Part shown: in pieces, positions 1-52,360 of the stretch | Layout: the number at the start of each line of letters is the position of its first letter | Position numbering within the stretch: the first letter of the stretch is position 1 | Source: Sphingomonadales bacterium CG_4_10_14_3_um_filter_58_15 | Lineage (GTDB): Bacteria; Pseudomonadota; Alphaproteobacteria; Sphingomonadales; Sphingomonadaceae | DNA length: 52,360 bases | Assembly (NCBI GenBank): GCA_002783865.1 | Contig: PFJE01000153.1 | Coordinates: forward strand, 1-52,360 | Reading direction: 5' to 3' | Notes under the pieces: model-generated | The model's input: only the letters and a program-made list of their open reading frames with translations | Told to the model about the DNA's origin: nothing | Database searches by the model: none | Position numbers and translations under genes: made by a program

Positions 1-160
1 GCCCTTCAATCTTCTGGTCTGACCTGCTGCCACTGATTTCAGCTGAACGCGGGTAACGCACAGGACGCGGTCATGTTCATATTGATTGAAACGAACTTGA
101 CTGGAAGATCAACTGCCAATCATGCGACAGCCGGAATAGGTGTCCCGGCAAATAGCCGCG

Positions 161-2104
<1,944 letters not shown>

Positions 2105-2112
<8 letters not shown>

Positions 2113-2779
2113 ATTTCAGGCCTTCTTTCTCCAGCCGTTCGCGCATCTGGTACATGTCCAGCCCCAAGACGCCGCTTGCCAGTTCCTGCCTTTTGTCTTC
2201 TTCATTGGCTTCCCGCGCCTGCGCTTTTTCGAGTACTTCGGCCGCCCGCTCGCGCTGGACGACACAGACGCCGTCGTCGTCGGCAACGATCACATCACCG
2301 GGATTTACCAGCGCACCGGCGCAGACGATCGGTATATTCACCGAACCCAATGTGTTCTTGACCGTGCCCTGTGCGAAGACGGCCTTGGACCAGACCGGGA
2401 AATTCATTTGCGTGAGATCACGGACATCGCGAACACCGGCGTTGATGATCAGTCCGCGACCGCCGCGAGATTGCGCAGATGTCGCAAGGAGATCGCCGAA
2501 ATAGCCATCTTCGCAGGGGCTGGTCGGTTCCAAGACTAGGATATCGCCTGCCTGCATCTGCTCGATCGCGACATGAACCATCCAGTTGTCGCCGGGCGCG
2601 GCCGATATGGTGACGGCATTGCCCGCCACCCGCGCACCTGCATAAATCGGGGTCATGTGCGAGGCCATCAGGCCGGTCCGGCCCTGCGCTTCGTGGACGG
2701 TTGCGACGCCGCATTTGCCGAGTGCATCGACCAGTTTCAGATCGGTCCGTTCAATATTCTGAACAACAATATTCGCCAT
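2105..2779 (-). CDS. ligK: 4-carboxy-4-hydroxy-2-oxoadipate aldolase (LigK)
   Basis: Class II HMG/CHA aldolase with the RraA-like fold. It splits 4-carboxy-4-hydroxy-2-oxoadipate into pyruvate and oxaloacetate, the last step of the 4,5-cleavage route. The family motif D-x20-R-D is exact: D96, then R117-D118 (NAGVRD). I chose the ATG at 2779, giving 224 residues. A GGAGGAAG ribosome site (2785-2792) lies 5 bp upstream, whereas the longer frame to 2833 adds 18 residues that do not look like the family. It is the first gene of the ligK-ligU-ligI operon and is divergent from the LysR gene. Confidence 0.94.
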
Positions 2780-2860
2780 TTTAACTTCCTCCGACAATCG
2801 GGTCAGTGTTGCAGGCCAGGAGCGGTAGCGCAATTTGGAACTTGGGCAGGGCTATAAGAT

Positions 2861-2878
2861 TGTGCTAATCCTGTGCTA
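2861..2878. promoter_or_regulatory. Possible LysR-type operator in the ligK/LysR divergent region
   Basis: The heptamer TGTGCTA occurs twice, at 2861-2867 and 2872-2878, spaced 11 bp (one helical turn), directly against the LysR start codon in the 98-bp divergent region. LysR proteins usually bind such a region and control both directions. This is inference from position and the direct repeat only. I see no classic perfect T-N11-A dyad that I would rely on. Confidence 0.3.
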
Positions 2879-4023
2879 TGGAACTTTGGCACCTCAACTT
2901 GCGGCATTTATACGCGGCCATGGAAATCTGCGACAAAGGGAGCATTAGCGCTGCGGCAGACGCCGTTAATCTGACGCAGCCTGCGATAACACAGGGGTTG
3001 GTGAAGCTCGAAACATTGTTGGGGCAGCCGCTGTTCGAACGTCGCACGGATGGGATGGCCCCAACTGCCGCTGCGATTATCTTCGCCCCCCGGATCGAGG
3101 CTGCGCTGGCAAATATCGGCTCGACGCGGGTTACCATGGCGCAATTGCGCGCCTTTCTGTTGGTCGCCGAGCATGGCAGCTATCCCACTGCCAGCGCGAT
3201 GTCGGGGCTGGCGCAGCCCTCATTGCACCGTTCGGTTGCCAATCTCGCCATCGCTCTGAAGCGCAAATTGCTCGAGCGGCGCGGAAAGGGCATGGCGCTG
3301 ACCGCACAAGGACGCGCGCTGGCCCGCTCCTTCCGGCTGGCCCGCGGGGAACTCGCCGCCGGACTGTCGGAGCTAGAAGCGCTCAAAGGCCGGGAAACCG
3401 GCACCATTTCGATCGGCGCAATGCCCTTGTGCAGAGCGCGCCTGCTCCCCAAAGCCGTGGCGCAATTTCACAATGCTTATCCTGAAAGCGAAATCCGGAT
3501 TGTCGAGGGTAGCCATGCCGAGCTGATCGAACCACTGCGCGACGGCGAGCTGGATCTGCTGATTGGGGCCTTGCGCGATCCGTCTCCCGGCGATGACGTG
3601 CAGCAACAGGCCCTATTCGAAGACCATCCGGTAATCATTGGCCGCTATGATCATCCTTTGCGGGACCAGCCGAGTGATCTGGAGAAACTGGCCAGCTATC
3701 CTTGGATCATCGCAGCGCCGGGCACGCCGCTGCGTATGCGGTGGGAGCAGATGTTCGAGCCTGCCGGCATCGCCTGTCCGGACGTGCCGATCGAATGCGG
3801 CTCGGTGATTACCATCCGCCAGATCTTGCTCGAAAGCGATTTCCTCACTCTGCTTTCGCCCGATCAGGTTGCCGTGGAACTGGAGGCCGGGTGGCTGTCG
3901 GCAATCGGCGAGCCACCCGAAGGTCTGCACCGGACCATTGGCGCAACAACCCGTGCCGGCTGGATGCCCACCGCGATGCAGCGGGATTTCATGGCGATCC
4001 TGGAGCAGGCGTCGAAAGGCTGA
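2878..4023 (+). CDS. LysR-type regulator with two N-terminal HTH domains (LigR-like)
   Basis: Likely pathway activator, divergent from ligK and upstream of the ligJ-ligA-ligB-ligC run, the place held by LigR in sphingomonads. At 381 residues it is about 80 longer than a usual LysR protein. The extra length is a second winged-helix: residues about 5-64 (LRHLYAAMEICDKGSISAAA ... PLFERR) and about 84-146 (QLRAFLLVAEHGSYPTASAM ... LLERRGKGMALTAQGRALA) both read as LysR HTH domains. The substrate-binding domain follows from about residue 165. The inducer is probably a pathway intermediate, by analogy. The gene ends 71 bp before the next gene. Confidence 0.85.
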   Translation: MELWHLNLRHLYAAMEICDKGSISAAADAVNLTQPAITQGLVKLETLLGQPLFERRTDGMAPTAAAIIFAPRIEAALANIGSTRVTMAQLRAFLLVAEHGSYPTASAMSGLAQPSLHRSVANLAIALKRKLLERRGKGMALTAQGRALARSFRLARGELAAGLSELEALKGRETGTISIGAMPLCRARLLPKAVAQFHNAYPESEIRIVEGSHAELIEPLRDGELDLLIGALRDPSPGDDVQQQALFEDHPVIIGRYDHPLRDQPSDLEKLASYPWIIAAPGTPLRMRWEQMFEPAGIACPDVPIECGSVITIRQILLESDFLTLLSPDQVAVELEAGWLSAIGEPPEGLHRTIGATTRAGWMPTAMQRDFMAILEQASKG

Positions 4024-4094
4024 ATTCGCTTTATCTTATATCCCGTGCGGCTTTCCGATTGGCGGATTTAGTGGACTGCGAATAGCAGGGAGAC

Positions 4095-4877
4095 ATGATT
4101 CAATCCTTCTCTCTTATCGGTTTCGGTGAAGCCGGCTCGACCTTTGCCAGAGCAGGCGGTTGGGGCGAAGCCGCGCGGGCCTATGATATCAAGGACAAGC
4201 AATCGGAATATGGTGCGGTGGGCGTGACGGGATGTGCCGGCTTGCCAGAGGCAATCAAGGGGTCGTCCGCGATACTCAGTCTTGTCACGGCTGGCCAGGC
4301 AAAGACTGTTGCAGAAGAAGCTGCGCAGAGCATCGCGCCGGGCGCATTATATTTTGATATGAACTCGGTCGCCCCCGATACGAAACGCATCTCTGCGAAA
4401 TTTATTCAACAAGCCAATGGGCGATACATCGATGTCGCGGTGATGGCTCCCGTCCATCCCGCCGAACTGTCCGTACCGCTGCTGCTTTCGGGTGCCGACG
4501 CCGCGGAGGGTGCTGCTGTTCTGACCGGTCTTGGCTTTGACAATATTCGTGTAGTGGACGGTGAAGTCGGCAAAGCATCGTCGATCAAGATGATCCGCTC
4601 GATCATGGTCAAGGGCATTGAAGCATTGACCGCAGAAATGATGCTCGCTGCCCACGAAGCAGGAGTGAGTGACGATGTCCTGCAATCCCTCGGACCGGAA
4701 TGGGCCGAAAAGGCAGAATATAATCTCGAACGGATGAGAAGCCACGGGTTGCGGCGGGCGGAAGAAATGCAGGAGGTCGCCTTGACCCTCGAAGCGCTGG
4801 GCATCGAACCCCTGATGACCAAGGCGACGATTATCCGCCAGCGGGAAATGGCAAATAAGGAAGGATTGGCGATATGA
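4095..4877 (+). CDS. NAD(P)-binding 3-hydroxyisobutyrate/6-phosphogluconate dehydrogenase-like protein
   Basis: A cytoplasmic oxidoreductase of unknown substrate. The N-terminus starts a Rossmann fold with the glycine motif GFGEAGS (residues 9-15). The C-terminal half (from about residue 160, GEVGKASSIKMIRSIMVKG) is the all-helical dimerisation domain of this superfamily and resembles the DUF1932 type. SIKMIRS contains the lysine normally used as the catalytic base. It opens the operon, overlapping ligJ by 4 bp, so a role on a 4,5-cleavage intermediate or side product is likely but unproven. The start has AGGGAG just upstream. I do not recognise a named gene. Confidence 0.72.
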   Translation: MIQSFSLIGFGEAGSTFARAGGWGEAARAYDIKDKQSEYGAVGVTGCAGLPEAIKGSSAILSLVTAGQAKTVAEEAAQSIAPGALYFDMNSVAPDTKRISAKFIQQANGRYIDVAVMAPVHPAELSVPLLLSGADAAEGAAVLTGLGFDNIRVVDGEVGKASSIKMIRSIMVKGIEALTAEMMLAAHEAGVSDDVLQSLGPEWAEKAEYNLERMRSHGLRRAEEMQEVALTLEALGIEPLMTKATIIRQREMANKEGLAI

Positions 4878-5892
4878 GCCTGATTATCGATTGCCACGGC
4901 CATTATACCACTGCGCCGGCGGCGCATAATGAATGGCGCGAGGCGCAAAAAGCGGCCTTCGCATCTGGCGAACCGGTTGGATCTTATCCCGAAATTTCCG
5001 ACGACCAGATCCGCGAAACGCTGGAGGCCAACCAGATTAAATTGCTGAAAGAGCGCGGCGCTGACATGACGATATTTTCGCCCCGCGCCTCGGCAATGGC
5101 GCCGCATATCGGCGATGAAAGCGTGGCCAGAAAATGGGCGCAGGTGAACAATGACCTGATCAAGCGCTGCGCCGAACTCTATCCGGAAATATTCGTGCCC
5201 GTCTGTATGCTGCCGCAAAGCCCGAAGGCCGACATGCAGGGCAGTATCGAGGAGCTGGAGCGCTGCGTCGACATGGGTTTCGTGGGGTGCAACCTCAATC
5301 CCGATCCCGGCGGCGGCAAGTTTGAACATCCGCCTCTTACCGACAAGTTCTGGTATCCATTCTACGAGAAAATGGTCGAACTCGACGTGCCGGCGATGAT
5401 CCATGTCTCGGGCAGCTGCAATCCCGCCATGCACGCCACGGGCGCTTATTATATCGCGGCAGACACGATTGCCTTCATGCAATTCATCCAGGGCGACTTG
5501 TTCAGGGACTTCCCGGACCTGCGCTTCATCATTCCGCATGGCGGCGGCGCAGTGCCTTATCATTGGGGGCGCTATCGCGGCCTTGCCGACATGCTCAAGC
5601 AACCCGATCTGTCCGGTCATGTGATGAACAATGTCTATTTCGACACCTGCGTTTATCATCAACCGGGTGTGACCCTGCTGGCCGATGTGATCGACAACAA
5701 GAACATCCTGTTCGGCAGCGAAATGGTCGGCGCGGTGCGCGGCATTGATCCGCAGACGGGCCATTATTTCGACGACACCAAACGCTATGTCGATGCGCTC
5801 GATATCTCGGATGCCGAGCGGCATGCGATTTTTGAGGGCAATGCGCGGCGGGTCTACCCGCGGCTGGACGCTCAGTTGAAGGAGAGAGGGTT

Positions 5893-5896
<4 letters not shown>
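4874..5896 (+). CDS. ligJ: 4-oxalomesaconate hydratase (LigJ)
   Basis: Adds water to 4-oxalomesaconate, giving 4-carboxy-4-hydroxy-2-oxoadipate, the substrate of LigK. It is a zinc-dependent member of the amidohydrolase superfamily (340 residues). The metal motif is DCHGHY with H8 and H10, with H177 (MIHVSG) and H222 (IPHGGG) as further ligands. The sequence follows LigJ throughout. It overlaps the preceding NAD-binding gene by 4 bp and the following ligA by 4 bp (GTGA), so the whole block is one transcript. Confidence 0.94.
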
Positions 5897-7189
<1,293 letters not shown>

Positions 7190-7207
7190 ATTTGACGGAG
7201 AATTGAC

Positions 7208-10303
<3,096 letters not shown>

Positions 10304-10304
<1 letters not shown>

Positions 10305-11095
10305 TGACCATCGACGCTGTCATAAACTACGCGGCGCGCACCGATTTTCGCCAGCGCTATTATGCCAATGATCATAGCAAGGATACGGTGGTGGTCGAAG
10401 GGCGCACCATGCCATTGGTCGATGCCCGCGTCAGTGCACCCGATCTCGATCAGGAAGGCTTCAAGCTTGTGCGCCATGCCAGCGCCGTTTCCGATTTCAC
10501 CGATCTGGCGCAAATCGCGGCCGTTCATGCCGATGAAATCGTCGAATTGCTGAAGGCCGAGACGGGAGCGGACGTCGTCATCGTATCGGGGCCGGGCATC
10601 TTGCGATTCAGTGAAAAAAGCCAAGAGGCTGGCGCACACAATAACAGCATGCCGGCGCGTTTCGCCCATATCGATACCAGCGCAGAAACTTCCAAAGGAT
10701 TCGCGCAGGGCAGCCAGCCTGAAGGTGCCAAGGTTCGCCGCTATGCTCATTATAATGTCTGGCGATCTTTTTCGGGAGCGCCACAGGATGTTCCGCTCGC
10801 GCTCTGCGATGCACAGTCGGTCGGCAAGGATGATCTGCTGATCGCGGATGCTCTTTTTGATGAAGCCGGCAAGCCTGACTGGGGCTTCGAAAGCTATCTT
10901 ATCGCGCATAGTGATGCGCATCGCTGGCACTGGTTTTCCGACATGGCGATCGACGAAGCGCTGATCTTCAAGACCAGCGACTCCGAATATGAAAACCCGG
11001 TGCCGCATGTTGCCTTTGACCACCCGGCGGTGCCCGAAGACTGCCATCCAAGAGCTAGCCTAGAAATGCGGGCGGTCGCTTATTGGTGCGACTGA
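10304..11095 (+). CDS. CmcJ/NvfI-type Fe(II)/2-oxoglutarate oxygenase candidate (copy 1)
   Basis: 263 residues from the ATG at 10304, which overlaps the aldo/keto reductase stop by one base; a longer frame starting at 10178 would lie inside that gene. It belongs to the family typed by CmcJ (cephamycin) and the fungal endoperoxidase NvfI. The 2-His-1-carboxylate triad can be read as H122-x-D124 (FAHIDTS) and H206 (SDAHRW), with R250 or R256 as the 2-oxoglutarate arginine. All four align with copy 2 at 14052-14924. The physiological reaction is unknown. In an aromatic island, hydroxylation or oxidative demethylation are possibilities. Family call fairly sure, activity not. Confidence 0.75.
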
Positions 11096-11131
11096 CCGGT
11101 CTTGCGCGTCCGAGCTATCTACGCTAGAAAA

Positions 11132-11151
11132 CTAACAAATGTTATTGTTAG
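11132..11151. promoter_or_regulatory. Type A operator, upstream of lignostilbene dioxygenase
   Basis: CTAACAAATGTTATTGTTAG. It contains TAACAAATGTTA (one mismatch to the palindrome TAACAATTGTTA) followed by another TTGTTAG half. It ends 9 bp before the ATG of the dioxygenase and abuts the GGAGAG ribosome site, so bound protein would block expression. One of five type A sites in the window. Confidence 0.6.
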
Positions 11152-11160
11152 GAGAGCGGC

Positions 11161-12627
11161 ATGGCAGAGTTTCCGGGAACACCCGATTATTTCGGGCTGA
11201 ACAAGCCCATTGGTCAGGAATATGATCATATGGATCTTGCAGTGGAAGGCACCATACCGGCCGAAGTGGCGGGCACGTTTTTCCGCGCCGTCCCGGATCC
11301 CGCCTTTCCGCCTTTCATCGAAGATGGTGCTGCGTCATTGTCCGGTGACGGCATGATTTCTGCGATCCGGCTTGGCGAAGGCAAGGCTGCCATTTCGATG
11401 CGCTATGTCCAGACCGAACGCCACCAGGCGGAGGCCACCGCCGGGGAAGCGATCTTTGGCAAATATCGCAACCCCTATACCGATAAACCCGAGGCAAAGG
11501 GGCTGGACCGCACGGTTGCGAATACCACCCCGATCTGGCATGCCGGGAAGCTGTTGCTGGCGAAGGAAGATGGTCGGCCCTATCAGGTGGACCCCCAAAC
11601 GCTCCAAACCATCGGTTCCCATGACTTTGGCGGCAAGTTGAAGTCCGACACCGTAACCGCGCATGCGCGGATAGACCCGGAAACCGGCGAGATGTTCATG
11701 TTCGGCTATGAAGCCGACGGTCTCGCCTCTACCAAAGTCGCTTATTTCATCGTCGACAAGGATGGCAATCTGACTCGCGAACAATGGTTTGACGCCCCCT
11801 ATTGCGCGATGATGCATGATTTCACGATCACCGAGAACCATACGCTTTTCCCGATCTATCCGACCACCTGCGACCTTGAACGGCTGAAGGCAGGCGGGGA
11901 TCACTGGGGCCATGAAATGGATCTGGAGAGCTGGGTCGGCGTGATGCCGCGCTATGGCGATGTTTCCGAAATGCGCTGGTTCAGGGGGCCCAAGGGCGTG
12001 TCCTGCTATCATATGATGAACGCGCATGAAGATGCCGAGGGACGCATCCAGTTCGATCAGTGCCTGTCCAACGTAAATGCATTCCCGTTCATCCAGCGGG
12101 CTTCGGGCCTCAATATTCCGCCTTGGGAAATGGAAGGCAGGCTGGCCCGCTGGACGCTCGACATGAATGGCGAAAGCGACGAAATTGTCGAAACCGCGAT
12201 TGGCCCGTCGGGAGACTTTCCGGTCATTCCTGCCGACAGACAGGGCAGGGCCTATGACCATGGCTGGATGTTGACGATGAACCCGGAAATGCAGGGGCCG
12301 CCGGTTTTCGGCGGACCGGTCGGCGCGATGTTCAATATGCTGATGCGTATCGATCTGAACGGCGGACCCCCGCAGGCCATGGCGCTGCCACCAGCGCATT
12401 GCATCGAGGAACCGGTGCATGTTCCGTCGAAACAGGATGGCCATGAAGGTTGGCTGGTTGCGGTGGTCGATGAACAGACGGGACCGGAAGATTTCAGCCA
12501 TCAATGCTGGATCATCGAAGCCGGCAATGTCGGAGCCGGACCGGTCGCGAAGATCGCCATACCGGAGCGGCTGCGTCCGCAAATCCACGGCTGGTGGGTC
12601 AGTCAGGCAAAGCTTGACGCCGCATGA
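11161..12627 (+). CDS. Lignostilbene-alpha,beta-dioxygenase (carotenoid oxygenase family)
   Basis: Fe(II) dioxygenase that cleaves the central double bond of 4-hydroxystilbenes from lignin to two aromatic aldehydes (for example vanillin). 488 residues, the LSD size. The four iron histidines of the beta-propeller can be placed at H168 (TAHAR), H219 (MMHDF), H284 or H289 (CYHMMNAHE) and H476 (QIHGWW). Y102 and K135 correspond to the substrate-binding Tyr101 and Lys134 I recall for LsdA/NOV1. The stacking Phe59 seems to be absent (segment AASLSGDG). It overlaps the next gene by 4 bp and has a type A operator in front. Confidence 0.9.
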   Translation: MAEFPGTPDYFGLNKPIGQEYDHMDLAVEGTIPAEVAGTFFRAVPDPAFPPFIEDGAASLSGDGMISAIRLGEGKAAISMRYVQTERHQAEATAGEAIFGKYRNPYTDKPEAKGLDRTVANTTPIWHAGKLLLAKEDGRPYQVDPQTLQTIGSHDFGGKLKSDTVTAHARIDPETGEMFMFGYEADGLASTKVAYFIVDKDGNLTREQWFDAPYCAMMHDFTITENHTLFPIYPTTCDLERLKAGGDHWGHEMDLESWVGVMPRYGDVSEMRWFRGPKGVSCYHMMNAHEDAEGRIQFDQCLSNVNAFPFIQRASGLNIPPWEMEGRLARWTLDMNGESDEIVETAIGPSGDFPVIPADRQGRAYDHGWMLTMNPEMQGPPVFGGPVGAMFNMLMRIDLNGGPPQAMALPPAHCIEEPVHVPSKQDGHEGWLVAVVDEQTGPEDFSHQCWIIEAGNVGAGPVAKIAIPERLRPQIHGWWVSQAKLDAA

Positions 12628-13544
12628 CAAAAATTGTCGTTACCGGCGCATCGGGCCAGTACGGGCGCTCGGCAACCGACAAGCTGATCGCGATGGGGCG
12701 CGGGGAAGACTTGATCCTGATCTCCCGCACACCGGGCAAGCTGGAGGATCGTATCGCGCAGGGTTGCACCGTGAGATATGGTGATTTCGACAAGCCGGAG
12801 ACATTGGCCGAGGCTATTGCTGGTGCGGATAAGATGCTGCTTATATCACGGACGAGAGTCGGCGCACGGATACTCCAACACAAAGCGGCCATCGATGCCG
12901 CCGCCGCCAACGGTGTGCAGCATATTGTTTACACCAGCTTCGTCAATGTCGAGGAAGACAATCCCGCCATTGTCACCATTGATCACCGCGAAACGGAAAA
13001 GCTCATAAAGCAAAGCGGTTGCCGCTGGACCTTCCTGCGCGATGCCCATTATGCCGATGCGATGATCCTGAATGCCGGTCCGGGCTTTATCGCCTCGGGT
13101 GTCTGGCAAACGAGCACGGCCGGCGGCAGGGAGGCGATGGTCTGGCGCGACGATTGCGTCAATTGCGCTTTGGCGGTGCTGACTCAGGAGGGGCACGAGA
13201 ACAAGGCTTATCCGATCACCGGGCCAAACAGCGAAAATTTTGCCGAGGTGGTCGCCATGCTGAACGAGATTGTCGGTTGTTCGGTCCAGCTGGTCGAGAC
13301 CGATGATGACGGCATATATGCCATGTTCGATGCCATGGGCATCCCGCGGGAACCGGTTGATGATCAGACGGTTGGCGGCATCCCCTGGAACAGTGATGAT
13401 ATGGTCAGTTTCGAGCGCAGCATCCGCGAAGGCTATCTGGATATCTGCACCGACGATGTCGAAAAACTGACGGGGAGAAAGGCCCGTTCCGTCCGCCAGA
13501 TGATCGAGGAAAATCGGGAATTTCTGAAGCAGCAGATTCCCTGA
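12624..13544 (+). CDS. NmrA-like NAD(P)-binding reductase
   Basis: Atypical SDR of the NmrA/QOR2 type, 306 residues. The glycine motif GASGQYG is at residues 8-14, typical of NAD(P)H:quinone oxidoreductase 2-like proteins. There is no canonical YxxxK catalytic pair in the usual place. It is translationally coupled to the lignostilbene dioxygenase (ATGA overlap), so it probably acts on a stilbene precursor or on the aldehyde products, or on a quinone side product. Substrate unknown. Confidence 0.75.
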   Translation: MTKIVVTGASGQYGRSATDKLIAMGRGEDLILISRTPGKLEDRIAQGCTVRYGDFDKPETLAEAIAGADKMLLISRTRVGARILQHKAAIDAAAANGVQHIVYTSFVNVEEDNPAIVTIDHRETEKLIKQSGCRWTFLRDAHYADAMILNAGPGFIASGVWQTSTAGGREAMVWRDDCVNCALAVLTQEGHENKAYPITGPNSENFAEVVAMLNEIVGCSVQLVETDDDGIYAMFDAMGIPREPVDDQTVGGIPWNSDDMVSFERSIREGYLDICTDDVEKLTGRKARSVRQMIEENREFLKQQIP

Positions 13545-13554
13545 ATAGAATCCC

Positions 13555-14049
13555 TCAGGTCAGCGCATAATAGCGCAGCAAATTGCCGTCCGGTTTGCGT
13601 TCGCCCACGCCAACAAAGACATGGCGGGTCAGCCAGTCATGCTTGCCGGCAGATACGTCGAATGTCGGCTGGCCGCGCAGATAATAATCGGCATGGTCGA
13701 CGGCCGGTCCATTGTCGAAGGCCCATGCGCGCAGCCGCGTCATTGCATCGGGGGAACGGCCCCAGAGAAAGCCCCGGTTCTGCATGTAGATGATCGTGCC
13801 ATCCTCTTCTTCCAGGCAATAGCGGGCATCAAAGCGCGCCGTATCATCCTCGCCAAAATGCGCATAGTCGCCGCCGGAATTGGGGATCGCCTTGCCGCGC
13901 AGTCTGGGTCCTTCAAACGTGCCCTCATCGACCAGCACGGCGCTGCGCATCCCGCCTTGCGGCAAGCCGGGAATGCTGAGTACGCGGGTAAATTTGAGCC
14001 GGCATTCAAAGGCAAATTCGAGATGTGGTTTGTTCATGGTGGAGAGCAT
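13555..14049 (-). CDS. DUF3237-family protein
   Basis: 164 residues with the beta-barrel DUF3237 pattern (GMRSAVLVDEGTFEGPRLRGKAIPNSGGDYAHF, then TIIYMQNRG). The ATG at 14049 is preferred because AAGGA precedes it. An in-frame ATG at 14037 is possible. It is the last gene of the five-gene minus-strand operon starting with the O-demethylase, 2 bp after the CmcJ/NvfI-like gene. I recall that the stereospecific decarboxylases PhcF/PhcG of dehydrodiconiferyl alcohol catabolism in SYK-6 were described as DUF3237 proteins. If that is right, this gene could make stilbenes for the dioxygenase whose operon converges on it. Confidence 0.75.
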   Translation of the reverse strand: MLSTMNKPHLEFAFECRLKFTRVLSIPGLPQGGMRSAVLVDEGTFEGPRLRGKAIPNSGGDYAHFGEDDTARFDARYCLEEEDGTIIYMQNRGFLWGRSPDAMTRLRAWAFDNGPAVDHADYYLRGQPTFDVSAGKHDWLTRHVFVGVGERKPDGNLLRYYALT

Positions 14050-14051
14050 AT

Positions 14052-14924
14052 CTAATCCTTGGTAAAATAGGCAACACCGCGAAACTCGAAACTGCGCCGC
14101 TCAATGGCATCGGGGCGACTGGTATCCGGAAAGGCGGTATGCGGCGCGCGCCATGCGCCGCTGTGGTCGGAATCATAGAATTTGATGAAGATCACTTCCT
14201 CGTCTGTCATGTCCGGAAAATACCACCAGCGATGGTCGGGCGAATGGCGGAATATGGTGGCGGCCATCATGTCCTCCTCGCCGGGAATCTCGACAAACAG
14301 ATCATCGCCGGTGGGAATGACATCGACATCGACTTTGGTATTATGCGTGCCTTCGCCGTCCTTCACCGAGGGGCCTTCGCAGAGAGCCAGTGGCCAGTCT
14401 TGCGGCGGTGGCGAGAGGGCGCGCCACAAGGAGAAGCAGATGAACCGGTCATAGCCTTTGCCTTCTGGCCGTCGGGCGCGATACAACATCTCGGACAGTC
14501 TTTCCGCCGACTTTTGCGTGAAATCGACATGGGCCTCGCCAGCTGGTGGCTGGACCTCTTTGCTGGTTGTCCCGGACGTGCGGAGCATCCCGCCCATCGG
14601 GATGACAAAATCGGCGCCGGTCATTTGCCGGACGACGTCCTGCACCTGTTGCGCATATTCGCTATCAGGCCCGTAATTGGCGACCCAGTCGGTGATGTCC
14701 GTTTTGTGCCGTTCGATGGCAAATCCGTGCTCATCCAGGGTGAACGGACCAGCCAGTCGCGCATTCCTGATTTTCACATCATAAGGCGCATATTCGCCGG
14801 TATTATATTCCTCACCGGGTGCCCAGAACCGTCGATTGATCAGCGAAGTGGGCAAAAGATATTGAATCTTTGCATCAATTTCCGCAGTGGCAGGGCTCAA
14901 TGGCGTGTCCGCATCAGCGGTCAT
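14052..14924 (-). CDS. CmcJ/NvfI-type Fe(II)/2-oxoglutarate oxygenase candidate (copy 2)
   Basis: 290 residues, the second family member in the window and clearly diverged from copy 1. The metal triad reads H132-x-D134 (EAHVDFTQKSAE) and H231 (SPDHRWWYFPDM), with R277 or R282 (RRSFEFRGVAYF) for 2-oxoglutarate. FSLWRALSPPPQDWPLALC matches the conserved central block also seen in copy 1 (NVWRSFSGAPQDVPLALC). It sits between a small NTF2-like gene (12-bp gap) and DUF3237 (2-bp gap) in the O-demethylase operon. The reaction is unknown. It could hydroxylate, desaturate or demethylate a diaryl substrate. Confidence 0.75.
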   Translation of the reverse strand: MTADADTPLSPATAEIDAKIQYLLPTSLINRRFWAPGEEYNTGEYAPYDVKIRNARLAGPFTLDEHGFAIERHKTDITDWVANYGPDSEYAQQVQDVVRQMTGADFVIPMGGMLRTSGTTSKEVQPPAGEAHVDFTQKSAERLSEMLYRARRPEGKGYDRFICFSLWRALSPPPQDWPLALCEGPSVKDGEGTHNTKVDVDVIPTGDDLFVEIPGEEDMMAATIFRHSPDHRWWYFPDMTDEEVIFIKFYDSDHSGAWRAPHTAFPDTSRPDAIERRSFEFRGVAYFTKD

Positions 14925-14936
14925 TCTCTCATCCTC

Positions 14937-15329
14937 CTAAAAATCCAGACTGCCCTTCCGTTCGACAAAGCGCCAGCCGTCCGCTGTCAGCGTCAGGCGA
15001 TCCTGATAGCTGCCGACTTTGGCCGCCTGATCGGGGCCGGTGAACAGCAATATCTGGCTGGTTGCCGTTGCAGTTCCATCCGATGAGACGGTGACCCGGA
15101 TATTGGCGCAGATATGACGCGATGCGCGGGCTGGGCGGGCATTGAATGCCGCCAGTATCGCATCGCGTCCTTCGACAAAATCGTCGGGCGCGGTGGGCCG
15201 ACTCATCCTGCCGTCCGCGACATAGAGCGCAGCGACCGCAGCCCAGTCGCCCGCATCATTCAGCGCGGCATAATCGATGATCAATCGCTCACAGGCGCGT
15301 TCGGCGATCAGCGTATCTACTGCATCCAT
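14937..15329 (-). CDS. Small SnoaL/NTF2-like protein
   Basis: 130 residues with the cone-shaped alpha+beta NTF2-like fold: an N-terminal helix pair (ACERLIIDYAALNDAGDW), then YVADGRMSRP, then strands ending DGWRFVERKG. It resembles the scytalone-dehydratase/SnoaL_4 group, which holds dehydratases, isomerases and cyclases. The substrate cannot be read from sequence. It lies 5 bp downstream of the large LdpA-like NTF2 gene in the same operon, so the two may act on successive intermediates. Confidence 0.75.
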   Translation of the reverse strand: MDAVDTLIAERACERLIIDYAALNDAGDWAAVAALYVADGRMSRPTAPDDFVEGRDAILAAFNARPARASRHICANIRVTVSSDGTATATSQILLFTGPDQAAKVGSYQDRLTLTADGWRFVERKGSLDF

Positions 15330-15334
15330 ATTCG

Positions 15335-16045
15335 TCAGTCCTTGAACCCTTCGCGAGCGCGGCTGTTGTCAGCGACAATCGGTTCGCCGGTTACAGGGTG
15401 CGGATAATGGAAATCGACAATGTCCGTGGCGGGCCACAGCCGCGGTACCGGATCGATCAGTTCGTCGGGACCCAGCGGGTCTTCCGGAAAGCAAGTCGTC
15501 GCCATCGGGATGAAATCGATCGGTGTCTTTTGCCAGCCGTCGGCGAAACTGCCGTGCCAGTGCGGGAAATAGCGCAGCGCCTTGATTTTCCAGACGCCAT
15601 CTTCGCGCACATATTCATTCTCGTAAACGCCGCCTTCCCACCACGCGCGGGCATCGCCTTCGGCGCTTTCATGCAGACCGGCCTGCATCATCGATCGTCC
15701 GCGCACTTTGGCGGTCTTGCGATCGTCAGCAACATCGATCACCATCTGCAGCTGCGGATGATCGAGCAGCCAGCCATATTTGGGGCCATTGTGACCGGCG
15801 GTGAAAATATTCTGAAACCGTTCCTTGTACAGACGTTCGACGCCGGCCTTGCCTTTGTAGATCCCGCCGAGAAACCAGACGTCGCCATCTTCGGAGAACA
15901 GATCGACGCACTCATTATATTGCGATTTGTCGATAAAATATCCGTAGCTATATTGGACCCGACGGATCTGGTTGATGTCCTGTTCAATCCCCAGTTCATG
16001 TTCCAACTTGTCGATGCGCGCCGTCAAAGCTGCAATATCAGACAT
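15335..16045 (-). CDS. Large NTF2-like protein, LdpA-like gamma-formaldehyde lyase candidate (copy A)
   Basis: 236 residues: a short N-terminal coiled coil (ALTARIDKLEHELG), then an NTF2-like domain and a C-terminal tail. Copies B (30764-31465) and C (50355-51098) share YGY-ID, the GIYKGKAG-type loop, WEGGVYENEY-x-DGVWKI and the GW segment. I recall that LdpA of Novosphingobium aromaticivorans, which removes the gamma carbon of 1,2-diguaiacylpropane-1,3-diol as formaldehyde to give lignostilbene, is an NTF2-like enzyme. The nearby stilbene dioxygenase makes that role plausible here. It follows the O-demethylase gene by 24 bp. The reaction is inferred. Confidence 0.7.
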   Translation of the reverse strand: MSDIAALTARIDKLEHELGIEQDINQIRRVQYSYGYFIDKSQYNECVDLFSEDGDVWFLGGIYKGKAGVERLYKERFQNIFTAGHNGPKYGWLLDHPQLQMVIDVADDRKTAKVRGRSMMQAGLHESAEGDARAWWEGGVYENEYVREDGVWKIKALRYFPHWHGSFADGWQKTPIDFIPMATTCFPEDPLGPDELIDPVPRLWPATDIVDFHYPHPVTGEPIVADNSRAREGFKD

Positions 16046-16069
16046 ATTCTAACCCTCTCTCATTTATAG

Positions 16070-17473
16070 TTATTTTGGAGCTTTTGTGCGCCAGCTTTTG
16101 GCGTAAGCGGTTCGCGCAACTTCCGAATAAGGTGTCGGCGCGACGACCGCCTTGATCGTGACTTGCCGATGCGGTTCAACCGTCGGCTTGCTGGTGCCGC
16201 CGTCCGGCTCGCCCCAGATGAAGTCGACCTCGGTGCCTGGCTCGGCATATTGTTCATCGACCATCGCCAGCGTCAGCATCTTGCCTTCATTGGCGGTATA
16301 GCCGATCCAGGTGGACAGGCCGATCAGCTTGCCATCGACCTCGACCCGGTCAAACGGATGCATCGCGTAGACCGCGCTGGGGAAGTCCATGAATTTGGCG
16401 CGCAGACCTTCTTTCTCAAATTGCGTGTAAATCGCATCGGTCACCGATGCATTGTCGAGTGCCAATGTGACCTTCTTGCGCTTGGGCTGCTCTGCCATTT
16501 TCTCGAGCGCCGCGCGACCGATGAAGTCATGATCGAATTTGACAAAGAACCCGTAGCCCAGATCCCAGGGGCTGAGATAATAGCCTTCAACGCTGTCGGG
16601 CACATAGCTGCCGCCGATCGAAGCATTGGCTTCATAGTCTTTCCCGGTCAGCCATTCGCGATAGGGCTTCATCGCTTCGCCGGTATAGACCGCAGGCAGT
16701 GGGGAGGGGATCCAGCCCGACTCAAGCGTATTGGACGAATAGGTGCGACCGCCGACGAGCTTCATATCGTGTGCCTTTCCGGCTTCGACCAGAGCGCCGT
16801 GCACCGCTTCGCGCTCTTCCCAGGGTCCCATCAGCTCATAGCCGGGTTGACCGGCCATGCCGTGGCGCAGGGCGTGCACTTTCTTGCCGCCGATTTCCAT
16901 CCAGCACATGTGAAAGAATTTGAGTTCGGGTGCCGGTTTGCCAGTGGCATCTTCGATCACCTTGGCGGAATTGGGGCCTTGAACCTGATAGCGATAGTGG
17001 CGCCGGTTTTCCGGATCAGGACGCGCGGCAGTCCGTTCGTCATAGCTCAGCGTCACATCATGATCACCGGTCTCCGCATGGAATTTGATCCAGTTCAGCG
17101 TTGGTGCGCGACCAACGAGATTGAACTTATTCTCGGCCAGATAAAACAGAATGACATCGCCGATCACGAAGCCATCGTGGCTGACGGGCACAAATTGCTT
17201 GGCGCGGTCGGGGACAAAATTCTTGAAGCTGTTGATACCAATGCCATTCAGAAATTCGAAGGCATCCGGACCTTCCACCATCAATTCGGCCATATGATAG
17301 GATTGATTGAACAATACACAGCTGTCGTTCCATGCCCGTTGCTCGACTCGCCAGTTGGAAAATTCTGCAGGGACGCCGGGATAGACATTGGGTCCAACTT
17401 GCTGGTTCCGCAAAAGCTCTACAGTGTCGCCCGCTTTGTTGAGAATTTGCTCAAGTGATTGTTGATCTGCCAT
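16070..17473 (-). CDS. Tetrahydrofolate-dependent aromatic O-demethylase (LigM/DesA family), copy 1
   Basis: Transfers an aryl methyl-ether methyl group (vanillate, syringate or a relative) to THF, giving 5-methyl-THF and a phenol. 467 residues of the GcvT/aminomethyltransferase fold, matching LigM (about 470). Recognisable blocks are [44 protein letters not shown] and WGEPDGGTSKPTVEPHRQ. I took the ATG at 17473, with AGGAG 10 bp upstream; the longer frame runs into the divergent promoter. It heads the operon continuing to 13555. It is clearly diverged from copy 2 (44166-45566), so the two probably prefer different substrates. Confidence 0.88.
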   Translation of the reverse strand: MADQQSLEQILNKAGDTVELLRNQQVGPNVYPGVPAEFSNWRVEQRAWNDSCVLFNQSYHMAELMVEGPDAFEFLNGIGINSFKNFVPDRAKQFVPVSHDGFVIGDVILFYLAENKFNLVGRAPTLNWIKFHAETGDHDVTLSYDERTAARPDPENRRHYRYQVQGPNSAKVIEDATGKPAPELKFFHMCWMEIGGKKVHALRHGMAGQPGYELMGPWEEREAVHGALVEAGKAHDMKLVGGRTYSSNTLESGWIPSPLPAVYTGEAMKPYREWLTGKDYEANASIGGSYVPDSVEGYYLSPWDLGYGFFVKFDHDFIGRAALEKMAEQPKRKKVTLALDNASVTDAIYTQFEKEGLRAKFMDFPSAVYAMHPFDRVEVDGKLIGLSTWIGYTANEGKMLTLAMVDEQYAEPGTEVDFIWGEPDGGTSKPTVEPHRQVTIKAVVAPTPYSEVARTAYAKSWRTKAPK

Positions 17474-17502
17474 CGGTCCATTGCTCCTAAGAATATTTTG
17501 TC

Positions 17503-17521
17503 TGCAACAATTTTGGTTGCA
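17503..17521. promoter_or_regulatory. Small inverted repeat near the O-demethylase start
   Basis: TGCAAC (17503-17508) and GTTGCA (17516-17521) form a 6-bp-arm dyad 30 bp upstream of the copy 1 O-demethylase ATG and 20 bp from the left type B site. It could be an extra operator or part of the promoter. Support is only the symmetry and position. Confidence 0.25.
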
Positions 17522-17539
17522 ACATTGACTTTCAATCGG

Positions 17540-17594
17540 TTTGTATGTGTTGCTTACCAGAACGTCAATTGCTATTGTAAGCAACGCATACAAA
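17540..17594. promoter_or_regulatory. Paired type B operators in long inverted repeat
   Basis: Two type B sites face each other between the divergent O-demethylase and MetE-like genes. The arm 17540-17557 (TTTGTATGTGTTGCTTAC) pairs with 17577-17594 (GTAAGCAACGCATACAAA). All but one of the 18 positions match, with a 19-bp spacer. As single sites they are TGGTAAGCAACACATACAA (reverse strand, 17541-17559) and TTGTAAGCAACGCATACAA (17575-17593). A pair of dimers could bind and control both directions. Confidence 0.7.
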
Positions 17595-17617
17595 AAATAT
17601 CGAGATTGGGAGATCGG

Positions 17618-18739
17618 ATGGCCATTGCTACGACACATGTTGGAAGTCTGCCGAGGGGCGACGAACTGGTCCCGCTGTTGCTCGCCCGCGATCACGGCGA
17701 GCCTTATGATCAAGCTGAATTTGATGCAAAGGTTCAGGCCGCGATCTCGTCTGTCGTGGATCAGCAGATCGCAGCCGGCGTCACTTTTGTCAGCGACGGT
17801 GAACTCGGCAAGGTTGGCTATTCCACCTATATGACCGAGCGCCTGTCTGGTTTTGGCGGCGACGTCCCGCGCAAGCCCGCGCTGGATCTTGCACCGCTCC
17901 CCGAGTTTCGCAAGAAGCTGGGCGCGATCATGGGTGATCAGGAATTTGTCCGCGCGGCCTGCATATCAGAGGTCAAGCTGGTCGATCTCGAGCCCTGCCA
18001 CGAAGATATCCGCCGGTTTAAAAAGGCCACCGCGGGCAAGCCAACGCAAGGCTTTATGAATGCTGCTTCCCCCGGCCTGATTACCGCGTTTCAGCCGAAT
18101 CAATATTACCCGACGCACGAAGCCTATCTGGCCGATCTGGTCGATGCCATGCGTCCCGAATATGAGGCCATCGCAGAAGCCGGTTTCTATCTCCAGCTAG
18201 ACTGTCCCGATCTCGCGATGTCGCGCCACACAGGCTATCAGGACGCCAGCGAGGCAGATTTTCTGAAGATCGCCGAGGCCAATGTCGAGGCGTTGAACGC
18301 AGCGACCGCGAACATCCCAAAGGATAGATTGCGAATGCATATATGCTGGGGCAATTATGAAGGGCCGCATGATCACGACATTCCGCTGGAAAGCATTGTC
18401 GATATTATCCTGAAGGCGCGCCCCGACACCGTCCTGTTTGAGGCCGCCAACCCGCGGCACGAACATGAATGGAAGGTCTGGGCGGACGCAAATATTCCCG
18501 ATAGCAAAATATTGGCACCGGGTCTGATCGATACCTGTTCCAACTATGTCGAGCATCCCGAACTGATCGCCCAGCGTCTCGAGCATTTTATCGACATCGT
18601 CGGCGCGGACCGGGTCATCGCGTCGACCGATTGCGGCTTCGGTACCTTTGCCGGCTATGGCAAGATCGATCCGCAGGTCTGCTGGAAAAAGCTGAACGCA
18701 CTCAGAGAAGGCGCGGATATCGCCGCTGCTCGCATCTAG
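17618..18739 (+). CDS. MetE C-terminal-domain-like methyltransferase
   Basis: 373 residues of the UROD/MetE-like TIM barrel, equivalent to the catalytic half of cobalamin-independent methionine synthase, without the N-terminal half. The zinc ligands are all present: H241-x-C243 (RMHICWG), E275 (LFEAANPRHE) and C339 (STDCGFG). Members of this group include alkyl transfer enzymes such as epoxyalkane:coenzyme M transferase as well as core methionine synthases, so the acceptor is uncertain. It is divergent from the THF-dependent O-demethylase across paired operators. This suggests it uses 5-methyl-THF made by demethylation, or serves methyl transfer in the same pathway. ATG at 17618 preceded by GGGAG. 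Confidence 0.8.
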   Translation: MAIATTHVGSLPRGDELVPLLLARDHGEPYDQAEFDAKVQAAISSVVDQQIAAGVTFVSDGELGKVGYSTYMTERLSGFGGDVPRKPALDLAPLPEFRKKLGAIMGDQEFVRAACISEVKLVDLEPCHEDIRRFKKATAGKPTQGFMNAASPGLITAFQPNQYYPTHEAYLADLVDAMRPEYEAIAEAGFYLQLDCPDLAMSRHTGYQDASEADFLKIAEANVEALNAATANIPKDRLRMHICWGNYEGPHDHDIPLESIVDIILKARPDTVLFEAANPRHEHEWKVWADANIPDSKILAPGLIDTCSNYVEHPELIAQRLEHFIDIVGADRVIASTDCGFGTFAGYGKIDPQVCWKKLNALREGADIAAARI

Positions 18740-18761
18740 CGAGCGTCCAATCCCGCTGCCG

Positions 18762-20936
18762 CTAATAGTTGGACAAGATCGCCAGACTCGGCGCGTCCAG
18801 CGGCACGCCAGCCTTTTTCTTGGCTAGTTCCTCCGTGCGGGTCTTGCCTTGCAAATCGATCAGATAGGCATGGATCGCACCAACGTCCTCTGGCGAGAGA
18901 TGATCATCCCAGCGCGGCATGCCATTGGGTAACAACAATCCTTCCAGAACGATCTTGTCGAACACATCGTGCGTTGCCGGCTGCATCCGGCGCAGATCAG
19001 GGGTGATCGAGCGCGGCTGGTTGGAATGGCAGAGGACACAATTGCCGAAAAACAGACTCTGGCCCTTGGCGATGGTCGCCGCAGTGACGCCGGGCTGTTG
19101 CGCGGGTGGGCCGGCGGCCACTTCCAGCGCTGGCAATGCATCCGGGATGTCCACCGGCCCGCCCCCCAGCTTGAACACCAATAGCCGACCCATATTGCCG
19201 CGCTTATAGGCCGCTGCGTAGCTGGGCACATAAGGAAAACCGCCGCCGCCCCAGGCCGCCATCACGGCGACGTATTGGACGCCGTCGACGCGATAAGTCA
19301 TCGGCGCGGCAAGGATGGTGGTTCCGGTCTCGATGCTTTTCAATAGCCTGCCATCCATCTTGTCAAAGACGCGCAACTGTCCGGCGAGATTGCCCTGAAA
19401 CAACAGGCCTGATGCGGTGGTCAGCACGCCGCCCCGATCCTGCCATCCTTCCATTGGCACCGCCCATTCGGTCTTGCCGGTCAACGGATCGATTGCGCGC
19501 AGTTCCGATGAAAATGGCTTGCGCTTTGCCTCCGCAAAAGCCGGTAGCGCTTCCACCGCGGTGGCAATAGCGGGCGGCAATGTCGGCAAGGCGGCTTCGA
19601 TGTCCGACGTGAAGATAAGCGCTGCGTCATTGTTGAGCATCTTGGCCTTGAACGGCTTCTGTCCGGGCGTCATGAACAGCAAATTGCCCATATCCTGCAC
19701 CGGGGCATAATAGAGGCCAGTCTCGGGATCATAGCTGCCAGGATGCCAGTTTCGCGCACCGGGCGTAGCCGGGAATACGATCTTCGGACCTTGGGAATAA
19801 TCCGCCGCCTCGGGGTTCGGAATCGGCTTGCCCGTATCCGGATCAATGCCCTTGTTCCAATTCTGCCGGACGATGGCGTTGGCCTTCAGCAGCTTGCCGT
19901 CCCGCCGGTCGATTATATAGAGAAAGCCGTTCTTGGGAGCATGAATCACAACCGGCCGCTCTTCGCCGTCGATCGTCATGTCGGTCAGGATCATCGGCTG
20001 GGTCGAGGTGAAATCCCAATTGTCATTGGGGGTTTCCTGATAATACCACTTCACCCGACCGTTTTTGGCATCGAGCGCCACGATCGATGCAAGATAGAGC
20101 TGGTCGCCGCCTTTGGGCGAACGTTTCTGCGTATGATAGGGGCCGCCATTGCCGGTGCCGACCAGGACATAGCCGGTTGCCGGATCATAGTTGATCGCAT
20201 CCCATGGCGTCCCACCACCGCCAATATCCCAGCGACTATCCGGGTCCCAGGTCTTGACCGCCGCTTCCAGATCGGGATGGTCCTGCGGTCCCAGCTTCGG
20301 ATCGCGCGGAACCGTGTGGAAACGCCATACGAGTTTGCCGCTATCGAGATCATAAGCGCTGACATAGCCGCGCACATCATATTCCGCGCCGCCATTGCCG
20401 ATCACCACAACATCGTCAGCAACTTCCGGCGCGCCGGTGGAATTTATCCCCCGGCTATGATCGTCAACCGTGTCCGCTTGCCAGACCACTTTGCCGGTCT
20501 TGGTATCCAGCGCGTAAAGCTGAGCGTCGAGGGTGGCGACATAGACTTTGTCATTGGCCACCGCGACGCCCCGGTTGGCCATATCACAGCAAACCGTCCG
20601 GTTGACCTGCATGTCCACATCCGGCTCAAACCGCCACAGCTCCGCTCCGGTTGCCGCATTGAACGCATAAGCGCGACCGGCCACGCCAGATGTGTACATG
20701 ATCCCGTCGATAACCACGGGCGTTGCCTCCAATACCCGATTGGTGCCAAGATCTGCAGACCAAGCGAGACCGAGAGTTTCAACGTTCTCCCGGTTGATAT
20801 CGGTCAGTGAGGAATGATGGGATTTGCCGATGTCGCCACCGGTCGTCACCCAGTCATCTGCGCTGGTCTTGATTGCATCCGACTGACCCGAGCAGCTTGC
20901 CAGAACCAACAGAAAGGAGGCGACAAATTTTTTCAT
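18762..20936 (-). CDS. PQQ-dependent quinohemoprotein alcohol dehydrogenase, lipoprotein (copy 1)
   Basis: Periplasmic alcohol (or aldehyde) dehydrogenase passing electrons from PQQ to its own C-terminal heme c. 724 residues from the ATG at 20936, which overlaps the upstream stop (ATGA). The N-terminus is a lipoprotein signal with lipobox LAS-C15. The beta-propeller carries the adjacent-cysteine disulfide C116-C117 (TVCCDMANRG), typical of PQQ alcohol dehydrogenases. The heme motif CVLCH is at 633-637. Substrates may be side-chain alcohols of lignin dimers or vanillyl-type alcohols. It is second in an operon with a protein of unknown function. A related enzyme is at 35549-37654. Confidence 0.88.
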   Translation of the reverse strand: MKKFVASFLLVLASCSGQSDAIKTSADDWVTTGGDIGKSHHSSLTDINRENVETLGLAWSADLGTNRVLEATPVVIDGIMYTSGVAGRAYAFNAATGAELWRFEPDVDMQVNRTVCCDMANRGVAVANDKVYVATLDAQLYALDTKTGKVVWQADTVDDHSRGINSTGAPEVADDVVVIGNGGAEYDVRGYVSAYDLDSGKLVWRFHTVPRDPKLGPQDHPDLEAAVKTWDPDSRWDIGGGGTPWDAINYDPATGYVLVGTGNGGPYHTQKRSPKGGDQLYLASIVALDAKNGRVKWYYQETPNDNWDFTSTQPMILTDMTIDGEERPVVIHAPKNGFLYIIDRRDGKLLKANAIVRQNWNKGIDPDTGKPIPNPEAADYSQGPKIVFPATPGARNWHPGSYDPETGLYYAPVQDMGNLLFMTPGQKPFKAKMLNNDAALIFTSDIEAALPTLPPAIATAVEALPAFAEAKRKPFSSELRAIDPLTGKTEWAVPMEGWQDRGGVLTTASGLLFQGNLAGQLRVFDKMDGRLLKSIETGTTILAAPMTYRVDGVQYVAVMAAWGGGGFPYVPSYAAAYKRGNMGRLLVFKLGGGPVDIPDALPALEVAAGPPAQQPGVTAATIAKGQSLFFGNCVLCHSNQPRSITPDLRRMQPATHDVFDKIVLEGLLLPNGMPRWDDHLSPEDVGAIHAYLIDLQGKTRTEELAKKKAGVPLDAPSLAILSNY

Positions 20937-21790
20937 AAAGCATCCCAGGGACTGGGCATATGGTAAGGCACGGTGATGAAATTTGCCTCGATCTGGCAGA
21001 TCATCCCATCGTCTATTTTGAAAATCTCCGCCAGATAGAAGCTGTGCGGGCGGCGGATGAAGCTTTTCACCCATTCGCCATTGGTTAGCTGATAGCGATC
21101 CAGCGCGCCGCAATGATCGATAAAGCCATGGGCCAATACGATGCCGCGTTCCTCGTCGACCAACGGGAAACGACGGGCGCGCAACCGGTCATCATAGCGA
21201 TAGAAGCCCAGCCGGAACTGTTCTTCGCAGCCCATCCCGGTCGTGGGAATGACTGTCGCATTTTCCGGAGCGTTGGTGCTCTGGAAGCCGTTTTCGACCC
21301 GGTTGCAGTCGGGATGGAATTTGGTGTGGATTTCGCCGTCGTTCAGTTCGAGCGTTTCGAAATAGCCGTCCGACAGGCGGATCATTTCAGCGCGGGGAGC
21401 AGGAACTTCGACATTGGCCTCAAGAATCGGCTTGGTGTAGAAACGCGGATTGGGCAGGACCAGCCCGCTATCGGAATTGCGGACGATGACCATCTCGCTT
21501 TCCGCCACCCGGCCATCATCATCGACCTTCAAGCGCAAGCTAAACGCCGATTCCTCCATCGGTTCCACAATGGTGCCGAAATACCCGATCCCTCCGGTTT
21601 TTGTGTCGGCAAAGCGCAACTGATAATCGCCCAGCCGCTCAATGGTTTGCCAGACACCGTCACCGCGTTCGAGCATAACATTATTTTCCGACGTCAAAGG
21701 ATGGTCGGACCAATTGACCGCAGAGGCATTCCCTTTACTCAGCGCGTGCAGATAGTCATCAAGCACCTGATAGAGCGCGTTCCGATCCAT
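20933..21790 (-). CDS. Uncharacterised protein, possibly NTF2-like repeat
   Basis: 285 residues from the ATG at 21790 (GAGAGG lies 7 bp upstream; a second in-frame ATG at 21796 sits on the ribosome site). I do not recognise a named gene. The N-terminal part (ALYQVLDDYLHALSKGNASAVNWSDHPLTSENNV) and the C-terminal part (HPHSFYLAEIFKIDDGMICQIEANF-like ending) both look like pieces of NTF2-type folds, as in the DUF8021-like group. There is no signal peptide. It is co-transcribed with a periplasmic PQQ enzyme, whose start it overlaps by 4 bp, and a type A operator lies upstream. A dehydratase/lyase or accessory role is possible. Confidence 0.6.
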   Translation of the reverse strand: MDRNALYQVLDDYLHALSKGNASAVNWSDHPLTSENNVMLERGDGVWQTIERLGDYQLRFADTKTGGIGYFGTIVEPMEESAFSLRLKVDDDGRVAESEMVIVRNSDSGLVLPNPRFYTKPILEANVEVPAPRAEMIRLSDGYFETLELNDGEIHTKFHPDCNRVENGFQSTNAPENATVIPTTGMGCEEQFRLGFYRYDDRLRARRFPLVDEERGIVLAHGFIDHCGALDRYQLTNGEWVKSFIRRPHSFYLAEIFKIDDGMICQIEANFITVPYHMPSPWDAL

Positions 21791-21831
21791 TTTCATCCTC
21801 TCGTATTTTCTCATTTCCATCTTGCATATTC

Positions 21832-21843
21832 TAACAATTGTTA
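21832..21843. promoter_or_regulatory. Type A operator between divergent units
   Basis: TAACAATTGTTA, a perfect 12-bp palindrome, 41 bp from the minus-strand start at 21790 and 29 bp from the plus-strand start at 21873. It is placed to control both the PQQ operon and the NTF2/SDR operon. Confidence 0.65.
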
Positions 21844-21872
21844 CAATACTCAAAGGCGGGAGGAGGAGCGAA

Positions 21873-22262
21873 ATGGCGTATAGCGAACAGGAAAAAGCGA
21901 ATCTGGATCGGGTGCTGACAATGTACCAGGAGGTACTCGTGGCGATGAACCCCGATGCGGTCGACGATCATCTGCCCCCTCATTATATCCAGCACAGTCT
22001 GCTTGCTGCACCCGGATTGGGACCGCTGAAGGAATTTCTGGCGATGGTTCGCGACCAAAGCCCGGATGCAAAACAAACGATCCACCGAAGCTTTGCCGAT
22101 GACGATCATGTGATCGTCCATGTCCATGTAGAACGCTGGCCCGATGATCCGGGCTTGGCGGTTGTTGACATATTCCGTTGCGAAAATGACGAAATTGTCG
22201 AACATTGGGACGTAATTCAGGAGATTCCGGCACAATCTGTCCATAAAAACGGGATATTCTGA
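21873..22262 (+). CDS. SnoaL-like NTF2-family protein
   Basis: 129 residues. NTF2-like fold with the SnoaL pattern: a helix (VLTMYQEVLVAMNPDAVDDHL), HYIQHSLLAAPG, then H- and D-rich strands (HVIVHVHVERWPDDPGLAVVDIFRCENDEIVEHWDV). The WDV-Q-IP ending is typical of predicted SnoaL-like aldol-condensation/polyketide-cyclase-like proteins. The ATG at 21873 has a strong AGGAGGAG site 4 bp upstream; an upstream frame from 21822 would run over the operator. It is 2 bp from the following SDR gene. Reaction unknown. Confidence 0.75.
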   Translation: MAYSEQEKANLDRVLTMYQEVLVAMNPDAVDDHLPPHYIQHSLLAAPGLGPLKEFLAMVRDQSPDAKQTIHRSFADDDHVIVHVHVERWPDDPGLAVVDIFRCENDEIVEHWDVIQEIPAQSVHKNGIF

Positions 22263-22264
22263 CC

Positions 22265-23002
22265 ATGCGTTTCAAGGAAAAATCGGTCGTCATTCTGGGC
22301 GGCAATAGTGGTATCGGACTGGCCGCTGCCAGGGCCTTTCAGGCGGAAGGTGCAACGGTCGCGATAACCGGGCGCAATCAGGAGACACTGGACGCCGTCA
22401 GCGCAGAGACTGGCATGCTGGCGGTGCAATCAGACGTTAGTAATGTTGCGGATACAAAGGCTGCGCTCGCAAAAATTGCTGCGCAACATGGCGGCATCGA
22501 CATATTGTTCGCCAATGCAGGGGTCGGCGGTTTTGCAGCGATCCCCGAAGTCACCGAAATATTCTGGGACGGCGTCCATTCGGTAAACCTGCGCGGTATG
22601 TTTTTTGCGCTTCAGAATGCGCTGCCTCATATGACGGACGGCGGCAGCATTGTTGTCACCGGATCGATCGGATCGGTGATGGCACTGCCCGGCAATGCGA
22701 CTTACGCCGCTGCCAAGGCAGGACTGCGCGCAGTAGCCCGAATATTTGCGACCGAGCTTTTACCAAGGAAGATTCGGGTCAATATGGTTTCGCCCGGACC
22801 AACCGAGACGCCGATCGTTCACCGCGATACCAGCGCGGAAGAAGCAGAGGCCTTGCTGGCCATGATGCGCGAGGCGGTGCCGATGAAGCGGATGGGCGAG
22901 GCGGATGAAATAGCGAAGGCGGCGCTGTTTCTGGCATCGGAGGATGCCAGTTTCATCAATGGCGTCGATCTGTTTGTCGATGGCGGCTGCGTGGAACTTT
23001 AG
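22265..23002 (+). CDS. Short-chain dehydrogenase/reductase (classical SDR)
   Basis: 245 residues, cytoplasmic, NAD(P)-dependent. Cofactor motif GGNSGIG at 12-18, NAG at 84-86, catalytic S134, Y147 and K151 (YAAAK). The PG motif (VSPGPTETP) and the C-terminal VDGG are normal. Its length is that of FabG-like SDRs rather than the 300-residue C-alpha dehydrogenases elsewhere in the window. It follows the SnoaL-like gene by 2 bp and converges on folD with a 4-bp overlap. The substrate, probably a hydroxyl or keto side chain, is unknown. Confidence 0.82.
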   Translation: MRFKEKSVVILGGNSGIGLAAARAFQAEGATVAITGRNQETLDAVSAETGMLAVQSDVSNVADTKAALAKIAAQHGGIDILFANAGVGGFAAIPEVTEIFWDGVHSVNLRGMFFALQNALPHMTDGGSIVVTGSIGSVMALPGNATYAAAKAGLRAVARIFATELLPRKIRVNMVSPGPTETPIVHRDTSAEEAEALLAMMREAVPMKRMGEADEIAKAALFLASEDASFINGVDLFVDGGCVEL

Positions 23003-23871
23003 GCGAGCTCCAGTCCCTCAAATATCGCTTTATGCTCGGCCGATTTGATTGTATTTTCCAGCAGCATGGTGACGGTCATCGGACCAACACCGCCCGGGAC
23101 CGGCGTGATCGCCGATGCTTTTTTGGCAACGCCCTCGAAATCGACATCGCCGGCGATCGAGCCGTCGGCCAGCCGGTTGATGCCGACGTCGATGACCACG
23201 GCGCCCTGCTTGACCATCTGCGGCACGATCAGATTGGGGACCCCGGCAGCAACGACAAGAATATCGGCCAATATGGTGAATTGAGCCAGGTCGCGGGTCT
23301 TGGCATGGCAGATCGAAACCGTCGCATCGCGCGCCATCAGCATCAACGCCATCGGTTTGCCGACGATATTGCTGGCCCCAACCACGACGACATTCTGCCC
23401 CTCGATCGGGATATTTTCATGCTCGAGCAGCTTGACGACGCCAAAGGGCGTGCAGGGCGAAAATACGGTATTGCCGGTAACCAGACCGCCGACATTATAC
23501 AGGTGAAAGCCGTCAACGTCCTTTTCCACCGCGATGGTTTCCAATACCTGTGCCATATCGATCTGCGGGGGCAGGGGCAGCTGAACCAATATGCCATGGA
23601 CGTCTGGATTTGCGTTCAGTTCCACGATTCTGCCGAGCAGCTCGGCATTGCTGATTGTTTCCGGCAGATTTTGCGAAAAGGATTGGATCCCGACCGCTGC
23701 ACAGGCCTTGACCTTGCGGCCGACATAGACCGCAGATGCCGGATCATCGCCGATCAACAGCACGGCCAGCCCCGGCGTGACACCATGTTCCTTCAAGGCG
23801 CAGATGCGTTCTTTAAAACCTTCCCGCATGGCAGCAGCAAGGCTGCGGCCATCAATAATCCTGGCAGTCAT
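22999..23871 (-). CDS. folD: Methylene-THF dehydrogenase / methenyl-THF cyclohydrolase (FolD)
   Basis: Bifunctional enzyme that takes 5,10-methylene-THF to 10-formyl-THF. Here it would continue the oxidation of methyl carbon after MetF. About 290 residues. Typical signatures are VGRKVKAC with the catalytic lysine, GILVQLPLP and the nucleotide-binding VGASNIVGKP (family usually GRSNIVGKP), then PVPGGVGPMTV. Starts at 23871, 23874 and 23883 are all possible; 23871 is preferred for spacing from GGGG at 23878-23881. A type B operator ends 13-15 bp upstream, so this copy is under island control rather than purely housekeeping. Confidence 0.93.
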   Translation of the reverse strand: MTARIIDGRSLAAAMREGFKERICALKEHGVTPGLAVLLIGDDPASAVYVGRKVKACAAVGIQSFSQNLPETISNAELLGRIVELNANPDVHGILVQLPLPPQIDMAQVLETIAVEKDVDGFHLYNVGGLVTGNTVFSPCTPFGVVKLLEHENIPIEGQNVVVVGASNIVGKPMALMLMARDATVSICHAKTRDLAQFTILADILVVAAGVPNLIVPQMVKQGAVVIDVGINRLADGSIAGDVDFEGVAKKASAITPVPGGVGPMTVTMLLENTIKSAEHKAIFEGLELA

Positions 23872-23884
23872 CATGATCCCCATT

Positions 23885-23903
23885 TAGTATGTAATACATA
23901 CAA
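23885..23903. promoter_or_regulatory. Type B operator upstream of folD
   Basis: TAGTATGTAATACATACAA. The core 23887-23901 (GTATGTA-A-TACATAC) is a perfect 7+1+7 palindrome, the most symmetrical of the nine type B sites. It lies 13 bp upstream of the preferred folD start. Confidence 0.7.
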
Positions 23904-23955
23904 TAATAAGGGCGAAGGTCAAACCGAATTCGGCATTGATCGTGGCAAGCAAATC

Positions 23956-24303
23956 TTACTGCATCTCCCAGAAAAACAATCCGTCCTGAAGCTTCTCGAC
24001 GGTCAGCCGTTTGCCGCGTTCCTCCAGGAAGCCGCGAGCGAGGATGAAGTCGCTCCATCCGGTCATGCCGGCGATCTTGCGGCTGGCGGGATCGGAGCGC
24101 AAATTTTGCCAGAAATTTTTATCCTCGCCGGCAATGTCAATCTTGCGCACAAAATGCGTGCTGGCAAAGCGCACGCTGGTTGGATTGCGGCTATCGAAGA
24201 TGATCAAATCCGCCGACCGGGATGCGAGTGCCGCTGTGGAACTGGCCGACACGGCAGCGGCAGCGATCCCGCTTTTCAAGATAGTGCGCCGGGAAAGGGT
24301 CAT
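23956..24303 (-). CDS. Small Tat-exported protein, accessory to the flavocytochrome
   Basis: 115 residues. A twin-arginine signal is plain: SRRTILK (residues 4-10), a hydrophobic stretch GIAAAAVSASSTAALA and a likely cut after ALA. The mature part is about 88 residues (from SRSADLIIFDSRNPTSVRF) with no domain I recognise. Its start overlaps the cytochrome c stop by 4 bp. The p-cresol methylhydroxylase operon of Pseudomonas carries an extra small gene (pchX) of unknown role next to pchF/pchC, and this gene could be its counterpart. It might help export or assemble the flavoprotein, which itself has no signal peptide. Confidence 0.65.
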   Translation of the reverse strand: MTLSRRTILKSGIAAAAVSASSTAALASRSADLIIFDSRNPTSVRFASTHFVRKIDIAGEDKNFWQNLRSDPASRKIAGMTGWSDFILARGFLEERGKRLTVEKLQDGLFFWEMQ

Positions 24304-24728
24304 TGGTTCGCCTTCGCAAGATATGTGGCGATCGCGTCGAGCTCTGCCTCGGTCGCTTCGACACGCGAAATTCGCGGCATCGCCATCTTGCCCTGACGCA
24401 CCACGGTCTTGATATAATCCGCCGTCAAATCGGTCCGGTTGGTCAACAGCCCCGTCTCGGGCGGCTCTCCCGCCTTGATTCTCTGCACGGTCAGAAGGTT
24501 GGTCCCCATGCCTCCGGCCAGATGGCAGGAGCCGCAGCGATTGGAAAATAGGTCTTCACCGCTTTTGCCAGCTTTCAGCCGGTCGCCGGGCGGCAATTCG
24601 GCGCGCATCTGATAGGGCGGGGGAGGCGGCGGACCGCTCTCGGTTGCTGTGGCCGCTTGCTGGGAATCGTCTGCGCCAAAACCGCAAGCGGCCAACAGCG
24701 CGCAGGATATCAATGCAAGCCGTTTCAT
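24300..24728 (-). CDS. c-type cytochrome lipoprotein, flavocytochrome subunit
   Basis: 142 residues. Lipoprotein signal with lipobox LAA-C15, a proline-rich linker (residues 33-38, PPPPPP), then one class I cytochrome c domain with heme motif CGSCH at 65-69 and a likely axial methionine at M115 or M117 (KMAMPR). It overlaps the flavoprotein gene by 4 bp, the arrangement expected for the cytochrome subunit of a PCMH- or eugenol-hydroxylase-type flavocytochrome. It would take electrons from the reduced flavin and pass them to the respiratory chain at the membrane. Confidence 0.85.
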   Translation of the reverse strand: MKRLALISCALLAACGFGADDSQQAATATESGPPPPPPYQMRAELPPGDRLKAGKSGEDLFSNRCGSCHLAGGMGTNLLTVQRIKAGEPPETGLLTNRTDLTADYIKTVVRQGKMAMPRISRVEATEAELDAIATYLAKANQ

Positions 24729-26305
24729 ACATTGTCCCCTTTCGCTTCATCGCGATAGGCCGCTGGCCAAACACCCTGTTTTCCCGGTGCCAATATGCCG
24801 TTCGGATCGATCGCGTCTTTCAGCTTCTCGTTCAGACGACGCTGCGCTCCATCGTTGAAATCATAGGTCTGGTTGACCTCGTCCATCCAGCCGAGATGGG
24901 TGCGATATTCGCCATAGCCTGCTTCGGCGGTTTCCCGGATCAGGGCACTGAACATTTTGCGGATATTTTCGACCTGTGTCGGCTTGTCGCGATCGTACAT
25001 CAGCATGTTGATATTCGTGGCAAACCGGCCGCCGATGGTGAAACTGGCATAGAAGTCGACATCATGGTCGGCAATGATCTTGCGGCTGCGTTTGAGCTGG
25101 CCCAGGACATGTTTCGACGTGGCCGGGACCACCGGCGAAAAGCCCATATGCGCGCCGCGGCCGCCGACCCAGTCGCCCATCTGCAGCGCAATCGCCGATG
25201 GCATGCCCATGGTCGGATCATATTGGTTGATCGGATCGCCCTGTTGCCACCAGACTTCCATCGGCGGCGTATCGATATGGCGTTTGAAGGCCTTTTTGAC
25301 GATGTCCGCCTTGGCCTTGTTGAGCGTCTCGTCGCCATAAAATCGGATCTGGACCTGCCAGTAGCCGAGCTTATGTTCCTTCAGCAATTCCTGCACCCGT
25401 GATTCCGGTATAGCGCCTTCCTTGTCCCAGAAATCCTTGCGCTGGCCTTTGAGCACAATTTTTCCGAGCCACGACGGAATGAACACATTCTGTTCGATAA
25501 CACCGGCGGTTTTCAGCGGCGTGATCGTGTCGACAACCCAGCCGATATCTTCCTCGTTCGGAATATCATAAGTCAATTGAAGTGACGTGTCCGGTGCTGG
25601 CTGAAGCCAGACGCCGGCCTTCGTCACCACGCCCATATTGGACTGGGTGAACATGTGGGTCCAGTCCGGACCAAAGCTGAGCGGAAAAAGATGCCAGCTG
25701 TGATTATTGTCCATCGCACCCATGCCGGTGCGCATCACTTCGCCATCGGGTAGCACTGCTTCGATCCCGCACAGATTGCGCGCGTGCTGGCCATAAGGTG
25801 TGTAGCCCATGCCATGATCGAGCGCGTTGCCCAATACCGAGCCCCAGGCATTGCCGGGAACGGACATCCACAGCGGTGCCTTCGCCCGCTGGATATGCTC
25901 GTAAAGATCGAAGAAACTCACGCCGGGTTCGATCACGCAATAGCCAAGCTCGGTATTGAGCTCTTCGATTTTAAGCATGCGGCTGAGATCGAGCACGATC
26001 GAACCAGGCAACCGCGGTGCGGCCGTTCCATAGCCAAGGTTTTTGCCGCGAGAGACCGGCCAGAGCGGAGTCTTATATTCATTGGCGATGCGCATGATCG
26101 CCTGAATTTCTTCGCGTGTTTGTGGCGCCACGGCTGCGGAAGCGGGCCACTCCGTTTCTGGACCAGGCGCGTAGATATCCGAATAGGCGTCGCGATCCTG
26201 ATCAGTCGCCAGCACCCAATCCTTGCCGACCACCGCCGCATAGGCTTTCAGTGCATTATCGAATTGCGCGGGCGACACCCGCGGTGGCAGCGTAAGTTCC
26301 AACAA
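24725..26305 (-). CDS. VAO/PCMH-family FAD oxidase-hydroxylase (4-alkylphenol type)
   Basis: 526 residues. Flavoprotein of the vanillyl-alcohol oxidase/p-cresol methylhydroxylase/eugenol oxidase family, which forms p-quinone methides from 4-alkylphenols or 4-hydroxybenzyl alcohols and adds water. The FAD-binding loop PVSRGKNLGYG is at 83-93, followed by LDLSRMLKIEELN and GVSFFDLYEHIQ. The covalent flavin residue cannot be fixed from sequence alone; RFATNINMLMYDR near the C-terminus is the likely segment. The overlapping cytochrome c gene argues for a dehydrogenase rather than an oxidase. The start appears to be TTG at 26305, with GGAG upstream. A perfect type A operator lies 18 bp further up. 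Confidence 0.85.
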   Translation of the reverse strand: MLELTLPPRVSPAQFDNALKAYAAVVGKDWVLATDQDRDAYSDIYAPGPETEWPASAAVAPQTREEIQAIMRIANEYKTPLWPVSRGKNLGYGTAAPRLPGSIVLDLSRMLKIEELNTELGYCVIEPGVSFFDLYEHIQRAKAPLWMSVPGNAWGSVLGNALDHGMGYTPYGQHARNLCGIEAVLPDGEVMRTGMGAMDNNHSWHLFPLSFGPDWTHMFTQSNMGVVTKAGVWLQPAPDTSLQLTYDIPNEEDIGWVVDTITPLKTAGVIEQNVFIPSWLGKIVLKGQRKDFWDKEGAIPESRVQELLKEHKLGYWQVQIRFYGDETLNKAKADIVKKAFKRHIDTPPMEVWWQQGDPINQYDPTMGMPSAIALQMGDWVGGRGAHMGFSPVVPATSKHVLGQLKRSRKIIADHDVDFYASFTIGGRFATNINMLMYDRDKPTQVENIRKMFSALIRETAEAGYGEYRTHLGWMDEVNQTYDFNDGAQRRLNEKLKDAIDPNGILAPGKQGVWPAAYRDEAKGDNV

Positions 26306-26322
26306 ACCTCTCCAATATTATT

Positions 26323-26336
26323 CTAACAATTGTTAG
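26323..26336. promoter_or_regulatory. Type A operator upstream of the flavocytochrome operon
   Basis: CTAACAATTGTTAG, a perfect 14-bp palindrome and the best type A site. It ends 18 bp before the TTG start of the VAO/PCMH-type flavoprotein, between that gene and the terminator of the TonB receptor. Confidence 0.7.
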
Positions 26337-26403
26337 CATGATATCCTGAGCCTGCGCAATGTTGATTTGGGTTGATTTGGCGGACTCGAGCTCTCGTGCG
26401 CGC

Positions 26404-26430
26404 AAAAAAAGGGCGACCCGAAGGCCGCCC
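26404..26430 (-). terminator. Rho-independent terminator of the TonB receptor
   Basis: Read on the minus strand: GGGCGGCC, loop TTCG, GGTCGCCC, then seven T. The stem is at 26411-26430 (8-bp arms, one G-T pair, UUCG tetraloop) and the T run at 26404-26410. It starts 32 bp after the receptor stop and separates it from the flavocytochrome operon. Confidence 0.85.
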
Positions 26431-26461
26431 TGATAGTGAGAGCAACGGTGATCCTCGTCGA

Positions 26462-28919
26462 TCAGAATTTCTTCTTGACCGTCAGCGCCCATTCGCGAGG
26501 ACGCGCCGGCAGTGCCTTGTCGAAACCGCCGCCTGCGCCGAGCAGGTTGAACCGGCTGAGATAATAATATTCGTTGGTGATATTGGTCACTTCCAGCGAA
26601 ATATCCAGATCTTCGTCGGCATTTCTCCAGGTCAGCCGTCCATTAAGCGTCGTGAAGCTTGGCAAGAAGGTTCTGCCGCGCGGTGTGACCGACGTATTCG
26701 GGCCGGTATATTGCTTGGCCTGATAGGTGAAATCCAGACGCGGTGTGAGACTGCCGCTGTCGCCCAGTTCGGCCTTATATTGCATACCGAGATTGGCTTT
26801 CCATTTTGGAACGGTTGGCGGATCACTGGGATCGACACCGCCAGGATTGGTGCCAAATGGCGGTATAGCGGCGGCCGGATTGAGACTGCCTGCCTTGAGC
26901 TTCTGGTCGATGTAGCTCAGTGCGCCATCGATCAAGAAACCGTCTACCGGTTCCGCTGAAAGCTCCAGTTCGACGCCCTTGACTTCTGCATCACCCGCAT
27001 TGAAGCGAGCGGCACAAGGCGCCCCTGGGCAAGCATTTACCGGAATCTGCAGGTCGGTATAGTCATTGAGGAATACGGCGCCATTGAAACGCAGGCGATT
27101 GTCGAAGAGATCGCTCTTGAACCCGACTTCATAGGCGGTAATCCTTTTCCGGATTGAACGGGATCAACTGATCGGCATTGAACGGCCGCGGATTGGTGCC
27201 GCCGCCTTTGAAGCCGGTTGAAACCGAGGCATAGCCAAGAAAGGCATCGGAGAACCGATAGTCGACCGCTACCCGATAATCTAGCCGATCGGCGCTGTAG
27301 CTTGCGGTATTGCCGCTGAGCGCGCCGGGCGATCCGATTCCGTTGGCGGCACCAACCGGATCGACAAACCGGTTCACGGTGCCATCGAGGTTGAGCCGGA
27401 AATAGGTCTGATCCTTGGATTCATCCGTGTAGCGGAGGCCGACGTTTACGGTGAGCTGATCGGTGACTTCCCAACCGACATTGGCAAAGACGGCCTTGGC
27501 TTCCGCGCTGGTTGGATCCGGCTGACGAAATTGCAGCGGAAAGACCGACACATAACGGATGTCTTGGAAAGAATCATAGACCGAGTCCTGCTCGAAATAA
27601 TAGCCACCAAGCGTGACGTTCACGCCATCGGCTGGCTCCAGGTTCAGCCGCAGTTCCTGACTGAAGCTTTGGTTGGTCAGGAAGTTGCGACCGAAATTGG
27701 TGTGGATCGGTGTCAGATCGTCATCGGTGAAGAATTCGGTGTCGAACTCGCGATAGCCGGTGATCGAGGTGAGTTGCATCCAGTCGTTGAGTTCGATCTT
27801 CAGGTTGGCAGAAACGCCCCAGCCGGTATATTTGCTCTGGTCGGTCCCGGATGTCGCGGCGAGAACGGTTCCCGCTGCTCCCAGCGGATCTATAAAGACC
27901 CCCGGCGCCACTTCGAGTGCTGGCTGCCAGACAATGCCCGGCTGGCCAGTCGTGGAATAGTTACAGAATTTACCGCAGATGAAATTGTTGCTCAACGGCA
28001 CTCCGTTGTTGGCCGTATTGGGTGCCGGGACGGGACCGGTGTTGAGCAGGACTTCGCCGGCAATCGTGCGTTCGTCCTTTACATAGTCGGCGCTAACGGT
28101 CAGCTCGACGCGGTCGCTGGGAGTCCACTGCACGATACCGCGCAGGGCCTGATAGCCGACGCCGCCCAGCTTGCTGACCACACAGTCGCCGCCGCCTGCA
28201 TTGGTCGATGGAATACCGCTTGTAGGGTTTTCGCAGCCGTAATCGATCCGGTCGACATAACCGTCCTGTTCCTTGAACACACCGGAGATGCGCATCGCGA
28301 GATTTTCGGTCAGACCGAAATCTGCTGCGGCGCGCAGTCCAATGCGGTTGCGCGAACCGTAGGTCGCTTCGACAAATCCGCTGTTATCACCAGTCGGTTT
28401 GCGGGAGAAAAATTTGATGGCACCGCCGGCGGAGTTGCGGCCAGTCAGCGTTCCCTGCGGACCACGCAGGATTTCGACTCGGTCAACGTCGAGCAGATCG
28501 AATATTGCGCCGGTCAGCTGAGGATAATAGACATCATCGATATAGATGCCCACACCGGGTTCGAAAGCGGGGTTGAAGTCATTTTGGCCAACGCCGCGAA
28601 TGGACGCGGTGACCGATGGTCCGAAGGAAGCGCCTTGTGGGCGGATCGCCACGTTCGGTGCTGTGTCGGCAACTTGTTGCAGGTTGGTCTGGCTTTTCGC
28701 CTCGATCATTTCTCCGGTCACTGCGGTAATCGCCAGCGGAATATCCTGAAGATTTTGTTCCCGGAACTGCGCGGTGACGACAATGATGTTTTTGCCTTCG
28801 TCGGCAGAATCATTGGCGTTCTGAGCCATCGACGGTGCGCTTGACAATGCGACCCCGATGATTGCTGCATATGAAAGTGTTTTGAATTGCGCGAGCCGTG
28901 GCTGTATAACTTTTGACAT
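26462..28919 (-). pseudogene. TonB-dependent receptor, interrupted by a one-base frameshift
   Basis: Outer-membrane receptor for uptake of aromatic or dimeric substrates. The start is ATG 28919 with GGAGG 8 bp upstream. Signal peptide MSKVIQPRLAQFKTLSYAAI... ending SMAQ, then the plug (IIVVTAQFREQNLQDIPLAITAV; VDRVEILRGPQGTLTGRNSAGGAI) and a barrel with the C-terminal F (LTVKKKF). The first frame stops at 27129 after NPEKDYRL. The rest of the barrel continues in another frame. Removing one base from the TTTT run at 27145-27148 restores NPERITAYEVGFKSDL, the usual motif, and a protein of 818 residues. It could be a sequencing error or a true mutation. Terminator downstream, type B operator upstream. 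Confidence 0.8.
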
Positions 28920-28971
28920 ATATTCATCCTCCCAATTCTGTAACCGAAAAGAGGCGTTTTCGCCTTCTTGA

Positions 28972-28990
28972 TTGTGTGTAATACATACAA
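28972..28990. promoter_or_regulatory. Type B operator upstream of the TonB receptor
   Basis: TTGTGTGTAATACATACAA, 9+1+9 with a single mismatch between arms, 52 bp upstream of the receptor start and about 100 bp upstream of the MarR gene on the other strand. Confidence 0.7.
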
Positions 28991-29010
28991 TTATTGAAAC
29001 ATCAAGATGC

Positions 29011-29022
29011 AAACAATTGTTA
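29011..29022. promoter_or_regulatory. Type A operator upstream of the MarR gene
   Basis: AAACAATTGTTA, one mismatch to TAACAATTGTTA, 20 bp from the type B site at 28972-28990 and 67 bp before the preferred MarR start. It would allow autoregulation if the MarR protein binds type A sites. Confidence 0.6.
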
Positions 29023-29089
29023 GAAAGAATTTTGTTGAAAATTTTGTGCGATGTGGCTTTTTGGTATCAAAACGACTAAGCGCATCTGC

Positions 29090-29581
29090 ATGGAAAAAAA
29101 GGAAGAGTCCCAAATCGCGATGGATCAGGTCGAGATTCTCATTGATCTGTTGAAGGTCGCCACAAGAATCTCGCGCCCCATGCGCGACGGTGTAGCAGAC
29201 CCGGAAGATATCAGCGTCACCGAATTGCGAATTTTGATGGCGCTGGGCGGTGAGGGGGCCTTGGCGGGAATTGATCTCGCCGAACTTATGGCGATGCAGG
29301 CCATGAATGTCAGCCGGGCATTGAACAGTCTTGAGAAGATGGGCTTCGTCGAGCTGACCGACAACCAGAATAACCGGCGGCGCAAACCCTATCAATTGAG
29401 CAAGGCGGGCCGCGCCAAATGTGAACAGATGAGCGAAAGAATCGCGGAGGTCGCCAGATTCGTTTTCGGCAAACTCACTGATTCGGAACTGCGGCGGGTT
29501 GATAAGTTGCTGCGCAAAATAGATGGCCGGTTGATTGAATGGGAATCCCCACCTGATTTGCACCATGTGAAGCGGGCTTGA
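29090..29581 (+). CDS. MarR-family transcriptional regulator
   Basis: 163 residues from the ATG at 29090. Starts at 29051 (adds 13 residues) and 29120 (GGAAGAG upstream) are also possible, and no start has a clear best ribosome site. Winged-helix core: ISVTELRILMALGGEGALAGIDLAELMAMQAMNVSRALNSLEKMGFVEL, then the wing TDNQNNRRRKPYQLSKAGRA. Flanking helices form the dimer arm. MarR proteins usually repress neighbouring aromatic catabolism genes and are released by a phenolic ligand. It is divergent from the TonB receptor across a region holding one type A and one type B site. I think it reads type A, but type B cannot be excluded. Confidence 0.85.
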   Translation: MEKKEESQIAMDQVEILIDLLKVATRISRPMRDGVADPEDISVTELRILMALGGEGALAGIDLAELMAMQAMNVSRALNSLEKMGFVELTDNQNNRRRKPYQLSKAGRAKCEQMSERIAEVARFVFGKLTDSELRRVDKLLRKIDGRLIEWESPPDLHHVKRA

Positions 29582-29630
29582 ATCTGCAAGTGGGGCGCCA
29601 TTGGGCCTGACTTGATCGTCATCCGGTATC

Positions 29631-30767
29631 CTAGCCAGTCTTTGGCAGCCGAAAAACATTCTCCGCATTGGTCTGCATCAGCATTTTCTTATGTTCATCG
29701 GAAATATCCATCCGGTCGTAGCCAGCGAGCTCGTCGGATGATTGCTGATAGGGATAGTCCATCGCATAGATCACGCGCTCCGGTCCCATTACCTCCATGC
29801 AGAATTTGATTGCCGGTTCCCAGCCGACGCCGCTGGTCGTGATCCAGATATTGTTCTGGAAATAATAGCTGACGGGATGCTTCAGAGTCACGGCCGGCTG
29901 TCCGCCGCGGAGTCCGGGAATGCCATCCGCGTTGCTCTGCATCCAGTCGAAGCGATAAAGATGCAGCGGCAGGCATTCGCCCATATGCCCGATCACCAGT
30001 CGCAGTTTCGGATATTTGTCAAAGGCACCGGAGAAGATCAGGCCCATAGTATGCAGCCAGACATCATGCGGAAACCCGCCGAGCGCACCGAACAGCCCAC
30101 GATCCTTATAATGCTGTCCATTATAAGGCGCGGTTGGATGAATGTAGAGCGCGGCGTCGAGTGCTTCCAACGCTTCCAGTATCGGCTCGTAAGCCGCTTC
30201 ATCCAGATAGTGTCCCTGAACGTGGGAATTGAGTACCGCGCCGTTGAGGCCGAGTCGGCTGTTAGCCCGTTCCAGTTCGAGCACGGATCCCTTCACATCG
30301 CGCGGATCAAAGGCAGCAAGGGCTGAAAACCGGTCGGGCCATTTGTTGCAGCTTTCCGCCGCAAGATCATTGGCTTGCCGTGCCAGTGCCGTGCCTTCGC
30401 TTTCTCGCACAACCTGAACGCCGGGCGAGGTCAGCAGCAGCAATTGCCGATCAATCCCATATTCGTCCATATGGGCGATCCGGCCTTCGCCTATGTCCTG
30501 CAACATGCCCTGCAATTTCGGCATGGAAGCGAACATGCCAGCCATACCGAGCGAGGCATCGTCCGGTGCATCGCCGCTTTCCAGATATTCCAGCTGCGCT
30601 TTCACCAGATCGGGAAAGGTCCATGCTTCTTCGGTAGCAATACGCTTGTAGGGGGCATCCCGATCTACTTCCCCTGCCGGCGGTGCCATGCCGATACGCT
30701 TGCGAACGCCCCGCTCCTCCGCATGGCCGCGCAGGCCTTTCTCGCTGCCGTCGGGTAGCAGCGTCAT
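29631..30767 (-). CDS. LigW-like metal-dependent decarboxylase (amidohydrolase family)
   Basis: 378 residues. The sequence follows 5-carboxyvanillate decarboxylase (LigW) and gamma-resorcylate decarboxylase: RIATEEAW with metal ligand E46, LLTSPGVQ, NSHVQGHYLDE, H210 (YIHPTAPY), H261 (GHMGECLPLHLYRFDWM), WEPAIKFCMEVMGPERVIYAMDYPYQ with D337. These are non-oxidative decarboxylases acting on ortho-carboxyphenols. About 35 extra N-terminal residues precede the family start, and W replaces the usual F after the EEA motif. It overlaps the upstream LdpA-like gene by 4 bp. The substrate may be 5-carboxyvanillate from biphenyl units or another carboxylated intermediate. Confidence 0.82.
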   Translation of the reverse strand: MTLLPDGSEKGLRGHAEERGVRKRIGMAPPAGEVDRDAPYKRIATEEAWTFPDLVKAQLEYLESGDAPDDASLGMAGMFASMPKLQGMLQDIGEGRIAHMDEYGIDRQLLLLTSPGVQVVRESEGTALARQANDLAAESCNKWPDRFSALAAFDPRDVKGSVLELERANSRLGLNGAVLNSHVQGHYLDEAAYEPILEALEALDAALYIHPTAPYNGQHYKDRGLFGALGGFPHDVWLHTMGLIFSGAFDKYPKLRLVIGHMGECLPLHLYRFDWMQSNADGIPGLRGGQPAVTLKHPVSYYFQNNIWITTSGVGWEPAIKFCMEVMGPERVIYAMDYPYQQSSDELAGYDRMDISDEHKKMLMQTNAENVFRLPKTG

Positions 30768-31465
30768 TGTTGCGGCTCCTGACCCATCAGCAGGGCCCCG
30801 AATTTGGGATGGGCGAAATGCATCGGAACGTCCTGCCGGCTCGGCCAGGTCCGGCGGATGTCCTGTTCATCGAGCAGATAATCCGGTCCGATCGGATTGT
30901 CGGGATAACATTCCGTCAGCGGCTGCAAATGGCTGACCGTCTTGGACCAGCCCGCCTCATAATCGCCCTGCCATTGCATCATATAGTCGAGCCGTTTGAT
31001 CTTCCAGACATCCCCTTCGCGGACATAGTCATTCTCGTAAATACCGGCTTCCATGAACTGCAGCGGCAGACCTTCCGGTTTCCATTGGCGCGACTCGTGG
31101 CTGCCACCGAACAGCATGCCGCGGAACCGGCCCTTGGCGGTTTGGCGGTCCGGGGCCACGGTGATGATGTCCTGCATCTGGAAATGGTCGAGCAGGAAGC
31201 CATCGACGGGGCCTTCGCCGCCATTTTCGAGGAACAGATTCTGGAACCAGGTGCCATAAAGGCGGAATATGCCTGCATGCCCCTTGAAGACGCCGGATAG
31301 AAAGGTAACTTCGCCATCTTCAGCGAATAATTGGGCAACATCGGCAGCCTTGTTGAAGTCGATATAATAGCCATAAGCCCAGTGCAACCGGCGGATGGCA
31401 TTGATATCCTCCAGTTCGCCGATACGGTTTTCCAATTTTTCCAGACGCACTTCAACATCAGACAT
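30764..31465 (-). CDS. Large NTF2-like protein, LdpA-like (copy B)
   Basis: 233 residues. N-terminal coiled coil (VRLEKLENRIGELEDI), then the NTF2-like domain with IRRLHWAYGYYID, GVFKGHAG, EAGIYENDYVREGDVWKIKRLDYM and GWSKT. It matches copies A and C across the whole length but differs in the central segment (MLFGGSHESRQWKPEGLPLQF), so the pocket probably differs. First gene of an operon with the LigW-like decarboxylase. It is divergent from an SDR/ALDH operon across a region with both operator types. Formaldehyde-lyase activity is inferred from LdpA. Confidence 0.7.
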   Translation of the reverse strand: MSDVEVRLEKLENRIGELEDINAIRRLHWAYGYYIDFNKAADVAQLFAEDGEVTFLSGVFKGHAGIFRLYGTWFQNLFLENGGEGPVDGFLLDHFQMQDIITVAPDRQTAKGRFRGMLFGGSHESRQWKPEGLPLQFMEAGIYENDYVREGDVWKIKRLDYMMQWQGDYEAGWSKTVSHLQPLTECYPDNPIGPDYLLDEQDIRRTWPSRQDVPMHFAHPKFGALLMGQEPQQ

Positions 31466-31487
31466 GATCGACTCTCCTTGCTTTTAA

Positions 31488-31512
31488 TTGTATGCAACAC
31501 TAACAAATGATA
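31488..31512. promoter_or_regulatory. Overlapping type B and type A operators
   Basis: The type B site TTGTATGCAACACTAACAA (31488-31506) overlaps the type A-like TAACAAATGATA (31501-31512, two mismatches) by six bases. It lies between the LdpA-like/LigW-like operon (start 31465) and the SDR/ALDH operon (start 31536), so two regulators could compete here. Confidence 0.6.
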
Positions 31513-31535
31513 GCATAAAAGCGAGAGGAAATTTT

Positions 31536-32438
31536 ATGGCGTGGCGAGGCAAGACCGCATTCATTACCGGTGGCGTGTCGGGAATTGGCTTTGGTATTGC
31601 GCGTGCGTTCAGCGATGCCGGGATCAAGCTCGTTCTCTCGTACCGCAATGAAGATTATCGCGAGCAGGCTGAGCGCTGGTTTGTCGATCAGGGGCACGAA
31701 ATTCCCAGATTTGTGAAGCTGGATGTCACCGACCGGCAGCGCTTTGCCGAGCTTGCCAAGGAAATTGGTGACATTCATATATTGGTGAACAATGCGGGGG
31801 TCAGCGTATTCGGTCCGACCGACGAAGCAAGCTATGCTGATTATGACTGGATCATGGGCGTCAATTTTGGCGGCATAGTCAATGGTCTGGTTTCGCTATT
31901 GCCGGGGATGAAGGCGCACGGCCAGGGTGGGCATATCGTCAATGTTGCGAGCATGGCAGCGTTCTGCGCCGGTCCGCAGGCGGGCATATATACGGCCAGC
32001 AAGTTTGCGGTACGCGGCCTGACCGAAAGCCTGCGGTTCAATCTGGCACCCTATAATATCGGTGTCTCTTTAATGTGTCCCGGTCTGACCAAAACCAATG
32101 CCTGGGACAGCGCGCTCAGACGGCCCGATGGCTTTTCCGAAAGCGGCTTCGCTCCGCTGGACCATCAGGAGCTCGAACGGTTCGGCAAGGCTTTTGACCT
32201 TGGCATGGATCCCCTGGAAGTGGGCGAAAAGACGCTGCGCGGCATTGTCGAAAATCGCGGGCTGATTTTGACTCATCCTGATCATCGCGAAGATTTCGAG
32301 GAAATATATCGCGGCATGATCGATGCCTTGCCGAATGAACCGGTGCCGGAAGGTCGCGCCGAAATCGAGCTCATGCGTCGGCAGGCCAATCGCGCCGCCG
32401 AGGCTGGCATGCGGATTGGACTGGATGATTTGACATGA
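31536..32438 (+). CDS. SDR, LigD/LigL-type C-alpha dehydrogenase candidate
   Basis: 300 residues from the ATG at 31536 (GAGAGGAA upstream); the longer frame from 31488 would run over the operators. Cofactor motif TGGVSGIG (11-18), NNAG (85-88), S139, Y152 and K156 (YTASK). The long C-terminal tail after residue 240 is shared with the LigD/LigL/LigN/LigO C-alpha alcohol dehydrogenases of beta-aryl-ether breakdown, which are about 300 residues. Oxidation of a benzylic alcohol of a lignin dimer is the likely role. The next gene, an ALDH, starts 19 bp downstream. Confidence 0.8.
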   Translation: MAWRGKTAFITGGVSGIGFGIARAFSDAGIKLVLSYRNEDYREQAERWFVDQGHEIPRFVKLDVTDRQRFAELAKEIGDIHILVNNAGVSVFGPTDEASYADYDWIMGVNFGGIVNGLVSLLPGMKAHGQGGHIVNVASMAAFCAGPQAGIYTASKFAVRGLTESLRFNLAPYNIGVSLMCPGLTKTNAWDSALRRPDGFSESGFAPLDHQELERFGKAFDLGMDPLEVGEKTLRGIVENRGLILTHPDHREDFEEIYRGMIDALPNEPVPEGRAEIELMRRQANRAAEAGMRIGLDDLT

Positions 32439-32457
32439 ACGAAAAGGAACAGACAGC

Positions 32458-33933
32458 ATGACACCCGGCAGCGTTCATATCAAAAATACCGACAAATTGT
32501 GGATCGGCGGCGAATGGGTGGCCCCCCATTCCAAACGCGATATCGAACTGGTCTCCCCCAACAGTGAAGAAGTGATAGGTTCCGTCGCCGAGGCCGATGA
32601 ATCGGATATGGATGCGGCGGTCGCGGCGGCGCGTTTTGCTTTTGACCACGGCCCGTGGGGTCAAATGCAGCCGGAAGAGCGGATAGCTTTGCTCAAGAAA
32701 ATCGCCGAGCATCTGCACGGACGAACCGATGAAATTGCCCGGGCCTGGACCATGCAAATGGGCGGGCTCGCCAGTTTCGCTGGACCGATGACCGCCGGCT
32801 CGACGATGAATTTCGACCAGATCATTGCCATGGCGGAAAAATTTGAATTTGTTGAGCAACGGCCTTCTCCGGTTGTGCACACCGCCCTGGTCGCACACGA
32901 GCCGGTGGGCGTCGTTGCCGCCATTGCGCCCTGGAACGGACCCTATGGTATCATGCTCAACAAAGTCGCCTATGCGCTTGCCGCCGGGTGCACGGTGATC
33001 ATGAAGCCGTCGCCGGAAACGCCGTTAGAGACATATATCATTGCCGAAGCAGCCGATGCGGCGGGCCTGCCAGCGGGCGTCGTCAATCTCGTCTGCGGCC
33101 ACCGCGATGCCAGCGACCATCTGGTGTGCAATCCGGGCGTCGACAAGGTCAGCTTCACCGGCTCGACCGTCGCCGGCAAACGCATCGCCAGCGTCTGCGG
33201 GGAACGGATCGCGCGTTGCACGCTCGAGTTGGGCGGCAAATCCGCGGCGATTATTGCGGATGATTTTGATATCAATGCAGCGGCGCAGATGTTGACCGGC
33301 ACGATCACGCTGATGAGCGGTCAGGTCTGTGCGATGCTCAGCCGCGTGCTCGTCCAGAAGGATCGTCATGATCAACTGGCCGAAGCGATTGCTGGCGAAA
33401 TGGAAAAAGTGGTCATCGGCCCATCCGATGATCCCGCGACCCAGCTCGGTCCGCTCGCCATGAAGCGCCAGCTTGCACGCGTTGAAATGTATATCGAGGA
33501 AGGCAGAAAATCCGCTGATCTCGTCACTGGCGGCGAGCGGCCCCGCCATTTAAATCGCGGCTATTTTATCGAACCGACCCTGTTTGCCAATGTCGACAAC
33601 CAGTCGCGGATTGCGCAGGAAGAGATTTTTGGTCCGGTGCTTTGCCTCATTCCCTTTGCGGATGAAGAGGATGCAATCCGGATAGCCAATGATTCCAGCT
33701 TTGGTTTGAACGGTTCGGTGCTGACCAATGATCCGGACACCGCCTATCGCATCGCCCGCCGCATACGGACCGGAGCCGTCGGGCAAAATGGTATGCGAAT
33801 GGACTTTGGCCTGCCATTTGGCGGGTTCAAGCAATCCGGCATCGGCCGCGAAGGCGGCATCGAAGGACTGCTTGCCTATCTCGAGACGAAGACCATCCTG
33901 CTTGATGGCGCACCTTCAAGCTTTTCGACTTGA
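32458..33933 (+). CDS. Aldehyde dehydrogenase
   Basis: 491 residues, NAD(P)-dependent ALDH superfamily. Catalytic C291 (SGQVCAML), general base E257 (LELGGKS), N160 (APWNGP, where most members have PWNFP) and K183 (IMKPS). The EIFGPVL and GFKQSGIGRE blocks are present. It oxidises an aldehyde to the acid. In the operon with a C-alpha dehydrogenase-like SDR the aldehyde may be a side-chain aldehyde of a lignin fragment. The G in place of F next to N160 may widen the substrate tunnel. ATG at 32458 after GGAACAGACAGC. Confidence 0.85.
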   Translation: MTPGSVHIKNTDKLWIGGEWVAPHSKRDIELVSPNSEEVIGSVAEADESDMDAAVAAARFAFDHGPWGQMQPEERIALLKKIAEHLHGRTDEIARAWTMQMGGLASFAGPMTAGSTMNFDQIIAMAEKFEFVEQRPSPVVHTALVAHEPVGVVAAIAPWNGPYGIMLNKVAYALAAGCTVIMKPSPETPLETYIIAEAADAAGLPAGVVNLVCGHRDASDHLVCNPGVDKVSFTGSTVAGKRIASVCGERIARCTLELGGKSAAIIADDFDINAAAQMLTGTITLMSGQVCAMLSRVLVQKDRHDQLAEAIAGEMEKVVIGPSDDPATQLGPLAMKRQLARVEMYIEEGRKSADLVTGGERPRHLNRGYFIEPTLFANVDNQSRIAQEEIFGPVLCLIPFADEEDAIRIANDSSFGLNGSVLTNDPDTAYRIARRIRTGAVGQNGMRMDFGLPFGGFKQSGIGREGGIEGLLAYLETKTILLDGAPSSFST

Positions 33934-33948
33934 CCGCTGGCTCGAGTA

Positions 33949-33967
33949 TAGTAAGTAACGCATACAA
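33949..33967. promoter_or_regulatory. Type B operator upstream of the GST operon
   Basis: TAGTAAGTAACGCATACAA. Bases 33951-33967 differ at one position from the right-hand site at 17577-17593. It lies 29 bp before the first GST start. Confidence 0.65.
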
Positions 33968-33996
33968 TAAAAAACAGCCTTGGGAGAGGCCCATAT

Positions 33997-34770
33997 ATGA
34001 ACGACGTTACCCTTTATCATTGGGAGCCCAATGCGAATTCGGGAAAACCGATGCTCGCATTGATGGAAAAAGACGTGGCTTTTGACAGCCATTATCTCGA
34101 CCTTCTGAATTTTGATCAGCATGACCCGAAATATCTGGCGATCAATCCGCAGGGTACGATCCCGGCGATGACCCATGGCGATCTGGTGTTGACCGAGTCG
34201 ACCGCAATCATGGAATATATCGATGAGGCGTTCGATGGCCCGCGCCTGATGCCGGAAGATGCAAAAGAGCAGTGGCGCATCCGCTGGTGGATGAAGTTCA
34301 TGGATCAGTGGCTGGCACCGAGCTTCTCGATGTTTGGCTGGAAATTTTTTGTCGGACCCAACGCCCGCGAACAGCGCGGCGAAGACGAGCTGGAGGCGGC
34401 GATCAACCGCATCCCGCTGCCGGAGCGACGGGTGGCTTGGCGCAAGGCAGTGTACGGCCTGTTCAGCGACGAAGAGATGGCGGAATCGGGTCGCCGGATT
34501 GGCCTTGGTATTCGCATGCTCGAGGAAGAATTGGGCAAGCGAGAATGGCTGGCGAGCGACAATTACAGCCTCGCCGATGTGAATGGCTTCAATCTGGCTT
34601 ATGCGCTGCCCTTGTCGCAGCCCGAGCTGTCCAACGACGAACTGACTCCCAATATCATGCGCTGGCTGCGTGCCATCTATGCCCGCCCGGCGACAAAAGC
34701 CTGCTGGGCGATGGGCAAGACCGACATGGTCAAGCGGGTCGACATATTAGAGCAGGATTATATCGCATGA
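33997..34770 (+). CDS. Glutathione S-transferase, LigF/BaeA-like beta-etherase subunit
   Basis: 257 residues, the LigF length. Thioredoxin-like N-domain with LYHWEPNANSGKP, where the N-S pair (residues 13-15) matches the LigF active-site region, then INPQGTIPAM with the cis-proline and TEST for the glutathione gamma-glutamyl group. The C-terminal helical domain continues to residue 250. Such enzymes break the beta-O-4 ether of the C-alpha ketone by glutathione attack. The next gene, overlapping by 4 bp, is a second and more divergent GST. That pairing resembles the heterodimeric beta-etherase BaeA/BaeB of Novosphingobium. Confidence 0.8.
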   Translation: MNDVTLYHWEPNANSGKPMLALMEKDVAFDSHYLDLLNFDQHDPKYLAINPQGTIPAMTHGDLVLTESTAIMEYIDEAFDGPRLMPEDAKEQWRIRWWMKFMDQWLAPSFSMFGWKFFVGPNAREQRGEDELEAAINRIPLPERRVAWRKAVYGLFSDEEMAESGRRIGLGIRMLEEELGKREWLASDNYSLADVNGFNLAYALPLSQPELSNDELTPNIMRWLRAIYARPATKACWAMGKTDMVKRVDILEQDYIA

Positions 34771-35525
34771 GCATGACTCTCTATCACGGCCAACCCAATG
34801 GCCCGTCGCTCACCGTTCTTGCGGCTCTATTTGAAAAAGGCGTGGATGCCGACCTGCAATTTCTCGACCTGGCAGCTGGCGAACGCCATGCCCTGCCCGT
34901 GGCGGGACAGACAGAAGTGGCCATGAGCATCGAAGGCGAGGGGCCGGTGCTGCTTGTCGATGGCGAGGCGATGGCCGACAGCGTGTTTGTCGGCTGCTAT
35001 CTCGACGACATCGGCAGCGGGCCATCGCTGCGCCCGGCTGATCCTTATAAGCGCTGGCAAGTGATGATGTGGTGCCGCCAAATTATCGAACGGCTCGCGC
35101 CCGCTGCGGGATATCTTGGTATCCATGAAGCATCGGCACCAGACATAAGCGATGACCGGCTGCCCCGGATTCAAAGCGAAGACCTGCGTGCCCGCTGGGC
35201 GGATTGGCGCGACGGAAAATTCGAAGATGAAAAGCTCGAGGATTCGCGGGTCAAGGTTACGCAGGCGGTCGAGAAATGCGAAGCGCAACTGAATGGCCAC
35301 GACTGGTTGTTCGGCGATTTTTCACTGGCCGATCTGGAAACCTACGCCTGGCTTGCCGGGATGGTTACTGTCGTGCCGTCTGCCTTTGTCGCCGCGCCCC
35401 GGACGATGGACTGGCTGGCACGGACAAAAGCCCGGCCCTCGGTCAAGCGGGCATTGGCGCAGGCAAGTCAGGATTCGCCGGAAGCGAGTTGGGCACCCGG
35501 TCCCGAAATCAATCGCTGGGGTTAA
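34767..35525 (+). CDS. Divergent glutathione S-transferase, possible BaeB-like partner
   Basis: 252 residues, start ATG overlapping the previous stop (ATGA); a longer frame to 34272 lies inside the previous gene. The N-domain is recognisable (MTLYHGQPNGPSLTVLAALFEKGVD), but the NP-x-G-x-(V/I)P loop is replaced by SIEGEGPVLLV and the usual ES/T pair reads DS (EAMADSVFV). Glutathione binding may therefore be weakened. The helical domain is normal (DWLFGDFSLADLETYAWLAG). Direct coupling to a canonical LigF/BaeA-like gene suggests a heterodimer in which this subunit is structural or substrate-binding. Confidence 0.72.
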   Translation: MSMTLYHGQPNGPSLTVLAALFEKGVDADLQFLDLAAGERHALPVAGQTEVAMSIEGEGPVLLVDGEAMADSVFVGCYLDDIGSGPSLRPADPYKRWQVMMWCRQIIERLAPAAGYLGIHEASAPDISDDRLPRIQSEDLRARWADWRDGKFEDEKLEDSRVKVTQAVEKCEAQLNGHDWLFGDFSLADLETYAWLAGMVTVVPSAFVAAPRTMDWLARTKARPSVKRALAQASQDSPEASWAPGPEINRWG

Positions 35526-35548
35526 ATTCGCGAGTTTGGGAGAGACAC

Positions 35549-37654
35549 ATGCGAACGTCATTATTGTTGATATCGGCCACGCTGGCTTTGCTGACCGGTT
35601 GCGATCAGGGCATGGATCTGGATGCACCGGGCGCGGTCAACGCGGAAAAGCTCGAGCAGGCCGCCAGCAATGATCAGGATTGGTTGAGCTACGGGCGGAC
35701 CTATGACGAGCAGCGCCACTCGCCTTTGGCAAAAATCAATCAATCCAACGTCAAGGATTTGGGCCTCGCCTGGTTCGCGGATATGGACACCGCCCGCGGG
35801 CAGGAAGCGACGCCGATCGTCATTGACGGAAAAATTTATATCACCACCGCCTGGTCGAAAGTGAAGGCCTATGATGGTGTCACCGGCAAGCTCCTATGGG
35901 AATATGATCCCAAGGTCCCGGGTGAAACCGCTGCCGACGCCTGCTGCGATGTCGTCAATCGCGGCCTGGCGGCGTGGGGTGACCGGCTGTATTTTGGGAC
36001 ACTGGATGGACGGCTGGTCGCGCTTGACCGGGCGACAGGCAAGGTCATCTGGTCCAAGCTGACCATTCCCGTCGGCGAGCCCTATACGATCACCGGCGCA
36101 CCGCGGATCATCGACGGCAAAGTGATTATCGGCAATGGCGGCGCGGAAATGGGCGTCCGGGGGTATATCACAGCCTATGACGCGGAAGATGGCGAAGAGC
36201 TCTGGCGTTTCTATACCGTCCCTGATCAGCCGGGGAAAAATACCGCGAAACATCTGAAGGCGGCCGAGGCAAGTTGGAAAGGCGAGTGGTGGAAACTTGG
36301 CGGCGGCGGCACCGTCTGGGACGCGATGGCTTATGATCCCGAGCTCGACCTGCTTTATATCGGTGTCGGCAATGGTTCACCGTGGAACCAGTCCTATCGC
36401 TCGCCCGGCGGTGGCGACAATCTCTATCTCAGTTCTATCGTGGCCCTGCGTCCGTCGACCGGCGAATATGTCTGGCATTACCAGACCACACCGGGCGAGA
36501 CCTGGGACTTTACCGCCACGCAGCATATCATTCTGGCCGACCTCGCGATTGACGGAAAACAGCGCAAGGTCCTTATGCAAGCGCCGAAAAACGGCTTCTT
36601 CTATGTTCTCGACCGGGCAACCGGCGAATTGTTGTCGGCGAACAATTACGTCGCAACCAATTGGGCAACCGGCATCGATATGAAGACCGGTCGGCCGATC
36701 GAAAACCCCGACGCGAGGATCGATCAGACCGGCAAACCGTTTGTGGTGACGCCGGGACCGGGTGGCGGACATAATTGGCAGCCCATGGCTTATAATCCGG
36801 ACGCTGGCCTGGTATATATTCCGGTTCAGGAAGCCTCCTTTCCCTATTTCCCGGAAGCAGACTGGAAAAGTGCAACCATCGGTTTCAATACCGGTATGGA
36901 TTTTGCTGCGGGTGCGATGCCCGCCGATGCGAATATCCGCAAGGCGTCTTTGGCGTCAACCAAAGGCGCCCTGATCGCTTGGGATCCGGTGGCGCAAAAA
37001 GAGCGCTGGCGCGTGAAGTTCCGCGGACCGTGGAATGGCGGCATATTGTCGACGGCGGGCGGTCTGGTGTTTCAGGGCAATTCCGCCTCAAGGTTTGCCG
37101 CCTATAACGTTGTCAGCGGTGAAATGCTGTGGGACACGCCGACCCAGACGGGAATCATGGCGGCTCCGGTGACCTATAGCGTGAATGGCGAGCAATATGT
37201 CGCGGTACTGGCAGGGTGGGGCGGATCCTGGGCGATTTCGCCCGGCATCTTCTCCGAGGTTGGCGGCCCGGTTCGCAATATTTCGCGGCTTCTGGTTTAT
37301 AAATTGGGCGGCAAGGCCAAGCTTCCACCCGAGCCGCCCTTGGCGCTACTACCGATTGATCCACCCGTTGATAACGGCACGCCTCGGCAGCTTGCGGAGG
37401 GGGGACGGCTGTTTGGCCGCTTCTGCGGGGTCTGCCACGGGGACGCCGCCTACGGCAGCAATCTTGTGCCCGATCTGCGCCGCAGCGGACTGTTGCATGA
37501 TCCGGACAGCTGGAAGGCGGTGGTCATCGGGGGCATGCTTAAAGACAAGGGGATGGTCAGTTTCAAGGAGGCAATCTCAGAAGAGCAAGCCGATGCAATC
37601 AGGCATTATATCATCAGACGCGCCCACGAAGATAAAGCTCTGGGCGACAAATAG
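35549..37654 (+). CDS. PQQ-dependent quinohemoprotein alcohol dehydrogenase, lipoprotein (copy 2)
   Basis: 701 residues from the ATG at 35549 (GGGAGAG upstream). Lipoprotein signal with lipobox LTG-C18. PQQ beta-propeller with the disulfide C132-C133 ([10 protein letters not shown]) and a C-terminal heme c motif CGVCH at 626-630. Periplasmic oxidation of a primary or secondary alcohol with electron delivery to the cytochrome chain. It lies between the GST pair and the Nu-class GST, so a gamma-alcohol of a beta-ether unit or of hydroxypropiovanillone is a reasonable substrate guess. It differs clearly from copy 1. Confidence 0.88.
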
Positions 37655-37668
37655 GACAGGAAAAGCAT

Positions 37669-38331
37669 ATGGGAATTACATTATATACCGCCGCGACGCC
37701 AAATGGCTGGAAAGCATCTATCACCCTCGAAGAACTGGGGTTGCCGTACGAACTGAAGACCATTTCCTTTGATGAGAATGAGCAAAAGTCAGACTGGTAT
37801 GTAAAGATCAATCCCAATGGTCGGATTCCGGCGCTGGTCGATGACGGCTTTCCCATTTTTGAATCGGGAGCGATCATGACCTATCTGGCGGAAAAGACCG
37901 GAAAACTCATGCCAACCGATCCGCAAGGCAAGAGCAAGGTCATGCAATGGCTGATGTTCCAGATGGGCGGCGTCGGACCGATGATGGGACAGGCCAACGT
38001 GTTCTTCCGCTATTTCCCCGAGAAAATTCAACCGGCCATCGATCGCTACCAGCGCGAAACGCGGCGGTTGCTAGAGGTGCTCGATGGTCATCTGGCCGAT
38101 AATGAATATCTCGCCGATGACTATTCGATCGCCGATATTGCCAACTGGTCCTGGGTGCATTCCTACCAATGGTCGGGCGTGAACATCGAGGGTCTCGACC
38201 ATCTGGAACGCTGGATTGATCTGGTGGGCGCGCGTCCGGCCGTTCAGCGCGGTCGTGACATTCCGACGCCGCGGGACCGGGCTGCGGAAGAGGCCGCCGC
38301 GGCAAAAACCGGCCCGCAAATGCTGTCATAA
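37669..38331 (+). CDS. Nu-class (YfcG/YghU-like) glutathione S-transferase, glutathione lyase candidate
   Basis: 220 residues. The N-terminal [24 protein letters not shown] is the Nu-class signature. T10-x-N12 corresponds to the Thr/Asn pair that handles glutathione thiol in NaGSTNu, as I recall it. Then [14 protein letters not shown] and the ES pair ([10 protein letters not shown]). NaGSTNu of Novosphingobium removes glutathione from beta-etherase products of both stereochemistries, giving hydroxypropiovanillone. In an operon with a beta-etherase pair the same job fits. The C-terminus is shorter than in YghU. Last gene of a four-gene operon. Confidence 0.78.
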
Positions 38332-38351
38332 CGCTATTGCTACGACATTTA

Positions 38352-38370
38352 TTGTATGCAAAACACACAA
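38352..38370. promoter_or_regulatory. Type B operator upstream of ALDH
   Basis: TTGTATGCAAAACACACAA, 58 bp before the ALDH start at 38429 and 20 bp after the stop of the Nu-class GST. Confidence 0.6.
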
Positions 38371-38428
38371 TATTTGATAGCTAGCAACCATAATAAATTT
38401 AGGCATGATCCCAGGAAAGGATGCTCTT

Positions 38429-39940
38429 ATGAACGAGATGTCGACCATATCGCTGGCACAACACGAATATTCGGACGCCGCCAAAAAAGCATTGTCACGC
38501 AAGCCCTCGCTGTTCATCAACAATGAGTGGGTGAGTTCGTCGGCCGACAATAATCTTGCGGTTATCGACCCGTCGTCCGGCAAAGAAATCAGCCGGATTG
38601 TAGATGCGTCTGACGCCGACGTCGACAAGGCTGTTGCGGCTGCGCGCGCCGCTTTCGATGATGGCCGCTGGACCGGCCTGCCACCGATTGCGCGCGAACA
38701 GATGATCCATGCGCTCGCGGATCTGGTCGAGAAACATGCCGGTGAACTGGCCGAGCTGGAATCGATCGATAATGGCAAGCCGGTTGGCATGTCGTCCGCG
38801 GTCGATATTCCTGCTGCCGTCGGCATGCTGCACTATATGGCGGGCTGGGCGACAAAGCTCGGTGCTGATTCCATTTCGCCGATGTCGACACCAAATGGTG
38901 CGTTTCACAGCTATGTGCGCCGCGAGCCGGTTGGTGTTGCCGGCCTCATCGTTCCGTGGAACTTTCCGCTGTTGATGGCTGTCCTCAAGGTGGCTCCGGC
39001 AATGGCAGCAGGCTGTACGGTTGTCCTGAAGCCGGCGGAGCAGACCTCTCTAACGGCCTTGCGCCTTGCCGATCTGATCGCCGAAGCTGGCTTTCCGGCG
39101 GGTGTTATCAACGTCATTACCGGCAACGGTCACACGGCAGGTGATCGTCTGGTACGGCATCCGGATGTCGACAAGATCGCCTTCACCGGCTCTACCGAAG
39201 TTGGTAAGATCATCAATCGCACGGCAACCGACACGCTGAAACGCGTCACGCTGGAACTGGGAGGAAAATCTCCCGTGATCGTGTTGCCGGACGTCGATGT
39301 GGCGCAAGTTGCTCCCGGCGCGGCCGGGGCGATTTTCTTCAACGCCGGGCAGGTCTGCATCGCTGGTTCACGGCTTTATGCTCATAGTTCAATCTTCGAC
39401 AAGGTCGTTGAAGGCATTGCCGAGACCGCCGCATTCTGGGCACCACGTCCTTCTCTCGATCCCGCAGCCCATATGGGGCCACTGGTCTCGGAAGAGCAAT
39501 ATACGCGTGTCATGGACTATATCGACCAGGGCAAAAAGGCCGGAGCATCGGTTGCCATGGGTGGCGATTGTCCGACGGCGGATGGCTATTATGTCAACCC
39601 GACGGTGCTGGTCGATGTGAAACCGGACATGAGCGTTGTTCGCGAGGAAATTTTCGGACCGGTTGTCTGCGCACAGCGTTTTGACGATCTGGATGAGGTG
39701 GCGAAGCAGGCCAATGACAGTTGCTTCGGCCTGGCCGCCAGCGTCTGGACCAAAGATGTGTCCGCCATGCACCAAATGTGCGCAAAGTTGAAAGCGGGCA
39801 CGGTCTGGGGTAATTGCCACGGCGTGATCGATCCGGCCTTGCCATTTGGCGGCTATAAGCAATCAGGGCTTGGACGGGAGCAGGGGCGTCAGGGTGTCGA
39901 GGCCTATACCGAACTCAAGTCCGTTATCATCCAGCTCTGA
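38429..39940 (+). CDS. Aldehyde dehydrogenase (phenylacetaldehyde/betaine-aldehyde type)
   Basis: 503 residues from the ATG at 38429, chosen because AAGGA sits 7-8 bp upstream; another ATG at 38405 lacks this. Catalytic C310 (FFNAGQVCIAG), E276 (LELGGKS), N178 (PWNFP) and K201 (KPAEQT). The C-terminal FGGYKQSGLGREQG is intact. It oxidises an aldehyde with NAD(P). Possible substrates are vanillin-type aldehydes from stilbene cleavage or a C3-chain aldehyde from hydroxypropiovanillone. First gene of a separate transcription unit with its own type B operator. Confidence 0.87.
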   Translation: MNEMSTISLAQHEYSDAAKKALSRKPSLFINNEWVSSSADNNLAVIDPSSGKEISRIVDASDADVDKAVAAARAAFDDGRWTGLPPIAREQMIHALADLVEKHAGELAELESIDNGKPVGMSSAVDIPAAVGMLHYMAGWATKLGADSISPMSTPNGAFHSYVRREPVGVAGLIVPWNFPLLMAVLKVAPAMAAGCTVVLKPAEQTSLTALRLADLIAEAGFPAGVINVITGNGHTAGDRLVRHPDVDKIAFTGSTEVGKIINRTATDTLKRVTLELGGKSPVIVLPDVDVAQVAPGAAGAIFFNAGQVCIAGSRLYAHSSIFDKVVEGIAETAAFWAPRPSLDPAAHMGPLVSEEQYTRVMDYIDQGKKAGASVAMGGDCPTADGYYVNPTVLVDVKPDMSVVREEIFGPVVCAQRFDDLDEVAKQANDSCFGLAASVWTKDVSAMHQMCAKLKAGTVWGNCHGVIDPALPFGGYKQSGLGREQGRQGVEAYTELKSVIIQL

Positions 39941-39958
39941 TCACATTTATCGGGGGAA

Positions 39959-39994
39959 GGGAAGCGGGGCAGATTCCTTGCCCGACTGCTTCCC
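39959..39994. other. GC-rich hairpin between ALDH and amidohydrolase genes
   Basis: GGGAAGCGGGGCA (39959-39971) pairs imperfectly with TGCCCGACTGCTTCCC (39979-39994) around a 7-base loop. No T run follows, so it is not a clear rho-independent terminator. It may be a processing or partial attenuation hairpin that lowers expression of the downstream genes. Found in the 83-bp gap. Confidence 0.45.
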
Positions 39995-40023
39995 CCCGCT
40001 ATCCGAACCAGGAGAGGTTTTAG

Positions 40024-40896
40024 ATGCCCATCGATTTAAGCAAGATCAAAGCGATCGACGTTCATGTCCACGCCGAAGTGTCCTGTCATGACCCCGAAGA
40101 TCCGGTGATGGGCAAGTTTTTCGACGCCGCTAGCGCCTATTTCAAGGCGCCGCGCGAACGGCCGAAAATTCCCGAGATCATTGAGATTTACCGCGAACAG
40201 CAGATTGCCTTCTGCCTGTTCACCGTCGATTGCGAAACGGGTATCGGCGCCAAGCGTGTCTCCAATTACGAGATCGCCGAATATGCGGCGAAGAATGACG
40301 ACATCTGTATGGCCTTTGCCTCGATCGATCCGCACAAGGGCAAATTGGGCGCGCGCGAAGCCCGTGATCTGATTGAAAATTATGGCGTGAAGGGTTTCAA
40401 ATTTCACGGCATCATGCAGGATGCGCATCCGGCTGATCGCGTCGCCTATCCGATTTACGAAGTGATCGCGGAGTACAAATTGCCGGCGATATTTCACACC
40501 GGCCACTCTGGCATGGGCACCGGCATGCCGGGTGGCGGCGGGGTCCGCCTGAAATGGGGGCAGCCGATACTGATCGATGATGTCGCCGTCGATTTCCCGG
40601 ACATGAATATCATTCTTGCGCACCCGAGCTGGCCGTGGGTCGACGAAAGCCTGTCGATGGCTTTGCACAAGGACAATGTCTTCATCGACCTGTCCGGTTG
40701 GAGCCCGAAATATTTCCAGCCGCAGATCATTCAATATGCCAACGGGCAATTGCGCAAGAAGATGATGTTCGGCTCCGATTTTCCGCTTATCCATCCGCAG
40801 AAGTGGATCGACGCGGCCAAAAATGTCGGCTTCAAGGACGAAGTGATGCCCGGCATCATGAAAGACAATGCTGCAAAATTGCTGGGGCTGACGTGA
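40024..40896 (+). CDS. Amidohydrolase-2 family hydrolase
   Basis: 290 residues, metal-dependent TIM barrel. D12-x-H14-x-H16 (IDVHVHAE), H158 (IFHTGH), H200 (LAHPSWPW) and D252 (FGSDFPLIHP) are the likely metal and catalytic residues. It is of the type annotated as 4-hydroxyphenyl-beta-ketoacyl-CoA hydrolase (CouO-like) in p-coumarate users. That would fit removal of a two-carbon unit from a C3 side chain, but the substrate is not proven. The ATG has AGGAGAGG upstream. The gene overlaps the following SDR by 4 bp. Confidence 0.75.
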   Translation: MPIDLSKIKAIDVHVHAEVSCHDPEDPVMGKFFDAASAYFKAPRERPKIPEIIEIYREQQIAFCLFTVDCETGIGAKRVSNYEIAEYAAKNDDICMAFASIDPHKGKLGAREARDLIENYGVKGFKFHGIMQDAHPADRVAYPIYEVIAEYKLPAIFHTGHSGMGTGMPGGGGVRLKWGQPILIDDVAVDFPDMNIILAHPSWPWVDESLSMALHKDNVFIDLSGWSPKYFQPQIIQYANGQLRKKMMFGSDFPLIHPQKWIDAAKNVGFKDEVMPGIMKDNAAKLLGLT

Positions 40897-41669
40897 CAGG
40901 TCTGTCTGGTCGTCATTTCATCATAACCGGCGCATCCACCGGCATCGGTTTCGCAACCAGCCAGATGCTGAGCCGCCGCGGTGCGTCAGTGTCGATGCTG
41001 GCGCGTACCGAGAGCAAGCTTGTCGAAGCCGCAGCAAAGATCAACCGTGATGGCGGCAGCACATATTGCGTCCCGGTTGACGTGTCCGACAAAGACGCAT
41101 TGATGGCGGCTATCACGAAAGCGGAAAGTGAATTCGGACCCGCAGACGGACTGTTCGCCAATGCAGGTTCCGGCGGCAAGTTTTCCCAATTGGCAGATTA
41201 TGCGGATGATGATTTCGATGCTGTCATTCGAACCAATCTGACCAGCGTCTATTGGGCAATCAAGCGTGTTTTACCCGGAATGGTCAAGCGGCGGCGAGGT
41301 TCGATCGTGGTCACCGGCAGTCTGGCCAGCGAACGCGGCATCGCGGGAAATATCGCGTATGTAGCCTCGAAGCACGGCGTTCTCGGGGTGGCCAGAGCCG
41401 CCGCGATCGAAGCTGCGCCGCACAATGTACGGGTGAATTGCGTCATTCCCGGCCTGATCGAAACGCCAATGCTGATGGGGCTTGATCCCTCTGCATCACC
41501 AGAAGCCATTCGTGACAAGCTGGGCAAGGCGGTGCCGCAAGGGCGGGTCGGTTCGGCCACCGAAGTAGCCGAAATGGTCTGCTTTCTTCTGTCCGACGCT
41601 GCGAGCCACGTCACTGCACAATCCATCGCCGTCGATGGCGGCATTCTTGGCACCCAAACTCCAATGTGA
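40893..41669 (+). CDS. Short-chain dehydrogenase/reductase
   Basis: 258 residues with a GTG start that overlaps the amidohydrolase stop (GTGA). Cofactor motif TGASTGIG (12-19), NAG (90-92), S143, Y156 and K160 (YVASK), then IPGLIETPM and VDGG. A normal FabG-size SDR, different from the 300-residue C-alpha dehydrogenase-like SDRs. It probably oxidises or reduces a side-chain hydroxyl or ketone. A LigF-like GST follows after 10 bp. Confidence 0.82.
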   Translation: MTGLSGRHFIITGASTGIGFATSQMLSRRGASVSMLARTESKLVEAAAKINRDGGSTYCVPVDVSDKDALMAAITKAESEFGPADGLFANAGSGGKFSQLADYADDDFDAVIRTNLTSVYWAIKRVLPGMVKRRRGSIVVTGSLASERGIAGNIAYVASKHGVLGVARAAAIEAAPHNVRVNCVIPGLIETPMLMGLDPSASPEAIRDKLGKAVPQGRVGSATEVAEMVCFLLSDAASHVTAQSIAVDGGILGTQTPM

Positions 41670-41679
41670 GGCATAAATC

Positions 41680-42441
41680 ATGACACTCAAATATTATCAT
41701 GCGGAACCCGCCGCCAACTCTCTGAAATCGATGATCCCGCTCAAGGAAAAAGGGCTGGATTTTGAAAGCATCTATGTTGATCTGCACAAATTCGAACAGC
41801 ATAGCGACTGGTTCATCGCCATCAACCCGGAAGGGCAGGTGCCCGTTCTCGATCATGATGGCGCGATCATCACCCATACAACCGTCATCAACGAATATCT
41901 GGAGGACGTGTTTCCCGATCTTCCGCTTCGCCCGCGCGATCCGGTCGGCGCTGCGCGGATGCGGTACTGGAATAAATTCGTCGACGAGCATGTGACCAAT
42001 CAGGTGTCGATGCACGGCTGGCACCGGATGGTCGGCGTCATCGCCCGCAACATCGAAAGCGGCGAATTTGAAAAATTGCTCGAGAAAATTCCGCTCCCGC
42101 ACCAGCGCGAAAAATGGAAGACTGCGCGGTCCGGTTTCAGCGAAGCGGATCTGGCGGAATCCACGCGCAAGATTGTCTATGCGTGTGACAAGGTCGAAAA
42201 GCAGTTGGCAGACGGTCCGTGGCTGGTCGGTGATATGTACACCACCGCCGATATCAATTTTTACAGCCACTGCGGCATGATGGTCAACCGCATGTTCCCG
42301 GAGCTGGAAGTGGACGAGAAATATCCGCGGCTGGCCGACTGGCGCGCCCGGATGGAGGCGCGGCCGGGTGTCAAGGCCGCCCTGGAAATGCCCGATCACA
42401 CCAATCCGGAATTGCGAACCTTCACCGGTCATGCGAAATAG
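41680..42441 (+). CDS. Glutathione S-transferase, LigF-like with altered glutathione motif
   Basis: 253 residues, the closest LigF relative here: LKYYHAEPAANSLKSM, KFEQHSDWFIAINPEGQVPVL and INEYLEDVFPD match the LigF pattern as I recall it. At residues 65-68 the usual TES(T) is THTT, so the acidic residue that holds the glutathione gamma-glutamyl group is replaced by H66. It may bind glutathione differently, act on another stereoisomer or belong to a heterodimer. It lies between an SDR and an alpha/beta hydrolase. Ether-cleaving function is inferred. Confidence 0.75.
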   Translation: MTLKYYHAEPAANSLKSMIPLKEKGLDFESIYVDLHKFEQHSDWFIAINPEGQVPVLDHDGAIITHTTVINEYLEDVFPDLPLRPRDPVGAARMRYWNKFVDEHVTNQVSMHGWHRMVGVIARNIESGEFEKLLEKIPLPHQREKWKTARSGFSEADLAESTRKIVYACDKVEKQLADGPWLVGDMYTTADINFYSHCGMMVNRMFPELEVDEKYPRLADWRARMEARPGVKAALEMPDHTNPELRTFTGHAK

Positions 42442-42489
42442 CGATAGTCCAAGCCGCCTTCGGGCAATGTTCTCATTAAGTGATATCTG

Positions 42490-43227
42490 ATGGCCAGCTT
42501 CATTCTGATCCACGGCTCCTGGCATGGCGGTTGGTGTTTTGACGGCATCAAGCGGCTGCTTGAGGAGCAGGGACACGAAGTGATCGCGCCCGATCTGCCC
42601 GGAATGGACGGCAATGAGCAAGAGCTGCGTGCCGTTACCCTTCAGGGCTGGGCCGATTTCGCGGCAGGATTATGCGAAAGGGCCGCGCAAAAGCCGGTGA
42701 TACTGGTCGGCCATAGTCGCGGCGGGCTGGTCGTCAGTCAGGCAGCGGAAACCGCACCGGATGCGATCGACGCGCTCGTCTATATTTGCGCTATGATGTT
42801 GCCCGACGGCATGTCGCGCGCGCAGTTCAAGCAACTGGAAGGGCCGAACCCCGCCTTTGATACCATAATCTCTCCAGTTGCCAATGGTGCCGGCACGGTT
42901 GTCGATGGGGCAGGGGGGCGAGCTATTTTCGCCCAGCTTTCGCCGAAAGATCTAGTCAACGAGGCGATGCAACGACTTGCGATCGAGCCGCATGGTCCGC
43001 GATCCGAACCGCTAAGACTGACCGCAGGGCGCTTCGGTTCGCTGCCAAGAACCTATATCGAATGTACCGAAGACAGAACCATCCCGATCGCCAGTCAGCG
43101 CCGGATGCAGACCCTGGTGCCGGGCGCCGATATCGTTACGCTCGACACCGACCACTCTCCCTTTCTGTCGCGACCGGAAGAGCTGACGGCGGCATTGATA
43201 GCCGCCGCCGACAAAGTCAGTTCTTGA
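42490..43227 (+). CDS. Alpha/beta hydrolase (methylesterase-like)
   Basis: 245 residues. Resembles the plant methylesterase/hydroxynitrile-lyase type of alpha/beta hydrolase: [14 protein letters not shown] at the oxyanion region, nucleophile S76 (GHSRGG), D195 (ECTEDRTIP) and H222 (DTDHSPF). A small-ester hydrolase is the simplest guess, such as aromatic methyl or acyl esters in lignin. Last in the ALDH-to-GST run, 48 bp after the GST, with no good ribosome site visible. Its 3' end overlaps the 3' end of purU by 11 bp on the opposite strand. Confidence 0.8.
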
Positions 43228-44077
43228 AAACAACCGTCTTGTGTCCGTTCAGAAACACACGGTCCGCCAAATGATAATGCACCGCTTGCGCCAATACCCG
43301 GCGTTCGATGTCGCGGCCCTTGCTCACCAGCGCCTCTGGCGTGTCGGCGTGGCTGATCGCTTCCACATCCTGATGGATGATCGGACCTTCATCTAGATCA
43401 GCGGTGACATAATGCGCGGTGGCGCCAATCATCTTGACGCCGCGTGCGTGCGCCTGATGATATGGCTTGGCACCCTTGAACCCGGGCAGGAAGCTGTGAT
43501 GAATATTGATGCAGCGGCCCGACAGGAAAGTGGCGAGATCGTCCGATAGAATCTGCATATAGCGGGCAAGCACCACCAGTTCCGCCCCGCTTTCGGTCAC
43601 CAGCGCTTTGATCTGCGCTTCTTGCTGTGGTTTGGTGTCCTTGGTAATTGGCAGATAATGAAAAGGAACATCCCCGATCAATGATATTTGCAAGGCTTCG
43701 CGCGGATGGTTGCAGATGATTCCCACCACATCCATCGGCAGCTCACCGATCCGATGCCGGTATAGCAGATCGCCCAGACAATGGTCGAATTTGGAGACCA
43801 TCATCATAACCTTGGGGCGGTCGTCGCTCGCCCGCAACTTCCACTGCATCTGCTTTTCCCTGGCGAAGATGTGGAGCGCGTCGGAAATGGATTGAGGATC
43901 AGAGCTGGCCGCCATCTCGAAGACAACGCGCATGAAGAAATGCCCGGTTTCGCTATCATTGAACTGCCGCGAATCGATAATATTGCCGCCATTGTCGGCC
44001 AATATTTTTGCAACCCGTGCGACCAGCCCGGGCTGATCCGTACAGGACAATGTTAGAATTTGCCGGTTCGTTGACAT
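43217..44077 (-). CDS. purU: Formyltetrahydrofolate deformylase (PurU)
   Basis: Hydrolyses 10-formyl-THF to formate and THF. 286 residues from the ATG at 44077 (GGGAGAG upstream). N-terminal ACT domain ([26 protein letters not shown]), then the formyltransferase-like domain with [20 protein letters not shown] and the catalytic D in [13 protein letters not shown]. It is divergent from the O-demethylase-metF operon with a type B operator between. This suggests it regenerates THF for demethylation after MetF and FolD, rather than serving only purine balance. No LigH-type formate-THF ligase is in the window. Confidence 0.93.
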
Positions 44078-44100
44078 CAATTTCTCTCCCACCCTAATTA

Positions 44101-44119
44101 TCGTTTGTGTTACATACAA
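44101..44119. promoter_or_regulatory. Type B operator between purU and the O-demethylase
   Basis: TCGTTTGTGTTACATACAA. The right half is perfect and the left half is degenerate, and the centre is T instead of A. It lies 23 bp from the purU start and 46 bp from the demethylase start. Confidence 0.55.
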
Positions 44120-44156
44120 ATATTGATATGGTCTAGCCAGCAATTTATAAAAATAG

Positions 44157-45566
<1,410 letters not shown>

Positions 45567-45598
45567 GCACCGTCGGAAAACAAGCCGCAGGAGAAATA

Positions 45599-46474
45599 AT
45601 GTCTGAGCATCCCATCCATCCCAATTGGGAGCGTGCGCCTGTCGGTGTCACCGAAGGCTATTCGCTGGAGATTACCGCCAAGGATATCGACTCCTTGCGC
45701 GATGCTGCTCCTATGATTGCCGACGAAACACCGGTCGCGGTTACGTTTCTGCCGGGTGAAGAACAGGGAGCGCGTGTCGCTGCTGCGGTTGCGGTGCGCG
45801 AGCTGGGCTTTGAACCGATGCCGCATTTTTCGGCGCGGCGGATAGCATCGAGTGACGAGTTTGAAGACTATCTGCAGGCGGTGGTTCGCGATGCCGGCGT
45901 GCGCCGCTGTTTTCTTGTCGCCGGCGATCCGCCGGAACCGGAGGGGCCTTATTTCGACAGCTCGGCGCTGATCGAAAGTGGAGCCTTTGAGCGGGCAGGG
46001 ATCACGGCGATTGGTATCGGTGGTCATCCCGAAGGCCACCCGGTCATGACCAGACAGCAATCCTGGGAGGTGATCGACAAGAAAATTGGCGAGATCGAGC
46101 GCAGGGGCATGGCGCCTCTGATCGTCACCCAATTCGGATTTGATCCCGATACCGTTCTTTTCTGGCTGCAGGAGCTGCGGTCGCGCGGCGTCGAGGTTCC
46201 CGTACGCATCGGCATTCCCGGACCAGCCGGCATCAAGCGCCTGTTGCGCTATGCCAAATATTGCGGTGTTGGCGCATCCGCCAGCGTGTTGGCAAAATAT
46301 GGGATTTCTTTGACCAAATTGATCGGAAGCGCCGGGCCCGACAAGCTGGTTGACCGTTTTGCCGCCGAACTGGGCAGCGAACACGGACGGGTGCGCCTGC
46401 ATTTCTATCCTTTTGGTGGCATCGACAAGACCGTCGAATGGATCAACGATTATAATCACCGGCACGGCCTCTAG
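45599..46474 (+). CDS. metF: Methylenetetrahydrofolate reductase (MetF)
   Basis: 291 residues, FAD-dependent TIM barrel of the MTHFR family. It acts here in the oxidising sense, 5-methyl-THF to 5,10-methylene-THF, so methyl groups removed by the demethylase can go on to FolD and PurU. Visible family parts are VAVTFLPGEEQ near the N-terminus, FLVAGDPPEPEGP, IGIGGHPEGHP, IVTQFGFDPD and PVRIGIPGPAGIKRLLRYAK. The presence of metF next to an O-demethylase is known from SYK-6. The sequence is the short divergent type found beside demethylases rather than a typical E. coli-like MetF. Confidence 0.88.
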   Translation: MSEHPIHPNWERAPVGVTEGYSLEITAKDIDSLRDAAPMIADETPVAVTFLPGEEQGARVAAAVAVRELGFEPMPHFSARRIASSDEFEDYLQAVVRDAGVRRCFLVAGDPPEPEGPYFDSSALIESGAFERAGITAIGIGGHPEGHPVMTRQQSWEVIDKKIGEIERRGMAPLIVTQFGFDPDTVLFWLQELRSRGVEVPVRIGIPGPAGIKRLLRYAKYCGVGASASVLAKYGISLTKLIGSAGPDKLVDRFAAELGSEHGRVRLHFYPFGGIDKTVEWINDYNHRHGL

Positions 46475-46504
46475 GCGCGCCGCGCAGGCTAGGGGTCGAC
46501 CTGC

Positions 46505-46903
46505 TCAGTCGCCGAAGAAATTCAGTTCCAGCAATATGCCGTTTGGGTCCTGCGTGAATATCTGTTTGAGGCCGACCGCCTCAATCACGTTGAGCTGATA
46601 TTCTGCTTTTCTATTATCCAGCCGATCGATCATCTCATCAAATCCCTCGCATTTCAGCGCGACGTGATGGATGGAGCCTGTCGGACCTTCCGTCACCGCC
46701 CGGTCAAAGGCGCGCGGACAGTCAAGGCTGTTGATATGGAAGATCGCGCGCTCGCAGCTGTCGAACATCCATTGCGCATTTTCCGGCGTCAATGGCGGCG
46801 GCGCATTCCGCCGGTCGAGTTCGAACATGTCCGCATAAAAGTCCGCCGTGCGATCCAGGTCGCTGGTTATGATATTGATATGATCTAGCGCCTGAACCTG
46901 CAT
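46505..46903 (-). CDS. VOC-family (glyoxalase-fold) protein
   Basis: 132 residues with two beta-alpha-beta-beta-beta modules of the vicinal oxygen chelate superfamily. Metal-type residues are H8 (LDHINI), H79 or H80 (IHHVAL) and E126 (LLELNFF). Members include extradiol dioxygenases, lyases and isomerases. This single small domain cannot be assigned a reaction. It is last in a minus-strand run after two SDR genes (31-bp gap, with a GGAG-like site AGGAGAATT before the ATG), so it may handle a product of SDR oxidation. Confidence 0.75.
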   Translation of the reverse strand: MQVQALDHINIITSDLDRTADFYADMFELDRRNAPPPLTPENAQWMFDSCERAIFHINSLDCPRAFDRAVTEGPTGSIHHVALKCEGFDEMIDRLDNRKAEYQLNVIEAVGLKQIFTQDPNGILLELNFFGD

Positions 46904-46934
46904 GGCGAATTCTCCTGAATAGAACCTCTATTCC

Positions 46935-47837
46935 CTATATGGCGTGTTTGGCAGCTTTCCTTGCGTCATCATAGCTCTTGCGGCGGAACTTCTCAAACTC
47001 GACGCGTTTTTCATAGCCCGGATCATTCGGATAATCTTTGAAGTCACTCATGTAAGTATCGAATAAGGCTGCCAGTTCTTCCTTGTGCTCTGGATGCGAG
47101 AAAATATACATCCGGTTGTCGCGCATGCCATCCAGAACGCGCTCGCCGATCACGTCGGGTTCCATCCCGAATTCATGAAACTCTGCCAGCCGTTTCACAT
47201 TTTCGTGGTCCACCGGCTTGGCGCCCTCCATCAATTCCGCGGGGCGAATATCATCGCTGGCATAGATATAGGATTTTACCAATGCCGGGCAAAGCACCGA
47301 CACGCCTATGCGATGCTTGGCAAGGCTGCAGCGCAACGATTCGCTCAAGCCGCGGACCGCGAATTTCGTGGTGTTATAGATACCCGGTGACCCGCTGGCC
47401 TGCCAGCCCGCCATCGACGAGGTGTTGACAATATAGCCACCATTGCCCGCTTCGATCATCCGCGGGACAAAGGTCATGACGCCGTTGATTGGTCCGTTCA
47501 AATTTACGCCCATCACCCAGTCCCAATCCGAATAGCTCGAATCTTCTATGGTTTGGAACAGGTTTATACCCGCGTTGTTGAAGAGCAAAGAAACCGGACC
47601 AAATTGCGCTTCTACCTTGTCGGCCGCCTCGGCCATGGCTTCGCGGCTGGAGACATCCACCTGCACGCCCATCACCTCATTATTGTCGAGCGTTGCGAGC
47701 GCCTTGTCGATCGCATCCTGCCGGATGTCGGCGATCGCGACCTTGCAGCCTTCTGCGAGCAGCGCCCGGACAATGCCGATGCCGACGCCATTGGCGCCGC
47801 CGGTAACAAAGGCGGTTCTACCTGCAAAATCGATCAT
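46935..47837 (-). CDS. SDR, LigD/LigN-type C-alpha dehydrogenase candidate
   Basis: 300 residues. TGGANGVG cofactor motif (12-19), NNAG (87-90), S140/S141, Y154 and K158 (YNTTK), then a tail to residue 300 as in LigD/LigL/LigN/LigO. ADIRQD after the second strand (D37) suggests NAD rather than NADP. WDWVMGVNLNGPINGVMTFVPRMI closely follows the LigD block as I recall it. It probably oxidises one enantiomer of the benzylic alcohol of a beta-aryl ether. It overlaps the upstream SDR gene by 4 bp; the pair may split stereoisomers. Confidence 0.8.
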   Translation of the reverse strand: MIDFAGRTAFVTGGANGVGIGIVRALLAEGCKVAIADIRQDAIDKALATLDNNEVMGVQVDVSSREAMAEAADKVEAQFGPVSLLFNNAGINLFQTIEDSSYSDWDWVMGVNLNGPINGVMTFVPRMIEAGNGGYIVNTSSMAGWQASGSPGIYNTTKFAVRGLSESLRCSLAKHRIGVSVLCPALVKSYIYASDDIRPAELMEGAKPVDHENVKRLAEFHEFGMEPDVIGERVLDGMRDNRMYIFSHPEHKEELAALFDTYMSDFKDYPNDPGYEKRVEFEKFRRKSYDDARKAAKHAI

Positions 47838-48742
47838 GCTTTCAACTCCTTCTGGCGGGCAATTTCATCGGCCCAGATCGGGCTGTTGAAGAGCATCGCA
47901 AATGTCTGCTTATATTCTTCGTTCTCGGGCAGCTTGGCCGGAACCGATGCGATCATGGCATTGGCGCGGTCGGTGACGCCGCCGAGAAATTCGCTGTGGG
48001 TCAGGATATAGAGCTCGTCATCCAATATGCCGCGCAGCACCCGTTCGCCGACTTCTTCCTTTGTTTGAAACAGGTGCAAAAGATTGCCGCCGTCCTGGCG
48101 TCTCTTGTCCGCTTCGGCATAGCCGGTTTCGGACAGCTCATCCGGTCGCGTCTTGCCGGCCTCAGCGATATTGGACTGCACCGCACCTGGACAGAAGGCG
48201 GAGCAGATCACGCCGCGGCTTTCCAGTTCGGGCCGCATGCACTCCATCATCGTGACCAGCGCCGCTTTGCCGGTTGAATAGATCGTGGTTCCGCCAACCG
48301 GAACAATCCCCGACATCGAGCAGGTGTTGATGATATGGCCGCCTTCGCCGTGCGAGAGGATGCGCGGCAGCATCGTTGTGACACCATTGATGGCACCGCC
48401 GACATTGACATTCATCACCCAGTCCCAATCGGCAAAGGTTGCCAGCTCGGTCGGGCCCACAACCGCCACACCGGCGTTGTTGCACAGGATATGGATCTTG
48501 CCGAATCGTTCTTCGGCAGTATCCGCCGCCTTCGCAAAGTCCTCGCGATCGGTCACATCCAGCTTGATCGCCAATATCTTGTCGGGCGATCCGAGCTCCT
48601 CTTTTGCTTCTGCCAGGTGATCATCGCGAATATCGGCAACGACGACATTCATGCCCGTGCCAAGCAGCGCCTTGGCGATGCCAAGCCCGATGCCGCTCGC
48701 GCCGCCGGTTACAAAGGCAGTTTTGCCTCGTAGATTCTGCAT
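47834..48742 (-). CDS. SDR, LigD/LigO-type C-alpha dehydrogenase candidate
   Basis: 302 residues from the ATG at 48742 (GAGAGGGA upstream); the longer frame to 48844 would cover the type B operator. TGGASGIG (12-19), D38 in ADIRDD, NNAG (88-91), S142, Y155 and K159 (YSTGK), and a long C-terminal tail. It is closely similar in plan to the next SDR (46935-47837), to which it is coupled by a 4-bp overlap. Two tandem enzymes of this type would fit the two enantiomers of a C-alpha alcohol, as in SYK-6. Confidence 0.8.
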   Translation of the reverse strand: MQNLRGKTAFVTGGASGIGLGIAKALLGTGMNVVVADIRDDHLAEAKEELGSPDKILAIKLDVTDREDFAKAADTAEERFGKIHILCNNAGVAVVGPTELATFADWDWVMNVNVGGAINGVTTMLPRILSHGEGGHIINTCSMSGIVPVGGTTIYSTGKAALVTMMECMRPELESRGVICSAFCPGAVQSNIAEAGKTRPDELSETGYAEADKRRQDGGNLLHLFQTKEEVGERVLRGILDDELYILTHSEFLGGVTDRANAMIASVPAKLPENEEYKQTFAMLFNSPIWADEIARQKELKA

Positions 48743-48825
48743 TTTGGAATTTCCCTCTCTCAAACTTGGCCGGTTGTTTCTGTTCCATTGCTCACAAAAG
48801 ACTGGACAACCGTGCTCAAACAATA

Positions 48826-48844
48826 TTGTATCTAACACATACAA
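48826..48844. promoter_or_regulatory. Type B operator between SDR and MFS operons
   Basis: TTGTATCTAACACATACAA, strongly palindromic, in the divergent region 48743-48899: 83 bp from the SDR start and 55 bp from the transporter start. Confidence 0.65.
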
Positions 48845-48899
48845 AAAAGGCTAGGCAAAAAAGCACGGTCGGGGAAAGTCTGGGAAGAGGGAGCAAGGC

Positions 48900-50318
48900 A
48901 TGGCAGCTGTATCAGCGCCGACCACAGGCGGCATGGAACCGCACTCATCAGCGCCGATAACGAAGCAATGGCCCTCGCAGCCAGCCGCCTACTGGGCCTT
49001 GTTCGTCATCGTTCTGGCCACCTTTCTGACATTTTTCGATGCCGTTGTGTTCGGTATGCTGGCCGAACGAATCAAGGCTGATTTTGGACTGTCGGATTCG
49101 CAGCTCGGCTTTCTTGCCGGACCGGCGAGCATCATCTGCTATCTGTTTGTCGGCATTCCCCTGGCAAGACTTGCCGATATCTTTCCGCGAAAATATGTCC
49201 TGGCGGGCGGCGTCACGGTAATCGGCATTGTCACCTGTTTGGGCGGCCTCGCACAGACCTTCACCCAATTCGTCGGCACCCGGGTATTTTTGGCAGCAGG
49301 CGGATCGGCCCATGCGCCGTCGGCTTACTCGCTGCTGGCCGATGCTTTCCCGCCCAAGATACTCACCCGGGCCTTCGCGCTGCTCCAGTTCGGGTTCATC
49401 GGTGGCAGCACTTTGGGTCCGTTTGTTGGCGGCTTGCTGATCGGCATGACCGCCGACTGGGGACCATCCCATATTGGCAGTCTGACGATTTTTGGCTGGC
49501 AGTGGATCCTGATCTGGACCGGCTTGCCGGCGTTCATCGTCGCCTTGCTGTTCTTCACGATCAAGGAACCGGAACGCATGGCCCCGGTCGAAGGCGCAGA
49601 ACGTCCCCCGGCTGACGCATCCGCCGGTCGCAACATCCTGACCTTCATGGGCTGGGATGCAGCCAAGGCGATCCATGCCAACCGCCGGGTCTATTATCCG
49701 ATGTTCGGTGCGCTTGCTCTCAGTGCGATTGAAACCTTTGGTCTCGCGTTCTGGCGCGTGCCGTTCATGATCCGAACCTTTGGCTGGAACGAAGTCGAAA
49801 TTGGTGCCGCGCTGGGGATCACCATTCTTGTTGCTTCGCTGACCGGTCTGCTCGTCGGTGGCATATTCGTCGAATGGTTGGCGAAGCGTTACAAAGACGC
49901 CAATGTGAGAGCGGCATTCATATTGTTCAGCGGGACAACGGTCAGTTCCATCACCGCCGTGTTGATGCCAACCGGCTGGGGTTCAATGATCGCATTTGGC
50001 TTTGCCGCGATGTTTGGTATCGCTGGTGCCGTGCCGCAAAATGCCGCGATTCAGCGGGTGGCCCCCAATGCGATGCGCGGTCAGGTTACGGCCTTCTATC
50101 TCTTCATGTTCACCTTTTTCGGCGCCATGGGCAGTTTCGTGATCGGATTGGTGGCGCAATATGTCATCGGCGATCCCGCAAAGCTCTGGCAGGCGCTGCT
50201 GATCACGGCGGGAACGCTTCTGCCGCTCGCGACATATCTGATGTTTCGCGCGATCAAGCCTTATGGCGAAGAGGTTGTAAGACTTGAGGCTCTGGAACGA
50301 GTTGCGGCACCATCCTGA
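48900..50318 (+). CDS. MFS transporter (spinster-like)
   Basis: 472 residues with about 12 hydrophobic segments (first at about 30-52, ALFVIVLATFLTFFDAVVFGML). The segment ERIKADFGLSDSQLGFLAGPAS followed by GIPLARLADIFPRKYVL is the MFS loop 2-3 signature in the form seen in spinster-like bacterial transporters. Inner-membrane uptake of an aromatic acid or lignin fragment, acting after the TonB receptor, is the likely task. Export is also possible. It heads an operon with an LdpA-like protein and an ALDH under a type B operator. Confidence 0.85.
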   Translation: MAAVSAPTTGGMEPHSSAPITKQWPSQPAAYWALFVIVLATFLTFFDAVVFGMLAERIKADFGLSDSQLGFLAGPASIICYLFVGIPLARLADIFPRKYVLAGGVTVIGIVTCLGGLAQTFTQFVGTRVFLAAGGSAHAPSAYSLLADAFPPKILTRAFALLQFGFIGGSTLGPFVGGLLIGMTADWGPSHIGSLTIFGWQWILIWTGLPAFIVALLFFTIKEPERMAPVEGAERPPADASAGRNILTFMGWDAAKAIHANRRVYYPMFGALALSAIETFGLAFWRVPFMIRTFGWNEVEIGAALGITILVASLTGLLVGGIFVEWLAKRYKDANVRAAFILFSGTTVSSITAVLMPTGWGSMIAFGFAAMFGIAGAVPQNAAIQRVAPNAMRGQVTAFYLFMFTFFGAMGSFVIGLVAQYVIGDPAKLWQALLITAGTLLPLATYLMFRAIKPYGEEVVRLEALERVAAPS

Positions 50319-50354
50319 TACCAATGAAAACAGAAATGCGAATGGAGAGAATCA

Positions 50355-51098
50355 ATGTCTGAACGAGAAATGGCTGCGCTGCAGGCGCAGGTCGCCGAAC
50401 TGACCAAACGGGTAACGGTTTGCGAGGATGAGCAATCGGTACGCAAGCTGCACCATCTCTATGGCTACATGATCGACAAATGCCTTTACAATGAAGTGGT
50501 CGATTTGTTCACCGACGATTGCGAGGTGCATTTCTTCGGCGGCATCTATCGTGGGAAGGCCGGCGCCGCGCGGCTGTATATCGACCGGTTCCAGACAAAT
50601 TTCACCCACGGGAATAATGGTCCGATCGACGGGTTTCTGCTCGACCATCCGCAGCATCAGGATGTCATCGATATACTGGGTGATGGCGTAACCGCGCTCG
50701 GCCGCTTCCGCTGCACCATGCAGGCAGGCCGGCACAAGGATTATGCCGGCGAGGGGCCGATGGAACAGCCGCGCCAATGGTGGGAAGGCGGTCTGTACGA
50801 GAATAGCTACAAGAAAATTGACGGTGTCTGGCGGATCCATATTCTCAACTATGTGCCGCAATGGCATGCCGACTATGAAACCGGCTGGATGAATACGCGC
50901 GAGCAATATGTACCGTTTCTCGACACCGCCTATCCGGAGGACCCGACCGGTCCGGATGAAATCAAGCCCCGCGAAGATTTGTGGCTCTGGCCGACGCACA
51001 AGGTGGTGCCGTTTCACAATGTTCACCCGGTCACCGGCAAGCCGATTCAGCCCGAACGCTGGCAAGGCGATATCGATCGGGAGAAAGCAGCGAAATGA
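50355..51098 (+). CDS. Large NTF2-like protein, LdpA-like (copy C)
   Basis: 247 residues. N-terminal coiled coil (MAALQAQVAELTKRV), then the NTF2-like domain with VRKLHHLYGYMID, GGIYRGKAG, FLLDHPQHQ, QWWEGGLYENSYKKIDGVWRI and GWMNTRE. It is closest in plan to copy A, including the HPVTGKPI tail (HPVTGEPI in copy A). It lies 36 bp after the transporter and overlaps the next ALDH by 4 bp. By analogy with LdpA it may release formaldehyde from a diarylpropane-type substrate, with the ALDH acting on an aldehyde product. The reaction is inferred. Confidence 0.7.
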   Translation: MSEREMAALQAQVAELTKRVTVCEDEQSVRKLHHLYGYMIDKCLYNEVVDLFTDDCEVHFFGGIYRGKAGAARLYIDRFQTNFTHGNNGPIDGFLLDHPQHQDVIDILGDGVTALGRFRCTMQAGRHKDYAGEGPMEQPRQWWEGGLYENSYKKIDGVWRIHILNYVPQWHADYETGWMNTREQYVPFLDTAYPEDPTGPDEIKPREDLWLWPTHKVVPFHNVHPVTGKPIQPERWQGDIDREKAAK

Positions 51099-52360
51099 CG
51101 AATTATCCAGAACTGCACATGATTATCGACGGGGAAAAAATCCCGGTGGGCGACCGGCGGGTGCACAAGGTTGTAAATCCCGCAACCGAAGAGGTCATCG
51201 GCGAACTTCCTCTGGCCGATGCGGCTGATCTGGACCGCGCACTCGAAGTCGCGGATCGTGGCTTCAAGATCTGGCGCAACAGTTCGGCACAGGAACGCGC
51301 GGCGGTGTTGCAGGGCGCGGCGCGGCTGATGCTGGAGCGACAGGAAGACATCGCCCGTATCGCGACGATGGAGCAGGGCAAGACCCTGGCCGAAACCCGC
51401 ATCGAAGTATTGATGAATGTCGGCCTGTTCAATTTTTATGCCGGTGAGACCCAGCGCATATATGGCCGGCAACTGGTGCGTCCCGCTGGCATGCGCTCGA
51501 CCGTTACCTATGAACCGGTCGGACCGGTCGCCGCATTTGCCCCTTGGAATTTCCCGATTGGCAATCCCGGCCGCAAGCTTGGCGCGCCGGTCGCTGCGGG
51601 CTGTTCGGTGATCATGAAAGCGGCGGAAGAAGCGCCGGGTTCTGCGCTCGCGATTCTGCAGTGCCTGCTCGATGCTGGCCTGCCAAAGGAAGCCGGGCAG
51701 GCAGTGTTCGGCGTGCCCGACGAAGTATCGCGGCATCTGCTGGCATCGCCTATCATCCGCAAACTCAGCTTCACTGGATCGACGGTGGTCGGCAAGCATC
51801 TGGCGAAGCTCGCGGCAGAGGATATGAAGCGCACCACCATGGAACTGGGCGGGCATGGGCCGGTTCTGGTGTTCGATGATGTCGATGTCGATGGCGTACT
51901 CGATGTCATGGTACCGGGAAAATATCGCAACGCCGGGCAGGTCTGCGTCTCGCCGACCCGCTTCATTGTCCAGGACGGCATTTTTGATCGCTTCCGTGAC
52001 GGCTTTATCGAACGGGCCAAGGCGATCAAGGTCGGCAATGGTCTGGAAGACGGCGTGCAAATGGGCCCGATGGCCAATCCCCGCCGTCCCGATGCGATGG
52101 AACGGATGATCGGCGACGCCGTGACCCGCGGAGCCAAACTCGGTACGGGCGGCGAGCGGATTGGCAATCAAGGTTATTATTTTGCCCCCACCGTGCTTTC
52201 CGACGTACCGCTAGATGCCGAAATCATGAACGAGGAACCGTTTGGCCCGGTAGCACTGATCAACCGGCTTTTCAGCGAAGACGAGATGATCGCCGAGGCA
52301 AACCGGCTGCCCTACGGACTTGCGGCCTATAGCTGGACGAAAGATGCCAAGCGACAGAAG
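51095..52360 (+). CDS. Aldehyde dehydrogenase, 3' end cut by the window
   Basis: The first 422 codons of an ALDH of the succinate-semialdehyde/vanillin-dehydrogenase-like type; the remainder lies beyond 52360. The ATG overlaps the copy C stop (ATGA). N152 (APWNFP), K175 (VIMKAAEE, where KPAE is usual), E250 (MELGGHGP, where GGKSP is usual) and catalytic C284 (YRNAGQVCVSP) are visible, then EIMNEEPFGPV. GGHGP is common in the NAD-dependent SSDH-like group of sphingomonads. It oxidises an aldehyde from the operon's pathway; the substrate is unknown. Confidence 0.85.
   Translation, partial: MTNYPELHMIIDGEKIPVGDRRVHKVVNPATEEVIGELPLADAADLDRALEVADRGFKIWRNSSAQERAAVLQGAARLMLERQEDIARIATMEQGKTLAETRIEVLMNVGLFNFYAGETQRIYGRQLVRPAGMRSTVTYEPVGPVAAFAPWNFPIGNPGRKLGAPVAAGCSVIMKAAEEAPGSALAILQCLLDAGLPKEAGQAVFGVPDEVSRHLLASPIIRKLSFTGSTVVGKHLAKLAAEDMKRTTMELGGHGPVLVFDDVDVDGVLDVMVPGKYRNAGQVCVSPTRFIVQDGIFDRFRDGFIERAKAIKVGNGLEDGVQMGPMANPRRPDAMERMIGDAVTRGAKLGTGGERIGNQGYYFAPTVLSDVPLDAEIMNEEPFGPVALINRLFSEDEMIAEANRLPYGLAAYSWTKDAKRQK

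Follow-up and report, generated by a model that had tools for sequence, protein, structure and literature searches.

Genes and operators in the window

The window, that is, the entire stretch of 52,360 nucleotides analysed here, carries genes for O-demethylation, folate-linked C1 metabolism, uptake and probable lignin dimer cleavage, and nine copies of a 19-bp inverted repeat, annotated here as DesR-type operators, lie at their promoters. A tandem pair of operators, 34 bp apart (17541..17559, reverse strand; 17575..17593, forward), occupies the divergent promoter of desA (16070..17473, reverse) and a gene for a MetE-like methyltransferase (17618..18739, forward). The desA product, a THF-dependent syringate O-demethylase according to NCBIfam NF047633 (861 bits against a cut-off of 800), also passes the LigM model (616 bits against 580). 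The next operator (23885..23903, forward) is centred 56 bp from the start of folD (22999..23838, reverse), and another (28972..28990, forward) lies between the genes for a TonB-dependent receptor (27129..28919, reverse) and for the window's own MarR protein, MarR-A (29051..29581, forward), which is a probable target.

The operator at 31488..31506 (forward) separates a short-chain dehydrogenase (SDR) gene, behind which an aldehyde dehydrogenase is encoded (32458..33933, forward), from the gene for an NTF2/SnoaL-fold protein (30764..31465, reverse), presumably PcfL/LdpA-like, whose PDB relatives are named only SnoaL-like; the neighbouring gene encodes a LigW/LigW2-like 5-carboxyvanillate decarboxylase (29631..30767, reverse). 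The PcfL/LdpA-like assignment also leans on published work (PMC12997858). Two further operators stand upstream of a glutathione S-transferase gene (operator 33949..33967, forward; gene 33997..34770, forward), which is followed by a PQQ dehydrogenase gene, and of a second aldehyde dehydrogenase gene (operator 38352..38370, forward; gene 38405..39940, forward). The operator at 44101..44119 (reverse) lies between purU, for formyltetrahydrofolate deformylase (43217..44062, reverse; TIGR00655 above cut-off), and ligM, for vanillate/3-O-methylgallate O-demethylase (44166..45566, forward; NF047885, 820 bits against 580; PDB 5x1i and 5tl4), behind which a MetF-like methylene-THF reductase is encoded (45599..46474, forward). 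The last operator (48826..48844, forward) lies between an SDR gene (47834..48790, reverse) and an MFS transporter gene (48900..50318, forward).

All nine sites of the original prediction were recovered with the pattern TTGTATGYAAYRCATACAA at up to 3 mismatches: the 14 matches in the window collapse to nine distinct positions, since the motif is near-palindromic and five sites match on both strands, compared with an average of 0.02, and never more than 1, across 100 dinucleotide shuffles. Two details of the predicted consensus needed correction, in that the centre, in the original orientation, is A in all nine sites rather than eight, and the supposedly invariant right end ACAA reads ACGA at 44101. 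The proposal that O-demethylase, folate, uptake and dimer-cleavage promoters share one operator held, with sites present at each.

We scanned the host assembly (2,689,483 bases in 180 contigs, 89% complete). Genome-wide, TTGTATGYAAYRCATACAA identifies 11 distinct positions, namely, the nine window sites, C148:63597 and C96:31435 (reversed-pattern control, 0 and 1), where C148 is the contig bearing the window and its positions are given in window numbering. With clear sites defined by at most one mismatch to the generalised motif TTGTWWGYNNNRCWWACAA, the genome yields 11 positions, all on C148 (control, 0): the nine in the window and two past its end, at 57167 and, 11 kb beyond the window on the same contig, at 63597. 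At up to two mismatches the scan returned 16 positions against 18 in the control, so that C96:31435 is a candidate only and weaker sites were left uncounted. All 11 sites on C148 lie upstream of assigned start codons, with operator centres 28-111 bp from the starts, although some open reading frames with earlier TTG starts would overrun a site, so that the description as intergenic depends on the assigned starts. A motif equally common inside genes or beside unrelated operons would have spoken against a regulon; the clear sites instead cluster on one contig upstream of assigned starts. Promoter-like sequences overlap the operator at 10 of 16 starts, an uncontrolled count that was not used as evidence.

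The DesR orthologue beyond the window

The original prediction found no obvious cognate regulator, only a LysR and one MarR protein being encoded in the window. The motif, however, matches the operators of DesR of Sphingobium sp. SYK-6, a MarR-type repressor that, in experiments, bound its sites, repressed its targets and was released by vanillate and syringate (Araki et al. 2019, PMC6888825), and a DesR orthologue is encoded on the same contig at 57204-57677 in window numbering, 4.8 kb past the window end. Accordingly, the labels "type B" and "hidden", under which the motif and its regulon were first described, are superseded. The contig protein is 66% identical to SYK-6 DesR over 140 residues and passes the NCBIfam equivalog NF053777 with 247.6 bits (cut-off 200; SYK-6 DesR, 237.1 bits). 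The gene neighbourhoods agree as well: the dioxygenase divergent from the contig desR is 78% identical to its SYK-6 counterpart, with PDB 5j53, which we take to be NOV1, as its best structural match, and in both genomes an MFS transporter gene lies downstream of desR, the two transporters being 48% identical.

The SYK-6 sites IR-B, IR-M and IR-R (sequences from PMC6888825) have a 15-bp core in common with the window sites, and with a matrix built from the nine window sites their cores score 16.2-19.7, compared with 17.5-24.6 for the nine themselves. The site at 44101 agrees with IR-M and its flanks at 18 of 19 letters. The generalised motif TTGTWWGYNNNRCWWACAA at one mismatch recovers only two of the three proven SYK-6 sites, IR-B requiring two mismatches.

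The contig desR carries its own operator, C148:57167. The desR promoters of relatives were surveyed in 30 of 38 DesR matches, those given as loci: 25 of these 30 best-scoring orthologues have an operator within 320 bp upstream, compared with 0 of 600 stretches in the reversed control, and five have none; the desR of G235 lacks one as well. In 27 of the 30, the presumed recognition helix retains MDRATTMAI. Another MarR gene on the contig, at 63116, adjoins ferulate-like genes and presumably encodes FerC, which is reportedly a MarR-type regulator of ferulate genes; it reaches only 60 bits against the Saro_0803 model (cut-off 200), and we do not propose it for these operators.

Sites and regulators across the Sphingomonadaceae

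Among 298 family genomes, 41 of the 43 that encode DesR have at least three sites, compared with none of the 255 that do not. This co-occurrence is confounded by the tendency of DesR and the catabolic genes to occur together; G067 (32% identity) was excluded from the DesR set, and G144 and G349 are one genome in these data. Cases that speak against a strict link are G057, with a DesR of 53% identity and only one site, and G304, a metagenome-assembled genome that may be incomplete, which has 13 sites and a MarR-A relative (L098) and no DesR match at E<=1e-20. A separate count gave 267 sites in 25 relatives, drawn from 67 loci whose genomes had been selected by the presence of a MarR-A relative.

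Conservation at orthologous promoters, which the original prediction required, is borne out. In five large regions, operators occur at 33 of the 42 genes orthologous to operator genes and at 4 of 70 orthologues of other genes; these regions were chosen because they hold sites, and divergent pairs in them share one site, so that the Fisher value is no more than indicative. Adding small fetched regions, which are biased because they were chosen around sites, changes the counts to 45 of 57 and 5 of 82; the other 12 of the 57 orthologues have no site (GST 2/3; folD, GS-FDH and ALDH 2/4 each). The ligM promoter has an operator in all five genomes compared (G235, G298, G306, G313 and SYK-6), besides that at 44101. 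G306 and G313 are Chakrabartia godavariana and Novosphingobium lentum, both cultured and rich in sites.

Our first hypothesis was that MarR-A itself is the regulator, and it was dropped after the SYK-6 DesR had been located and the genome counts compared. Several observations had pointed to MarR-A as the protein that represses through the nine sites, beginning with the site in its own promoter. Of the 57 sphingomonad loci scanned around MarR-A relatives (L088-L144, each up to 20 kb long), 52 contain the motif, mostly about 200 bp before the MarR-A gene, compared with none of the 10 more distant loci and 3 reversed-control matches over all 67. Furthermore, loose relatives of MarR-A (E<1e-13) predict sites almost as well as DesR does, with at least three sites in 37 of 40 genomes against 4 of 258 without such a relative, and relatives of at least 38% identity are accompanied by at least three sites in 12 of 13 genomes. 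Nevertheless, three or more sites are also present in 29 of the 285 genomes in which no relative reaches 38% identity. Two genomes with MarR-A relatives, G117 (87% complete; 46% identity) and G034 (95% complete; 32%), have neither DesR nor sites, whereas G235 has DesR and seven sites and no MarR-A relative better than E 1.6e-4. The closest MarR-A relative in SYK-6 is just 31% identical, yet it is DesR that has been proven to bind the motif there (PMC6888825). When tested, sites did not track MarR-A rather than DesR across genomes. With only 19% identity over 105 residues, MarR-A is not DesR and looks like one of its targets; that it is the cognate repressor appears very improbable.

An intermediate reading, in which MarR-A shares the operators with DesR and two inputs, e.g., vanillate or syringate on the one hand and a dimer-derived compound on the other, converge on one gene set, is somewhat less improbable, although still unlikely. 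It would accommodate the DesR-type site between the MarR-A and TonB receptor genes, found here and in G306 and G313, and the many sites of G304, which has the MarR-A relative and no DesR match. Against it, the two proteins share only 19% identity, a separate half-site pattern was not seen, and a TTGTTAG-type site is also present at desR in G232, whose nearest MarR-A relative is only 36% identical. Given that the motif is near-palindromic and A/T-rich, a dispersed repeat or a promoter element without a dedicated regulator might also be considered, but we give this practically no credence: each of the 11 clear sites, all on one contig, accompanies the promoter of a catabolic, transport or regulator gene, their positions are conserved in diverged genomes, and no DesR-free genome has three or more.

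We therefore favour, with a probability of about 0.87 judged from sequence, the reading that the nine window sites are operators of the DesR-type MarR repressor encoded just past the window, which would release all the units together in response to vanillate or syringate.

The predicted DesR regulon

By analogy, we infer that the contig DesR acts as SYK-6 DesR does, both as a DNA-binding repressor and in its response to vanillate and syringate. A DesR dimer bound to the 19-bp inverted repeat, overlapping or close to each promoter, would keep the unit off; accumulating vanillate or syringate would bind DesR and release it from DNA, upon which all units, desR included, would be switched on together. 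The regulon would span uptake, lignin dimer cleavage, the oxidation of aldehydes and the O-demethylation steps of LigM and DesA; the methyl group would pass through MetF, FolD and PurU to formate, and the C1 exits would comprise glutathione-route formaldehyde oxidation and the oxidation of formate to CO2.

The predicted regulon is a larger variant of the known DesR regulon. The two share an orthologous MarR-type regulator, the operator core, operators at ligM and desR, and the dioxygenase-desR neighbourhood. The SYK-6 regulon as described, however, comprises three promoters, those of ligM-metF-ligH, desB and desR (PMC6888825), compared with 11 predicted operators on one contig here, which would extend control to desA, folD, purU, GS-FDH/FGH/FDH and the PcfL/LdpA-LigW-like unit, as well as to aldehyde dehydrogenases, GST, TonB and MFS genes. 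The difference is clearest for desA, which has two operators here and is not bound by DesR in SYK-6 (PMC6888825), where our own search likewise found no site. Sites also accompany LigA/DesB-like open reading frames, judged by eye, in G306 and G298.

On balance, it seems fairly likely that in many Sphingomonadaceae DesR serves as a master switch for methoxyl carbon, covering dimer cleavage, O-demethylation and every C1 exit (folate to formate, the glutathione formaldehyde route, and formate to CO2), with operators following function through operon rearrangement and desA captured or lost by lineage. What began as an anonymous motif can be read as a testable regulon: its repressor has a name, its inducers are predicted, and so are 11 operators. 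Such a regulon would explain how lignin degraders match the methyl and formaldehyde load to its disposal, which is relevant to engineering them for the production of chemicals from lignin.

A recent foreign origin of the contig was also considered. Its base composition gives no clear sign of one, although DesR and the sites are both missing from five congeneric genomes. The GC content is 0.573, while 39 loci on other contigs, some of which overlap, average 0.572; it falls to 0.448 in the last 373 bases. Dinucleotide distances of five 15-kb pieces are 42, 30, 36, 23 and 17, against 12-37 in 20 random sets.

Saro_0803 of Novosphingobium aromaticivorans gives its name to NF053777, the model passed by both the contig and the SYK-6 DesR. 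In the parts of the published account available to us, it is the regulator of nov1, the target studied, with resveratrol as effector (PMC10046596), and is encoded divergently from this stilbene dioxygenase gene, as the contig desR is from its dioxygenase gene. The same parts of that account describe a different inverted repeat, and a C1 regulon is absent from their treatment of nov1 regulation (PMC10046596). With a resveratrol sensor and a vanillate sensor in one equivalog, the ligand range is directly testable.

Operators on the contig and their probable regulator

The original prediction placed nine copies of a 19-bp near-palindrome at 17541, 17575, 23885, 28972, 31488, 33949, 38352, 44101 and 48826, and the motif is indeed found there (14 matches with up to 3 mismatches at nine positions, where shuffled sequences lead one to expect 0.02). 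In the assembly of 2,689,483 bases, the pattern as first described matches 11 positions; the generalised palindrome TTGTWWGYNNNRCWWACAA, with at most one mismatch, likewise matches 11, all on contig C148, which begins with the window, and its reversed control matches none. Two of the latter 11 lie beyond the window end, namely, C148:57167-57185, between the genes for stilbene dioxygenase and desR, and C148:63597-63615, matched by both patterns and located upstream of the genes for GS-FDH, S-formylglutathione hydrolase and formate dehydrogenase. The pattern as first described also matches C96:31435-31453 (L013 9436-9454), in front of the gene for a second TonB receptor; this candidate has two mismatches and is indistinguishable from background with the generalised pattern.

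The motif is the one known from Sphingobium sp. SYK-6 for DesR, a repressor of the MarR type, whose binding sites are inverted repeats of 15 bp at desB, ligM and desR (IR-B, IR-M and IR-R) and which vanillate and syringate release from DNA (PMC6888825). The published repeats with their flanks make up the same 19-bp motif as the window sites, and the site in the purU-ligM interval, 44101, shares 18 of its 19 positions with the SYK-6 ligM operator. A scan of 94 genomes of one genus with two published operators, in search of SYK-6 DesR, yielded matches in 9 genomes and exactly one of each operator in 2, of which one, G349, we infer to be SYK-6; its desR sits behind IR-R. The own-genome orthologue (C148:57204-57677, plus strand; L012:4844-5317) encodes a protein 66% identical to SYK-6 DesR and adjoins a dioxygenase gene whose product is 78% identical to its SYK-6 neighbour, and both DesR proteins pass NCBIfam NF053777 (Saro_0803 family). 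Thus, the statement that the cognate regulator is not obvious holds for the window alone but not for the contig, where a DesR orthologue lies beyond the window.

DesR, its operator and its mechanism have been described before. The accessible text of the literature searched (including PMC6888825, PMC10866074, PMC10046596 and PMC12314914) does not say how large the regulon is or what it contains; more targets may be published, and our claim of novelty is confined to the literature covered. In G349, a candidate fourth DesR site with two mismatches (C1:1305124-1305142; L256), which is not among the DesR sites published in the accessible parts of these papers, precedes by about 29 bp an ORF that, by eye, resembles an aldehyde dehydrogenase; its counterpart in a relative (G350:C1:1218312-1218330) also has two mismatches.

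DesR or MarR-A

MarR-A, the MarR protein encoded at 29051-29581 (19% identical to DesR), first seemed to be the regulator because the motif occurs in 52 of 57 loci of its relatives; the 25 genomes selected for such a relative hold 267 sites, against 7 in the reversed control (one strand counted). This candidate was set aside after comparison of 298 Sphingomonadaceae genomes and given the published DesR binding. At least three sites were present in 41 of the 43 genomes with DesR and in none of the 255 without it (Fisher value 2e-48, which ignores relatedness and the joint travel of DesR and its targets). For MarR-A relatives of at least 38%, the corresponding fractions are 12/13 and, without such a relative, 29/285; for a looser set (E<1e-13), they are 37/40 and, outside it, 4/258, so that DesR and MarR-A mostly co-occur and few cases separate them. 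Among these, G235 has DesR and seven sites on one contig, its best MarR-A relative not falling below E 1.6e-4, and G117 and G034 carry MarR-A relatives with neither DesR nor sites. Conversely, G304 has 13 sites but no DesR match. Ultimately, what decides for DesR over MarR-A is the published binding of DesR to the motif (PMC6888825). Neither DesR nor a site was found in any of the five same-genus genomes searched (G089, G153, G203, G243 and G278), and the distribution of the island is therefore patchy.

Conservation at orthologous promoters

In a search in which contig proteins served as queries, operators were found to recur at the promoters of orthologues in other genomes: in five large regions, 33 of 42 operator genes carried an operator, compared with 4 of 70 others. 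Recurrence was complete for ligM and stilbene dioxygenase (5/5 each), purU (4/4), the TonB receptor and the SDR genes at 31542 and 47834 (3/3 each), MarR-A (2/2) and desA (1/1), followed by desR (5/6), the PcfL/LdpA-like gene and MFS (3/4 each), the ALDH gene at 38405, folD and GS-FDH (2/4 each), metE-like (1/2) and GST (1/3). The formate dehydrogenase gene fdsG, which in the own genome lies behind GS-FDH under 63597, is apart from GS-FDH in the fetched stretches of G235 (C24) and G298 (C155) and has its own operator there; judging by these two cases, the operator appears to follow function. The fdsG genes of G306 and SYK-6 have no operator of their own. The motif scan of the window found no operator at the protocatechuate ring-cleavage genes (161-9312), which would fit control of these genes by the product of the LysR gene at 2878, the part played by LigR in SYK-6 (PMC6888825).

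The window desA promoter carries two operators, 34 bp apart. SYK-6 desA is not bound by DesR (PMC6888825) and is regulated by the IclR-type repressor DesX (PMC12314914), and a motif search of its promoter yielded no site. Among 36 genomes searched for desA, 35 had a match; of the best 30 of these, used as loci, 9 contain a site in the desA promoter that deviates from the motif at no more than one position, the reversed control giving 0 at up to two mismatches. These nine include the window's own promoter and those of its five best-scoring relatives.

Probable joint control of one-carbon disposal

A rise in vanillate or syringate would likely cause DesR to leave its operators, and this release would likely switch on dimer cleavage, aldehyde oxidation, O-demethylation and one-carbon disposal jointly. 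We provisionally assigned 30764-31465 to the PcfL/LdpA family from its SnoaL/NTF2 fold and the LigW similarity of its neighbour. In N. aromaticivorans, PcfL and LdpA give off formaldehyde, which a glutathione-dependent dehydrogenase oxidises (PMC11323797, PMC12997858), so that it makes sense for 31488 and 63597 to bear the same operator.

The island encodes three SnoaL/NTF2-fold proteins (15335-16045, 30764-31465 and 50355-51098; the latter two 41% identical), which are possibly several deformylating lyases, and two PQQ dehydrogenases containing a cytochrome c domain (18762-21113 and 35276-37654). Besides desR and the MarR-A gene, the contig has a further MarR gene (C148:63116-63547; L012:10756-11187), which by position we take to be FerC-like; it adjoins genes resembling those of ferulate catabolism. 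Close to the contig end, where the last 373 bases have a GC content of 0.448, lies a transposase-like ORF with HTH and rve domains (C148:74223-75020).
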